From the NCBI GenBank assembly GCA_030247885.1, contig JAPDRO010000014.1:186001-250000 (forward strand): DNA of 64,000 nucleotides, read 5' to 3'. Shown in pieces: positions 1-64,000 of the stretch; positions within the stretch are counted from its first letter, which is position 1, and every line of letters begins with the position of its first letter. The notes beneath the pieces were generated by a model. That model made no database searches, was not told the DNA's origin, and worked only from the letters and a program-made list of their open reading frames with translations. The stretch comes from Taxawa tesnikishii (nom. ined.). Lineage: Eukaryota; Ascomycota; Dothideomycetes; Dothideales. The position numbers and the translations under genes are program-made.

Positions 1-33
1 CGTTCTCAAAGCTGATGTCTTCCTTCGGTCTGA

Positions 34-879
34 ATGCCTCGCTGCCTGCTTCGACCCACTCGTAATGACCGGAGGTTGTTTCGCTTTTATGAAAGAGCTC
101 ACGAAAAAGCACTCTCAATGCACTGTGATGCTGTTGCGCCGTGCGACGTGCAAAGAGACGAGATGCAGATGCTGCAGGAAGAATGGAAGGAAGAGGTCAA
201 CCTTTGGACTGTACGGGAGGTGAAGCTGGATAGACGTTGCGAAACTTTGACGGCTGCAGTGGACATCCTTCGAGTCGACAACGACAAACTGCGTCAGAAG
301 CTCGAGCAAGCTACCAAAGAGTTAGAGCAGGCCAAGCGTCAGAGGGCCGATATCAACAAGAAGCTCGAGGACGTGAGAAACCGTTGGAGCTTCTGTCAAG
401 AGCTCCTCTTAGCTGAAGAGAAGAAGCACTTGACTGTTCACAATGAGTACATAGCGGCTCAGACTGAGGTCAACGTTCTGACTGAGCGGTTCCGGCAAGA
501 GACCGATGAGCTGAAAGGACGTCTGACAACGGCGGAGTCGGCTCATGCGGCAGAGAAGTCAACTCTGCAGCAACAGCTCAAGAACGTCAACGCTGCGTTG
601 GATTCAACAATGCAAGCTTACAGAAAGACAGACGCCGAGAAAACGCGTTATGCTAAACAGGTGTCGGACATGCAAGTTTCCAAAGAAGTTCTGAACTGGA
701 CAATCGACACGCTACGAAAGAACCTATTCAAGGTCCAGAATGTCGCCCATAATTACTCATACTGCAGAAACATTGCCTGTGAGGACGTTTTCAATATCTA
801 CTTCGAGAACATCGGTACAGACGACATCCCAGATATGCCCATGCGCTGCTCCGAATGCCGTTGCAGGCACGACGCTTGA
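34..879 (+). CDS. coiled-coil protein with C-terminal Cys cluster, unrecognised
   Basis: An open frame of 281 codons. Residues about 40-235 are almost entirely charged heptad-like sequence (many E, K, Q, R with spaced L), typical of a long parallel coiled coil. The last 45 residues differ: they carry spaced cysteines (CRNIAC, then CSECRCRH at the end) that could bind a metal ion. In-frame stops at 13 and 31 lie just before the first ATG, so this start is possible, but an upstream exon outside the window cannot be excluded. I do not recognise the family. Coiled-coil composition makes it likely to be coding; no function is proposed. Confidence 0.6.
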   Translation: MPRCLLRPTRNDRRLFRFYERAHEKALSMHCDAVAPCDVQRDEMQMLQEEWKEEVNLWTVREVKLDRRCETLTAAVDILRVDNDKLRQKLEQATKELEQAKRQRADINKKLEDVRNRWSFCQELLLAEEKKHLTVHNEYIAAQTEVNVLTERFRQETDELKGRLTTAESAHAAEKSTLQQQLKNVNAALDSTMQAYRKTDAEKTRYAKQVSDMQVSKEVLNWTIDTLRKNLFKVQNVAHNYSYCRNIACEDVFNIYFENIGTDDIPDMPMRCSECRCRHDA

Positions 880-1834
880 GCACAGCCGGCCACTTAGTCA
901 TCGCTCAATGGTGAAGCGGTCACCGAAAGCGGAGTTACATATGCCATTGCGGTGCAATGTGGGGCAACGTGGCCTTCTGCAAGGAGGATGCTGCGGAGGA
1001 ACCCGAGGTATTGATGCGCCGCGAAACACGTACAACTCGGCATGCTGGCAACGTCTCCACAACATGGCGTTTTCATAGCGTTGTGTTTAGGACAGAGTCA
1101 TCACCGCTTCATGTTTCTTATTGGAGCGGCGTTTAGTATTGTGGGATTTTCTCTGGTTCATCTGGAGTACTGAGCTGCAAGGGTCGGATGTGTTGTGCCT
1201 GCCAGTTTCTGCATGAAACTCAGAGATGTAATCGATTTGCAATGACATCGGTTTTCACTGAATGAGCGCCCGTGACAGAAGGAAATCACAGCCAAACCTA
1301 TGCGCTTGTCTTTACCTCTCTTGGATCCTTTGCTTCGTTCCAATTATCTTTCGGACTTCCATCACAAACAGAGTTGGAATGCTCTACCTCCAGCTCAGAA
1401 ACCCAGAGGCGAAGAACTTTCACACTAGACAACCTGTGTCCAACTCAATAACCTCAGCCATCAGGTTCCCCAGCTTCCCTCCTCACAGTTTCCTTCAAGG
1501 CGTTGCTGCCCACCGATTGGGTCAAAGGACTGGACGTGTGATTTGCATGCCTGCACAGAGTTGTTCAGATGTCTCAAAAGCACCCTCATTACTGCGTGAT
1601 GTATGGAAATCCTGAGCGTCGAGCAGCCCTTAGATTTATCCGCAAGGGTTGAAGAAACAGGGTCCGTGGCATGCTCAAGATGAACGCAAACAACGAGTAA
1701 GTAGGGACAAAGATTCCTTGGCATCAAGGGTCCTTAACCTATCAACCCCACGCACCAATGACGCGCCGTAGCAGCAGAGGCAGCCAGCCCTTTAATGAGA
1801 GCTCAAGCACCGCGACATTCCTACACCCTTCTCA
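880..1834. other. intergenic, 955 bp
   Basis: No reading frame here has convincing protein-like composition. The last few hundred bases are presumably the promoter and 5' leader of the downstream sds22 gene. Confidence 0.5.
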
Positions 1835-3116
1835 ATGGCTTCTACAGACAGTCCCGACGCCGCTACTGACGGCAACACAACCCCAAAGTCTGAGGGCAGT
1901 CACAGTCACACCGGCGCGCGAAGCAAGTCAGGATGGGACGGCAAGCTCCGAGTCGACAAGAAAGCTATCTTAACGAACTCTGAGGCCCTCTCGGACCCTG
2001 AATACTCTGATGAGGATGCACCTCCGGTGGAAGAGCTCCTAGCGGATGAAGGTAGGCAGCCCGGGGGCGTCCTGCAAGTTGCATCCGGCGCATGCTAATG
2101 CATGCTAAACAGATCTGCTGGACGATGAAGATCCGGAAGCAGAGGCACGTGCAGTTCCTGATACGGTATATGGCACCAACTAACAAGAGGCTTGTACAGG
2201 AGATCGACGTCCAACACAGTCGCGTCTCTTCAATACCTGCGCTGCGCCTCGAACGCTTCAAGAATCTCCAGAGACTATGTCTACGACAAAACTCAATATC
2301 CGCGATAGAGCTCCCTGAGTCGTTAGCAGACACGCTGCAGGAGTTGGAGCTGTATGACAACCTCATATCTCATATCAAAGGACTCGACAACTTTACAGAA
2401 CTTCGCAGTCTGGATCTGAGCTACAACAAGATCAAGCACATCAAACGGGTAGACCATCTGAAGAAGCTGGATCATTTGTACTTTGTGCAAAACAAGATCA
2501 GCCGGATTGAGGGGCTGGAGGGGCTGTCGAATCTGGCGTATCTTGAGCTCGGAGCAAATCGGATACGCGATATTGCTGGCTTGGAGACCTTGACGGCCTT
2601 GGAGCAGTTGTGGCTAGGACAGAACAAGATTTCTGAACTCAAGGGTCTCTCAACACTTAGTAATCTCAAGACATTGTCGATTCAGGCCAACCGTATCTCG
2701 TCGCTCGAAGGACTGCAGGATTTGCCTCAGTTGGAGGAACTCTACATCTCAGACAACCTCCTCACATCGCTGGAACCAGTCTCTCAAACCCCAAATCTGC
2801 GCATTCTCGATGTACAGAATAACCCGATACCGTCGCTCCGTGGACTCGGACCCCTGAAGCATCTGGAGAACCTCTGGGCGTCGAGCTGCAAGATCGACAG
2901 CTTCGAGGAGCTCGAAAGGGAACTGAAAGACAAAGAGGAATTATCCGAGGTTTACTTCGAAGGGAATCCGTTGCAGAAGGCCAATGAAGTCCTTTATAGG
3001 AACAAGGTCCGGTTGGCTTTGCCACAGGTGTCCAAAATCGATGCGTGTAAGTTCCTCGTACAATTTTGCTATGGGCGATGATTACGCTGACAGTCACAGC
3101 CTACGTGAGAGCGTAG
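1835..3116 (+). CDS. sds22: Sds22, leucine-rich-repeat regulator of protein phosphatase 1
   Basis: Sds22 binds the catalytic subunit of PP1 and steers its assembly and nuclear activity in mitosis. Four exons give 377 aa: 1835-2051, 2113-2165, 2200-3046, 3100-3116. All introns are GT-AG, and the second (34 nt) is very short. The N-terminus is acidic and disordered. From about residue 95 come successive SDS22-type leucine-rich repeats of about 22 residues (LDNFTELRSLDLSYNKIKHI, LSNLAYLELGANRI and so on), then the LRR cap. The tiny last exon completes the family-typical end, KIDASYVRA. The coding length is a multiple of three with no frame break. The assignment is very secure from repeat type, repeat number and the C-terminal cap. 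Confidence 0.93.
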
Positions 3117-3590
3117 CGTCATGTTTTTACGTGTTCATGAAGCAATATAGCATGGTGTCTGGAGCAAGGACGCTTGGTTCTAGGATTGCATGGGGCTACA
3201 ACGATCAAGACTGTGAGGAATGCTGGTGAGACGGTAATGGTTCTAGCAAGCAGCCATGTCCTTGAACCCGAGAGGATCTCAGTAGCATAAGCATAACTCG
3301 ATAAGCTGTTGTATTGCTCTTTTGTGCCTGTCAAGTGTGTCAAAGCGACATGGTTCAACAAAGTTAAGACCGCAAGTGTGTCGTGAACACACGTCAAGTC
3401 TCCAGAAGGTCCAAGTCAGTCGTGTGGGGTGGAAATTCAACCCCGCCATATTCGCCAACCTCAGTCGACCTGCATATACCAGTTCCAAAGTCACACGTGC
3501 AGAAAACTGCAGGACATCACTGCCGCACTCGAAACGCGCATGCTGTCACGGACCTGAACGAACCAGTTTAATTCCCAAGTACAGCCTACA
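3117..3590. other. intergenic, sds22 to srp72
   Basis: 474 bp between two genes on the same strand. It holds the sds22 3' end and the srp72 promoter. No further gene was seen. Confidence 0.5.
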
Positions 3591-5753
3591 ATGACCGCCG
3601 CACTTTCCTCTGCCGCAAACTCCCTCTCCTCCCTCCTCCGCCAAACCTCCATCACCGACCATGAGGAAGTCCTAAACGCAGCTGATGCAGACTTAAAAAA
3701 TTCAAGGGCGACCTGGATGCACAGCACGTCAAAGTCGTCGCGCTGCTCAAGCTCGACCGGTTCGCGGATGCGCTTCAGGTGCTCGAGAGCGGCGGAGACA
3801 AGCTTAAAGAGCGGGCGCGATTAGAATGGGGATACGCACTATACAAAGCCGGACAACCTTTCCAGGCAGCCGAGGTCGCGAGGCAAGGAAGCGAAAGGGG
3901 AATGAGACATGTGGAGGCGCAGGCGGTACGTGGGAGACTTCCAAGCACGCGCGCAACACGATAGAGAGGCTGATATTGGGGATATTGCAGAGTTACAGAA
4001 GCGAAGATTTCAGGCGCGCGGCGGAACTGTATGCGGAGCTGGCGTCGAACAACGGTCAGGTCGAGAACGAATATGTGGATCTGAGGATTAATAGCAGTGC
4101 GGTGGATGCGCAGTTGGAGTGGAACGGACAGGAATCGCTGGTGCAGAAGCAGAAACCTAGTCGAGAGGACTTGGAGGCGTTTGAGACAGCGTATAATGCG
4201 GCTTGTGGTAGTATAGCGAGGGATGAACTGGGTCAGGCGGAGGTCCTACTAAGGAGGGCTAAAGGTGGGTTCTTCCGGGAAGACGAAGCGAGCTATGACT
4301 GATTGTTGAAGACCTCTGCAATGCTCTGGAAGACCTTTCGGAAGAGGACAAGGAGGCTGAGATTTTGCCTATCACTGTGCAGCAGCTCTACGTCTTGACT
4401 AAGCAAGGCAGGTTAGAAGAGGCTGATCAGCTTGCGTCGAGCACCAATGCAGAAGGGTAAGTAAAGTTGCATAGATATAGAGATACCTGCTAATGAGGAC
4501 AGTTTGTCGGACGCATCGACGAGGCATATTGCAGAAGTAAACATGGTGGCGGCGGCACCACCACAGGACGCGAACCCGTTCCTCACTCACCGCAAGATCC
4601 ACAGGTCTCCAGACACGATCACGCCAGACAAGCCATTTGGTTATCAATCAGCCGTTTTAGAGCGCAATAACTACGCGCTTGACTTGCTCGCCCAAAATCC
4701 AGTGGCACAGCCGACGCGACCGTCGCCATCATCTCGAAGTCTTCCTTACCAACCTTGGATGCAAGTATCAACTCGTTATCTGTCATCAACGCTGCAGCAC
4801 ACGCCCAAAATCGGTCCGGAAAAGAGGCCCTCAGAGTTGTTCTTTCCCTCCTTGAGAAGCGGCCGGACGATGTTGGACTCCTACTTGTGGTGACACAGCT
4901 CTACGTGTTGACCGGCAACCACGGTTCCGCCATCACCTTGCTGGAAGCTTTCTTCAGCCGCCTTGAGCAGTCGAGATCCACATCAGACCTTGATGTAAGG
5001 TACGCACCAGGTCTTGTAGGAACGCTTGTATCCCTCTACACAGCTCGCAGCCAAACCAGCCACGTGCGCACGGAGCTTGCAAAGACGTCAAGATATTGGA
5101 GGCATAGGTCAAAGGAACTCCAGTCGCCAGCAGGTCTGCCATCTCGCCGTGCTCTGGGACATTTTTATAAGAGCGCCGGCACTGTGTTGCTCGACTCCCC
5201 GGATCCTGAAGATCTGCAGTTGGCAAAGGACATATTCACAGATCTCACCAGCCTAGAGCCGGAGGACCGCTACGCTTCCGCCGGGCTTATCGCCGCTCTA
5301 GCATCCACAGCCCCATCCTCCATTCAAGACTCCCAACTCGCGCAGCTTACACCTGTCGAGCGTCTCGTTACCAGCATTGACGTTTCGGCCCTCGAAAACG
5401 CCGGCGTCGCCAAGCCCGCAACAACAGCCACGCCCGTCAACAACCTCAAACGCCACGTCGAATCTGCACCACCCATCAAAGCCAAGAAGATCCGTTCCGG
5501 CCGCTTACCGAAGGACTACGATCCATCCAAGACCGCGGATCCGGAACGCTGGCTTCCGATGCGCGATAGAAGTTACTATAGGCCGAAGGGCAAGAAGGGC
5601 AAGCAGAAGCAGGCTATGCTAATGCAGGGCGGTGTGGTGGCTGAGGAGAGGGATGCGAGTTCGAGTCGTCCCGGCACGCCGGCGGAGACGAAGGCGGGTG
5701 GTGGGGGCAAGCAGCAGCAGAAGAAGAAGAAGGGGAAGGGTGGGAAGTGGTAA
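3591..5753 (+). CDS. srp72: SRP72, signal recognition particle subunit
   Basis: SRP72 is the largest protein of the cytosolic signal recognition particle. It binds 7SL RNA with SRP68 and helps target ribosomes to the ER. Exons: 3591-3925, 3991-4264, 4312-4456, 4503-5753. Tetratricopeptide-like helices fill the body (HVKVVALLKLDRFADALQV, YALYKAGQPFQAAEVA). The C-terminus has the RNA-binding motif (LPKDYDPSKTADPERWLP, then YYRPKGKKGKQK) and a Lys/Gln-rich tail. The frame breaks twice, at the A run 3695-3700 and at AAAA 4694-4697. One more A at each restores a family-like protein, and the summed length becomes exactly 669 codons. I take these as sequence errors. The other reading would be two very short introns (about 38-41 nt) that remove conserved helix sequence. 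Confidence 0.9.
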
Positions 5754-6469
5754 ATGGATCTCGGTCGTGGTGAGAGAATAGAAGAGAAAGGTCAGGGCTT
5801 GACGTTGGCGGTCTGTGGCCATTTAGACGGTACACATCGAACAAAGATCCGCTCTGTAGATGTTTGCTCAAGTTTGTGTGTAATCACTAAGACACTTTTT
5901 AAAGAGTGTTAGTGACTACTAAGACTCATTTAAAACACTGTTCAGCCAGCAATCAGCTCCGTCGTGTATGCGTGAGGAAAGGTAGGACTAACTAACGGAA
6001 CGACGAGAGCCTCGTTATTAGATCTGATGGGATTTGACACGTCTATATGACTGAGTTCCTACCAGATTTGCCCATGGTAACATCGATGTCTGCCCCCGCT
6101 CCGCCCTTCCCTTATTTGTCTTCCCATCAACCACAATCTACAGATACAAACTTGTCTTGCCGATACCGAGCGCTATCTGTTCCTTGAAACCATCAAAGCC
6201 CCAATTGATCGATGTCTCGATACATGAATGCTGATGGAGGTTCCACGCATCTGTGGAATTCCATCCTGCGCTGTTAACCTTGTGTGCGGCAGTGTTCTTC
6301 ACATGCGAGTACTAGCTGTCCAATCTCACAATGTTTGACAAGCGCTTAGACTTGAACAACGTTTTGGAATGTGGGTATTGCTTTCTGTACGATGAAAACA
6401 TCTTTGGCCGGATTGGGAATGTGGCCGCGTCCGGTTAAAGAATCCTGTAACAAAGGTTGATTCAAGACC
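5754..6469. other. intergenic, 716 bp, with a near-palindrome
   Basis: Contains the srp72 3' end and, at 5884-5915, a 32-nt near-perfect inverted repeat centred on TTTTAAA. No gene was seen. Confidence 0.5.
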
Positions 6470-8289
6470 ATGATGTCGTCCACCTCGTCGACATCTGCGC
6501 GACAAACATCATCTTTCCTAGTGTTCTCCTACATCATCAACATGGCTGCTGCCAGGGTCCTGGGTGCCCTACCGGCGTACGGTCATCGGAACACGGCTGC
6601 GAATATTAGACAGGCTATTGAGGACTGGCTTTTGCGTAATCCTCTAGTCAGTGCAATTTGGGGACCGAACCATCAGAACTATCTGGGAAACAACTGGGTC
6701 GGTGCTTGGTAAGAACATCTCGCAAAACCGAGTGTGCAACAATTCGTAGTAACAGCTGTAAAGGTATCTCGGCCACGGGAGCTACGGGCTATGCGGGCTC
6801 TGGGTGCGCCTAGACGCAAATCAGAACGTGGTCGATGTAAGCACCAGATTTGACTGCGCAGTCCTATACTGACTTTCACTTAAGAGGATGGTAGTGAAGG
6901 CCTGCACGCCAGGTCACACTCGTTGGAACCTCCCGGACATGTGGCCTTTCGGGAATCCTCCAGCAGTCGGTGTTGGACCACCTCGAGAGGCTCATGTGCA
7001 TTTCAACATGCGTCATAACAACAACCACCCACGAAATTCTCATATTCTCAGGAACTTCGCTCACTGGGTTCACCCGCAGTTCGGAACTGTCTACAAGCTC
7101 TACCTCCAGTATGTATCTCACCAATCTCTCGACGAATTGATCAAGAAGCATATTCGGGGCATAACCAGTCCCGGTTTGACAAGAACGAGGCGGAGAAACA
7201 TTTTGCTTCCGGAACCATTTTGTTGGTACCTTTTTGAAAGTCTTGCCACCGCGGCGGTTCGGATGCTTGAAGCCTTCCAACGGTTACCGCTGGGTGTTCC
7301 CGCAATTCTGCTGGGTCCACAAGTCATTCATCAGTATGTAAGAAAGTGTTGCATATCCAGCTGTTCGCTAACCATAAGCACAGGGATATGAAATATACCA
7401 ACGGTATGTCCAAATCAGCCTCTACCTCCGTCCGTGATTACCAACGACTGCTTAGTGCTTCTGGACGCACCGGACAGTACTTACTGCCGCTGCTACCCAG
7501 TCCCTTACGTGAGTACAGACCAAGCTTGCCGGATGTCCACACAGTCGGCGAACGGTATTCTGATGATAGCTAACAGCTCTCGGACTTCGGTGGCGCCCGC
7601 GTAACAACATATTTCGACAACCAAAATCCGGGGCATCTCGTAGTCGACGAAAGCACCGATGGCTTCTGGCCACCCGAACATCCCAACGCTCCAGATAACC
7701 AGATCAACCTGGCCAGAGAACGCAACATCTTTGCGGCAAACATCTGGCAGATTGGCATGATCATGTTATCCGTCGTGAACCTAACCGACGAGATGAATGT
7801 AGAACAGCCGGATTTCGGAACCATTCCCGCATGGGCCCCTACATTCAGCCAAGCTGCACAAAGGAACTACAGCCTGGAACTACGAGAACTGATCGAATCA
7901 TGCCTCGTGTTGCAACCCTTCCAAAGACCCGACCCCGAGACCTGCTGAGGGATATTCAAGGTCCTGCTGCGCGAGTCCGTCGCTTTAGACAAACAGATAC
8001 TGCTGCTCCGAATGACAAGAGGCTCAAGTCTCTCAAACTCAAATACGCGCCCCGCGATAAGTACAGGGTGGGAAAGAACTTTAGTAGACCACCCCTCAAG
8101 TACTCAATGGCCGCAGCACTCAAGGACCAGCCCTTCCAAATCCGATACCGCCTCTGGACACAGAACTTATGCCGAGATGATTGGAGCATGGAACACATGG
8201 TGCGTTGTCGGGAGCCCACTTTGTATCTCTCACGTAGACTCCATGAGTCTGATACGCTGTCAATCAACAAGCATCCCACAATCTCGTAG
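6470..8289 (+). CDS. protein-kinase-like protein with HQD catalytic loop
   Basis: Eukaryotic protein kinase fold. Splicing out 6702-6755 gives a VAVKV strand (the usual ATP-lysine motif). The exon around 6885-7333 carries the N-lobe end and hinge region (LYLQYVSHQSLDELI). Joining 7333 to 7384-7403 gives the catalytic loop VIHQDMKYTN, where the usual HRD is HQD. Further exons 7456-7508 and 7577 onward give LSDFGGAR, the metal-binding DFG. The junction near 6840-6885 does not splice cleanly in any frame I tried. The frame also breaks at CCCC 7933-7936, after which the C-lobe continues (RDLLRDIQG) to a stop at 8287-8289. The exact start, one exon border and the end are uncertain. The key Asp residues are present, so it may be active; the substrate is unknown. 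Confidence 0.6.
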
Positions 8290-8732
8290 CCTGTCCCAAG
8301 TCGAAATCAACCCTGTCACTGGGTGGTTCGTGCCGCTTCATACAAGCTCTTTTCAGCCAGTGTTCCCATCTCTGGCAATGCTCTCTGTGCCATCGGTTGG
8401 CAGAGATTCCACCTAAGCCAGTGTCGGGGTCAGCGAATACATGTCTGAGGAAAGCAAAAACAGGCTGCTGCATTATTGGCCGGTCGATGTAAGAGCAGCG
8501 TGACTGCATGTACGCCTGCCGTGATCCAATCTGCCCGCACTCAGGTCTCCCCACGAGCTCGATTGGCTGACGCGACTTCACGTTTTGGAACATCAGTCGC
8601 GCCTTGAAACATCTGCGCGCATGATCCAGTGAGCCTGTCGAGGCTGTATACTGTTACAGAAGAGGGAAGACCCCTTCCGTCCCTCGTCCCTCGTCCCATG
8701 CTGCTTTTTGTCGCGGTTTAAACGGAATCACC
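8290..8732. other. intergenic, 443 bp
   Basis: Downstream of the kinase-like gene and upstream of nuc1. No coding signal was found on either strand. Confidence 0.5.
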
Positions 8733-9819
8733 ATGTCCAAGTTCACACTCGGTTTGGTCGCTGCAGGCAGTGCCGCAGTAGGAGCAGCAGCGACAGCGGC
8801 TCTGTACGCATCTCGCAAGCCCTCTACAACACCCTCCATCGCAACTACAACGACTACAGTCTCTAGCCCAACAGCGACCGGACCCTCTCCACCCATCTCA
8901 GCACCGAGCCTAATCTCCAAGTCCTCCCTTCCCACCGCTCCCGTCGATCCCTCCGGCCTCTACCAGTATGGCTTCCCCGGTCCGGTTGCTGACCTTCGCC
9001 CCGCCGCCTCCTTAACCTCTTCCTACGATCGACGAACCCGCAATCCGTCCTGGGTGGCTGAGCACATCACACCTTCCTCGCTATCGCAACAGAACGCTGA
9101 CCGCAAACACTCCGTCTTCGTCGAAGATGCCAGCATCCCCGAAAAGTTTCGGGCCAAACTAAAAGACTACTTCCGCTCTGGCTACGATCGTGGGCATCAA
9201 GTCCCTGCAGCCGACGCCAAATGGAGCCAGGAGGCCATGGACGATACATTCGCGCTCAGCAACATGTGTCCGCAAGTCGGCGAGGGCTTCAACCGGGACT
9301 ACTGGGCCCATTTTGAAGATTTCTGCCGGCGGTTGACGACAAGATACCCTTCGGTGCGCATCGTGACCGGTCCGCTGTATTTGCCCAAGAAGGAGGCGGA
9401 TGGGAAGTGGAGGGTCAGTTACGAGGTGATTGGGTCTCCGCCGAACGTGGCGGTGCCGACGCACTTTTATAAGATTATATATGGAGAGGATGGGAAGGCG
9501 GGTGGGAATGTTGCGCTGGGTGCGTTCGTGCTTCCGAATGCGCAGATCAATAACAGCAAGCCGCTGGCGGATTTCGAGGTCCCGCTCGAGGCTGTTGAAA
9601 GGTGAGCTTATGCTGGATGTGAAGCCGTATGCCGGACTATGCGCTAACATGGACAACAGGGCTTCCGGGCTTGAATTTGCGGCATTGTTGCCTCCTGCGC
9701 GGAGAAGGAGCCTCTGCAGGGAGGTTGACTGCTCCATCGTCGTTAAGGAGTACGCAGAGAGACAGAAGAATCCTAGAGGACCTCCACCAACCAAGGGGCT
9801 GCCTGCGCCTCGTTCTTAG
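8733..9819 (+). CDS. nuc1: mitochondrial endonuclease G homologue Nuc1
   Basis: DNA/RNA non-specific nuclease of the mitochondrial intermembrane space, the counterpart of yeast Nuc1 and animal EndoG. Exons 8733-9601 and 9660-9819 give 342 aa, close to the usual size. The N-terminus is an Ala/Thr-rich hydrophobic segment (LGLVAAGSAAVGAAATAALY) suited to mitochondrial import and membrane anchoring, followed by a Ser/Thr/Pro linker. The catalytic motif DRGHQVPAAD is at about residues 152-161, with the downstream family residues (NMCPQVGEGFNRDYW) after it. The intron starts GTGAGC and ends AACAG. The frame is clean. Active-site His and Asn residues are visible, so the enzyme should be functional. 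Confidence 0.93.
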
Positions 9820-10224
9820 CCTGTTCATCTCATTGACATAGCTCTTGGCGTCAACTGGTAGGCGATGTAGCAACATCTCAGGGCATGCATGATTAGGCGT
9901 TTTCTCTTGGAGCGTTTCATACAGCTGTAACGTATATGTATAGTACAACAGTCTATCCAGATTGATCTGAGCGGTGATGCGTAACGCCCGTTTTGCCTCC
10001 CATATTGTACATTCGCCACTAGTCGCAGTATCAATACCTGGCCGTCTCAAGCTGTCCGCCACTCATCCAGGACCGAGTCCACGTAGGGCTTTCGTTACCA
10101 CGCTTGCCGCAACAGTGAAACTGTCCATCCTCCACAACAAGTGTTCATACAACAGCAGGCTCTGTCTCCCTCAAAGCAAGTTCTTCTGCCCATCTCCTTG
10201 TCGAGATGCATGCATTCGTCCAGC
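9820..10224. other. intergenic between convergent nuc1 and tim13
   Basis: About 405 bp of shared 3' flank. No gene was seen. Confidence 0.5.
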
Positions 10225-10437
10225 TTACATTCCTCCGAGACCTTGCGATCCGACATCCCGCTGTATCCTACCGACATACTGCCGCGAGACTGTGTTCCAG
10301 GCCGCCATGTACTTCTCCATGCAGTAGGTGTAGCAGGTTGTCTCACCGGACGAAAGAGAGGAGCCGGGTTTTGGAACGCAGCGCTCGAAGCAGTGCTCGT
10401 TAAGCTTCTGCAAAAGGTCGTTAGCACAGCCATCCAG

Positions 10438-10500
<63 letters not shown>

Positions 10501-10674
10501 TGTGTGTGTGTGTGTGCGCGCGTGTAAAACAGAGTCCAGTGGTGGAAAGAGCAAGGACGGAGGAGAACTCGCCTCTACGAGCTGGCGCGCATTCTGAATA
10601 GCGGCTTCTTGCCGGATTTGGTTCTTGACTGCTTCGGCTGGGTTTCCTGCGCCGCCAAAAGTGGAGAGAGACAT
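10225..10674 (-). CDS. tim13: Tim13, small Tim chaperone of the mitochondrial intermembrane space
   Basis: Tim13 pairs with Tim8 in a 70-kDa hexamer that escorts hydrophobic precursors across the intermembrane space. Exons 10573-10674 and 10405-10407 through 10225 (10225-10407) encode 94 aa. The twin CX3C signature is present (CFERC and CYTYC, 14 residues apart), as is the conserved EKYMAAWN helix. The splice that restores the family sequence QLVEKLNEHCFERC uses a GC donor (GAG|GCGAGT) and acceptor TTTTGCAG, so this is a GC-AG intron. The 165-nt intron is a multiple of three, has no stop codon and contains the long CT/CA microsatellite. An unspliced transcript would therefore encode a 149-aa protein with a His-Thr and Ser-Leu repeat insert. 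Confidence 0.9.
10443..10516. repeat. compound microsatellite (AG)28 then (TG)9 in the tim13 intron
   Basis: Perfect AG dinucleotides at 10443-10498 followed by TG at 10499-10516 and a short CG stretch. On the minus strand this is a CA/CT tract between donor and branch point. It is expected to vary in length between strains. Confidence 0.97.
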
Positions 10675-11063
10675 TATGATGTAAAGGCGACAGGATTAGA
10701 CTGCCGATTCGAACTAAAGATGTTGCGGATAAGGTAGAGGTCGATGTGGCGTTTGGGGAGACGGCAGTGTCGTTGTTTCTCAAAGTTTCAATGGATATGT
10801 ATGATACTGTACAGTATGTCATGCAGGAACAGCAGGAACAGCTTCACATGGCCGACGGATTCTCGCTTTCAAAAGTATTGGTACATAGGCCAGGGCCAGT
10901 CCGGTTGTGGACACGAGACAGCTACTCTAGGGAGGAGCTGTACACGAACATTTCTTGTTTGTATTCTCTAGCACTGCAACACTGCCTCGTCACTCTCTGG
11001 AGACGATAGTAACAGCAGGTGTACTGCTTCCGGAGCCCTTTACTGGGTTGTTTCTACTACAGA
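10675..11063. promoter_or_regulatory. bidirectional promoter, tim13 / L-type lectin
   Basis: 389 bp between two divergent start codons, so it must hold both promoters. No TATA box or known operator was recognised with confidence. Confidence 0.5.
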
Positions 11064-12222
11064 ATGCTGTTCTCTACCATTCTTTGCGCTGCGCTGTCAG
11101 TATGGTCACAACGAGCCGCTGCACAGGATGCCGGCTCTGATGTCAAGAGCATACCAGTGAGCAACAACCAAGGAGGTCGCCGGCGGACGCAGAACTAACT
11201 ACTGATGTTGTAGCTTCGCACTCACTCTCTCGTCACGGTCAGTAATCCTGTCACCGACCCACTAGATCCTCAGTTCTCCCCACCATCTCGTATACCCACT
11301 GGGTCATCCTAACCCCGCGGACAGCCTTACCTTGACTCCGACCTCCAAAGCAGGTGGTTCGACTACGGCGGCGACACCATCATAAGAGCCGACAAGTACA
11401 TTCGTCTGACATCCGACCGACCCTCCCAATCCGGCTGGATCTTCTCGCGTGTACCGCTCACCGCGACCAACTGGGAAATCGAAGTTGAGTTCAACATCAA
11501 TGGCCAGGGTAACCTCTTCGGTGACGGCTTCGCCATGTGGGTGACGAAGCAACGTGCGCAGTCGGGTCCGGTGTTTGGTTTCCAGGACAAGTTTGAGGGA
11601 TTGGGCATTTTCTTTGATACCTACAAGAACAACAGACCCGGCGTGGTCTTCCCCTACGTTATGGCTATGCTGGGAGACGGACAAACGAGTTACGATCAGG
11701 CAAACGACGGCAAGGCGAATGAACTGGCTGGATGCTCGGTATGCGGAAGCTCACCCTGCAACAGGGACTTGGAAATCGGTCCGCTAACACAGTATGCAGG
11801 CCCGCGGTCTCCGCAACGCACACTTCCCTACTAAGGCACGGATCACCTACTTCCAGGAGAAGTCTCTATCCGTGGAGCTTATGTTCAAGAAGGAGGACGA
11901 ATGGACGCCGTGCTTCGAAGTTCCCGGCGTCAAGCTGCCCTCCGTCACCTACCTTGGTTTCTCCGCCGAGACGGGCGAGCTGTCAGACAACCACGACCTC
12001 ATCAAGGTCGAGACCAAGAACCTGTACAGCCCGAGTGGTCAAACAGGCAACAGCCAAGCGCAGAAAGACTTCAGCAAGAACAAGTACAGGCCTAGCAAGC
12101 AGACCCAAGGCGGAGGTTGGGGCTGGTTCTTTCTGAAGTTCGTCCTTTTCGGTCTGGCACTGACGGGTGCATACGCCGGTTTCACCATGTACAGGGCCAA
12201 CAAGCGGAGAGATCGGTTCTAG
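11064..12222 (+). CDS. L-type (legume-like) lectin of the ER-Golgi pathway, VIP36/ERGIC-53 kin
   Basis: Membrane lectin that binds high-mannose glycoproteins and acts as a cargo receptor between ER and Golgi. Exons 11064-11156, 11214-11237, 11325-11738 and 11800-12222 give 317 aa. Order of parts: signal peptide (MLFSTILCAALSV, cut near RAAAQ), then a lectin beta-sandwich with family motifs PYLDSDLQSRWFDYGGD, GDGFAMWV, GLGIFFDTYKNN and AGCSARGLRNA. A Gly/Gln-rich stalk, one transmembrane helix (about WGWFFLKFVLFGLALTGAYA) and a short basic cytosolic tail ending KRRDRF follow. The tail lacks a canonical KKXX. The Asp and Asn residues expected for the Ca2+/mannose site lie in the retained motifs. 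The frame is intact. Confidence 0.92.
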
Positions 12223-13376
12223 GCGCAGCAGAGTGCAGAGTAAAAATCGAAACACATCGTCCCTGAGAGCGTTCTAGCAAGCTTGGAATCAATTCATATG
12301 CATAGATTGCCGTACAAAGTGTCAGTGAGACCTACATAAAGATGATGGGAATACGAGTGCAACACGTTGTAGTCAACGAGGGAACAAACAAAGATTGCCC
12401 ACTGCCGTAGTATTTACCATCTCACCGTACAACTGAACCATATCGCAAGGGCTATTCAATATTCAGAAAGCATTGCAAATTTTGTGTCCTCAGATTAGCT
12501 CTCTTATGTTACCACTGACAACCAGAAACCCCTTCAACCGCCCACCCATTGGAGCAGAAGAGAAGAAAGGGCCGGCTGCCTCAACTTTGGCTTTTGTTTG
12601 CAATCATCACCGGACTAGACCACTCCCTCCCATAAACCCACATCATGGCTCCATGCACCACGCCACCCAGAGCGCAGAAAGGACGGAGCAAGCGCCTCTC
12701 CGATTGAAAACTATCTTTGTCCGATCTCCAGCGATCGCGACCAGGTCCCCACTCGGGAAAGCCCCCAGCCAGCGATGTGAGTCAGTGGAGCTGTTGTCGT
12801 CACGAGCGCATGTGTGCTACACGTCCCCTGTACCGGGCCAACTGCAACGAAGGAGAGTATGAAGGGCAAGGGAAGAAGTGATGAGAATGAGGAAACGCGC
12901 TACCCAACCTCTCCGATTTCTGTTCTGTTTCAGACATGCCCCGCTGCGCCCGAATGGGTGCGTGCAGGAAGTCGTCTCGGGAAGAGGCGTGGTGCAAACG
13001 CGCCGTACGCCGTACCATCGTTGACGAAGATCCTGCGCGGGTCCTGTAGCTAGTGCTTGTTCTCGTCAATGAGGTCGAGCTGTGAAGAAACATCAGTTTG
13101 TTTTCGCAAGTAGTTCGCGCGTGAGGGTAGAGTTGCTTACTGCTGTTTCGCTGCATCCTGGTGTGGAAAGAGAAGGAGAAAGGCAACATCACATGTGAGC
13201 GAGACTCGACATGCCAAGAAAATGCTTGCATGACTCGCGGGGACCGCGTTTCCTGCAGCCACTTCCGCTCGTTTGACGTGGGACGACCGAGCCTCACCTC
13301 AGTTCATCGTTGTTCCTGTATCCCCTAGTCTCTTATCATGGCATCTGAATAAACGTCCGGTGTGCTCCTATAAGCC
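12223..13376. other. intergenic, 1154 bp
   Basis: No supported gene. On the minus strand a short string ending LDLIDENKH before a stop (about 13050-13080) follows a good TTCTTCACAG acceptor and could be the last exon of a small gene, but I could not find upstream exons in frame. The right part should hold the promoter of the Tcd gene. Confidence 0.4.
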
Positions 13377-14990
13377 ATGTCAAACTGGCTAGAGTCGATC
13401 AAGACGTCACAAAAACTCCAGTTGGCCGCGACAGCTGTAGTTTCTGGGTTCGTCGTTGGCGGCGCTATCTTGGGTCTGCAACAAGCCAAGCGGCGGTATC
13501 GGGTAGAGAGCTTGAAAGAGTCTATACCAGACCTACAGCATGAACGGAATATTGGCAGGGTATGATGTGGGAACAAGTGATGGCGACACGATGGCTGACC
13601 AAGTGAAGATAAATGATTTCGGCGCTGCTGCCGAAGATCCGACCAGGACGGACGAGGAAGACGAAGCTGGCGTTGCGCGTGCTCGAAGAGCACGGCTAGG
13701 TGATTATGACGAAGGTGAAGCGTTCAATGCCCTTGTTACAGACAATTGAACTGACCGTCCCCTCAAGAGCTGATCCTTGAACAACTCGCCAGAAACAGAG
13801 TCTTCCTTACCGACGAAGGCCTCAGGAAACTCCGCGCAGCATTTGTTATTGTGGTCGGAGTCGGCGGTGTGGGATCTCACGCCACAGCCGCCCTCGCTCG
13901 TTCCGGTGCAGGAAAGCTACGTCTAGTAGATTTCGATCAGGTCACTCTATCCTCTCTCAACAGGCACGCGGTCGCTACGCTGGCAGACGTGGGAACGCCA
14001 AAGGTGCACTGCCTGCGCAAGCGCCTCGAACAGATCACGCCGTGGACTCACTTCGACTGCCGCAACGAGCTCTTCAGTGCCTCATCAGCGCCGCAGCAAT
14101 TGGCGGACTGGGACGGCCAGAAGCCGGATTTCGTGGTTGACGCCATCGACAACATCGACAGCAAGGTCGCTCTTTTGCATTACTGCCACAAGAACGGTAT
14201 CAAGGTCATCTCGTCCATGGGCGCAGGTTGCAAGTCTGATCCTACGCGCATCTTCGTCGGCGACATCTCCGCCAGCACAGACGACCCGCTTTCACGCTCC
14301 ACACGCCGCAAGCTTCGCGCCATGGGTGTCAAGGACGGCATTCCCGTCGTCTTCTCCACTGAAAAGGCCGGACCGGGCAAAGCGCAACTGCTCCCTTTGC
14401 CCGAAGAGGAATTCGCCAAAGGCAATGTAGGCGAGCTGGGTGTGCTTGCGGACTTCAGAGTTCGAATCCTACCGGTATTGGGGACGATGCCCGCAATGTT
14501 CGGCCTTTGCGTCGCCAACCATATCATGCTTGAAATTTCCGGCTACCCGCACGAGTACCTGCCCAGCAAATCCAGGGACAAAATGTACGACGGCATCCTG
14601 GCTAACCTGCAAGGTGTTGAGGAGAAGGTCGCCAGAGTGCAGGGGCAGGATCCTCTCGGTCTTCGCATTCCGATCACCGTCGACGATGTCGGGTATCTGG
14701 TGGAAGAGGTGTACAGGGGCCGGAGCGTTGTCAGTGGTCTTGGTAGCAGGCTAACCTTGATACGGTGGAGGAAGCCGGAGGAGGGTTTTGTCAACAATGA
14801 GATTGCAGGCCAGAAGAGTTCCAGGCTGCAGCTGAACCAGTTGGTTTGCATGACCAAGGATGAAGCGAACAGGCATGAGCAGGAGGTGTTGAAGGGTAAC
14901 AGAACCCCAGAGGAATTGTACGATGGAAAGGTGGTGAAGCTGGTCGAGGCGAGGATGGCGGAGGAGACAAGGTTCAGGCAAGCGAGCTAA
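13377..14990 (+). CDS. tcd: tRNA threonylcarbamoyladenosine dehydratase, Tcd1/Tcd2 type
   Basis: E1-like enzyme that uses ATP to cyclise t6A37 to ct6A in ANN-decoding tRNAs; the yeast pair Tcd1/Tcd2 sits on the mitochondrial outer membrane. Exons 13377-13559, 13609-13714 and 13768-14990 give 503 aa. A hydrophobic N-terminal helix (LAATAVVSGFVVGGAILGL) fits a membrane anchor. The ThiF/UBA fold follows: VGVGGVGSHATAALARSG (nucleotide-binding glycine loop), then DFDQVTLSSLNRHAVATL with the ATP-contacting Asp and Arg, and VDAIDNIDSKVALL. The C-terminal half resembles the TcdA/CsdL extension. The frame is clean. It is not a ubiquitin-type E1, because no partner modifier domain is present. Confidence 0.92.
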
Positions 14991-15683
14991 ATAAAAGGCA
15001 TAAGTGGACTGTATCATTACGTGTGGAGTATGTACCGTCGACAGGCTCGCTAATGTGGTCACGCAAGATTGATACTACATACCTCGATATCAGTTGTGCA
15101 GAGCCTGGAAACGTCACAGGTATGCACGTTTACCTCTACTTCATGTGATTCAGCGTTTACTGACAATAACTTTACTTCTTCAACAGTGTTCTCAGCGTTA
15201 GTCAAGATTCCTGATTTGCCACCGTCACATGGCTAGGAAGTAACTATGATTAAGTTAGATGGCGTAAACTGTCAGCTCCTGATGGCCTTCTTGCCTACTG
15301 TCGGGTATCGGGCGGCAAGCATTACGTGCTCTGCGTCTAGGTATGTTGCATATGTGCAGATATGCTGGCGATTCTGCCGCATCGTAATAACAGTTGGTTG
15401 GCTACTTCGCCTAGCAATCGGGAATGCTGCTGCTCACGAGCCAGATTGTTTCATAGAAGGTCTGGCTCTCTAAACGGGTAGCCTTGTAATCACTCGCCTT
15501 CCAGGTGCTTACGGATAAGAGATTTGAACCGGATGCAATGTGCTCTCTCGACGAGGCCGAGCAGGAACTCCTCGCAAGAAAAGCGGGTTGGAGCTCTGGG
15601 CGTGCTAGGCTACTGGTCATTGCCAGGATATAGGGTGAGGTTCTGAACTTTCGTTGCTCTGTACCCATTCCGAGCGACCAATC
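14991..15683. other. intergenic, 693 bp, convergent genes
   Basis: 3' flank of the Tcd gene and of the minus-strand gene at 15684. No gene was seen. Confidence 0.5.
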
Positions 15684-16229
15684 TCACTCACGCAGCTCCC
15701 GCAGAGCTCTCTGAACATCCATCTTCCTCTCAACAAGCATCTGTCTCATCTGAACGTCCCTGAGGTTTCTCTCATGTTCCTCAACAGCCATTTCCCGTAT
15801 CTCCTTCTTGTCCTCCACACTCAAATCCTGCCACCTCTCCATGATCTCACGCCTCATCTCATTGTATTGACGCTCCGCTTCGTAACTCTCCTCCAGCCCC
15901 TTCTGGATCTGCGGGCTAACATCCTCTTCCAAGAACTTTACGAACTCATCGATGGCCTCCTGCTTCTCAGCATCGTCTTTGGTGGAGTGACCGACATACT
16001 GACGACCCCTTTTGTGCGGATTATGTTGTTCGGCTGGCTGAGGCGTTCGAAGGTCTTGGCCCAGTTCTTGAAGGCGTCTTTGGGGAGACCGGGGGCTGGT
16101 TTATCGCGGAGGTCGCGGGCGATATCGCGCGCAGTCTCAGCAATCACAAACCCTGCAGTTCGTTAGGTGGGAAAAGGTTCTTGAAAAACGAGAGAAGGGG
16201 AACGTACTTGGCTTGCGTGTTTGAGACAT
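15684..16229 (-). CDS. small helical protein, unrecognised (about 163 aa)
   Basis: Exon 1 is 16208-16229 (MSQTRKP plus one base), then a GTACGT...CTGCAG intron, then 15684-16152. It starts RFVIAETARDIARDLRDKP. The C-terminal half is a long charged helix (EAERQYNEMRREIMERWQDL), probably a coiled coil, with no membrane segment or known motif. The frame breaks at the run 16006-16013 (CCCCTTTT on the plus strand). One extra base gives IRTKRGRQYVGHSTKDDAEK and a total length of exactly 164 codons. I do not recognise the family. The splice signals and uniform helical composition support a real gene. Function is not proposed. Confidence 0.65.
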
Positions 16230-16760
16230 TGCTTCAGGACTCTTTGTGGATGTGTTTGGACAATTGATGAGGAGGCGGCGTTGATGTTTCAGGAGCGGAA
16301 CGTCCATTCAGGTTGGTTCTGTTATGTGATGACGAAGGTGAGACAGGTCGAAATTCACCGTGGTTAGCGATGACATAACCAGTTTCAGGCAAGCGAGTCC
16401 CAGCAAACGAGGGGAGTAGCTGGAGGCGGAGAAGACGGCATCAACAGACTCATTCTGTGCAGTTGGCAAACCGAAGACTATTCACTCTCAAGGCTCTTCG
16501 ACGAGAATCGTTAGCGAGCCTTCGGGAGGCGAAAGACTCTACGCGAATGTGTCCGAAGCAGGTTCTAGGCCGTACAAGTGGATGACGGTGCAACAGGAAG
16601 AGCAAGTCCTTGTTATGGGAAGCTTCCTGGATTCTGATGGAACAACAGCAGAAAGGCGCTGCCTTTGATCGTGACGGGAGAGGATGCCAGGAGGTAGAAT
16701 TTGATGGCCGAGCGGTCTGGCTTACCACAGGGATTTCTTTCCTTGAATCTGGTCACTCAA
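16230..16760. other. intergenic, 531 bp
   Basis: Between two small minus-strand genes; upstream flank of the gene ending at 15684. Nothing else was seen. Confidence 0.45.
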
Positions 16761-17159
16761 CTACCCAGCCCAAGCGATTACTGCCTTCAGCTCATTCACG
16801 TCCTTCTTAAGGTCATCTAGCATGTTCAGCAACCTATCCCGCGCCTCTGAAATGCCCATGGCAACCCCTTTACTTTCAATCTGCACGAAGGCCACACGGT
16901 GGGCCTCGTCCAGGGCGTCCAGCAACTGCTGCATGGCATTGCTTGTGGCTTCCAACTCGTTGGCCATCAGACTGACATGCAGCTTGAGCCAGTCAATGCA
17001 GCTTGCCTGTCCAATGTGCGAGAGCCGCTCTTGGAGGTCGTACTTGCTGATGCGATCAGCCAAGCAGCAAAACGGGAAGGAACACTAGACAAGACACACC
17101 TCTGGCGGGGTCGTGACGCATGAGAAACGGCGCTTGAGCGCCATCTCCTCGCTTAGCAT
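16761..17159 (-). CDS. small all-helical protein, unrecognised (about 113 aa)
   Basis: Two exons, 17100-17159 and 16761-17042, joined across a 57-nt GTGTGT...AGCAAG intron. The product starts MLSEEMALKRRFSCVTTPPE and continues YDLQERLSHIGQASCIDWL. The remainder is one or two amphipathic helices, ending with a DDLKKDVNELKAVIAWAG helix. Size and shape recall subunits of small helical-bundle complexes (kinetochore DASH, BLOC-type), but I see no diagnostic motif. There is no signal peptide or membrane segment. The frame is intact. The start was chosen because it gives a short first exon with a good donor; M17063 inside the intron is the alternative. Confidence 0.6.
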
Positions 17160-17639
17160 CAGAGGGTCATTGCAATTCTCGATAGCGTATCGCTGCATGA
17201 TGCCGGTGTGTGAGAGGGTGCAGTGACGGGGGACAGGCAGATTGTGCGCTGCAGGTGATGAGGATTGGTGAGATCACCAGCACCTCGATCACAGTACAGC
17301 ACACAAGGAAAACCGGAGGCGAAACCAGCGTTGGTTAGACAGTTGGAGAAGGAGGAAGCTTCCAGCCTCTGGAATCGCGATACAAAACATTCTATGAGGG
17401 TGTTTCCGGAGTTCGTCCCGGCCAATTCACGTGAAAGCGGAGTCGAGACTCCGGGCATAAAAGAGAAGGCAGTCGCGTGCCTATCCGTGGAAAGGTGGAT
17501 AAGCGCATCGTACACAAATGGACTTCATTGACCAAAGTGGCTGGCAGAACTTTCTGGGCCTGTCGGCCTGTTTGCCAGCAAGAAAGTGAAGGAGGAGTTA
17601 ATGGGGCTTTACACAACAAACGACCTCATCGCTTCACTC
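17160..17639. other. intergenic, 480 bp
   Basis: Promoter side of the gene at 16761 and 3' flank of the Acinus-like gene. No gene was seen. Confidence 0.45.
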
Positions 17640-19573
17640 TCAACGGTACCTTCCACCGCCTCCTCTTCTTCCTCCTCCTCCTCCTCCTCCTCCTCCTCCT
17701 CCTCCTCCTCCTCCGCCACCACCTCCACCGGGTGCACTCCTTCCAAAAGCTCTTCCACCACCATACTCCGGACCACCATCGACAATCACATCACCATCCT
17801 CGAACGTGTACCTCTTCAGTTGATCCAGGCCCCTGCCCAGACTCTCCCCGGATTCAGCCTGGCATCTTCACGCGGGTCCCATCCCCTGGCAGTCTGCCTG
17901 TCGAGTTCATCAAGTCGCTTATCCACCAATTCCTGCGGGACGGGCATGTAGTAGATCTTCGGTTTCGACGAAGTGAAACGGAACAGCTTGTCCAGTTCCA
18001 GCTCCTGAAGGCCTGGGTGGGGTGGAGATGAACGCCTCGGCGGTGGATTGCGAGACACGGGCTCGGAGTACTGTTCACTCGGCCTCCTATTACCCGCAGG
18101 GGGCAAACCTCCTAGCCCTCCTCGCGGGCCCGTCGGTGCGCCAGCAACTCCAGGCCCAGTGGAGCCGCGATGTCCACCGTTCACCGGTGCAGCACCCGCC
18201 TCGACGAGTTCGACATTGACGTTTCCGTCATCGCTGACCTCGTACGCTGCCTCCCAGCGCCGTGCCTGGCTTGGTCTTGCGCCGCCTCTGCTCATCTCCA
18301 CGTCGATCCATTCCTGAACTTTCTCTTCCGGGATGAAGTCGGCCCATAGCGGTTTCCTAGTCGGCTCGGGCGGCCAGACATGTCCGTGAATGCGGCCTCG
18401 TGCGCGCGAGGCCATGCTGATGGTCCCGAACAGCACGAAGGCGTGGGTTCGGAGGGCGTCAAGGTGGAACGTTTCGATTATGTCTTGTCGGCTAGAATCG
18501 GACATGTCGGGAGGTGTGGCATACGTGCGCAGTTGATCCTTCAATGCTGATGGATTTAGGGGTCGCACGAGGTCGCGAATGTAGAGCGCGCGAGTTGCAG
18601 GATGCATTGCAGGCGATACTGCGACGTGTTCGTCGCCGTCAGGATGAGCCGTTTCGGGTAGATCGGTTGTTTCTGCGTCTGTACCAGCACGATTATTTAG
18701 GAGATTTGCGTAGCGGCGTTCGTTGGGACTGCGTGTTTTCTGTGGTGAGGTTGGCAGTCGATCTGCTGCCGAGTTCGAAACTTCCATGAGATCGTCGCTG
18801 GTTGCCATTGGTAAAACCTTAACATCCGGTTTGTCCTCAGTATTGTCTTCCATCTCGACATCATCTAACGCTTCTGTATTGACCGGTACTGGAGCATCTG
18901 CCACTGCTTGATCGTTTGCCGTATGTACCACATTCCCATCTGAAGACTTCAGCTTCTTGCTGACCGACTCTTCGCGTACTGGTGGCGTGGGACTTCTTCT
19001 CTTCCTTTTTCTGCTCTCCTCTGCCATCTCCTCTACCGCAGGCGTGGCCGATGCAGAAGGGTCTATGGTGTTCACGGTGACGTTCTCAGGTACTTCCACG
19101 GTTGTTGTCGAGCTTCCCTCTGGGGCTGGTTGCGCGAAAGGCTCTACGACCTCCTTTCCACCCCGACTGAGGAGATCTTGCTCCATCTCTCTGGCCTCCG
19201 AATCTCCTCGTACACCAGCAATTTCTTCGCCATGACCTTCCGAGCCTGTCACTTCCGGTGCTGGTATCATTGAGGGCACATTGTCATTCTGGATCATGTT
19301 CTCCTCAGTAGCTTCTTCAGCTGTCTCAGTACGTGTAGTGTCCTGCAAATCGCTGTCGTCCCCGACATCTGGTTGGTCCGATCCAGCTTCGGTTTCAGTA
19401 TCCTGCTCCTCAGCTGGTGCTGCATCGCCACCATCTTCGTTGGCTCCGTTCTTCTGGTCATCCTCCTCCAGGGCGTTGATAATCTCCTGCTTGCGGGTAA
19501 GCTTAGTCGTGGGGATGCCGCGCTTTTTCAGCTGATCCTTGAGCTCAGTGACTTTGAGGGCGTTGTAGTCCAT
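17640..19573 (-). CDS. SAP-domain protein with Acinus RSB motif
   Basis: Resembles Acinus, the scaffold of the ASAP/PSAP RNA-processing complexes that bind RNPS1 through the RSB motif. Single exon, about 644 aa. An N-terminal SAP DNA/RNA-binding helix pair (VTELKDQLKKRGIPTTKL) is followed by about 300 disordered acidic residues. Next comes an RRM-like domain (LYIRDLVRPLNPSALKDQL, then HAFVLFGTISMASRARGRIH). The RSB-like end LDKLFRFTSSKPKIYYMPV is preceded by Pro-rich sequence. The frame breaks at the CC of 17825-17826. One more base gives AWDQLKRYTFEDGDVIVDGG, then a Gly/Arg-rich tail to the stop at 17640, and exactly 645 codons. The Gly run is encoded by a TCC microsatellite (plus strand). 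Nuclear location is inferred from the family. Confidence 0.82.
17661..17714. repeat. (TCC)n trinucleotide repeat coding for poly-Gly
   Basis: Nearly pure TCC on the plus strand; read from the minus strand it is GGA, giving the glycine run in the tail of the Acinus-like protein. Confidence 0.95.
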
Positions 19574-19982
19574 CCTGTTGTAGACGGCTGCTCGCTAGAG
19601 ATGCTCCATAAACATACACAACAACCGCACAACAAGCGTGGTATATGAAAGTGTTCGCAGCTTATGAAGCTGTTCGCATCAGAGAAGCTCGACCAAACTT
19701 TCCTGAACATCGACGTCACATACCGAGGTTCAGCCGGCGGGCAGTTGCTATTGACCGATGAGGAAGGGGAACGGTGTAAACTGCGAATAGCTTCTATAGT
19801 GAACTGACAAGACCTACATTAAACGAGCACTGCAGTCTAGCCACTGTTCGACTCGAATTTCAGCCCTCTACATATCATCCACTTGAGGCCCGGATTGGCA
19901 TCTTTCGAGATAACACCGTCTACCCGCTTGTTCAGCTACACATCTGCTCCTTACCCTTGACTGTCCCTCCAGTACCGTCAAG
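19574..19982. promoter_or_regulatory. bidirectional promoter, Acinus-like gene / gcs1
   Basis: 409 bp separate the divergent start codons. No known binding site was recognised. Confidence 0.5.
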
Positions 19983-21404
19983 ATGAGCAAAATGTGGGAG
20001 GTAACGCGCGTCCTCATCCATAGACAGATACAGATACAATGCTGAAACACCATACAGGTAGACCCGGAAACCCGGAGCAAGCTCGAACAGATCCAGAAGG
20101 CCAACGAGAACAATCGCTGCGTAGACTGCGGCGCACCAAGTCCACAATGGGTACGTCCCTCCCTTCCTTCACATCCCTGTGATCCCACCAGAACCTGACG
20201 CATCGCCTTGTCCTCCAGGCCTCCCCCAAATTCGGCATCTTCTTCTGCCTCTCTTGCAGCGGTGTGCACCGCAGTCTGGGCGTGCACATCTCCTTCGTAC
20301 GCAGCATAACTATGGACAGCTTCAAAGTGACAGAGGTGCAACGCATGGCACAAGGCGGCAACAAGCCCTGGAAAGACTTCTTTGACGCCCATGCTTCCAA
20401 CAGTGCCATTGGCCGCACTTTCGACGAATGCACAATCCAGGAGCGCTACGACAGCGAGGCCGGCGAGGAGTGGAAAGAGAGGCTAACCGCCAAGGTCGAA
20501 GGCAAGGAATACGTTCCTGGAACCAAGAGCTCAGGACTTGCATCGAGGGCGAAGCCGGATATTGGAGGAGCTGGCAGTATGCAGGGAAGCAGAAGCGCGA
20601 CGCCTTTGGGGAGAGCTGTGTCCGGAGGTCCGACATCTCGCTCTGCCACGCCGAGCAATGGAGGGGCTACGTCCCAGAAGGAGCAGAACGAGGCATACTT
20701 CGCGCGCATGGGATCAGCGAACGCATCGCGACCGGACGACCTTCCACCAAGCCAAGGAGGCAAGTACGGCGGCTTTGGAAGCGATCCTACGCCATCGAGG
20801 TCGAACAATGGCGGCAGCATACCGGGCGTCGACGACTTCCAGAAAGATCCTGTCGCGGCACTGACAAAGGGGTTTGGGTGGTTGAGCAGCACAGTCACAA
20901 AGCAGGCAAAGACAGGCTACGACGGCTGGGTGAAGCCGAACATGCAGAAAGTGAGGTTCCCACCTTCTCACCGCAACACCATCCAACCTGCTATTTCCAC
21001 TCATGTGATACTCTCGCTAACCTCTGATCCTCCAGCTCGCAGAAGCGGATTTAGCAACCCAAGCCCGCCTCGCCGCCACTCAAGTCGGCACAACCCTGCA
21101 ATCCACCACCCGCAATGCGGCCGATAACTTCAACCGCTTCGTCGAAGGCGACGATCACTCTGGAACCAGGGGACCCGCGCCCGAACGCCGCGACTTCTGG
21201 GACAGCTTCGGCGACGCGCCAAAGGGTCCAAGCAACGACAAGAAGGACTTCTGGGACGAGTTTTCCGCCGTCGGAGAGCAAAGGATGGCACACACGCAGC
21301 CGAAGTCGACCACCAGCATCGGGACTAGTGCTATGAAGAAGCCGGCTGCGTCGAGTACGGCACCCGCGGCGAAGGACAAGGATGATGGGTGGGGAGATTG
21401 GTGA
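19983..21404 (+). CDS. gcs1: ArfGAP Gcs1
   Basis: GTPase-activating protein for Arf1, needed for COPI vesicle traffic between Golgi and ER and for post-Golgi traffic. Exons 19983-20000, 20058-20150, 20219-20950 and 21036-21404 give 403 aa. The N-terminal ArfGAP zinc finger is complete (CVDCGAPSPQW, then CLSCSGVHRSLGVHISFVRS, with the arginine finger in VHRSLG). The middle is Ser/Gly-rich. The C-terminal part has Trp-containing motifs (GFGWLSSTV, DFWDSFGD, DFWDEF, DGWGDW) typical of Gcs1/ArfGAP1 lipid-packing and coat-binding tails. All four introns' borders are GT-AG, and the frame is clean. Confidence 0.94.
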
Positions 21405-21802
21405 GGACAAGGATGATGGAATAGAGGGGAAGATTTGAGCAATGGCGTCGTATGGCATGAGAGGAATCAATGCTTTGCTCTGGATATGCAGGCAGTGTAG
21501 GGAGTCGAGCGGCGTTCGGAAGGCGGATACGGTTGTATGAGATGATGCATTGGGAGAGGGTACGATGGGGATCTTGAAGATTAGGTGTCGTCGCACAATG
21601 TGGCGCAAACTGCATTACCAGCTCTTAACAGAATACGAAGCAATGTCGAGCACTTTGTGGCATCTCACGGACGATGCTTTGCTCACATATGCCGCAATGC
21701 CTTGTATTGTGTAGCAGCGCTCGCTCGCTCGCTCCATCAATCGACTGCTGCCTCCTTCTCTCCTTCCGGAGCGTGACCTTGTACAGTTCCTAGAGCATGC
21801 AT
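21405..21802. other. intergenic between convergent gcs1 and ETF beta
   Basis: 398 bp of 3' flank. Nothing else was seen. Confidence 0.5.
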
Positions 21803-22724
21803 TTACAGCGCACCCAATTCCTTCAATTTCGAAATCATCCCGTCCACGTCCTCGACCTTCCCACCACCTTGTCTCGGCGGTGGTTCCATAACCTTGACCG
21901 TCTTCAACCTCCTCCCCGTATCGATGCCATAATCCTCCATGCTCTTCTTAACCAACGGCTTCTTCTTCGCCTTCATGATGTTCGGCAGACTAGCATACCG
22001 AGGCTCGTTCAACCGCAGATCCGTCGTAATAACCATGGGCAACTGAGCACGCAGCGTCTCAACACCCCCATCCACTTCCCTGATCACCGTGCAGGTCTCG
22101 CCCTCGATATCGACCTTTGAGGCCTGTGTCGCCTGCGGCCAGTTCAGCAGTCCGGCGAGCATTTGCCCCGTTTGGTTCGCGTCGTCGTCGATGCTCTGTT
22201 TCCCCAATATCACGAGGTTGCTCTTCTCCTCCTCCACGACCTTTGCGAGCAGCTTCGCGACGTGCAGGGGTTCGAGGTCGCCCTTCTCGTCGCCCTTGGG
22301 GTCCTTGCCCGGTTCGACGACCACGTGGATGCCTCGGTCCGCGCCCATGGCCATGGCGGTGCGGAGGATATCTTGCGATTTGGCGGGTCCAGCGCTGAAA
22401 GCGAGGATTTCCGAGACGGGGACTTTGCGCTCGCGGAGGCGGACGGCCTCCTCGATCGAGAGCTCATCGAAGGGGTTGAGGGAGTGCTTCACGCCGGTTG
22501 TCTCGACGGCCGTTTGCGCTTTGTTGACGCGTGGTTTGACCTGTAGGAGCACGTCAGTAACACGCCAGCTATAGTTCGGGAAGAAACGTTTGCGAAGCGC
22601 TGTTGCAGTCATGTCGGTCTCACAGTACTTGGAGAGGAAGAGTGGAGGCAACAGGAAGAGGACGTACGGCATAGTCAATGACTCGCTTGACAGGGACAAG
22701 GATTCGGAGACCCTTGGATGCCAT
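21803..22724 (-). CDS. etfB: electron transfer flavoprotein, beta subunit
   Basis: The ETF alpha/beta heterodimer carries electrons from acyl-CoA dehydrogenases to the ubiquinone pool in the mitochondrial matrix. Exons 22668-22724 and 21803-22540 give 264 aa, the usual size. The start reads MASKGLRILVPVKRVIDYA and continues across a 127-nt intron to VKPRVNKAQTAVETTGVKHS. Family motifs include NPFDELSIEEAVRLRE, VILGKQSIDDDANQTGQML (the beta-subunit signature around the AMP site) and LPMVITTDLRLNEPRYASLPNI. No cleavable presequence is seen, as is common for ETF beta. The frame is clean. Confidence 0.95.
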
Positions 22725-23303
22725 TGTTCCAAATCGTAATCTGCGGCCACCGACGGAGGGAGAAAGAGAAGGGCGGCAAAAGAGCAAAGGTGGGAGAGAC
22801 GGTGATGGTGATGGTGAGCAAAGTGAAGCTGTGGCTTGCGGCTTGTGGTTGTCTCTCGCCGAGAACGTGGAGAACATAGCCGCGGCCCGATGCATCAAGA
22901 CCGGTACCAGAGAACATGAGTTACCAGCATTTAAGCACGGCTCTCGAGAATCCGAATGACATCGTCACCTTTAACGGCGTACCACACTTTCCCTATACTG
23001 CAAGCGCTCCAGCGGCTTGACGTTGGATAGCACACTGCGACCAAATTTGCCGTGCTTTTGGGAATCACGATTGTTCCTTGCTGCCTTTTCCACCCCAGTA
23101 TATGACAAGCGCACCATAACCATACCGCGTGCTTTCGCTTCGTTTTGAATTAAAGAACTTTTGACTTTCAATTTGGGTCAAAGCACAGCAAAACCTCATC
23201 CGGTTAGCTCTCTCGGACGAATCCTCACTGATATTCTTCTTCCAGCAATTTGGTTCTCGCCCACCCTAGACTAGCAGATTATCCACTCCCTCCGCTCATC
23301 GAA
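22725..23303. other. intergenic, 579 bp
   Basis: Promoter side of ETF beta and 3' flank of the RdRP gene. No gene was seen. Confidence 0.5.
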
Positions 23304-26300
23304 TTATGAACCCTGCAACTCCATGAGTCGGTCGAAAGCCGACTTCTTCGGCTTTCCAACGACAATCTCCCTCGTAGGTTCCTCCTCCCTCTCCTCCTCT
23401 GGATCAGCCGAAATAGATCCTATGACCATGTTATCAGTATCATCCGTCTTATCAAACTGGCTTCTCAAAGACAAAGCATCAAGTGAAGTGCAGGATAAAT
23501 TGTCAGTGAAACAAAGGGTAGTGTCGGTGTTAGTGAAGTATAGGTGAGGGACAAGCCTAGTGTCAACGACGTCCAGATTAGACACGTTACCTTGACCACC
23601 ATTTGCATTCACCAACTCGTTCTCCGAAGCAACGGTCCACGGGGATGGTGGACAGGAGGATGAGGAGGAAGAAGAAGAAGAGGAGGAGGAGGAGGAGGAG
23701 GAGGAGGAGGAGGAGGAGGAGGAGGAGGAAGGCGAGGTGGCATTCTGTGCTTCTCCGCCAACATCCCCAACAAGGTTGTGGGTCGCTCTAGCGACAGCAG
23801 GCACATGAACGATTCCTTCGGCGACCCCAGACGCCTCGATGAGCAATGTTTCAAGATTCTGTGAGTTTGAGAATGGTTGGTCAGGTTTCTCGTCACTCTT
23901 TTGATCGAGCAGATCAAGGAGATCGTCGTTACCCGCAGGAAATTCCTTCAGGCCATCCTGCTTAATTTTCGACGCATCGTCCCAGTCGGCTAGAAGATCG
24001 ACAGGGGCGAAGTCTTCGTTGAACTGACTGTTGAGAACATCCACAACATCCTTGCTAGAACTGTGCCATGTCTTGTCGGCCTCAATTCTATTTCTGGTAG
24101 ACTGTTGAGCGGACGGGCTGTTTAGAACCCTCGACACTGGGTTGCTGCTGTATTGGAGTTTTGCAAGGTCCATCTCTGGCAGCGAGATCACCTCAGGGAT
24201 ATCCAGCGACAGGAGATCATGTACTGGCGCACGCTTCGGAAGCTGCATTGCTGTGTTGGTAAGTTGCTTGGCAGCAATAACTGTCTGCCCGCGGGTGGCA
24301 ATCTGTCCCAGCTCGGTAGCGAAGATCCAAGGAAAACTAATGAGCGGCATCACAGGCCCGTCTTCGGAAACGGCGTTGTCGAACGCGACCATATTCTTGT
24401 GCTCCTCGACGGCAGCGGCGGTGACAGTGTACATCGCAACGACGAACGGGCCTAGCTTGTCGAGGCTCTTGTCAGACTTCGTCAGGCCTGCCTTCTCCAG
24501 ACAGAGCTCGCGATAGTTCTCCTTCAGCATACTCATCAAGCGGCCCATCTCTTCCGCGAAAGAGTAATCTTTGATGTCCCTGTTGTGGTCCATGACAAAG
24601 GCGGACCAGACTTCGAACTCCGTTCTGATGCCGTGCTGTGCCATGATGCGGCGAACATCGTTGTCGTACTGTTCCTTCAATTCTGTAGCGGCATCGATCA
24701 CGTCTTTGCTAACTTCGTCAGGATAGGCGTCCAGGATGCGGCGGTCAAAAGCCTGGCCGTAACGAGGATCGAATTCAACACGCTGGACTGCGTCGTACAG
24801 CTTGCCAAGTATCTTCTCCGAATGGTAAGTTCTCTGCGCAGAGATGCCCTTCTTCTCCATCCAGTGCGGCCAACGATTTGGTCTCAGGTCATTGTCAAGA
24901 ACGGCAGGTACTCCTGTCTTGGCGTAATCGACGGCTTGTGAGTGCAGCTGCGCGAGGCGTGTACCTGCAATAGTCAATATACTCAGCCAATCGGTACTAT
25001 AGAACCAAACTTACAGTTGTCGCTCTTCACACCATCCCAACTGGAATCCGCAAAAGCCCGGTGGTTGACCGCAATTTGCGGAAGGTTGTCGTTTCGCATA
25101 TACGTGACAAAGAACTTCGTCATATCATCCACAGTGACAGGACCATCTGCGCGAACAGGGTCCGGTGCGGTGTAATCCATTGGCTCTTGGTTCTGTTCGG
25201 TCGGCAACAAGTCCTCGTCCCAGATCACGAGGTAATCGTCTCCGTCGAGGTCGCCGCCTGAGCACATGTTGGCCAGATCCCGCTCTCCTTTCTGTGGAAG
25301 GACCACCACGTTTTTAAGGTGGCGAAGAGCCGGGCATGTTACTGCATGTACGACTCGCACATCACCCGGGTGAAGTGACGGGTTTCTCGCCAGCACGCAA
25401 ACGCCCTCGACGACTTTGTAGGCGCCTTGCTTGTCCGGGTCGGGGATTTGCAAGAATATTTCTGGGAGTTCTCCGGGATTCATGTTGAGGGTGGCTGTCT
25501 CATCAACGCAGCCCAGCAGAAAAGCACCTTTGTCAATGAGAATCTTTGCTTTTTCTTTAAGATACTTGACGCTCCATGCTCTCCACAGTTGCAGAATGGA
25601 TATGCAGAAAGGGTCTTGCACTTCCATGAACCCGTTGAGGACCATTTCTGCAAGAGCGAGCGTTACGTGATTCATATCCACATTCTTTTGAAGCATCTCT
25701 AAGGCCGTCTTCTGGTCAACCATAGCTCGCTCAATATTCTCCAGCATACTGCGGAGCTTTGTGAGAAACGGCCCGTCGCCAACGCCCAGAGCGGACAGGA
25801 CAAGGATTATCTGCTGGTTCAGGTAGGAAGAGGCAAAAGCAGATGTACGAATGATCTCCAGACCTTTGGTCGTTGCGTTGAATTTCTCCTGGCTCGGCCT
25901 GATGGCCACAGTCATGCCTGGCAGCGTCGGATCCACAGCAAGGACGCCTTTGCAGCCTCCCATACGGAACTGGAAGAGCGAAGGGTAATCGTCCGAGCTT
26001 ATGCCAAACTCTCCTCCGATCATCTGGGCAAGGAACGGTGAGATCTTGCCAACCCCATCTGTGAAGCAGTACCCGTTGCGCGAGACGTCGTCGATTTTCT
26101 GGACGTTGAGATTCGCTCCGACTGACGTGATGGCTCTGGTAGTCGAGAAGCATTGACCAATCCTAGACAGATATTTTGCAACGACATCAATGTGGTCAAA
26201 CTTGCCCATCCGTGCACGCATGTCTGACGCTGTGAGTGTTGAGGTTGGGGCAAAGAACCAGGCGCCATTCTCACGGAACTGGGAGTTTCCAAATGCCAGA

Positions 26301-27973
26301 AATTCATAATGCCGACCTGCGATCCGAATGCCATTCCTCATAACACGTCGGACGCGGTTGAAAAGCTCATTGGCGGTATCGTCACGTGGTGATCTTAGTT
26401 TGCCATAGAAGCTTTCATCGGAAAACTTGACACGCAGGAAACGATCTGAATGCGTACTGTACTTCCTGATCTCCCGGTTGGAGATTTCGACAGTCGGTGT
26501 CAGTATGTACATGGTAGCTGGAGTCACCGTGACAGAGTGCACCAAGACGCATCCACGCGGAATTCTGGATTTCCGGGAACGCCTCAGGTCATGACTTCGG
26601 AAGACGTCCATGGGGTCATGGAACTTCTTCTTCGACTCGGCCACATTCACGAGCAATGACTTTGCGGCGGCGGGGTCCAAGCCACCGAGCCTCTGAAGGA
26701 ATTCGCGTGTAATGGTGTACTCATTAAGATGGTTCAGGGAGATGCAGGCTTCGAGCTGATATCCCACTTCGAAGTCAAGCCATGGGAGATCATCATGCAT
26801 CTCGTGGAGGTCGGGGTGAAACCCACTGGAGGGGAGGTGCTCTGCAGGGATGGGATATGTTGCCTTTGGTGGCTCTTGACAAGGGACCAAAAGACCTCTT
26901 CGGGATGCTCTTCGCACTTGATGTTGTTGTTGGACAAGATTGAGATGTTGTGGTCTCGTAGCGCTTGACACATTCTGCGGTAATGGAAGTCGTCCTTTCC
27001 TATCTTGACGAAGAAGCTATACGTCAACCATCGACCTTGACCACGTTAACAAGGCATACAAAGTATTGAGTACCTACAAATCACATACCGAGGTCAACAA
27101 CAGTCTGGGTGTTGTGCAAGGAGATTGGCAATTGCATGCGCGTTGCAAGTCCATCACGGCTGTTAATGTCGGTCTGACGAAGCCAAATCTGCTTTTCAGT
27201 CCATTCTGACCTGGTCGGATCATGACTAGATCTGATATCTTCCCCTCGGCGGTAGAATTTAGGGGAGAGTCGAGTGAGAACACCAGCACTTTCGTGGACT
27301 CGTCAATCGTGACTTCCCGGATGGCCTCCATCTGAGCAAGCGGGATCTCGAATTTGTAGTTCTGGATGGTTTTACCACATTGGAGTGTAAAAGTGATATC
27401 GATGGCTTTGTTGCCGAAGAGATTGAGATGAATCCGCGGGTCGCAAAGAACGTATGTTGAGTCCAGCCTGACCATGGTGTGTGGGTCTCTCATGAAACCA
27501 AAGGCCATGGACTGACAGAATAGAAGCTACAACGTTAGTTTTGGTGTCTGATCCGTATGCAAGATCTGAACATTGACCTACCATTCGCTCAGGGTAGCGG
27601 TGCGAAGGATCCACCGGAGATGGACACCATCTGACGTTGTCGAAGAGGCGCTCTACGGACGGGTATATGGATTTACCATTTGGCAGAGGGATCCGGACGG
27701 ACGTCCGATCCAGCCAGAATAACCGCCTTGGCGGTGGCCTTTTCCGGTATCAGCAATTATACACCATGACGACGACGGCCATGCGTACCTGTAGGTGACA
27801 GTGACTGTTGCTCCCACCTCGTTGAAACGCCTCTCCTCGATCCTGATCCTGACGATATTGCCGAAGCCGGAGAGGAATGTGTGCACGTCGAATGTGGTGA
27901 AATCAACAGGGAGATTTTTGATCCTCACCCTGGTCTCTCCATTCTCATTGCCTCGACCGGGAGACCACGGCAT
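23304..27973 (-). CDS. RNA-dependent RNA polymerase of the RNAi pathway
   Basis: Cellular RdRP that makes double-stranded RNA for quelling or meiotic silencing. Exons: 27789-27973, 27582-27738, 27089-27526, 25015-27035, 23304-24964. After two frame corrections the sum is 1488 codons. The N-terminus is an RRM-like fold (TRVRIKNLPVDFTTFDVHTF). The central part includes SPPKFYRR and WLTYSFFVKIG. The polymerase active site is CSGGDLDGDDY; DLDGD is encoded at 25238-25252, at about residue 857. DLDGD and the RRM suggest the Rdp1/SAD-1 branch over QDE-1 (inference). The frame breaks at GGGG 27262-27265 and at 26865-26869 (plus strand). The C-terminus carries a long poly-Ser tract and then an acidic tail. 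It is likely functional if the breaks are sequence errors. Confidence 0.88.
23655..23731. repeat. (GGA)n repeat coding for poly-Ser in the RdRP
   Basis: Purine-pure GGA/GAA repeat. On the minus strand it is TCC/TCT codons, giving a run of more than 20 serines that starts after NATSP. Confidence 0.95.
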
Positions 27974-29186
27974 AGTGGTTGTGTGTCGCGGTCAGTAGGC
28001 GGGAGAAGTCCGTAGAGAGGTGATTGAATGGAGGTTGAGTGGTTGCAAGCAAGGGAACTATAGTGTGAAGATCAATGGCAAGCCGGAGGTGTCTGGGTTG
28101 TTGTGCTACCTGCAGCGCGGATGTCAGTGGGAAAGCTCAGGGACAGAGCATATCGCCCTCACTTCAAGCGAGTGCAGAGTAAGAGATGACGGGAGAAGCG
28201 AAGCCGGCAGCGGGATGACGGTGACGGCAGTTGATGAGCGCACCGCTGTTTGAACCGCGCGGTAGATATTTGAAGTACGTGGCTGCTCCAAACAGTAGGG
28301 TGACCGGCGAGTCGGATATTGGCCACTGTCTAGTCTGTTCGATTGGTATGACAATGGTCTGGTATCAATTGTAGTCGAGGAAATGGGGGACGAGGGCGGG
28401 TTAAGAGGAAGAGATAGTGTTTGTAAGATACTGTGAGCCTGGGGAAAGGAACAAGCGCGTCGGGAAGTCGCAGCCGCCCTCACGTAGAAGGTTTGCGTTA
28501 CTTCACACGCCTCAGCATGTAAGGAAAGATAGATGGTAAAGGGAGATGGTGGGAGTAGGAGGACGCCGGAGTTTGAGGCGGCGTCGTAGGAGCCGAAGCC
28601 GAAAAGGGAAGTCGCGGACAGGCAGTCGCGTCCTTCAAGCGAGAGATCTTCCCTTCGCCCACTTCACACGTCAAGGATCGTCTGATGATTCGGATAGTTG
28701 ATGTTGTGCGCAGTCTGAGTTAGAAATAAGTTAGAAATAAATTCTGCACACTCACGGCGAAGTGACAGCAAGGTTGCTCTTGGTGAAGTTTTCGGCCTGT
28801 TGGTGTGATGGGCTTCGGACTTTCCAAAACAATGACTTAGTCAATACCGGGGCTGGCTAACCGCGAGAGAATGCGAAGGGAAAGTGATGTAAAAGCCTAG
28901 ATCAGGGAAGTATTTGCGAGTTGATTGATGCAGGGCAAGATGCGGGCTGTTTGCCTCTGAGACAATGACACTAAACGTGTGTCGATGTGTGCCAGCAGCA
29001 AACACCGCTCTCAAAGAAACTCAGGAATAGCAGGAAATACGGAGACACACAAACCAGTTTTACCAGGCTCATGCTATATCCCTAGGGTATCATGCGCACA
29101 GATCCTCAACCTGACCAAACGCCTCCCCGTGTAATCCGATCCTTGATGGATGTCCGCCCAGCCAACAACCTATCCCAATTCAAAAT
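27974..29186. other. intergenic, 1.2 kb upstream of the RdRP gene
   Basis: Promoter region of the RdRP and 3' flank of the next minus-strand gene. No coding signal was found on either strand; no known motif is claimed. Confidence 0.5.
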
Positions 29187-32100
29187 TCAAGCATCTGCAG
29201 TCTCATCTTCACCCAACCCATCATAATCATGAGTCCTGTCTAATCCAATCCCAGGTGTACCCGTGATAATGCAGCTTGCTGTAAACGACAAGTCTTCGAA
29301 TTCCTGCTGCGTAGCCGTTCCCATCAGCCTACGCCGGGATTGAGACTCCTCAAACGTGACTTTGCTAGGTGATCGCCCACCCAGAACGGGCGAGTGGTTC
29401 GTATCAACATCATTCAGTGGCTTCCTCTTCAGCGCGCTCCTCGCGGTAACGCTGGATCGTGCAGAACGAGGTCCAATGCTGGTGCGTGGCTGGGCTGTAG
29501 CCGGCACCTTGAAAAACTTGCGAGGCTTTGATCGTTTTGGCGTCGGCCCGTTGTGAGATGAGACGTTAGATGCAAAGGATTGGTTGAAGGTTTCATCAGC
29601 CGCTTCGCTATACTGTATCTGCTTTGCGGGCGTGGTGGGATCTTGAGAGTGAGTAGATGACCTAGTCAATCCTGCCGACGAAGACGATCTGTGAGACCGG
29701 TTTGCGATCGGATCAACTGGCTGTAACATGGCACTTCCCAAGCCCATTGCGCTCATGAGTCTGTTTCGCATCTCTTGGGCTTCCGTAATTTGCGTATCTT
29801 TCTTGGCACACTCCTTGGACAGTCGTTCGGCCTGAGAACGTCAGTCGTGCATATCACAAGCGGACTCTGGACCGACTCACCCTCCTTCGCAATTCCATGT
29901 TCTTGTCCTGCAATCGTCGGTGCTGGGCGGCGGCGGCCTCCCGCGCCTTTAAAGCATCGTCCTGGAAGGCTTGCAGCTTTTGCTCCATGCTTGCTTCCGT
30001 CTCTTCCCACTAGATTCTGTTAGCAGAATTCTTGAAGGCACGTTGCAGAGACACAGATGTACTCTTGATGTGGCTTCCGTCATTCTCCGCTCCGCACTCA
30101 CGGCTGCAGCTTCCAACTCATGCCTGGCTCTCATTGCATCTTGAATGGCGGATTCCAATGCCTCGTTATCGCGTTGACGAGCGCTCAAATTATCTTCCTG
30201 TTCTCTGATTCGCTGTTCCAGTTGCTGGCGCCCAAGAAGTATCTTGCCGCGTTCGTTCTCCATATCTTCCAACAAATCGATTTTTCTTGTAAGAGCTGCT
30301 GGATGCCGTCGCAGTTTTGGATAAGTTTCTCCTGTACGTTCTGGAGCTCATGCACTCGAGATTGCGCATCCTGAAGTTGACTCTGTAGCAGCTCTGCTGT
30401 CCGTTTAGCTGATCGAATCTGTTCTTCCAGCTGTTCCAATCGTTCTTCCTTCCAAGCGATAGACGTAGCATGGGCCAACTTCATTTCTTCCTCTCTGTGT
30501 GCGGCTGTCTCTCGGTCGTTGCGAGCTACTTCTTTGGCTTTGTGCAACTCGGCTGTGGTCTCGTTAAGCTTCCGGAAAAGGTCCTCGTAGCGAGCGTTGG
30601 CCTGATCGACATCGACCGTATACTGTTCATTACGTTCTTCCAGATCGCTGATGTGTAGGTCACGATCGACGACATCAGATTCCAGCCTGTTGTACGCCTC
30701 ACAGAGTTCGTTGTACCGGGACTCCAACCCGACAAATCTTTCCCGCTCTTGGCGGAGGGGTGCCTCAATGTTATGGCATCGTTCTTCGAGCTCGCGGCAT
30801 GTCTCGACGAAGTAGGAGATAACAGTTTCTTCTTGATGCTTTGCTTGCTTTTGCAGTCTGGCGGATATGCGGTCTTTCCAGTTGCCTGCAGCAACAGTTA
30901 CGTTGGGTGTACTTTCGGTTTCCACAAAAGGCTGATACTGTTTGTTCCTTTGCAGTGAACTCGAATGCTGTGCGCATACGGAGCGCGGCCTTCCGTGCTC
31001 TGCGTGTATTTTGAGTAGGAGAGGCACAAATACGGAAGGCATTTGAACTTCATCGTTTTGTGCGGCAATGGCGCAGCGGAGCATGAGCGCACAAGTTGCT
31101 GATGCAAGCTCATTACGCCTCTGCAGGAATGATGTTGAGCATGCCGTATGTTGTGATGTTGAATCTAGAGTACAGCATCCATCAGTCGCTGCAGAGTTCC
31201 TGAGGAAGCGTTCGACTTTGGCTGAAGTTGGTTCTGTCGAAGCTGCGGAAAGCACAGCGCGCCTCAAATTGGGAACTTCTTCGACGAGGCCCGCCAGTCT
31301 TGTAATCAATCCAGTGTATGTGGTGACAGAAAGGCATTCGGGAGTGTTGTTGTCGTCGAGAAAACCAACTATCCGGTCCAGAACGCTGGTCCAGCAAGCG
31401 GTCGAAATAGCAGAAGCGAAGTGCATGACCGATGTAAGCAAATTCGGGACCTCGTGTGCTGGATTGACTTGATCCAACTTGGTCAGGAACCACTCATATT
31501 GGCCACGGGCTTGTGCTGGTAATGCATCGGCCCCAGCGAGAGTACCTGCAAAGTCGAGAACCTGGAAAGTGAGAGCTGGAGCAATATCCTTAGAGAGACA
31601 CCTCTGGTGCAGCTTCTGCATGATAGCCGGGTTCTTGGCACACCACTGCACACGAACAGCCGGTGATATCGCGTTTGCAATGCCATTGGCCAGTAACAAG
31701 CATGTTAGTTCTTCTGACCGAAGAGCGTCCGAGTCAGTTCTGCACGCCCAGAGTACTCTCAATGCAATGAGTTGCAATGTTTTGCTTGCTTTGGCTCCAG
31801 TGAAAAACTGTTCCATTGCCTCTGGTTTCCATCCGGAGGCACGCAAATCAGGGGTTCCTTGGAGATGAGGGGCTAGACTGCTCAAGACGTCTCTGGAGCC
31901 ACAGTCAACAAAAGAGATTGCGGAACTTTGTGAGATGATTTTCATGATTGAGAGGCAGTAGAGGCTCAAAGACTGGTCTTCGACACCTGAAGCGTTGCGC
32001 AAGATAGTAAACAAGTGATTCTCCAGACGCACAAGAACCTCTGCGGACAGGGTCCCAATGATATCGTGACATGATCCTTGAAGTATCTGGTAGACAGGAC

Positions 32101-32680
32101 GTATAGTATTAGCGCCCGGTGAATGAGCGGCGTTCTCGAACAGACTCAGAAACAGCGTCTGTGCAGTTGCAGGCAAGGCAATACGACCAGGCAAAGAATG
32201 ACTGAGCAATGCAATGGCAGGATCCAAGTACTGTATTCTTAGATAAGTAATGGCCACGGCATCGGACGCTGGATGCACGAGGTTGACCAACCTTTCCTCC
32301 GCTGCTTTGGGATTCCACCGCACGTGACAGTACTCGGTCTAGGAGAGTAGGATCCAGTTCCAGAATAGCGTTGCGTACATGGATACTGCAAGAAAAGCGA
32401 GTAATTATCTGCAGAACGTACGGCCATCTCTCTAGGCCTTCGATCAGCGCTGCGGCCAACGGACGATGTCGACAAGGCCAGTGTTCGGACCAGAGATATA
32501 TGCTAGACTCATTACATCTAGATACGATATCGTGCAAAGACTATCATCTGTTGTAAGCAAGGGCTGCTGACAACGAGCTCGGATGAGCACGGAACGAACC
32601 TTCAGCTGCGTGGGATATGGGCTCTCCACAACACGAGCAACTTCGTCTGCCAAGACAGCAGTTTCCTCCACCATCGTCAC
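29187..32680 (-). CDS. large ARM-like plus coiled-coil protein, unrecognised
   Basis: A multi-exon gene. The first half is helical, repeat-like sequence (RPLAAALIEGLERWPYVLQI, LLTSVMHFASAISTACWTSV) like an armadillo or HEAT fold. The second half is a long coiled coil (DLEERNEQYTVDVDQANARY, RQQLEQRIREQEDNLSAR), then a Ser/Pro/basic tail (PKRSKPRKFFKVP). Clear introns are 30010-30062 and 29832-29880. The frame breaks at TTTTT 30281-30285; one more base gives QEKIDLLEDMENERG. Further breaks near 32320 and 32450 leave the N-terminal exon structure unresolved, so the start (32680 or upstream) is approximate. The tail and long coiled coil suggest a structural or tethering role, but no family is recognised. 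Confidence 0.65.
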
Positions 32681-33268
32681 CAGGCGAGTTTCAATGCTTG
32701 CTATGGAATACCGATGCGCATGCTGGTATACAGCCGCCGGCTTTGCGGTTTGCTCGCCTCCATTGACACGCCAAGACCCGAACCAAAATCGGGGGTCGCC
32801 AAGGGCAACTACCGAGGTCGCAACGTCTTTCTGAATAAGGCGGTTGCAAAACTACACGATGTAGAATAGATGATTAGTTAGTTCGGCATTGATAACGATG
32901 CCTTCGGACTGCCTAGCCGTGTCTGAAAATAAAGAAGAGAGACAAGACAAGGTTGTTAGGGTGGATGGATAAGAACACTTCACCACCCCGCTCCGCTCAT
33001 CCTGGATAGCGGAAAGATCCGGCCAGGCAAACACCCCGCCAAGATATCTTGCGAACGTGAACTTCTCTACCTTATCCCGTTCATTATGATCTGATGTTTT
33101 CTGGACTACTTCTGATATTCACCGCTCTGGTCATCGAACCATCGGTCTGAGAGGGTCATCCTGGGGTCGGTACTACCCGCTGCCGCGCCGCGAAACGTAT
33201 CAACTCCAAGGGCGTGCTGTTGCCGTCCTGCCTCGCCGTCGAGAGGTCGATCGAAGGTCTACAACAAT
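32681..33268. promoter_or_regulatory. divergent promoter region, coiled-coil gene / atg29
   Basis: Up to 588 bp. Its left part may still be N-terminal coding sequence of the minus-strand gene: an open minus frame with protein-like composition runs on to about 32850. Confidence 0.4.
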
Positions 33269-34920
33269 ATGCCTACTCCCATAGAAATGCAACGGACTGC
33301 CTCCGCACGAAACACCCCACATTCTAGACGCCCATCTAACCCCACAAACACCGAGATCAAGTCCGAGCCTGCACCTCAGATGCCTCGAGTACATTATACA
33401 TGTCTGATCCGTCTACCTTTTCCACGTGGAGACTTTGTAGACCCACCGCAGGTCAGACTGCCTTGTCTTGTTGCTGGTGGAAACTTACCAGAGTAGGTTG
33501 AATGGGATGCTCTCAAAGATAAAGCTTTGTGGAAGATTATATCGAAGGCGTCCAACAGCAAAGAATTGGACTGTAGGTGACAGCGCTCCTCCTGATGGTA
33601 TGTAAGCTGACTCTCTACAGGGAGGAACTGTATGACACAGGCAGGCTATACATGCGATCCGATACCGCTGACATTCCGATAGCTCTACCAAATTCCAAGT
33701 CTCACTGCCGTTTCTACTCCAGCAAGCAGCCTGGTTGTATGAGCGTCATTTTGCTCAGATGAGAGCTCAAATGAAGAAGATCAATGCTTCAGGTGCACCG
33801 TCGCCTGCACCATCGGACTCCGCTAGCAGCTCGACAGCCGCAGGCGGTCTTTCGATACAAAGAGGCGGGAGTCGTTGTAGGCTTTTCTGTAATAATGTTA
33901 GTTACTTACATATACTGACGTTTGCCAGTGGGATCACGAGCTCCCTCAGCTCTTTCGATCCATGCGAGAGACAGTCCGACTCCACCTGTCGATTCAAGTC
34001 AGCCAGGACCATCACGATCTTCGGGTAAGAGATCCCGTCCGTACGTACTAGCAATACTGATGATAGCAGGGCCCCCTTATCGAGAACGCCATCGACTCGT
34101 ACAATCACACAGAGCCGGGGGACTCTACCACCCAGCCCACGACAACCGATCAGCCGTTCTTTCCGAACCTCGTCTGGCTCACAAAGAAGACCTCCGCCTC
34201 CGCTTCAAGCGACTAACGAAGATACTGATGCAGAAGACGAATCGCCGCCTCCAGCCGACGATGATGCATCGGAATCATCTGAGTCGTCGTCTGAAGATGA
34301 AAGCCAAAGCGTAGCACGCAGCCAGGCCTTCCGGCGACCTACACGACTTCAGTCCAAGGAAGTATTGAGTTCGGATGATGCCGAAGACGATGATGACGGA
34401 TCTTCTGGCGGTTTCCTCCCTTTCGCGGCCGGGGTAGCAGTCCATAAGGAGGATCCGGCGGCAACAATTCGCTCCTCCCCACCCAAACGAGCACCACATC
34501 CTGAAGGTACCAAGCCTGCAAGGCTTGTGCAGCGACCAGTAGAGTCATCGGCTTCTTCAGTCAGCTCAACCGCTGCTCCGTCGCCAGGCCATGGGGGACG
34601 ACGCGAAGACACAAGACCTCAGCGAATGCAGAGTGCACCTGCTGATGCTCTTAGCCCGAAAAGGAGAGCAGAGCTTGCGAAATTAAGCCCGCGCACCAAG
34701 AAGGAGGGGAGTGAGGGAACACCTAGTATGGGAAGTTCTTTCAGTGATCTTGATGGTACGATCAGCTCTAGGAATGCACGCATTACACTGCTTACACTAT
34801 CCAGATGCTAGTGTCACTCAGTCTGCTTTGGAAGATGCGTTGCTGAGCAACATGCAGCACGGTAGCATGGCCAGCCGCATGAGTACCATCAGTCAGGCCC
34901 TCCGCAGCAAGTATCTTTGA
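33269..34920 (+). CDS. atg29: Atg29, autophagosome initiation factor
   Basis: Atg29 works with Atg17 and Atg31 at the phagophore assembly site. Exons: 33269-33451, 33497-33572, 33621-33629 (a 9-nt exon), 33683-33876, 33929-34024, 34070-34755, 34805-34920. The conserved N-terminal domain is plain: HYTCLIRLPFPRGDFVDPP, VEWDALKDKALWKII, then FLLQQAAWLYERHFAQMRAQ. A long Ser/Pro/Asp-rich disordered middle follows. The conserved C-terminal block is EGTPSMGSSFSDLDDASVTQ and ASRMSTISQALRSKYL. The frame needs one more base at GGG 33620-33622 and one in 34069-34076; the sum is then 454 codons exactly. The alternative at the second site is an implausible 29-nt intron. Confidence 0.9.
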
Positions 34921-36499
34921 TCGTCTGGAAGTGAGGCTGTTCCACATTCTGGCGAGGTAAACCAAGAGCGAGTGTATGTCACACTCATTCGTTACACCTC
35001 GAAGAACGACGCACAAGGCTTTATCGCGAAAGCGCTAGCATCCACGAACCAAGGTTCAAGTTCATCCTGTCTCGCGAATCCTGTTCCACGTTGTGAAACA
35101 ATTGTTGCCACTCTGAGCGATCGTTCTCTGTTTAAGGTACGAGATGCTCAGCGCAGCTCCAGACGCACGTCAACCACATACCATCTCCTATCACACACAC
35201 CACACTCATGGCCACTCACAAGCCAGCCATTCCATTCATGTAAACCCATGGCTTCCCCGATCTGCCGAGCGACCGTGGCGTCGGCTATCTGCACGTCACC
35301 AGGACCGAAGGCTTCGACAGACCATGAGAATAAACCGCACGTTGCTGACGGGGCGGCTACGATCTTCTTCAAGTATGACCCCGATGCTCTTCCAGCGTTT
35401 TCCCGGATCTTGAAACCTCGTCCTCTATCTGCCACGTAAAAGCGGCAGATCCAACTGTAACCTGCCCAAACGCCCCTCATGCGTTCGCAATGGCCGAAAT
35501 GGTCTTGTTTGCGAGTAAATGTCACTCGCTAGCGACATCTTGCCGCAAGACCTACCTAACCCTCGCACGCATCATGCGATGAGTTGGCTACCCTCGAGCC
35601 ACAAGCCCTCTGGGGAGAATAGGTCTTTCGACCGGACGGAACGAGAACGAGGAGAATGAGCCATAAAAGTTCGCACCATCACTTAACATTTCCGGCCGAT
35701 GGAGTCTCTTCCGCATGATTTCCGTCGGGTTTCTACCCCACGCATATTGGGTGGGTGAGGGGGCGGGGGGGGGGGGAGTGGGGGCGGCAAGAACATAGAG
35801 GCGTCCTTTCCTGCGCGCTATGGTCGATTCTGGGTGGATAATCTGTTGTCCTTGGAAATGGGTTATGGTGGGCGGACGGCTTGATCAGCATGCATCGGAC
35901 AAGGCCTTCGTCGATTCTGATCTCGGCGTACTTCGCAGAGGATGCTGACCTTGACTTTTTCGGGATTTGTTTGGGGAATGCGGTGCAGCACAAGCAAGGA
36001 GTACGTAGTTTATCAGCAAAGAAAAAAAGGAGTAATCAAGTCACGTCAACATGTAATGTATCCTCGAAGGACGTATTGTTGGAGAAATGACAATAACCGG
36101 AGCGGGGTACTAGTTAGGTGCCAAAGCATCTCGAGAACAGAAAGAAAGGATCTGCCCACGATGACAGAAGAGAAGAGAGTTAGCAAAGCACCAAAAGCGT
36201 ACAAAGAGACCAAGACAAAGGAGAAGGAATGGAACGCCAATCACCCCCAAGATTCCTGCCGTCCCAGTGATTAGGTGGGTGAAGACTCCTCGCTATGGTT
36301 TTTTAACACACAATGGGAATAGAGAAGAATGCATGCCCTTGATCCAGTACGCCTTTCGTGATTGCAAATATTTTGCTTCGTCGTCCGGCGCCAACACCAA
36401 CATATGCTCGTCCCGGTGGTCATGGCAGTCGTACGTCCGGATCTTGTTCCTAGGTAAAACCCCGAGGAGTTCAAGAAGAACGTCGGAAAAGAAGCGCCA
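34921..36499. other. intergenic, 1.6 kb, convergent genes
   Basis: Large gap between atg29 and the minus-strand CBM48 gene. It holds a G-rich tract with 12 consecutive G at 35765-35776. ORFs of 80-155 codons here have no protein-like features. No gene is supported. Confidence 0.5.
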
Positions 36500-38807
36500 T
36501 CATTTAAGCGCAATGACAGCAGCAGCGATGCCGACGGCGACAAAAGCACCCCTGTAATCGCAATACGTCAGCTCATGACTCAGTACAAACTTTTTTCGCT
36601 CGAGATGCCACCCACAAGAGACCAGCCTCCCAACCAAGCCCGAGAAAAAGGAGCGACCGCACTGGAAAAAGGAAGGAGTGTCTCTTACGCAGCACGACCG
36701 CGTCCACCAAAGAGCCTGGCCACCCAGTTGCCCATGCCGAACAGCACCTGCAAGAACGCGGCGAAGAACCCTCCCTGAGCGTGCTTCTGCTTCTGCGCTG
36801 GAGTCGTAACAGTCGAGGCCGAGTTCTGCTTGGTCAGGGAGTTCGAAGTAGTCGAGACGTAGTCAGAAGAGCCGTCGTTGGCGGCCGGAGAGTCGGTCCT
36901 GTTGCGTTCCGCACCCGCGGTAGCGTCCGCTTCGGTGCCATGGACGGGCTCGTATTCGTCTTTGGCGTCATTGGAGGCGTGAGAGGAGCGCGGTCTGCCG
37001 ATGGTTGCTGAGTAGCGGTCACGGGCTCAGCAGGCGTGGCCTTGTCCTTTGCGGAAGACGCTGCAGCTGCAATAGCAGCGCCTGCTGCGGTCGCACCACC
37101 AGCGATGGCGCCAGTCGGTCCTCTTTCACTACTACCGAGAGCGCCAGACTCGGACGTTGCGGGTGCTTCCGGGACCTTCTGTTTGAGCTCAGTCTCGACT
37201 TGATCCTTCTCTTCGACAGCTTCTTTGGAAGCAGAAGCCTCTGGCTCGACGTGCGCTTGTTCCTGGCTATCGCTAACGATTTCCGGGACAGTCGGTGTTT
37301 CTGAGACCTTCTCCGATTGAGCCGACTGTGATGGCGGTGTGGAGTCCTCGCTCTCGGCCTCTTCCTCGTCGCTCTCACTGATAGCGCCGAGGTGAGACTG
37401 AGAGGACCGCAGACTGGTATTGCTGATTTCACGAGACAGGGTTGTACCCTGAGAGCCGCGAGAACTGGAGCCCTTGCGGCCGGCGGAAAGGGTTGGCGAC
37501 AGGGGCGTGCCGTCTTCGTCCAAGCCGTGACCCAGACTCTGGCGCCGGCGAGTTTCGACCTGCTGCAGGTGCTGCAGGATGCCGGCTTCGTCGGTAGGAA
37601 ACTTCTCGAGGGAGGGATCGTTGAAGTCCGCCTCATCTTCGTTTTCCCGATGATCGCTGCGGCTGCTTCTGGGCGACGACCTGGTGAACACGTCCTCCGG
37701 AAGCTTCTCGTCGACCATGTCCTCGACCGCACTGCTGGGGAGCATGCTCTCGTGGCGGAACAAGGGGCCTGACCCTCCTGCTCGCCGGTATGAAAAGTCT
37801 CGTGTCTCAACAACGGGGATGGTTCTTCCTCGTCGTCATCTTCACCATCGTCAATGTTGACGCGCGCCGGGGTGTGTTGTTCGAATGTGGACTCATGGCG
37901 GAACAGAGGGGATCGAGTCTGCTCGTCTTCCTCGCCCTCTTCAACCTCGTCAGACACATGAAGGCGGGCGGCTTGTTGAGGCTGCGTCTCCCCGTCAGAT
38001 AGATCTTCCCTGACTGTCTCATGAGGTGTGTCAATCACGGTCTCATGACGGAACATCGGAGCTTGCACCCCTCTTCCTCAACATCGGACTTCGGTTCGTG
38101 TTGATCGTCTGCAGTAGCAGACGACGCTGGAATGCGGTCCTCGTGCGTAAAGAGCGCACGTTCGCTCTCTGGCACATCCGCCGAAGCGTCGAGGTTCTTT
38201 TCCGCCGCTTCCGGTTCCTGGATAGGGGCGGTTGCATCGTCTGTGACATGTGTATCTACAAGCTCTTCTGGACGATTGTCTCTGCGCTCTTCGCTAGTCT
38301 CTGGTTCCTCGGGGGCTGCGACGACGAGAAGGTTGTTGCGGTTACCGGCACCGTCCTCGACTGAGAATTGTCAGTTAGCATGGCACAGGTGGCTCATACT
38401 CCATCACACGTACCAGTTGGCTTGCTCTCATCCAGTACCCACCAGTCGCCCGGACCTAGGCGGAACTTGTATTGGTACTGGCCTTGGTCAACCTCGAAGT
38501 CTTTCCAAAACTCGTACTCGTCTCCCTGGCTGATGTAGTCCATAGGCAAGGGCTGCCATTGCGGCTGGCTCAGCGAAGACGTGACGTAGACGGGAGGTTT
38601 TGTGCCGGGATGGCTGTAGGTGACTCGGACGTTTTGCTTCATGGCGTTGGAAGCGGTACGACGACGTGGAGCCGGAGCACCGATCCACGAGGGTTTCTTG
38701 GACAGTGTGCGCCTGGCAGGTGGAGTATGAGCGGGAAAGAGGTTCGAGCCGGAAGTGCTGACGGGTTCGGAGCCCTGAGGTGTAGGCTGTTCTACTGTGA
38801 AAGCCAT
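36500..38807 (-). CDS. AMPK-type glycogen-binding (CBM48) protein, Mdg1/Crp1-like
   Basis: Exons 38414-38807, 36689-38360 and 36500-36551; about 706 aa after three frame corrections. Residues about 45-130 form a CBM48/AMPK glycogen-binding domain (NVRVTYSHPGTKPPVYVTSS, FWKDFEVDQGQYQYKFRLG, WWVLDESKPT), placed at the N-terminus as in yeast Mdg1 and Crp1. A long acidic disordered region follows, with repeated xFRHE motifs. Near the end are an amphipathic/hydrophobic stretch (GGFFAAFLQVLFGMGNWVAR) and, in the last exon, a hydrophobic tail (GAFVAVGIAAAVIALK), which suggests membrane attachment. The frame breaks at CCCC 38068-38071, GGGG 37764-37767 and GG 36992-36993. Carbohydrate binding is inferred; there is no catalytic domain. 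Confidence 0.8.
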
Positions 38808-38835
38808 TGTGTTAGCGATGCGCGTAAGATAGCCC

Positions 38836-38889
38836 TGATCGTCGTTGTCGTGATCGTCGTTGTCGTTGTCGTTGTTGTTGTTGATGATG
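38836..38889. repeat. imperfect GTC/GTT repeat
   Basis: Imperfect trinucleotide tract of GTCGTT units just upstream of the CBM48 start codon, in its leader or promoter. Confidence 0.85.
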
Positions 38890-38968
38890 ATGTCGGAAGC
38901 GCTCCTGGAATGGTGCAACAGACGCGGACGATTATGTAGTCTGTCTCGTAGGTGCAGGGGAGTGGGCA

Positions 38969-38971
<3 letters not shown>

Positions 38972-38996
<25 letters not shown>
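38972..38996. repeat. (AT)12 microsatellite
   Basis: Pure AT dinucleotides followed by AAAAA. Confidence 0.97.
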
Positions 38997-39002
<6 letters not shown>

Positions 39003-39480
39003 ACAAGGGACCAGGGCGTGTAGAGGGAAGGACAAGGGTCTAAGGACCTTGAACTAATGATTGGCGCTCTCCATCAATCGAGAGGTAGCATTTGAGGTAG
39101 CTTTCGGTTGGCACGGCGGGGGACTTTTGTTCGGGTGCACCTACCGCGGAAGGGGAAAAACCGTGTGATGGGATTGTGAATGTTGCTTCACAATGACGGT
39201 AACCGGTAATGGGCAACAGCAGAAAGCCACTGCCAATGCACGACTTGCACTTGCCAGTAGCGTGTAGGCGAGCTTGCCGCGAACTTCTCTGCTGCTGCTG
39301 TGAGAGATCGGCGCGGTGGGAAGGCGCGCAAGGCGGAAGGCGCGATGCGGAAGGCGCAAAACGTGGCTGAGGATGAAGAAATCAAGTGACAAGCGGCGGG
39401 GTGCGGCAGCAGGAAAGAGCACAAGTCATGGCAGCCCCTCTTTCCTCTTTTCTCTCGGGAACCTGCCAGATAACTATCAG

Positions 39481-39541
39481 GTGTAGGGTGTAGGGTGTAG
39501 GGAGGAGGGAGTAGGGAGGATCGAGGATCGAGGATCGACAG
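39481..39541. repeat. 7-nt tandem repeats GTGTAGG and GATCGAG
   Basis: Three copies of GTGTAGG, degenerate GGGAGTA-like units, then GAGGATC units, all with a seven-base period. Confidence 0.85.
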
Positions 39542-40106
39542 GTGCATATGCTGATTATTTGCTGAGGAGATTCACGCATGTTTCCCTCATCGTTCACGCA
39601 GCAAGAAGTGCGGGTTGAGGCGCGCCATCCCTCTGCTAGCGCTACCTATACAAATGTACACTGTGTCTCTCAGCCATCGCGTCTCAGCAAAGCGCGTGTC
39701 AATGCACCGTCGTGGCCCGGGAAAAACGTTGAGTAGCGCAACAACGGCCTCAAACAGCTACAAAGGCACCGTACCCCTATACATGCTGCCTGCTGTCCGT
39801 ACCCTACCCCTGTACACCTACGCATAGTGTTTGGTGTCGGAGCGCATTCAGACAACGTCCCTCGTCCCTCGTCGTCCCTCGTCCCTCTCGTCGTCGCTTG
39901 CACTTTTCGATTCACATGCAAAATCGCGATCGGCAAATGACGTCAAGTGTTGCAGCCAAGGCGGCGCAGAGTAGTTGGACGCTTGGAAATCGGCCCGAAA
40001 CTTTCTCTTCGCTCGCCCCCTTCCCCAATCTCACGTGTCTGCAAGAGAACTCAGAACTCAGTCTGCTGTTCGGTCAGCTCCGACACACCAATGACCACAC
40101 ACTCCC

Positions 40107-40150
40107 CAGTCTCCAGTCTCCAGTCTCCAGTCTCCAGTCTCCAGTCTCCA
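40107..40150. repeat. 7-nt tandem repeat CCAGTCT, about six copies
   Basis: Head-to-tail CCAGTCT units with no mismatch. Confidence 0.95.
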
Positions 40151-40703
40151 TCAATTGTCGCATTGTATGCAACAGTCTCCACCCAGCCCACTTCTTCTTC
40201 CCACATGTTCAATCCCGCGACGATCCGGGGTCCCGCTCGTCTGAGTTGCATGCGAGACTATGCAGTCACTTTCTCCGCAATTCCTTCGCTCCCACAGCGT
40301 CCCGATCAGCTCAACCCGACGACTGGAGAGACACCGTTTGACCGATCATCTCGCCTGCTCCAGACCGTCTGACAGCCGAAGCGCCACGGAGGTATAAAAC
40401 TCGCCTCGAAGCCGTTACACCAAAACTGTATCGTGACATCGCCGGCTTCTTCTGGGAGAAAAACACAATCTCTCGCTCTCCCTTCATGTATGCATGGACG
40501 ATCGCTGCCGCGTCGCAGACTTGCCCTACTCGAGAAACTCGGTTCCGTGAAATTGCAAATGCCAATCGCGGGTGAAGTTCGACAACAAGCACGTGCTCAC
40601 CAATCGATTGTTTTGTAAAAGAAAAACGGGAGCACCAGTCAACGTTACACAAGACAGCGCCCTCATCGACGCCAATATCGTAGTTCGTACAGCCAGAGGT
40701 ATC

Positions 40704-40706
<3 letters not shown>

Positions 40707-40736
<30 letters not shown>
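40707..40736. repeat. (AC)15 microsatellite
   Basis: Pure AC dinucleotides in the 3' flank of drs2. Confidence 0.97.
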
Positions 40737-40738
<2 letters not shown>

Positions 40739-40772
40739 AAAACCCCTCAAGACATCAACGCCTCCCGCCACA

Positions 40773-43700
40773 TCACCTTCTGCTACTCGCCATCTCTCCG
40801 TATCTGCCTCTCTCCCTCGTGGTATCGTACGCCTGCAGCACCCTCGCCTGCGACTCGTCCGTCTGCGAGAAGGCGTAGCCGCGCTGCTTGCGCATCCGCT
40901 GCACTTGCCTAACCTTCCTAATAGCTTTCTGGAATTGCTCCATCCTACGGTGTTCCCAATCAGCAAATACTCCCTACAAAAGCGTCGAGCCACGACGATC
41001 ATGACGGTGAATACGTACCGCGGCCGGTAGTCCTGGATGTTGTATTTCTGGATCTCCTGCACGTGGTGGTAGTGTTGCGGGTAGTACATGCGCTTGGCGT
41101 ATTTCCACGAGAAATCCCGAAGCAGACAGAGCGCCGGCAGCACGATCATCATGAGCCAGAACACGGGACTGGTGAACAGCCGGGGATGACGCCGTGGTAC
41201 TCGGTACTAAAGTTCAGCTTGGGCGCAACGGTTGCGTAGATGGGAATAAAGATGAACCAGATGGCCAGACTGCCCGGGATGGCGATGACGGTATACTTTG
41301 TCCAGATGTTAGTGATGAGCGCAGCCTTGCCGAGCACGGTGACGAGACCGGCCGTGTAAAGCGCTGTGCCCCAGACCCAGTGGCCCGCTACCTTGCCATC
41401 GCCTTGTGGCAGGTCCCACAACCAGATGAGTTGGGAGACGAAGTACAAGATCAGTGAGTGGTAGAAACCGTTGGCCACCCAGCTGACGAAAGAGTGCATC
41501 CTGAAGAAAACACCCTTCTGACTGAGCTGGTAAAGTTGCGGGTACCGATCCAACAGACGTGCGGACACGTACTGGTCAAAGATACCCAGGACGAACGGAG
41601 GCAGAGCGGTGAACAGCACGTTGTAGAAACTCAACGTCCAGGACTCGAAAATGACCTCGCCCGAGAACGAGTTCTGGAACGAGTACCAGAACTGCGTCAT
41701 GAAGAGCGCAGTGTTCTTGTAGTAGAAGTAGAGAATGACCTTTGAGATGCGTTGATATGACCAGGAACCGTGCACCAGGAGAAGTTTGCGTAGAAACCGG
41801 AATTGCGCAATCGCAACATCGGCAGACCGGGCGGCCTGGAGACCTTCGACACCAGATATACCGATGCCGATGTGAGCGGCTTGGATCATGGACACGTCGT
41901 TAGCACCATCGCCGATGGCGAGAAGGATTGCCTTGAGGTGGCGCTTGACAAGCTTGACGACCAAAGCTTTCTGCAGAGGCGACACACGGCTGGATAGCTT
42001 TTGTCAGCAGAAGTCGCGGATTCGAACAATGTTCGCAACTCACCAGCAAATGACTGCCTTGCACATGACTGCCAGATCAAGGAAGAGCTTTTCCATATCC
42101 TTTTCAAGTGCATACGTCAGTGACTTACCGTCGATAACCAACGCCAGCGCTTCCATGGCTATGCCGCCCGCAGCCTGGCCCTGGATAGCATTGAGCTTCT
42201 TGGTCAAGTTGTCCCGTGTTGCCTGTGCATTTTCCTCGTTCACGATGAGCAGCGTCATGTCTTCACTAATCAACTTGCAACTCATGCCGATGTTGATTGC
42301 GGTTTCTTGTCGGTCACCGGTCAAGACCCAGATCTTGATTCCAGCCGTCTGCAAGGTGTGGATCGTATCCGGTACACCGTCTTGAAGCTTGTCCTCGATA
42401 GCAGTGGCGCCGAGCAAAGTGAAGTCGTGTTCGATCAGCTCTGCAGCTTTGTCGAGCTCTTCTGCACGATTGCCGCCGACGGTCGTCTGGGCCTCGTTGA
42501 ACACGCGGTACCATTCCTCAAACTCATGGTCAGGAACCTCGCGCATGGCCAAGCAAAGCGTACGAAGACCCTCTGCGGCATATTCTTCGAGATGCTGTAG
42601 AGTAGCTTCGACATAGGGGTTGTTGCCACCCAGACGCTCGAGAATGACAGTGTCTGCACCCTTGCAATAACACCTGATCTTGCCGTCTGGGCAACGGAAG
42701 ATGGTCGACATACGTTTCCTTGTGGAGTTGAACTCACAAACCGCCAGAAGCTCGTACTCGAACTCTTGCCCGCCTGTCATAATCATGACCGAACGTGGCT
42801 TACGAGCCACAAACTTGTACCCCAAGGTAACTGCACCCTCAACAAGTGCGCCCTCGTCGGGTGAGGCGGCCTGGTATTTGATCTGACCGGGCTTTTCGGT
42901 GTTTGTCTCGGGGATAACGGTGTGACAGGTCGAGAGCAGTGCCAGAAAATGATGAATGTTTTCGGCAGTAGGATGGTTCCTCCTGTTCTTCTCCAGTTGC
43001 GCAAAATCGTAGATGCCGATTTCGCTGCCATCAACCTCCGTGGCTCTGCGGTCTTCCGGCACCTCATCCGCATACTGGACTCCTCCGATCGAGCATTGCC
43101 TGAATTCCATCTGGTTGCAGGTAAGCGTGCCGGTCTTGTCCGAGCAGATGTACTCGACCTGGCCCAGTTCCTCCACCAGAGATGACGTTCTGCAGTTTGA
43201 TGGTGTGTCCGTTTTGTCGTAATAGATGTCCAAATCCGAGCTGATGAGATAGGCTTGATAGTACTTGATAATCTCCACGGTGACGAAAAGCGAGATGGGA
43301 ACCAGGTTGGAGTATAGAACCCAGTAAGTGAAAAGATCGCTGAAGAATTGCTTGGCGCCGTTCAACGAAGTGTAATCAAGGTACCACAGCTTGTCCGATA
43401 TCGTGAGGCGCACAACCAGATCTCCAATGGAGCTTATGATGCTGAGCGCGATGAGAATACCACCCAGCATGAGAATCTGTACGTTTACCATGTGCTCGAC
43501 AGCTGTCTTCTTGATAGGGGTAGCTGTAGCGTTTCGCATAAGCTTCGTTTCGTGACCAGTAAAGACGACCACTCCATGAATCCAGGGGTGTTTCGCAGCG
43601 TGGCACCTCTCAACAAAAGCTGTTCAGGATTCAGAGATAGCTCCTTCTCCCCTCCGCCGGCTTGCATGGTCAGAGTAGCCTCATACGTGTAGAGGCTGCT

Positions 43701-44951
43701 GTTCGGCTGTTCGGACCGTATCCGGCCACCGAGCCTGCTAAGATCTGCGGAGCTGACTAGGTTTGCGGTTTCCGGTATTGCCTGCTTGATCTTGAGATTG
43801 GTCTCTCCGTCCAGGTTCGCCGTCTCAATGTAGCAAAGGCCCTCAGGCTCCGAGCTGGCAAGAAGCACAAGATCTGCTGGAAAGGGCTCTTCAGACTCCA
43901 CACGCACGATGTCGCCAACTGCAACATCAATCCATTTGATGTCTTGGAATTGGGATCCTCGGATGACCCGCGCCTTGGAGTAGTTCAATTCTCTGTCCTG
44001 GGCTCTGCGACGGGAGTCCTCGACTGCTTCCTTGACTGCTGAAACGATCAAAACGATGCCAAGCGGCACGATGGTAGTGTAACGGCTGGTGGGTGAAATG
44101 TTGGGTATCTGTTGGAGAATAGCAGTGAACAAGAAGAAAAGGTTCGCGTATTTGGAGAATTGCTCGAAGAGAAACTTGGGGAGGAAAGTGGCGAAGTTGT
44201 ACTTCGTGGTCGAGACGTGATTATCGACATACTTGTTGGCGGTGTTCGCGGGCGGGTTGTTGAGATGAATCGTGCGCGGGCCCAAAGTCGACGGATCGGG
44301 TGCTCCTCGTCCAAAGCCAAACTTGAACTTCCCGGGTTGCCGCTGGTTTGGCGGTTTCGGCTGAGCTGCATCTGTACCACCACTGCCGATCTGAGAATCC
44401 CTAGCTCCATGTTCTGTCAATGGCAGATCCATCTCTGAATATCCTGGCCCCTGTCCAAGCGCATTCTTGACTCTTCCCACCAGCCCTCCTCCCAAACTCA
44501 ATATACTGTTTCTGTTCCGGTGGCCCTTTTGGAATCCTCCGGGCGATAGTCCCGGAAGCGCTTCATCATCCACCCCGCCTGATGCATAGTACCCCTGCAT
44601 CTGCTCATCATCGTGAAGGTCGTCAACGTCCGAGTACCGCTGGTAGTTGTTCAGGCCAGATGTTTGTGAGTATGATCTTCCTCGCGCGTCGTACGGGAGT
44701 GGCAGCGGCCCTGCTGGAACGGTACCCGGTCCTCCGGGCAGGGCAGATGTGGAGCTTGCGCCGACGAAGTCATCGTAGGTCGTGGAGGCGCGTGGGACGT
44801 CTGAAGAGGATATGTTGTGGTGTCGCAACAGGTCCGCATCGCCGGTTGGTGGCGGCTGACCGCTGTTGTATATGGGCTGGTCGTCCAAGTCTAGCAGGAG
44901 GTCATGGTCGTTACCGGAGACTGGCTGTCGACCTTGGGGCCTTCCAGCCAT
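40773..44951 (-). CDS. drs2: P4-ATPase phospholipid flippase Drs2
   Basis: Drs2 moves phosphatidylserine to the cytosolic leaflet of the trans-Golgi and drives vesicle budding with Cdc50. Exons 42044-44951, 41019-41989 and 40773-40944; 1350 aa after two frame corrections. Visible in order: acidic N-tail (LLLDLDD), RTIHLNNPPAN, first membrane hairpin, actuator motif (LDGETNLKIKQA), phosphorylation site ICSDKTGTLTCNQ (Asp at about residue 605), CYCKGADTVILERLGG, hinge AIGDGANDVSMIQAAHIG, six C-terminal membrane segments, and the family tail RKQRGYAFSQTDESQ then GRYGEMASSRR. The frame breaks at GGGG 43585-43588 and at GGGG 41182-41185 (plus strand). It is divergent from pmt1. Confidence 0.95.
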
Positions 44952-45836
44952 CTCAGGCTTTGCGGTGCTGTTCTACGCCGACTAGCGATGGGTTGTCCGA
45001 AGTGGAAGCATGCAGCTACACAATCGTCCAGAGGCTTCCAGCTGGCTCGAGCGATTGTGGTATAGCGCCAAAGCTGGGCAGACGGGTCGAACAGAGCGTG
45101 CGCGTCTGGTAGGCGCAGCAGTGTGTAAGCTTCTGGTCGGGTGTAGGGTGTAGGGTGTAGGGTGCAGGGCGTTCAGGTAAAGCTGCTTGTTGCAGGGATG
45201 TCGATTATTCGGGAGAAATTTAGCGTACGCAGTGCAAACAATCGGTGTGAGTCGGACCGGCTCAATAGAGTATTGTGGTGTAAGGGTGGTTGGTTGGTTG
45301 GTAGGCAGACTGCTCTTACTGTTGCAGCAACAATCGATGGAACCTAAGCTGGCCTCTCCCGAAGAAGACGCAAGACCCTGGACGAGTGCTTGGCGGCTTT
45401 TGCGGAGAAGATTGGGCCTGACATGGCCTTTTCAGGCTTGGCGTCCCTCAGCTCCCGGGCTCCCGAGCTCCCGAGCTCCCCTGAGCGCGGGTGAAGTTGC
45501 TGTACTGTGAATGCTTGACGTGTCGTGATCAAAAATAGCTGGAGCTGCATGCATCAATTCCCCTTGAGCTGACGACCCGACAACTGTACAACTTGCTCGT
45601 CCTTTTCCCATCTGCTTCGTCGCCTTCCCTTTGTAACTGAATAATCTGTTCTCCTTCCTTCTGATTGCGACCTTCTTTTCCGCACTGCCTCGCTGTGACA
45701 GTTTCCCCAACCTCGACGAAGTTGGAAGCTACCTAACTACCCAGCGACCTCCCGCGAGGCTGCCACACAATCGTTGCTTAACAACACTAAACCAGACTGG
45801 TCCAGAGGAGTATTGCACGACTGAACGACCGCCGCA
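44952..45836. promoter_or_regulatory. bidirectional promoter, drs2 / pmt1
   Basis: 885 bp between divergent starts. It contains GTGTAGG tandem copies (45141-45168) and an imperfect CCCGAGCT repeat near 45450-45480. No recognised operator. Confidence 0.5.
45141..45168. repeat. 7-nt tandem repeat GTGTAGG, about four copies
   Basis: Same unit as at 39481, interstitial, 5.7 kb away. Confidence 0.92.
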
Positions 45837-48800
45837 ATGGCGCAAAGAGCTAACTCCCGTCCTGGGAGATCGCCCGCGAGATCACCCGCCCGCGCCGCGC
45901 AGAACACTACCCAACAGAAAGCAGCAAGAGGCAAGGACTACACTTCCGAGGGCGTCAAGGACAATGATATCACGAAGCTCGGAGGAAACGATTGGGAGGT
46001 TCTAGGAGTCCTCACTGTAGTCGCCATGTTCGTGCGTCTGTTCCGGATACACCAGCCTTCCAGTGTGGTCTTCGATGAGGTCCAGTATGCCTCCCACAGC
46101 TCATAGGGAAATCATAACCGGCATGCTAACTATCGGTAGCTTTGGAGGCTTTGCGTCCAAATACATCAAGGGCAAATTCTTCATGGATGTCCACCCACCT
46201 CTAGCCAAGCTTCTTCTCACTCTGGCAGGATGGTTGGCCGGGTTCGATGGAGAGTTTGACTTCAAGGACATCGGAAAAGACTATCTCGAGCCCGGTGTTC
46301 CCTATGTTGCGATGCGACTTCTGCCTGCAATCTGCGGTGTTCTGACCATTCCCACCATGTTCCTTACCCTCAAGGCACTTGGCTGCAAGACTACGACAGC
46401 TGCGCTGGGCGCCGGTCTCATCATCTTTGGTAGGTCACTCACTCATTCCGCTAGGCCAAAGTCTCTCTGCTGACAGTACTGCAGAGAACGGTCTTGTCAC
46501 CCAATCTCGCCTTATCCTCCTCGATTCCCCTTTGGTTATCTTCACGGCTTTCACCGCACTAGCATGGACGAGCTTCATGAACCAGCACGAGCAAGGTCCT
46601 TCGAAAGCTTTCCAGCCACAATGGTGGTTCTGGCTGGCAGCTACTGGCGTTGGTCTCGGTGCCACGGTCAGCGTCAAGTGGGTTGGCCTATTCACAATTG
46701 CCTGGGTCGGTAGCTTGACCGCTCTGCAACTTTGGGTTCTTCTAGGAGATACCCGGACAGTTACTCCGGTAAGACTGAATCTTTGGCACATTCAGTGTTA
46801 CAAATACTTACAAAGTTTGCAGAGGATCTGGTTCAAGCATCTTTTTGCGCGCATTTTCTGCCTCATCGTTATCCCAGTGACGTTCTATATGGGAATGTTC
46901 GCGATCCACTTTATCTGTCTGGTCAACCCTGGTGATGGCGATGGTTTCATGTCTTCTGAGTTCCAGTCTACCCTCAACAACAAGGGTATGGCCGATGTTC
47001 CTGCAGACGTAGCCTTCGGTAGCCGCGTCTCTCTCCGCCACCACAACACTCAAGGTGGTTACTTGCACTCTCACACTCACATGTACCCGACTGGAAGCAA
47101 ACAACAGCAGATCACTCTCTATCCTCACAAAGACGAGAACAATGTCTTCATTCTTGAGAACCAGACCCAGCCTCTGGATATCAATGGAGAGGAGATCAAG
47201 GGACCTAAGGCATGGGACAACATTGACCCGAGCTGGATTGTCGATGGATCTGTCATTCGCCTGTATCACGTTACAACTGACCGACGCCTCCACTCTCACG
47301 ATGTGCGCGCACCCATCACCGAGGCAGACTGGCAGAACGAGGTTTCCGCTTACGGCTACGAAGGATTTGAGGGTGACGCCAACGACCTTTTCCGGGTTGA
47401 AATCGTCAAGTCCATGTCCGATGGTTCTGAGGCTAAACAGCGCCTGCGCACAATCCAGACCAAGTTCAAGCTTGTGCACTTGATGACCGGCTGCACTCTT
47501 TTCTCGCACAAGGTCAAACTTCCAGACTGGGCGTTCGAGCAGCAAGAAGTGACTTGCGCTCGTGGCGGGACTCTTCCCAATAGCATCTGGTATGTCGAGC
47601 AAAACAGCCACTCTCAGTTGAAGGACGACGCCGAAAAGGTCAATTACCGCAACCCTGGCTTCTTTGGCAAGTTTTGGGAGCTCCAGCGCGTGATGTGGAC
47701 CACCAACGCCGGTCTCGTCGAATCTCACGCCTGGGACTCTCGGCCACCATCCTGGCCTGTCCTTCGCCGTGGTATCAACTTCTGGGGCAAGGACAACCGC
47801 CAGATCTACCTCATCGGAAACCCGCTTATCTGGTGGAGCTCCACTGCCGCCATCGCACTTTACGTCGCATTCAAGGGGCTCGCTGTCCTGAGATGGCAGA
47901 GGGGTTTCAACGACTACGGCCAGGTTAACTTCAAACGCTTCGACTATGAGATCGGTATGAGCGTTCTCGGCTGGGCTTTCCATTACTTCCCCTTCTACCT
48001 CATGCAGAGACAGCTCTTCCTGCACCACTACTTCCCAGCTCTGTACTTTGCCATCATTGCCCTTTGCCAGGTCTATGACTTCTTCAGCAACCGCATTGGT
48101 GCTATCGGCCTTCGTGACAAGCCTCTTATCGGCCAGGCCGGTGCTGTTGTCTTCTTGGCGCTAAGCGTTGTCGTTTTTGGTCTCTACGCTCCTCTTTCTT
48201 ACGGCAATGCTTGGACCAAGTCGGAGTGCAACAGCGTCAAGCTCTTCCCCACCTGGGACTGGGACTGCAACACCTTCCACGACAACGTAAGTACCAACTT
48301 TCCGGCCACCCTGGATTGACCAGCGCTAACGTCATGTAGTACGCTCAGTATTCCCTCTCCTACTCTTCGGCATCCAGTCCCGCCCCAACTGGCGTTGCGC
48401 AGCAAGGCCCGCCACCACCAGTCGCCGAGGACCCTAAGAAGGACGTCAACGTGACCCCTCAGCCCGCCGCGCCAATCGGCCAAGGCGTGACCGAGGAGCG
48501 CATCGAGTACCGCGACGAGAACGGCAACCTGCTCAACGAAGAACAGGTCAAGGCGCTCGAAGGCAAGGTCTCCTTCTCCACGCGTTACGAGACGCGCACT
48601 CGCCTCATCGACCCCGACGGCAACGAAATCTACGAGGGTCTCGTCGATAGCAACGCCGATTCCAACGTTGGCGCCAACGCTCAGGGCGAGTATGTGCCCA
48701 GCGCTGGTACCTACGCTGAGGGCCGCAACCCGGAGACCGAGGGCGCGCCGGAGAGCGAGGCCAACAAGGAACCCGCGAGTGTGGCTGTCGAGAGTGACGT

Positions 48801-48894
48801 TCAGAAGGAGAAGAGCGTCGAGCAGAGCACGCAGTCCGCTGAGCCCGAGATCGAGAGTGTGGCGGGTGAGGCGACTGCCAAGGATGAGCTGTGA
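45837..48894 (+). CDS. pmt1: protein O-mannosyltransferase, PMT1 subfamily
   Basis: Transfers mannose from dolichol-phosphate-mannose to Ser/Thr of secretory proteins in the ER, usually as a Pmt1/Pmt2 heterodimer. Exons 45837-46084, 46140-46429, 46485-46768, 46823-48286 and 48340-48894 give 946 aa, the size of fungal PmtB-type proteins. Seen: FDEVHFGGFASKYIKG and FMDVHPPLAK (catalytic Asp-Glu loop, PMT1-type wording), three MIR motifs around residues 330-520 (SLRHHNTQGGYLHSHTHMYP, VIRLYHVTTDRRLHSHD, LVHLMTGCTLFSHKVKLPDW), and multiple membrane segments. A hydrophilic C-terminal extension of about 180 residues ends in KDEL. Intron 46769-46822 is 54 nt and stop-free. The frame is clean. Confidence 0.94.
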
Positions 48895-49680
48895 GGGTTG
48901 GATTGATGTAGGCTAAAACGGGATGCGAAAGGTTAGGAGGATCGGAGTCGCTGAGCATGGTTTTGGGTGTATTCCTCCTATTCAATGAAACATGTCGACA
49001 CGTGAACGTCTCTTGCCGAGTTTAGTATTCTTCGGCCCTCGCTCCGTACGATCGCATCTGAAATGAGGGCAACGAGAGTTTCCAACGATGTGTTTATGCA
49101 ACTGAGTAGTTGGACCATCGCAGCGCTCTTTCAAGAGAGGTGAGGATTGTCGTACAACAGTATCCAGAATATAAAGCAGACACGCATTCGAAATCCAGCG
49201 TTTACATGAACCGGCAGCGGGCCCACGGCCTTGCCTTGCTGTTGCTGCTGAGCGGCAGCTCGGGTCGTGAATATCTCCACCACCGGAACTACATCAACGG
49301 AAGCGGTGAGACGATAGCGTGGCAAGGTAAATCTGCCATGACGGAACGTGCACACTGCAGCCCATCACCACCTGAGACTGCTCGTGTTCGTACAACGGAC
49401 CAAGCTTACGGATGTTGTCATCCTGTCAGACTATCCTCTCACCGCTTCTGTTAGCGTAGTCTGGTGACGATATGACCATGCCATCGTCTTCAACCTTCCT
49501 TGCACGCACCATGGCGACTGTCCATCCGCAGCCGTCTGCCGGTATGGCAGCTCTCGGCAAGGAATTTGGGCTTAGGGTCTCGTTAATTGCATCAGCCGCT
49601 AGCTGGTCTTCAAAGAGGACAGTACTCTTATCATTCGATCATCGTAGAAGGTCATACATGTGTACAAGGGTATCAAAGAA
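48895..49680. other. intergenic, 786 bp, convergent pmt1 and pex8
   Basis: Shared 3' flank. No gene was seen. Confidence 0.5.
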
Positions 49681-51882
49681 TCACAATTTCGACGTCCTAC
49701 ACCCATCAGGCAGCGCACCACTCATCATGAATTCATCTCCCTTGTCCGTCGCTGCCTGTTCGTCACCGAATACCAACTCCTCCCTTCCTCCCTTTGTCGT
49801 CCACCACGCCACGCAAGTCTGGCTGCGTTCGGAATCCATCTCTCCACTCGTCATGATATGCCAGAAATGCTGCCTGCAGTGTTCTCGCATGCTCAGATCC
49901 GCTATTCTATTCACCAAAGTCGCCGAAAGAGGGAGCCACTCGTCCAACAACTCGTAGGCTATTGTCGGTAGGGAATCCAAGAGTGTCAAGACCAGGACAG
50001 CTTGCTCGGATAATACAGGTATGACCTGCTCAGTGGGTTCGCTATCCAGCATTGCTTGAGCGGTTGGGTTCGTGGGAAGAGGAGTCGTAGGTGCCTGCAG
50101 GGCGCGATCGTAGATAAGCTCAAGCAAGGTTGGAGCAAGCAGAGGCTGTGCTGTCGCAATTGTTGACGGAGGCGAGGTGATTCGGAGGAGATTCTTGAAT
50201 GCTAAGCGGAATTGGCGTGAGGAGAGATTTTCGGGAAAGGCCCGGAACAGGGCGCCGACGTAAAAAGGCAGGTGTTTCGAGGTAATTTCGACGTTTTGCG
50301 GCGCTGAAAACACCGCCAGCATGACGCTGTGGGCTGCTTCGAAGATGGAAATAAGATAGGGGTTGCCGCCAGCGGCGAGGTAGGGCACAGAGGCAGCGAT
50401 CAGAAGGTTTTCGCTCACAGCGGGGAGAGTACCAGGGTGTAATGCTCAGCTGTGTTGAGGAAGAAGAGATCAAGGCACCGGTCCAGCGGATTGCTTGGGA
50501 TGTGGCCCATCTCTGTTGGAGCAGCAGACCTGACAAAAGACTCGGCTTCGGGGGTAGTTGCAGAGTATGTCAATGGCTGCTAAGTACGTGAACGTGTACT
50601 GTGAGAAAGAAGAGGACCCGAGTCGGGCTGAGATAAAGTACAGGCTGCGGAGCGAGCGAAGAGTCTCCTGCGCCAGGTGGGGAGCATCTGTATGCTGATC
50701 AGTATGATTTTTGAGCGTATAGCGGCGTAGACGTACTGTCGTCGGCTGCAAGGACGGCATCTCCTATTTGTCGCCCAACAACACTACGTAAGACAATGAC
50801 AAGCCCATATAGAGTTGAACGAAGAAGCTTCCAGAGGGTTGGCACTGTAGTCTTTCGGGTCTCTTCGTCCAGGAAAACTGGTTCCTCTGAGACATCTATT
50901 TCTGACAGCTTGTTTTGCCGCCACTGAACCAAAAGTGTTTGCGAAAATTCTGCAATGTCCTCTGTGACCGAGAGTACAAGCCACGAGTCCCGTACGTTTT
51001 CCACAGTATGCGCGATCAGTCGCGACAGTGGGCCGAGCGCTGATATTAGAGGGCCAGTTAGAATCCTCTGAACTTGCCCATACGATGAAGAAGACTCGTC
51101 CCACTTGAACTGCTTTTCTGAAATCTGCCGAACGTCTGCATCAGCAACACCAACGAAATAGGCTGACCCGAGTCCTTCGGTTGAATGGAGAGTGCAGTGC
51201 ATCAGGATGGGGAGGAGCCTATCATAATCGATCCGCGCCCTCTCTTGATCGGCTAGATGCGGGAATGCGTGATTCAGAATGAGTGCGATGTTGGCCTGCG
51301 AAAGCTCGTCGGTATCTCTTGCTTCAGCAAGGGCAAGGTTCGCCGCTGTAACAAAAGCCCCCTCTAAGGTGGGTTGTAGAGATGTGGACAAATGCTCTTC
51401 CTCCTGGCTGCCGAAGCCGATGAGTAACCCGCCCAAAACGAGCAAGTGGCGGGACCTCGATGATCGCTCGTCGGCGCCCTTGATGACAGAAAGAACCCAT
51501 TCTTCTAGAGGCATAGTTGGTTCAAACTGCGGGTGTGTAGATACTCTATGCGTGTTCTCTGCGTACGATGCGCGCTCACGCTCTGCTGTTCGGATAGTTG
51601 CAGAATTGAAGACACCTAGGAAGCTCAGGGATGTCCGGAGCCCGTCCGGTTGAAGCCAAATTGCGGGCGCAGCAAGAAGCTGGCTGGTCAGTAGAGTAAC
51701 ATTGAGTGGATTGTTCAACGTTGTCAGCAAAGACACCGCTGTTCCTAGTAATCTGTGGCATGGTCAATCTTTGAGCCGTAATGGTTTGGCGTGATAGACC
51801 AGACGTACCGAGGGGTGTCTTGCTGTTGCGCAGGCGTCTGGAGAGCCCTCAACAGCGTCGCCAGTAGCCTGTCCGCCGGCAT
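49681..51882 (-). CDS. pex8: peroxin Pex8, intraperoxisomal import factor
   Basis: Pex8 lies on the inner face of the peroxisomal membrane and links the docking and RING complexes of matrix import. Exons 51809-51882, 50737-51752 and 49681-50687. The N-terminus is family-like (MPADRLLATLLRALQT, SLLTTLNNPLNVTLLTSQLL). The body is helical throughout. The protein ends in CRTSKL, a perfect PTS1 (SKL) signal as in other Pex8 proteins. The frame breaks at GGGG 50422-50425 (one base short) and at GGGGG 50550-50554 (one base too many, or two short); with these the length is 699 codons. Family assignment rests on N-terminal wording, size and PTS1, so it is good but not absolute. Confidence 0.82.
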
Positions 51883-52246
51883 GTTCAGAACTTTGCGCGA
51901 AGACAAAGCACAGTGGAAAATGATGAGTATTGTATCAGTACATACACATCGCGGATGATATATCTAATCGCGTGCCAGTGAAACGCGTCGCGGAGTGACG
52001 TTGCGGTTATGCCTCGGTTAAAGCGGGAATAGAAACTCTATCTTGTTACCGCAAACCTCTCCTTTGTACGAGTCACTCGGTCGTCGCGTTGTCACTTGCT
52101 GAAAATGCGCAACTACTGCGACTGGAACTTCACGAACAGGAGTTCCATAAACATGTAAACAGATACCACGTAACGAACAAAGCCGACACGATATCACACA
52201 AGAAACGGCGAGGAGAGAGAGGTTAGGACTGAACTTGCCAAAAACC
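51883..52246. promoter_or_regulatory. bidirectional promoter, pex8 / TMEM170-like gene
   Basis: 364 bp between divergent starts. No known site was recognised. Confidence 0.45.
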
Positions 52247-52860
52247 ATGAGGTACTGTAACCAACCAAAAAAAATGGCCATAACTTCATAACTTTACAAC
52301 TCCAAAACCCCAACAGACCCTCGAAAAGCCAAAAGGGAAAGACCTATTGGAAGTCTGACACCGTATGTCGCAACAGTTACTTCCTGAAGACGGTCGTCGA
52401 CGCTCAGCCTCTTTCATACGTTCCTCCGCCTTTTCCATCGCTCTACTGGCCCTTCCCGATCCACGGGACCCAGGTCTCTTACCTGTATGATTCTCACTCA
52501 ATCTGGCGCTTCACTCTTCTCTGGACTCTCATCGACGTAATCGGCGTGCATCTGGTCGCTGCGGCATATGCTTGTGTTGTGCAAAGGCGCAATTGGAAGG
52601 TCATCTGGGTGGTGCCAATCGTGTACGGCCTTGTTGGAGGTATCGAGGCGTTGATCGCTGGCAACGTTGTTGGCGGACTGTAAGGCGTTTTATCCAAGCT
52701 GCCGTTTCGCATTGTCGTTGAGCTGACTGCATGGTGTAGCCTTGGCGGTGTCTGGACGGCCGGATTCTTTCGCATGTCAACCTGGATACCGTTCTCGTGG
52801 GGTATTATCAACTCACTTGTCCTGATTCTATCCTCCTTTGCCATTCAGGGCGGCATGTAG
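52247..52860 (+). CDS. TMEM170-like integral membrane protein
   Basis: The certain part is 52408-52679 joined to 52740-52860. It reads PPPFPSLYWPFPIHGTQVSY, YDSHSIWRFTLLWTLIDVIG, then WVVPIVYGLVGGIEALIAGN and STWIPFSWGIINSLVLILSS. Three hydrophobic segments and the final WG..NSLVLILS helix match the TMEM170 family, small ER/nuclear-envelope proteins. No long ORF shows it because the N-terminus is split. My best model starts at ATG 52247 (MR), splices out 52252-52316, runs 52317-52362, and splices out 52363-52407 (GTATGT...CTCAG). The upstream exons are inference. It ends at 52858-52860. It is convergent with the minus gene that follows. Confidence 0.65.
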
Positions 52861-52882
52861 GTTTTTGCGTATCTGAGTTTGT

Positions 52883-53233
52883 TCACCCAGCAGTGCTGCC
52901 ATTTCCGTCTTGCCTTCCTATACACGTGCAGTCCCGCTGCAGCGGCACAGCTGCTTGTACTTGGCTTGCCTGTAACCGGGCTCTATACCGGGCCTCTTCG
53001 GGTTTCTCGGCGGCTTCGGTTCGTTGGGCTGAGGTCTTTTGCGTTTCTCATGCGCTTTTAGTAGTCCTCTTGACCTTCTCTGCCTCCTCCTTGAGAGCTT
53101 GCTCAACCTGCCATACTTCCGCGTCCGCTATGCATTCTGCGCGCGATTTGGAAGGGGCCGGCTCAGCCGGTACAGTCCTCTGCTGATGTGGCACTTCGAA
53201 TCCGGCATTTGTATCGTATGCCGGCTGGCCCAT
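52883..53233 (-). CDS. small conserved-looking protein, uncert. structure
   Basis: Starts at ATG 53233, MGQPAYDTNAGFEVPHQQ, then a charged helix (AECIADAEVWQVEQALKEEA). The simple frame stops at 53048. A 39-nt GTCAAG...CAAAAG intron with a TACTAA branch-like site would extend it to 52883, but competing frames in the tail are equally protein-like, so the C-terminus is unresolved. I do not recognise the family. It is helical, with no membrane segment. Confidence 0.4.
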
Positions 53234-53433
53234 GGCTGGATTGATGCCAAAACTCTTGTGCACACAATCACGCCGTCCCTTACGCCTATAAAGTTTCAGA
53301 CATAGAGTTTGTGATGTCAAGGGTCCAATCTGAATACCTGAACCCTCTTTCCAGTTAGACGAGGATTAGCCTCGGGTGTTCTTCCCTGCAACTAAAAGAA
53401 AAGCACACAAAGCCTTCCGGACGAACAATGCCG

Positions 53434-53500
53434 CAGGGTTGTCAACGGATGGAAGGGCTCATAGAAATCCATCCATCCCATCCTAAAAGCTGGAGTAGAA
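53434..53500. mobile_element. degenerate end of a second hAT-like element
   Basis: Starts CAGGGTTGTCAACGGATGG, closely matching the terminal repeats of the element at 53742, and continues with the same CATCCATCC subterminal motif. CAGGG is a typical hAT end. No matching opposite end or duplicated flank was found, so this is a lone or truncated end. Confidence 0.5.
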
Positions 53501-53596
53501 CGGAATGGGCTTTGCAGCTGCTAGCGAGCCGTTTCAGGAATGGTTTAGTACGGGGTTCTATAGATTCTACAGAACGCATAGAACGGGACGGCGAGA

Positions 53597-53733
53597 TCAC
53601 ATTTTGATGTCCTCGCGGAGCAGTTTGTCGCCGCCAAAGGGACCCTTCAGTTTCACATCTTCACTGTACATCCAGCCATGTGGAGCGGGCCAAGGAATAT
53701 CGTCCTCAGTGCACGTACAAAGTGACTACATCA
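53597..53733 (-). pseudogene. possible 3' exon of a gene interrupted by the transposon
   Basis: The minus strand is open from 53730 to a TGA at 53597-53599 and reads DDIPWPAPHGWMYSEDVKL, then KGPFGGDKLLREDIKM, with strongly protein-like composition. Beyond the inserted element (54588-54662) the same strand reads MHPSCARSNNPFSIFRVSTA. The two parts do not join in one frame, so a disrupted gene is a guess. The family is not recognised. Confidence 0.3.
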
Positions 53734-53741
53734 TCCGCAGC
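53734..53741. repeat. left 8-bp target-site duplication TCCGCAGC
   Basis: Identical to 54580-54587 on the far side of the element. Confidence 0.8.
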
Positions 53742-53900
53742 CCGGGGCTGCCAATGGATGGAAGGGTCCCATGAAACTCCATCCATCCATTCTATGGAAC
53801 TAGAATAGAGCGGGCTTATTGACTCCATGGAAAGAATAGAAAGGAGTATGTAACTTTCCACAGACTCTATAGAGTAAGGTGGTAGTTGTAGTAGTAGTGA

Positions 53901-53967
<67 letters not shown>

Positions 53968-54579
53968 CAATAAGTTAGTATAGCCATCGAACTTTAGTTT
54001 CCCGCGGAGTTGCCAAGACTTTGACCGTAATCCAACAAGATAAGATTACGGCCATCGCTCAAATTGGGAGAAATTTGCTCACGTGACTGTCGTTCGCGAT
54101 CCAAATCGCGTCTCAATCTATCTCATAGAACATACCCTCATCCGGGTATCACGTGAGATAACTCGTGAGTGCTCGTCAAAGGTCAATTCTCACGTGATCT
54201 CGAGTGAGGTCTCATCTATAAGACAAGTCTCGATATCTGACGCCTCTCATAAAAGATACAACTACCTCCTCAGCTACTATCGTAGAGAACAAGAGCAGAG
54301 GCAGCATGTATATGTAGCAACAGGCAGCGGCAGTCAAAGAATAATTCCTCCGGCTACTCTGTACTCAAAACTACTTTAATAGCTATTATCACACTAACAG
54401 CTATACTAAGGTCTTAGCGCTCACTCCATAGAACATTCGTGGAGTCTATGTGGAACATACCTCTTATTTCATTCTACGGAATGGAGTGGTAACTATACTA
54501 CGGTCTTGGCATGGGATATTCCATAGAATGGATGTAGTTGAGGCTCAAATCCCTTCCATTCCATCCATTGGCAGCCACG
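53742..54579. mobile_element. 838-bp non-autonomous hAT-like DNA transposon (MITE)
   Basis: Flanked by a perfect 8-bp duplication, the length hAT transposases make. Terminal inverted repeats: left CCGGGGCTGCCAATGGATGG, right end (reverse complement) CGTGGCTGCCAATGGATGG; similarity continues through an AAGGG block to CATCCATTCTATGGAA about 40-60 nt in. Subterminal copies of TCCATAGAAT/ATTCTATGGA lie near both ends. The interior has no transposase-like frame, carries an (AGT)n microsatellite and three TCACGTGA palindromes, and looks more AT-rich than its surroundings. It is therefore a non-autonomous copy needing a transposase from elsewhere. Confidence 0.75.
53884..53968. repeat. (AGT)n microsatellite inside the hAT-like element
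   Basis: About 25 near-perfect AGT units. Confidence 0.97.
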
Positions 54580-54587
54580 TCCGCAGC
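54580..54587. repeat. right 8-bp target-site duplication TCCGCAGC
   Basis: Identical to 53734-53741. Confidence 0.8.
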
Positions 54588-55053
54588 GCTCCCTCGAAAC
54601 TGTGCCGTGGAAACTCTGAAGATCGAAAACGGATTGTTTGACCTGGCGCAGCTTGGGTGCATTGGGTATGTTTGAACATGTTCAACTGTTCGAACATGCG
54701 TGGAAGTTCAAGTGATGGTACAGCAAGTGAGTGAGGTGAAGCAACCCCACGGCAAGTGTGTCATATCTCTGTGATTCCTCATACGCTGAACAGAAAACCT
54801 AGCAACTCCGAAGAATGCAAAATTGCCTAGGAGGCATTGCGTAGCCTTTTCTAGTAAACCGCACCATCCAACCCTCACCCACCCATGATGCGCCAGTCGT
54901 GTATGTTCTAATGCAAACTTTTCACTCTTTGCATTCAACAAAAGAATGAGAACATCCCTCCCGCCCCGTATACCCTCCAGCCCCCCCCCCCCCCCCCCCC
55001 CCCCACATTCACCGATATCCCACCTCAGACCTCAGAGCTCGTTCTTCAGTCCT
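54588..55053. other. intergenic with 24-base poly-C
   Basis: Holds the possible 5' remnant described at 53597 and a pure C run at 54981-55004 in the ubp12 3' flank. Confidence 0.5.
54981..55004. repeat. poly-C, 24 bases
   Basis: Uninterrupted C homopolymer next to the 3' end of ubp12. Confidence 0.9.
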
Positions 55054-58000
55054 TCACTCCATATCATCCTTAGAATCATCAAAAATGATATCCCGAACGG
55101 GCGGATCCTGCACTTCAGCCTCCCCACCCAGCCTGATCATGTCCACACCTTGCGGTCCATGATCCTGCGCGTCGGCGTAGTCGTCCAACGTTGCATCATC
55201 CGCCTGGTGGAACAGACTTAATTCGGGGTCCTCGTCGCCAGTAAGAGGTGTGTTCTGCCCTCCAGCGCCGAGCGAGAATCTGTCGTCATCGTCGAAATCC
55301 TCCATCAACCGGCCAGCAAGATCATCTGGGCCCTCAGCCGCCGCGACCGACGAGGGCGCCCCGTTGAGTGTCGAGGCATCATCAGGAACATTGATATTTT
55401 CGAAGCTCCAGCCCTGGTCCTGACCTGCATCGAAAAGGCGGTGGCCCTTGAACGTGTTGTCGTTGTCACCATCGTCCAGACTGATGCCCTCGTCATCACT
55501 CGTCAGGCTCTGCTTCGCTAGTCGGCTCACTGCGTCGCCAGCTGGGCCAGCGCCGCCGCGAAGACTGGGATTGCCGGCTCCTGCTCCTGCTCCGGTTCCA
55601 GCGTTCGACGACCCAAGCGGGCGAGAGAAACCGGAGCGCTGTCCTTCCCCGACTCGGACTCTTCTTCCGCGTCGGAGGAGGTGGAATCGTTGGAGTCCTC
55701 GTCAGGACCTTTACGGGCATTGTTGACGAGTTCGCGGAGGTATGGAGGGCCGAGTGGCTGCAAGGAACGGCGGCGATAGAAGAGCAGGTAGGCCGCATTC
55801 GTAACGACTGTGGCGGGATTGTTTATTGAGGACACGAAACTGTCTAACTGAGCGTCAGCGAGCGTGCATACGGCTAATGGGTTTTAGTGAATGCTTGCCG
55901 TTGAAGTCATACCACTTTCCGTCAAAGAAATTCTTGGCCATGGCAGTGTAGTGACCGCCTCCTAGTCCACCGTAATGGTTGTCCACGGCGAAGAGATCGT
56001 AGATACACTCCTTTCCTTCCTCCTGGAAGCCCACCTTGTTGCTGAGATCCAGACCCTCAAGAGGGAAGTCAACAAGCACATCAACTTTATCACGCCTGTG
56101 CCGCTCTCCACTGAAGCGCTTGAGATGGACAACAAGGATGTCGGGCGCGGTCCAAATCTCCAGGGTCTTGCTGGCACGGCGTTCCTCCTTGCACCTTGGA
56201 CAGCGCCACGCATTGTCTTCAGACAGAATCTCCGTCTTGCCGGTCTCGGCGAAGCACTCTTCTAGCGTGACACCATTCTTCTTACGTTGGGCGCGCTTCT
56301 GCTTCTTGGCCTGAAGTTCCTGGTCCTCTGCAGTGTCGAGGTTGCTGAGCAGGAAATAACCCTGGTCGTCGCTAGGCTTGTCTGCATCGCCACCAAACAT
56401 GGTGTCGAAGGCATCGTCCCGCCAGTCCAGCACGATACCCTCTCCAAGCTTGATGTAGTACGGGTCTGAGTCGGTTTCCGATTCGGGAGTTGCCTTCGTC
56501 GATCCGCGGGACAAGTTCGAACGTACAGACTGTTTGCTGCCACGGCGGACCTTCGGGGAGTATGTCATCTGCTTTCTGTTGCGATTCCTATTGAACTTCT
56601 GCCTGGCATTGCTCTTCCTGGAGATGAGGTTCTCCACGGATGGAAGCTCGTCATCACTTTGCAGGTCGCCACTGGGAGTTGCGCTCTCCTCCCCAAGGAT
56701 GACATCGGGCGTGTCGGCGTCTTCATCGCTTGAACCACTCCGACTGCGTCCGCTGTAGCCCGAGTCTTGGCTCCTCTGCGAGATGTTCGATCGTACGGAA
56801 GCCACAGAACCTCTACGAGCAGGCAGCTGGACCCTGTCCAGCATTGGTTTGATCTGACTGAGATTACCAGTGCAGTGCATATCGTCACCCTTGGTGTACT
56901 TCATCTCGAACATATTGCGAAAGACTGGCGAAATCAATGTTCCAGGTTGAGAGATGTCGGGCACGTGTGTCTTGACGGTCTGCGCAGGTTCCTGACCGCT
57001 CTTGTTGACAGAGATATCGACATATCCATCGTCGGAATCCACAGATCTATCGCTGACTTTGGCTTCTGCATTGTCAGTAGCGGCGTCGTCACCGACCGCT
57101 GTTTCAGCTTCCGAAGAACGTTGAGCCCGAGGCAGGGGCGTCATAGCCTTGTCCCAGTCGACTTCCAGGAATTTGAATGACGTGACTCTGGACACTGCCA
57201 GCAAGACCTTTCGAAAAATGGCGTCGGCATCCTTGGCTTCTTCCCTGGAGATCACAATCCAAGATGGAATGAGATCGAACTTTGAGCTATTGTACAGTCC
57301 TGCGCCGTTGCTCGCACGACGATGCAGCACAGGTACCACCATACGCTCTGCTTGCGGCGAATCCATGTCTGGCAGCGGGTCTTCGTTCCTGTAAAGGATC
57401 GAGCGATAGCCTTTCTTCTTCATTTCGTAGTTGACGTTTGTTGGCACTTCCGGCAGCTCGTACATGTATAGATGATCGGCCGGTTGGAAGCTCTGCTCTG
57501 CAATGCTCTCCTTATCTGGAAACACCTTGTAGATCTTCTGGCTGAACTCTTCCATGAACAACATTCGATTGTTTTCAAGACCGGGGACTCTGCTCGCGAT
57601 GAACTCCTTGATGGCTTTCACCGGAGCGTTCTTGTCCATGTCGACCTCATATTGAGTTGGTGGGCTATTCAGAGGAACAAAGATGATCTTGTGTTGCCAG
57701 GTGTTCTCAATGGGGAGCTGAAGGGTGAGGAGAGAGTAAGGATCGAAGGTGACGCTGACCTTGTCGCACACAGGGCACTCTAAGGTGTTCTTGTAGAAGC
57801 CATTGAACAGGTCAACCGCGATAGAGTCATTCCTGGCTCTGTAATTCTCCCTGTATTTCTGGCCAAGCGCCTTGATAGCCTCCGGGTCGTGGACAGTCGC
57901 ATCATCGGAATCAGGGTTCTCAAGATAAGGCTTCTTGTGGATCCGATTGAGATCCTCGTGGAGCGCATCGACTAAGAAACTCAAGAACTCTTGTGAGTCC

Positions 58001-59938
58001 TGCTGTCCGTAACCAGAGAACTGAGGTTGATTCATGCCGAGGGTGCCCTTGAAGCTACCCGGTCTGAAAGCACTGGCGCTGGCCTCATTGTACAGACCTT
58101 CTATGACTCCAGCGTAGGCCTTAGCCATCTTTCCGTTATAGCCAATCGGATTGTCTGTGTTGATCTCGGTCTTGTATTTGCCCTGCAGGAAAAGATGGCC
58201 AGCTCCTCGACTCGACTAATGCACTGCAGAGCTGAGTTCATGTAGCATGTATTGCCGAGGTTGGTCAATCCGATTGCACCGCGAGTCCTGCCGTCCTTTC
58301 TAGTGCGGCCTCTGGTGACGGGGCCCGAGGGTGCCGGGCTAGCTCGGCCGTTCGCTTCGTCAAACTTGGTCTTTCCAGCGTTGCCCTTCTTCGCGTTACG
58401 CTGGTTATCAGAGCCGGGCGCTAGTTCCTCCAGGACTATGGTTTGGCTGACCCCGAGCCCCAAGATCTCCAGAGTAGATTTGCCGTTGTACTTCTCGTTC
58501 GTGGTATGGTCCTGAAGATCAACCATCTCGTAATCAGTTCCAACCACCCATTTAGCAAATTCAGACGGCTCGATGACGAGCTTCGGCTCGTCCTCGTTGG
58601 GCGCCGATTCTGGCGACCCGCTTCTCGAAGCGTCTGGAGTTAGCATCCCCGCTTGTTGTGAGCTGTTGTCCACAGCGATAGACGACGGATCCATCTGTCG
58701 CCAGATCTTAACCTTGCGACCGATCTCGATACCAGCAGCTTTCTTTGCGCGAGCGAGCCACTTCATTGAGCTTTCATGACTGGTGGCGAGAATCTTGACG
58801 GCAGTTGGCTCAGAAGTGTCTCTTTCCGGCGTTGGGGGCCAGTAGCTGTCTGACTAGTGCTTGCGGATGTCCCAGGGGGCGTCGGGGGTTTTGTGCCTTG
58901 AGTCGACTTATGGAGAACCTTCCGGATGGTGAAAACAGGAGGATAGCTCTCGTACATCAGATTCTGCACGACAGCGCCGGGCGCTGTGTCGACAACGAAG
59001 CGAATAATTGGCTTCTGATTTTCAGCGACGCCATACCACTCCATGATCAGGTTCCAGGCCTTTTCCGGAACAGTCAAGTACTCTTGCTCGAACGTCAAAC
59101 CAGGATTTAGCGGCACGAATGGTATGTCGGTGCCCTCGTATGATAGCGTAGAAGCGAAAGCGCCTTGCGGAACAATATCTGAGTTGTCCACCGGGCCAAC
59201 ATCACCCTCCAAGGCTTCTTTTCCGTGATCGCCACCGTTTCGTCCTTCAGTGGCTCTAGCGATGACTCTTCCCAACCATCTCATAGAAACTACAAAGCCT
59301 TTTTCGCCCTCCTCCACTGGTGCCTGCATTAGCTGGAAAACTCGCTCATATTGTTCGTCGTATGACGGCGGAGCAAGCCGATCGGCATCATGAGCGCTGT
59401 ATGGTGGAGGTGCATCATCAATTTGAGATTTGTTTGAAGCTGAGGCCCTTGGCATAACAGTATCCTGTGCGTTCGGAACCGTAGTGTTGCCATTAGCCTC
59501 CTCTTGCTTTGTGCCTTCAGCTCCATCCATGGTATCGGCAGACCTCTTTGCAGGCGACACTGAGCGTGGCTCTAGTCGTCTAGCCTCCGCTGAACCCTCT
59601 GTTCTTCCAAAACCGTCCTTGTTGCTGACCTCTGCCGGGTTGTGGCCTACAGCATCGCCATCTTGGCCTCCGGACATACTACTACCGTACACGCTGGAAC
59701 CCAAGTTCAACGCAGCGTAGGCTTCACTGTTTCCGCTAGGCGAATCTGCCTTGTACGCTCCTCCTCTTAGACCTTCCGAAGTTTCCAGTTGGAGGTGTGG
59801 TGGTAGGAAATGCACAGGCGAGCTTCGTGGGCCTGACAGCGGAGTGGTGGACTGACTTTCGGACAAGGGCGGGCGCCGTGGTGAAGAAGAAGGCGGTGAC
59901 GGCTGTCTATCGGGGTCGTACACTTCCGGCGCAAACAA
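55054..59938 (-). CDS. ubp12: ubiquitin-specific protease Ubp12 (USP4/15 type)
   Basis: Deubiquitinase with a DUSP domain and a split USP domain. Exons 55899-59938 and 55054-55843; 1611 codons after three frame corrections. The N-terminal disordered region is followed by DUSP (MRWLGRVIARATEG, WNLIMEWYGVAENQKPIIRF), then the Cys box GLTNLGNTCYMNSALQC (Cys at about residue 565), QFSGYGQQDSQEFLSFLVDA, a long insert, CPRCKEERRASKTLEIW, and the His box GGLGGGHYTAMAKNFF then WYDFNDSFVSS. The acidic tail ends DDSKDDME. The frame breaks at GGGGG 58834-58838, AAAA 58190-58193 and CC 55631-55632 (plus strand). Intron 55844-55898 begins GCAAGC and ends GTTAG: a GC-AG intron. The start may lie further upstream, since the frame stays open to about 60080. 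Confidence 0.9.
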
Positions 59939-60814
59939 TGGTGGGCCGTTGCCGTTGAGCGAGTCTTCTTGAGGGAGCGGAGCGATCTTTCGCTTCTTTG
60001 AGGAAGCCGTCCTGAAGGCTAGCTGCCCACTCTGCGTGGCAGCCTGGCAGCAGGGCGGACGGAGGAAGGAGCGCGAGCTCTGGAAAGCCGGTCGTCCTTT
60101 TCGATAGATTGTTACGCTCCTGGTGGTACAGAGCAGCGCAGTGGGAGTAGATGAGGGATTGTTAAACCGGGGTAGCCGGGCGGTGGAGAAGAAGTTTTGG
60201 GTGACGTGTGGAACAAACGCAAACGGCGCGTCTAAATCTGGTATTTCGATTGTCGCAAAGTAACTATAGACAGAACAGGTACAGGATGCGTAACGTTACA
60301 CAGGTTGACTGCGCGTTCGAAAATGCTATGCAGTCTGTGTTTGCGACAAGAAAAGATATTGCGAAAGGAAGGAGTGGTGCAGGTACCAGAAATTTACGCT
60401 GATATACTCAATCTACAAATTACTGTCGCGTGAATGGCCTCAGCTATCTCTGTTGTCACCACCAACGTCTTCTCTAAAGTAACGTACGCAGTGCCAAGGA
60501 CAGGAACAGTCAATCAGTCAGTTTGATGCCGCAAGTGAAGCCAAGGTGAATATGCATCCGATGCTTGATAGATAGCGATCGGCGCAGGGTGAAGCAGATC
60601 TGCAGCTTGCAGGCTTCTGGTTGTATTCTTCGATTTCGTTTGCTGCTTCAGCGATACAATCACACAGCCCACGCCTAGCGCCCTGCCGAGTAATGGTACA
60701 GCCCGCAGTTGCCTCACTCCACTTCGCCATGGAACGCCATGCGTGTCGAGTCCACTGAGATATCGCTTTCACCTCTCGTGCAGCCCGGTGTGAATAGCGT
60801 ATCCACCCACCAAT
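59939..60814. other. intergenic, 876 bp
   Basis: Promoter side of ubp12 (the first 140 bp may still be coding) and 3' flank of the next gene. Nothing else was seen. Confidence 0.45.
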
Positions 60815-62695
60815 TCACGATCTTGAGCCTCCCGAGTTCAACCACGAAAACGCAGACGCGCCACCGATTGGGTTGGACCTTCCCTTTGTTGTCGAACCCA
60901 CTCCTAAACCTACGGGTGTCTGACTTTTGGAGTCCACAGAAGGAATTGGTGCCCCTTTCTGCTCTCCATGAATATCGTCTGTCGCTCTCCTCTTTCCATC
61001 GTCGAAGAAGCGCGACCTTCCGTCAGCAGGCGAGGGTGAAGCACTGAGCGTGCTCGACAACGTCCTGGTTGTCGACCTTGCAGGCTTGAGTACTTTGATT
61101 CCTGTGTCTTTCCTCTGATACGAGCCATCTTTGTTCTTCGCACTGGCCAGGTCGACCTGGTTGTTCTGAGCTGAGCTGTCTCGCCGCCAACTACTCCATA
61201 TTGCTGGCGAGGATCCAGCGCGCGAAGGTGTAGCCTGCGAAGGGCTAGCTTCTGCGGAATTCTCCCTGACCTCGACACGAGTGTTGACCAAACCAGGGGG
61301 CGGCCGAAGTGAGTTTGCTTGGCGGCTCTCTGGTCTACTCGTAGTCTGTTCCGTGTCCGAGGTGCCTGCACCACTGCTCTCATTCTCAGCTGCGACGACC
61401 CCAGGAGGCCTGTACTTGCCAGCTGGTGGACTAGGCGCCGATGAAGGTATAGGGTCCCCCGCCGATAGGCTCTGGCCAAGTCCGTTGATGTGCGATTGCT
61501 GTTTCGATGGCGTATCTTCCGGTCTTTCTGACGAAGCTGGCATGGTTTCCGAGCCACCCGTCGTGACCAGACAGTTAAACACGGCCTCGTTCTCAGGCCT
61601 CACGAGTGGGATCGATAGTTTACTCCGATCATCGTCGTAAAGAGTCATACTGTTGGATGAGAAAAGGATGTCCGCATTGTGGGCACGCAAGGTGTCACTC
61701 CCGATAAAGATTTGGATAGCTTTCGATTCGCTTTGCTGGGGATCTCGCTCGATTACGGTGAAGACGACCGTAAGTGTAGGCAGTTGCGGAGCAGGACTAC
61801 TCGACCTGGATGATGCAGGGTGTGGTACAGCCTCAGGGAAATACACCGGCAGTTCCACAGTCCTTCCACCAAGGACGTCACCAACGATGCGGTCCTCGAA
61901 TCCGAGTTTCTGTATAAGTGGAAGACCCAAAAATGACTTGAATGATGCTGTGCAGACAGCGGCGTATAGAAGAGCATCGTGCTTGAAGTTGGTGTTCATC
62001 CAACAACGGATGATGGCAGGGACGGTACCAAGGACAAGTAGACCGGGAGCTATGGCTGGCGTATGCAATGGCGATCTGTTGGCTTCTCCTAAACCGTACC
62101 CAGTGTCGAGATTCAAGCTGCTAGCACGACCTGACGCAGCCGATCGCACCGAATGCACTGAACTGGCTCGTCCGTCCGACTTGTGTGATGAAGACCGCTC
62201 CGTCATAGGGAAACCACCGAGGCCGCTGCTGCTCCTAGGTATGAAATCCACCGACGACCGAGAAGCATGAGCCCAATGGCCCTGGTTGGCGGACTCATCG
62301 AATCGGACGCTGTTCGCACGAGAGGTCGCGCCTATCCGCCTCGGCTCCTCTTCAGCATCAAGGTGGAGGCTGCCGATAAGATTGCTCGAATCATCGTCGA
62401 AGTTTTTGAATTGATCCTGTAGGGGTTTTGCAGGGGCGCTAAAATCGGACATGAGTTCAAGTGCAGCGTACAGAATCAGAAATACCCTACCCTGTTGTGG
62501 TGTTCCACTCAGAACACTGGGAAATGGTGATGCGCCGCCCCATACGGACTTCATCCTGGCGTCGTCTTCTTGGCGTCGCTCGAGCCGAAGCAGTCTGTCT
62601 GAGTGGTCCGACTGCACCTGTTGTAGGCGCAAGAGCTCGTTGTGTAAGCGCCAGGAGTCGCTTTGAGGTACGAAGGCAACACTTTGCGGGTCCAT
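60815..62695 (-). CDS. conserved fungal protein, no recognised catalytic domain
   Basis: Exons 62491-62695 and 60815-62438; 609 aa after one correction at GGGG 62433-62436. It begins MDPQSVAFVPQSDSWRLHNE, with a short coiled coil. It continues with a Ser-rich region (SRANSVRFDESANQGHWAHA) and a globular core (VPAIIRCWMNTNFKHDALLY, VELPVYFPEAVPHPASSRSS, IGSDTLRAHNADILFSSNSM). A Ser/Pro-rich disordered tail follows. I recall close relatives being labelled 'ubiquitin carboxyl-terminal hydrolase 19' in fungal genomes, but no Cys or His box is visible, so that name looks wrong. The start was placed at MDPQ, because upstream Met residues precede non-conserved sequence. Function is unknown. Confidence 0.78.
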   Translation of the reverse strand: MDPQSVAFVPQSDSWRLHNELLRLQQVQSDHSDRLLRLERRQEDDARMKSVWGGASPFPSVLSGTPQQGRVFLILYAALELMSDFSAPAKPLQDQFKNFDDDSSNLIGSLHLDAEEEPRRIGATSRANSVRFDESANQGHWAHASRSSVDFIPRSSSGLGGFPMTERSSSHKSDGRASSVHSVRSAASGRASSLNLDTGYGLGEANRSPLHTPAIAPGLLVLGTVPAIIRCWMNTNFKHDALLYAAVCTASFKSFLGLPLIQKLGFEDRIVGDVLGGRTVELPVYFPEAVPHPASSRSSSPAPQLPTLTVVFTVIERDPQQSESKAIQIFIGSDTLRAHNADILFSSNSMTLYDDDRSKLSIPLVRPENEAVFNCLVTTGGSETMPASSERPEDTPSKQQSHINGLGQSLSAGDPIPSSAPSPPAGKYRPPGVVAAENESSGAGTSDTEQTTSRPESRQANSLRPPPGLVNTRVEVRENSAEASPSQATPSRAGSSPAIWSSWRRDSSAQNNQVDLASAKNKDGSYQRKDTGIKVLKPARSTTRTLSSTLSASPSPADGRSRFFDDGKRRATDDIHGEQKGAPIPSVDSKSQTPVGLGVGSTTKGRSNPIGGASAFSWLNSGGSRS

Positions 62696-63699
62696 CGCAT
62701 GCGGACCGCATCCGTTAGGACTCCCACGCTCCCTTGCAAGAGCCAGTCCGTTCTCGAGTGTTCGCGACACCTGCCAAATTGGCAATCTCCCCTCCGGGCC
62801 TATAGCCTATTTCCCCTCTTCACCTCGAACGAGCCAACGTTATTTGCGGCGTCCGTACTCCCAGACACGAGTGCGTACTTTGTCCAATGCGAATAGTTAA
62901 AGGCCGGGACAAAGACAAAGCCCTCAGGTGCAGCAACACGGTGGCCAAGACAACGATCGGAAGAAATCGAGTGTGGTCTTAGTGGAGGGGTCGCAGATGG
63001 AGAGACTGATTCAAGATCGGTATGTTGAAGAGGACTGATATTTCCTAATGGTGCAAGGAGGAAGAACGTCGTGTTTGGAAGATGTCCGGGTGGTGCGGTA
63101 GGCCCTCGATGGAGGTTTCGCAGACAATCAGGTAGTTTCGTAGCCTGTGGCAGGTAGTATTCAGTCTGGCAGTAAAAGGGCATTCGAAACCCACGAACGA
63201 TGACTGCATCAAAAGGACAGGGATCAACTGCGCTAACTCCGTCTGGCCGAAGTTCCGAAGCCGTTGTAAGCTGGAATGCACCACGCGTTACTCGAGTACT
63301 GGCCCTCACTCTTCAACGGGGCGACACGAACAGATGCCACCGGGCAAGTAAACCCCATCTGCAACAGCAACAAGGCGTCTGATTCGTCGTTCTATCCGTT
63401 GGTCCATACCGCCGGTTCTGCACGTCTCCTATACAGTTTGCTCGCGCAGCAACATGTAGGGTTGGTTATAGACGCGGTCTGGCGGCTGCTCTTCCGACGC
63501 GGTTAGCGTGCCCTTCTGAGCTAGGCGGCTAGGCCCCGCAATGACTCGCGTGGCGCGCAATGCACTTTTGTAATTACAGACAGTGCTTGGGCTCCGGTGT
63601 CGCCTCTCGCTGTGACTCCTTCCGTACGCCTTCTTCCCTCTTTCTCCTCCCTTCTTCTTCTCTCCCGCTACACGTCTTCTTGCTTGAGCGTGGGTCAGA
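62696..63699. promoter_or_regulatory. divergent promoter region, 1.0 kb, upstream of ilv3
   Basis: Between the divergent starts at 62695 and 63700. A minus-strand ORF (62800-63309, 169 codons) lies here but has no recognisable features. A pyrimidine-rich tract precedes the ilv3 start. Confidence 0.45.
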
Positions 63700-64000
63700 A
63701 TGTTGTCGTCGCGCATTGGTACAAGAGCTGTGCGCCCAGCTTGGAGTTCGCGGACGCAATGGCGGGCTACGTACGTTCAAAAGCTCTCCTGCAAGGTACC
63801 GCTACTTACACCTCCTCAGGCGAGCCCTGTCCCAGACTGTTCAGCGCAGCTATGCTTCCACCGTCGACGAGTTGCTTGTCGGAAAGCAAGAGAACGTTCC
63901 CAAGGATGCGCTTAACAAGACCAGTCGTTTCATTACCCAGCCCATCTCCCAAGGCGCATCCCAGGCCATGCTGTACGCCACCGGCTTTGACGATAAGGAC
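63700..64000 (+). CDS. ilv3: dihydroxyacid dehydratase Ilv3, 5' part only
   Basis: Fe-S enzyme of valine, leucine and isoleucine synthesis in the mitochondrial matrix. Exon 63700-63770, intron 63771-63819 (GTACGT...CTCAG), then an exon running off the window. The first 35 residues are Arg/Ser-rich and Asp/Glu-free, a typical matrix presequence. The mature start reads TSRFITQPISQGASQAMLYA then TGFDDKD, where SQGASQAMLYATGF is a clear DHAD signature. The frame is clean as far as it goes; the catalytic Fe-S cysteines lie beyond the window. Confidence 0.9.

Follow-up and report, generated by a model that had tools for sequence, protein, structure and literature searches.

Single-base frame breaks in a 64,000-nt window of the Taxawa tesnikishii genome are, with a probability that we put at about 96%, consensus errors of a nanopore-based assembly. 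The window, i.e., the whole stretch of DNA analyzed, comprises bases 186001 to 250000 of contig C6 (844,923 bases) in the strain JES_119 assembly of 29,367,862 bases and 34 contigs, from a species placed in the Dothideales by the NCBI taxonomy. A sequence-only reading had listed 21 breaks in this window and attributed them to miscalled homopolymers. All 21 sites were examined, and 18 are supported, three of them (7933, 17825, and 55631) by coding score alone; the break at 62433 is not needed, and the sites at 33620 and 34069 have weak coding scores. The observation was largely right and its interpretation right, and the evidence supports an assembly artifact of a known kind. Nanopore consensus would usually give runs of identical bases one base short, and a run shortened in this manner within an exon would make the reading frame slip, with the gene itself intact in the cell. 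The result is an ordinary one, and its value is that of a data-quality warning.

Four of the breaks are spanned by two proteins from another assembly of the same species (source tag 'lgn', 100% identical to the searched pieces): P0002, a Ubp12 protein of 1,320 aa (longest contig, 60,598), and P0242, a CBM48 protein of 457 aa (longest contig, 3,217). P0002 is identical to the window over residues 2 to 1320, the first residue alone being different, and P0242 is identical over residues 1 to 457. Both proteins fall into exact blocks (residues 2 to 327, 327 to 542, and 543 to 1320 of P0002; residues 1 to 98, 98 to 366, and 366 to 457 of P0242) that lie in three successive frames of the window. The switches between blocks, at 58835 to 58838, 58191, 37763 to 37766, and 36960 to 36963, overlap printed runs of 5, 4, 4, and 3 bases, respectively, so that all four exactly placed switches are in homopolymer runs. 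Specifically, the ubp12-like deubiquitinase gene (minus strand) is broken at a run of five (58834 to 58838) and at a run of four (58190 to 58193; coding-model call at 58193), and P0003, a relative at 69% identity, shifts frame at both positions. The CBM48 (AMPK1_CBM) gene, also on the minus strand, is broken at a run of four (37764 to 37767; model call at 37767) and at 36960 to 36963. The latter break had been listed at 36992 to 36993; it is real, and its position was about 30 nt off, as the frame switch of P0242 over the run of three indicates. A third break in this gene, at a run of four (38068 to 38071, minus strand), lies beyond P0242; the model calls a slip at 38069, and the public annotation skips the next 59 nt. 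Comparison with a second assembly, which had been proposed as a check, thus finds all four covered breaks absent from the same species, with the remaining 17 sites outside the two proteins. The attribution to homopolymer miscalling holds at these sites, where P0002 and P0242 run uninterrupted and each switch sits on a one-base run. The CBM48 gene (36688 to 38807) has a relative on another contig (1,232,081): P0274, a second Taxawa protein, of 837 aa, named 'Cruciform DNA binding protein'.

Coding frames were also surveyed with a three-periodic coding model that was blind to the site list. Its training set was 75 long open frames, drawn from the window and from 18 other loci, which are 10-kb stretches elsewhere in the genome with 81.7 kb of coding sequence. 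The model permits introns and frame slips, and a missing and an extra base cost the same. It called 15 slips in the window, 13 of which fall 0 to 94 nt from a listed site; those at 3695, 4698, 15999, 30187, 38069, 50438, and 50566 are 0 to 94 nt from seven sites without protein support. Eight of the 21 listed sites were missed (7933, 17825, 26865, 27262, 33620, 34069, 55631, and 62433). The two unlisted calls, at 2091 and 22755, appear false when the frames are read, resembling introns or a leader; that at 22755 sits in the leader of an electron transfer flavoprotein gene (21803 to 22700), which, from the motif at its start, appears to encode the beta subunit. The 18 other loci yielded 25 slips, i.e., 0.31 per kb of coding sequence, and the window 0.41 per kb. 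The missing-base type accounted for 14 of the 15 window calls and 24 of the 25 in the other loci (38 of 40 in total); one direction dominates, and the errors are genome-wide. The claim that, with one exception, the listed breaks act like a missing base is borne out by the window calls, among which the one near 50550 in the 'pex8' gene differs.

Control runs on synthetic genes did not reproduce this one-sidedness. In 120 synthetic genes free of breaks, the model produced 11 false calls (6 missing, 5 extra); with one break planted per gene, it recovered 98 of 120, assigned the correct type in 96, had a median positional error of 4 nt, and produced 11 further false calls (7 missing, 4 extra). Pooled, the false calls comprise 13 missing and 9 extra bases. 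Slips in the window exceed chance, at 0.41 versus about 0.06 false calls per kb, the latter a lower bound because the synthetic genes were made from training frames. Calls also gather at homopolymers: 13 of the 40 are no more than 3 nt from a run of at least four bases, compared with 7.4% of coding positions, and 21 within 15 nt, compared with 22.6%. That 27 calls are more than 3 nt from any such run is partly due to the model misplacing breaks. It also fused ubp12 with the next gene (55054 to 59677), although P0002 ends at 55858.

Support at the other sites varies from gene to gene. The SRP72 gene (plus strand) is interrupted at a run of six (3695 to 3700; model call at 3695) and a run of four (4694 to 4697; model call at 4698), with the SRP72 domain in frame after the second break; a search of solved structures with this gene returned a weak match (E 0.045), on which the placement is not based. 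On the minus strand, the best frame changes at 16006 to 16013 in a short coiled-coil-like gene (model call at 15999) and at a run of five (30281 to 30285) in a coiled-coil-like gene, where the model call at 30187 is 94 nt off. The 'pex8' gene (minus strand) has a missing base at 50422 to 50425 (model call at 50438) and the sole extra-base site at 50550 to 50554, where the model call at 50566 is also of the extra-base type. The name pex8 is that of the sequence-only reading, and a Pfam search with the pieces of this gene matched no family, save for one chance-level match. Three breaks are loosely placed by a change of the best coding frame: at the end of a kinase-like gene (7933 to 7936, plus strand; weak kinase match upstream, E 0.026), near the end of an Acinus-like gene with SAP and RSB motifs (17825 to 17826, minus strand), and in the gene downstream of ubp12 (55631 to 55632, minus strand). 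The atg29 gene (plus strand), with two candidate breaks, carries ATG29_N in its first exon; at 33620 to 33622 the exons are too short for a score, and at 34069 to 34076 the coding score is weak and the model chose an intron. At 62433 to 62436 (minus strand), one frame stays open and scores best on either side of the site, and no break is needed. An Rfam search gave no match at gathering scores. The supported sites beyond the four spanned by proteins probably share the consensus-error cause.

Homologues from other species were aligned to two further genes on the minus strand. Yeast Drs2 switches frame at both breaks of the Drs2-type flippase gene: around 43585 to 43588 (switch at 43581 to 43587), one frame ends at residue 412 and the next begins at 411, and around 41182 to 41185 (switch at 41184 to 41176), one frame ends at residue 1197 and the next begins at 1200. 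Support for both breaks in the RNA-dependent RNA polymerase (RdRP) gene is weaker. There was no same-species RdRP protein among the best 120 matches listed (top identity, 65%), ten of which were aligned. The break at 27262 to 27265 is flanked on both sides in one of these ten homologues (P0154; switch at 27263 to 27272), and two more enter the second frame there (P0131 from 27263 and P0133 from 27269). The second, listed at 26865 to 26869, is bracketed most tightly by P0131, from 26884 to 26827. Contrary cases are P0149, whose first-frame alignment continues to 27209, and P0135, whose gapped alignment covers both sites in a single frame. Identities around the breaks are low (26 to 42%), and the coding model called neither of them, placing a 78-nt intron instead. 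The RdRP frame (23304 to 25010) also contains a stretch of about 30 serines close to the C terminus, which derives from a simple repeat.

Homopolymer content and the sequencing record of the strain point to the same cause. In 244 kb, we counted 47 runs of six or more bases versus 140 expected from dinucleotide frequencies, the sole yardstick for this comparison; such runs are thus three-fold rarer than expected. The deficit is about eight-fold for C/G runs (9 versus 70), and A/T runs number 38 versus 70. Strain JES_119 of T. tesnikishii is a black fungus from a desert soil crust (PMC11195213). That paper, a preprint, gives an assembly total of 29,383,553 in 38 scaffolds, slightly above the genome analyzed here, and the largest scaffold is reported as 2,828,030 (PMC11195213), the length of contig C1. 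According to its Table 2 and methods, the assembly rests on nanopore reads, with a coverage of 194.58x (guppy 3.4.4) for nanopore and 25.38x for Illumina (PMC11195213). BUSCO completeness is given there as 97.4% under 'Illumina' versus 92.9% under 'Nanopore' (PMC11195213). The species, the nanopore coverage, and the lower nanopore BUSCO value as reported there fit homopolymer miscalling as well. The same paper states that the assembly is a hybrid with Illumina reads, yet the BUSCO value of the Illumina assembly exceeds that of the nanopore-labeled one (PMC11195213). The Illumina reads apparently did not correct the deposited consensus effectively.

Similar errors are described in PMC7500977 for a nanopore-only assembly of Drechmeria coniospora, in which, as here, single-base homopolymer errors broke frames and misled gene models; they were fixed using short reads. 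After long-read polishing, however, runs in that assembly were more often too long, whereas nearly all calls here are missing bases, and the JES_119 assembly is described as hybrid (PMC11195213). The polisher Homopolish is presented in PMC8011154 as targeting systematic nanopore errors via homologous sequences. The excess of overlong runs in the polished D. coniospora assembly (PMC7500977) counts against nanopore error as the explanation, as do the stated hybrid assembly (PMC11195213), the one extra-base site at 50550 to 50554, and the 27 of 40 calls more than 3 nt from runs.

The printed sequence does interrupt genes, as it would if JES_119 carried real frameshift mutations in decaying pseudogenes. 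Such breaks would be in the DNA of the organism itself, but same-species proteins are intact at all four of the breaks that they cover, without other amino-acid change. Added to this, 38 of 40 calls go in one direction and the model also finds slips in 20 of the 57 gene models outside the window, which makes pseudogenes highly improbable, in agreement with the earlier judgment that pseudogenization of so many essential genes is not credible. A mixed situation, in which this strain has inherited real mutations at a few sites outside the same-species proteins (e.g., the RdRP pair or the extra-base site near 50550), hidden among assembly errors, is also improbable. The switches fall in homopolymers, which are potentially slippery, and the DNA could be correct as printed if programmed ribosomal frameshifting or RNA editing restored the frame. 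Breaks of that kind would be present in genomic DNA; P0002, however, is intact at both ubp12 breaks on a 60.6-kb contig, beyond the size of a messenger RNA. To our knowledge, ascomycete fungi have no frameshifting or RNA-editing system that affects a large proportion of their genes, and we regard this explanation as exceedingly improbable.

That some listed breaks are instead overlooked short introns or wrong exon choices is unlikely, although individual sites speak for it: 62433 requires no break, the model calls at 2091 and 22755 have the look of introns or a leader, and the model favored an intron at 34069 and in the RdRP gene. This interpretation is impossible at the four sites crossed by same-species proteins and in the Drs2-type gene, where at most two residues stay unaligned between frames.

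Consensus errors of this kind have reached the public annotation, where the sequence-only reading had expected damaged gene calls. The public T. tesnikishii model of the CBM48 gene, H2203_006302 (P0243), was not counted as independent evidence, since its contig has the length of C6. At the three breaks of the gene (36898 to 38067) it omits 59, 65, and 47 nt, and the omitted stretches read GT...AG after a shift by one or two bases. Two of these stretches are present in P0242, which reads across their breaks, as is the third from 38056 onward; because P0242 contains segments that H2203_006302 skips, this one gene has three false introns in the public model. The coding model calls at least one break in 20 of the 57 gene models at the 18 sampled loci and in 9 of the 19 in the window, counts that include some false calls. 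With breaks that frequent, gene losses, protein lengths, intron counts, and domain counts derived from this assembly should be rechecked. Illumina reads of JES_119 (BioProject PRJNA631111) exist according to PMC11195213, which makes the remedy routine.
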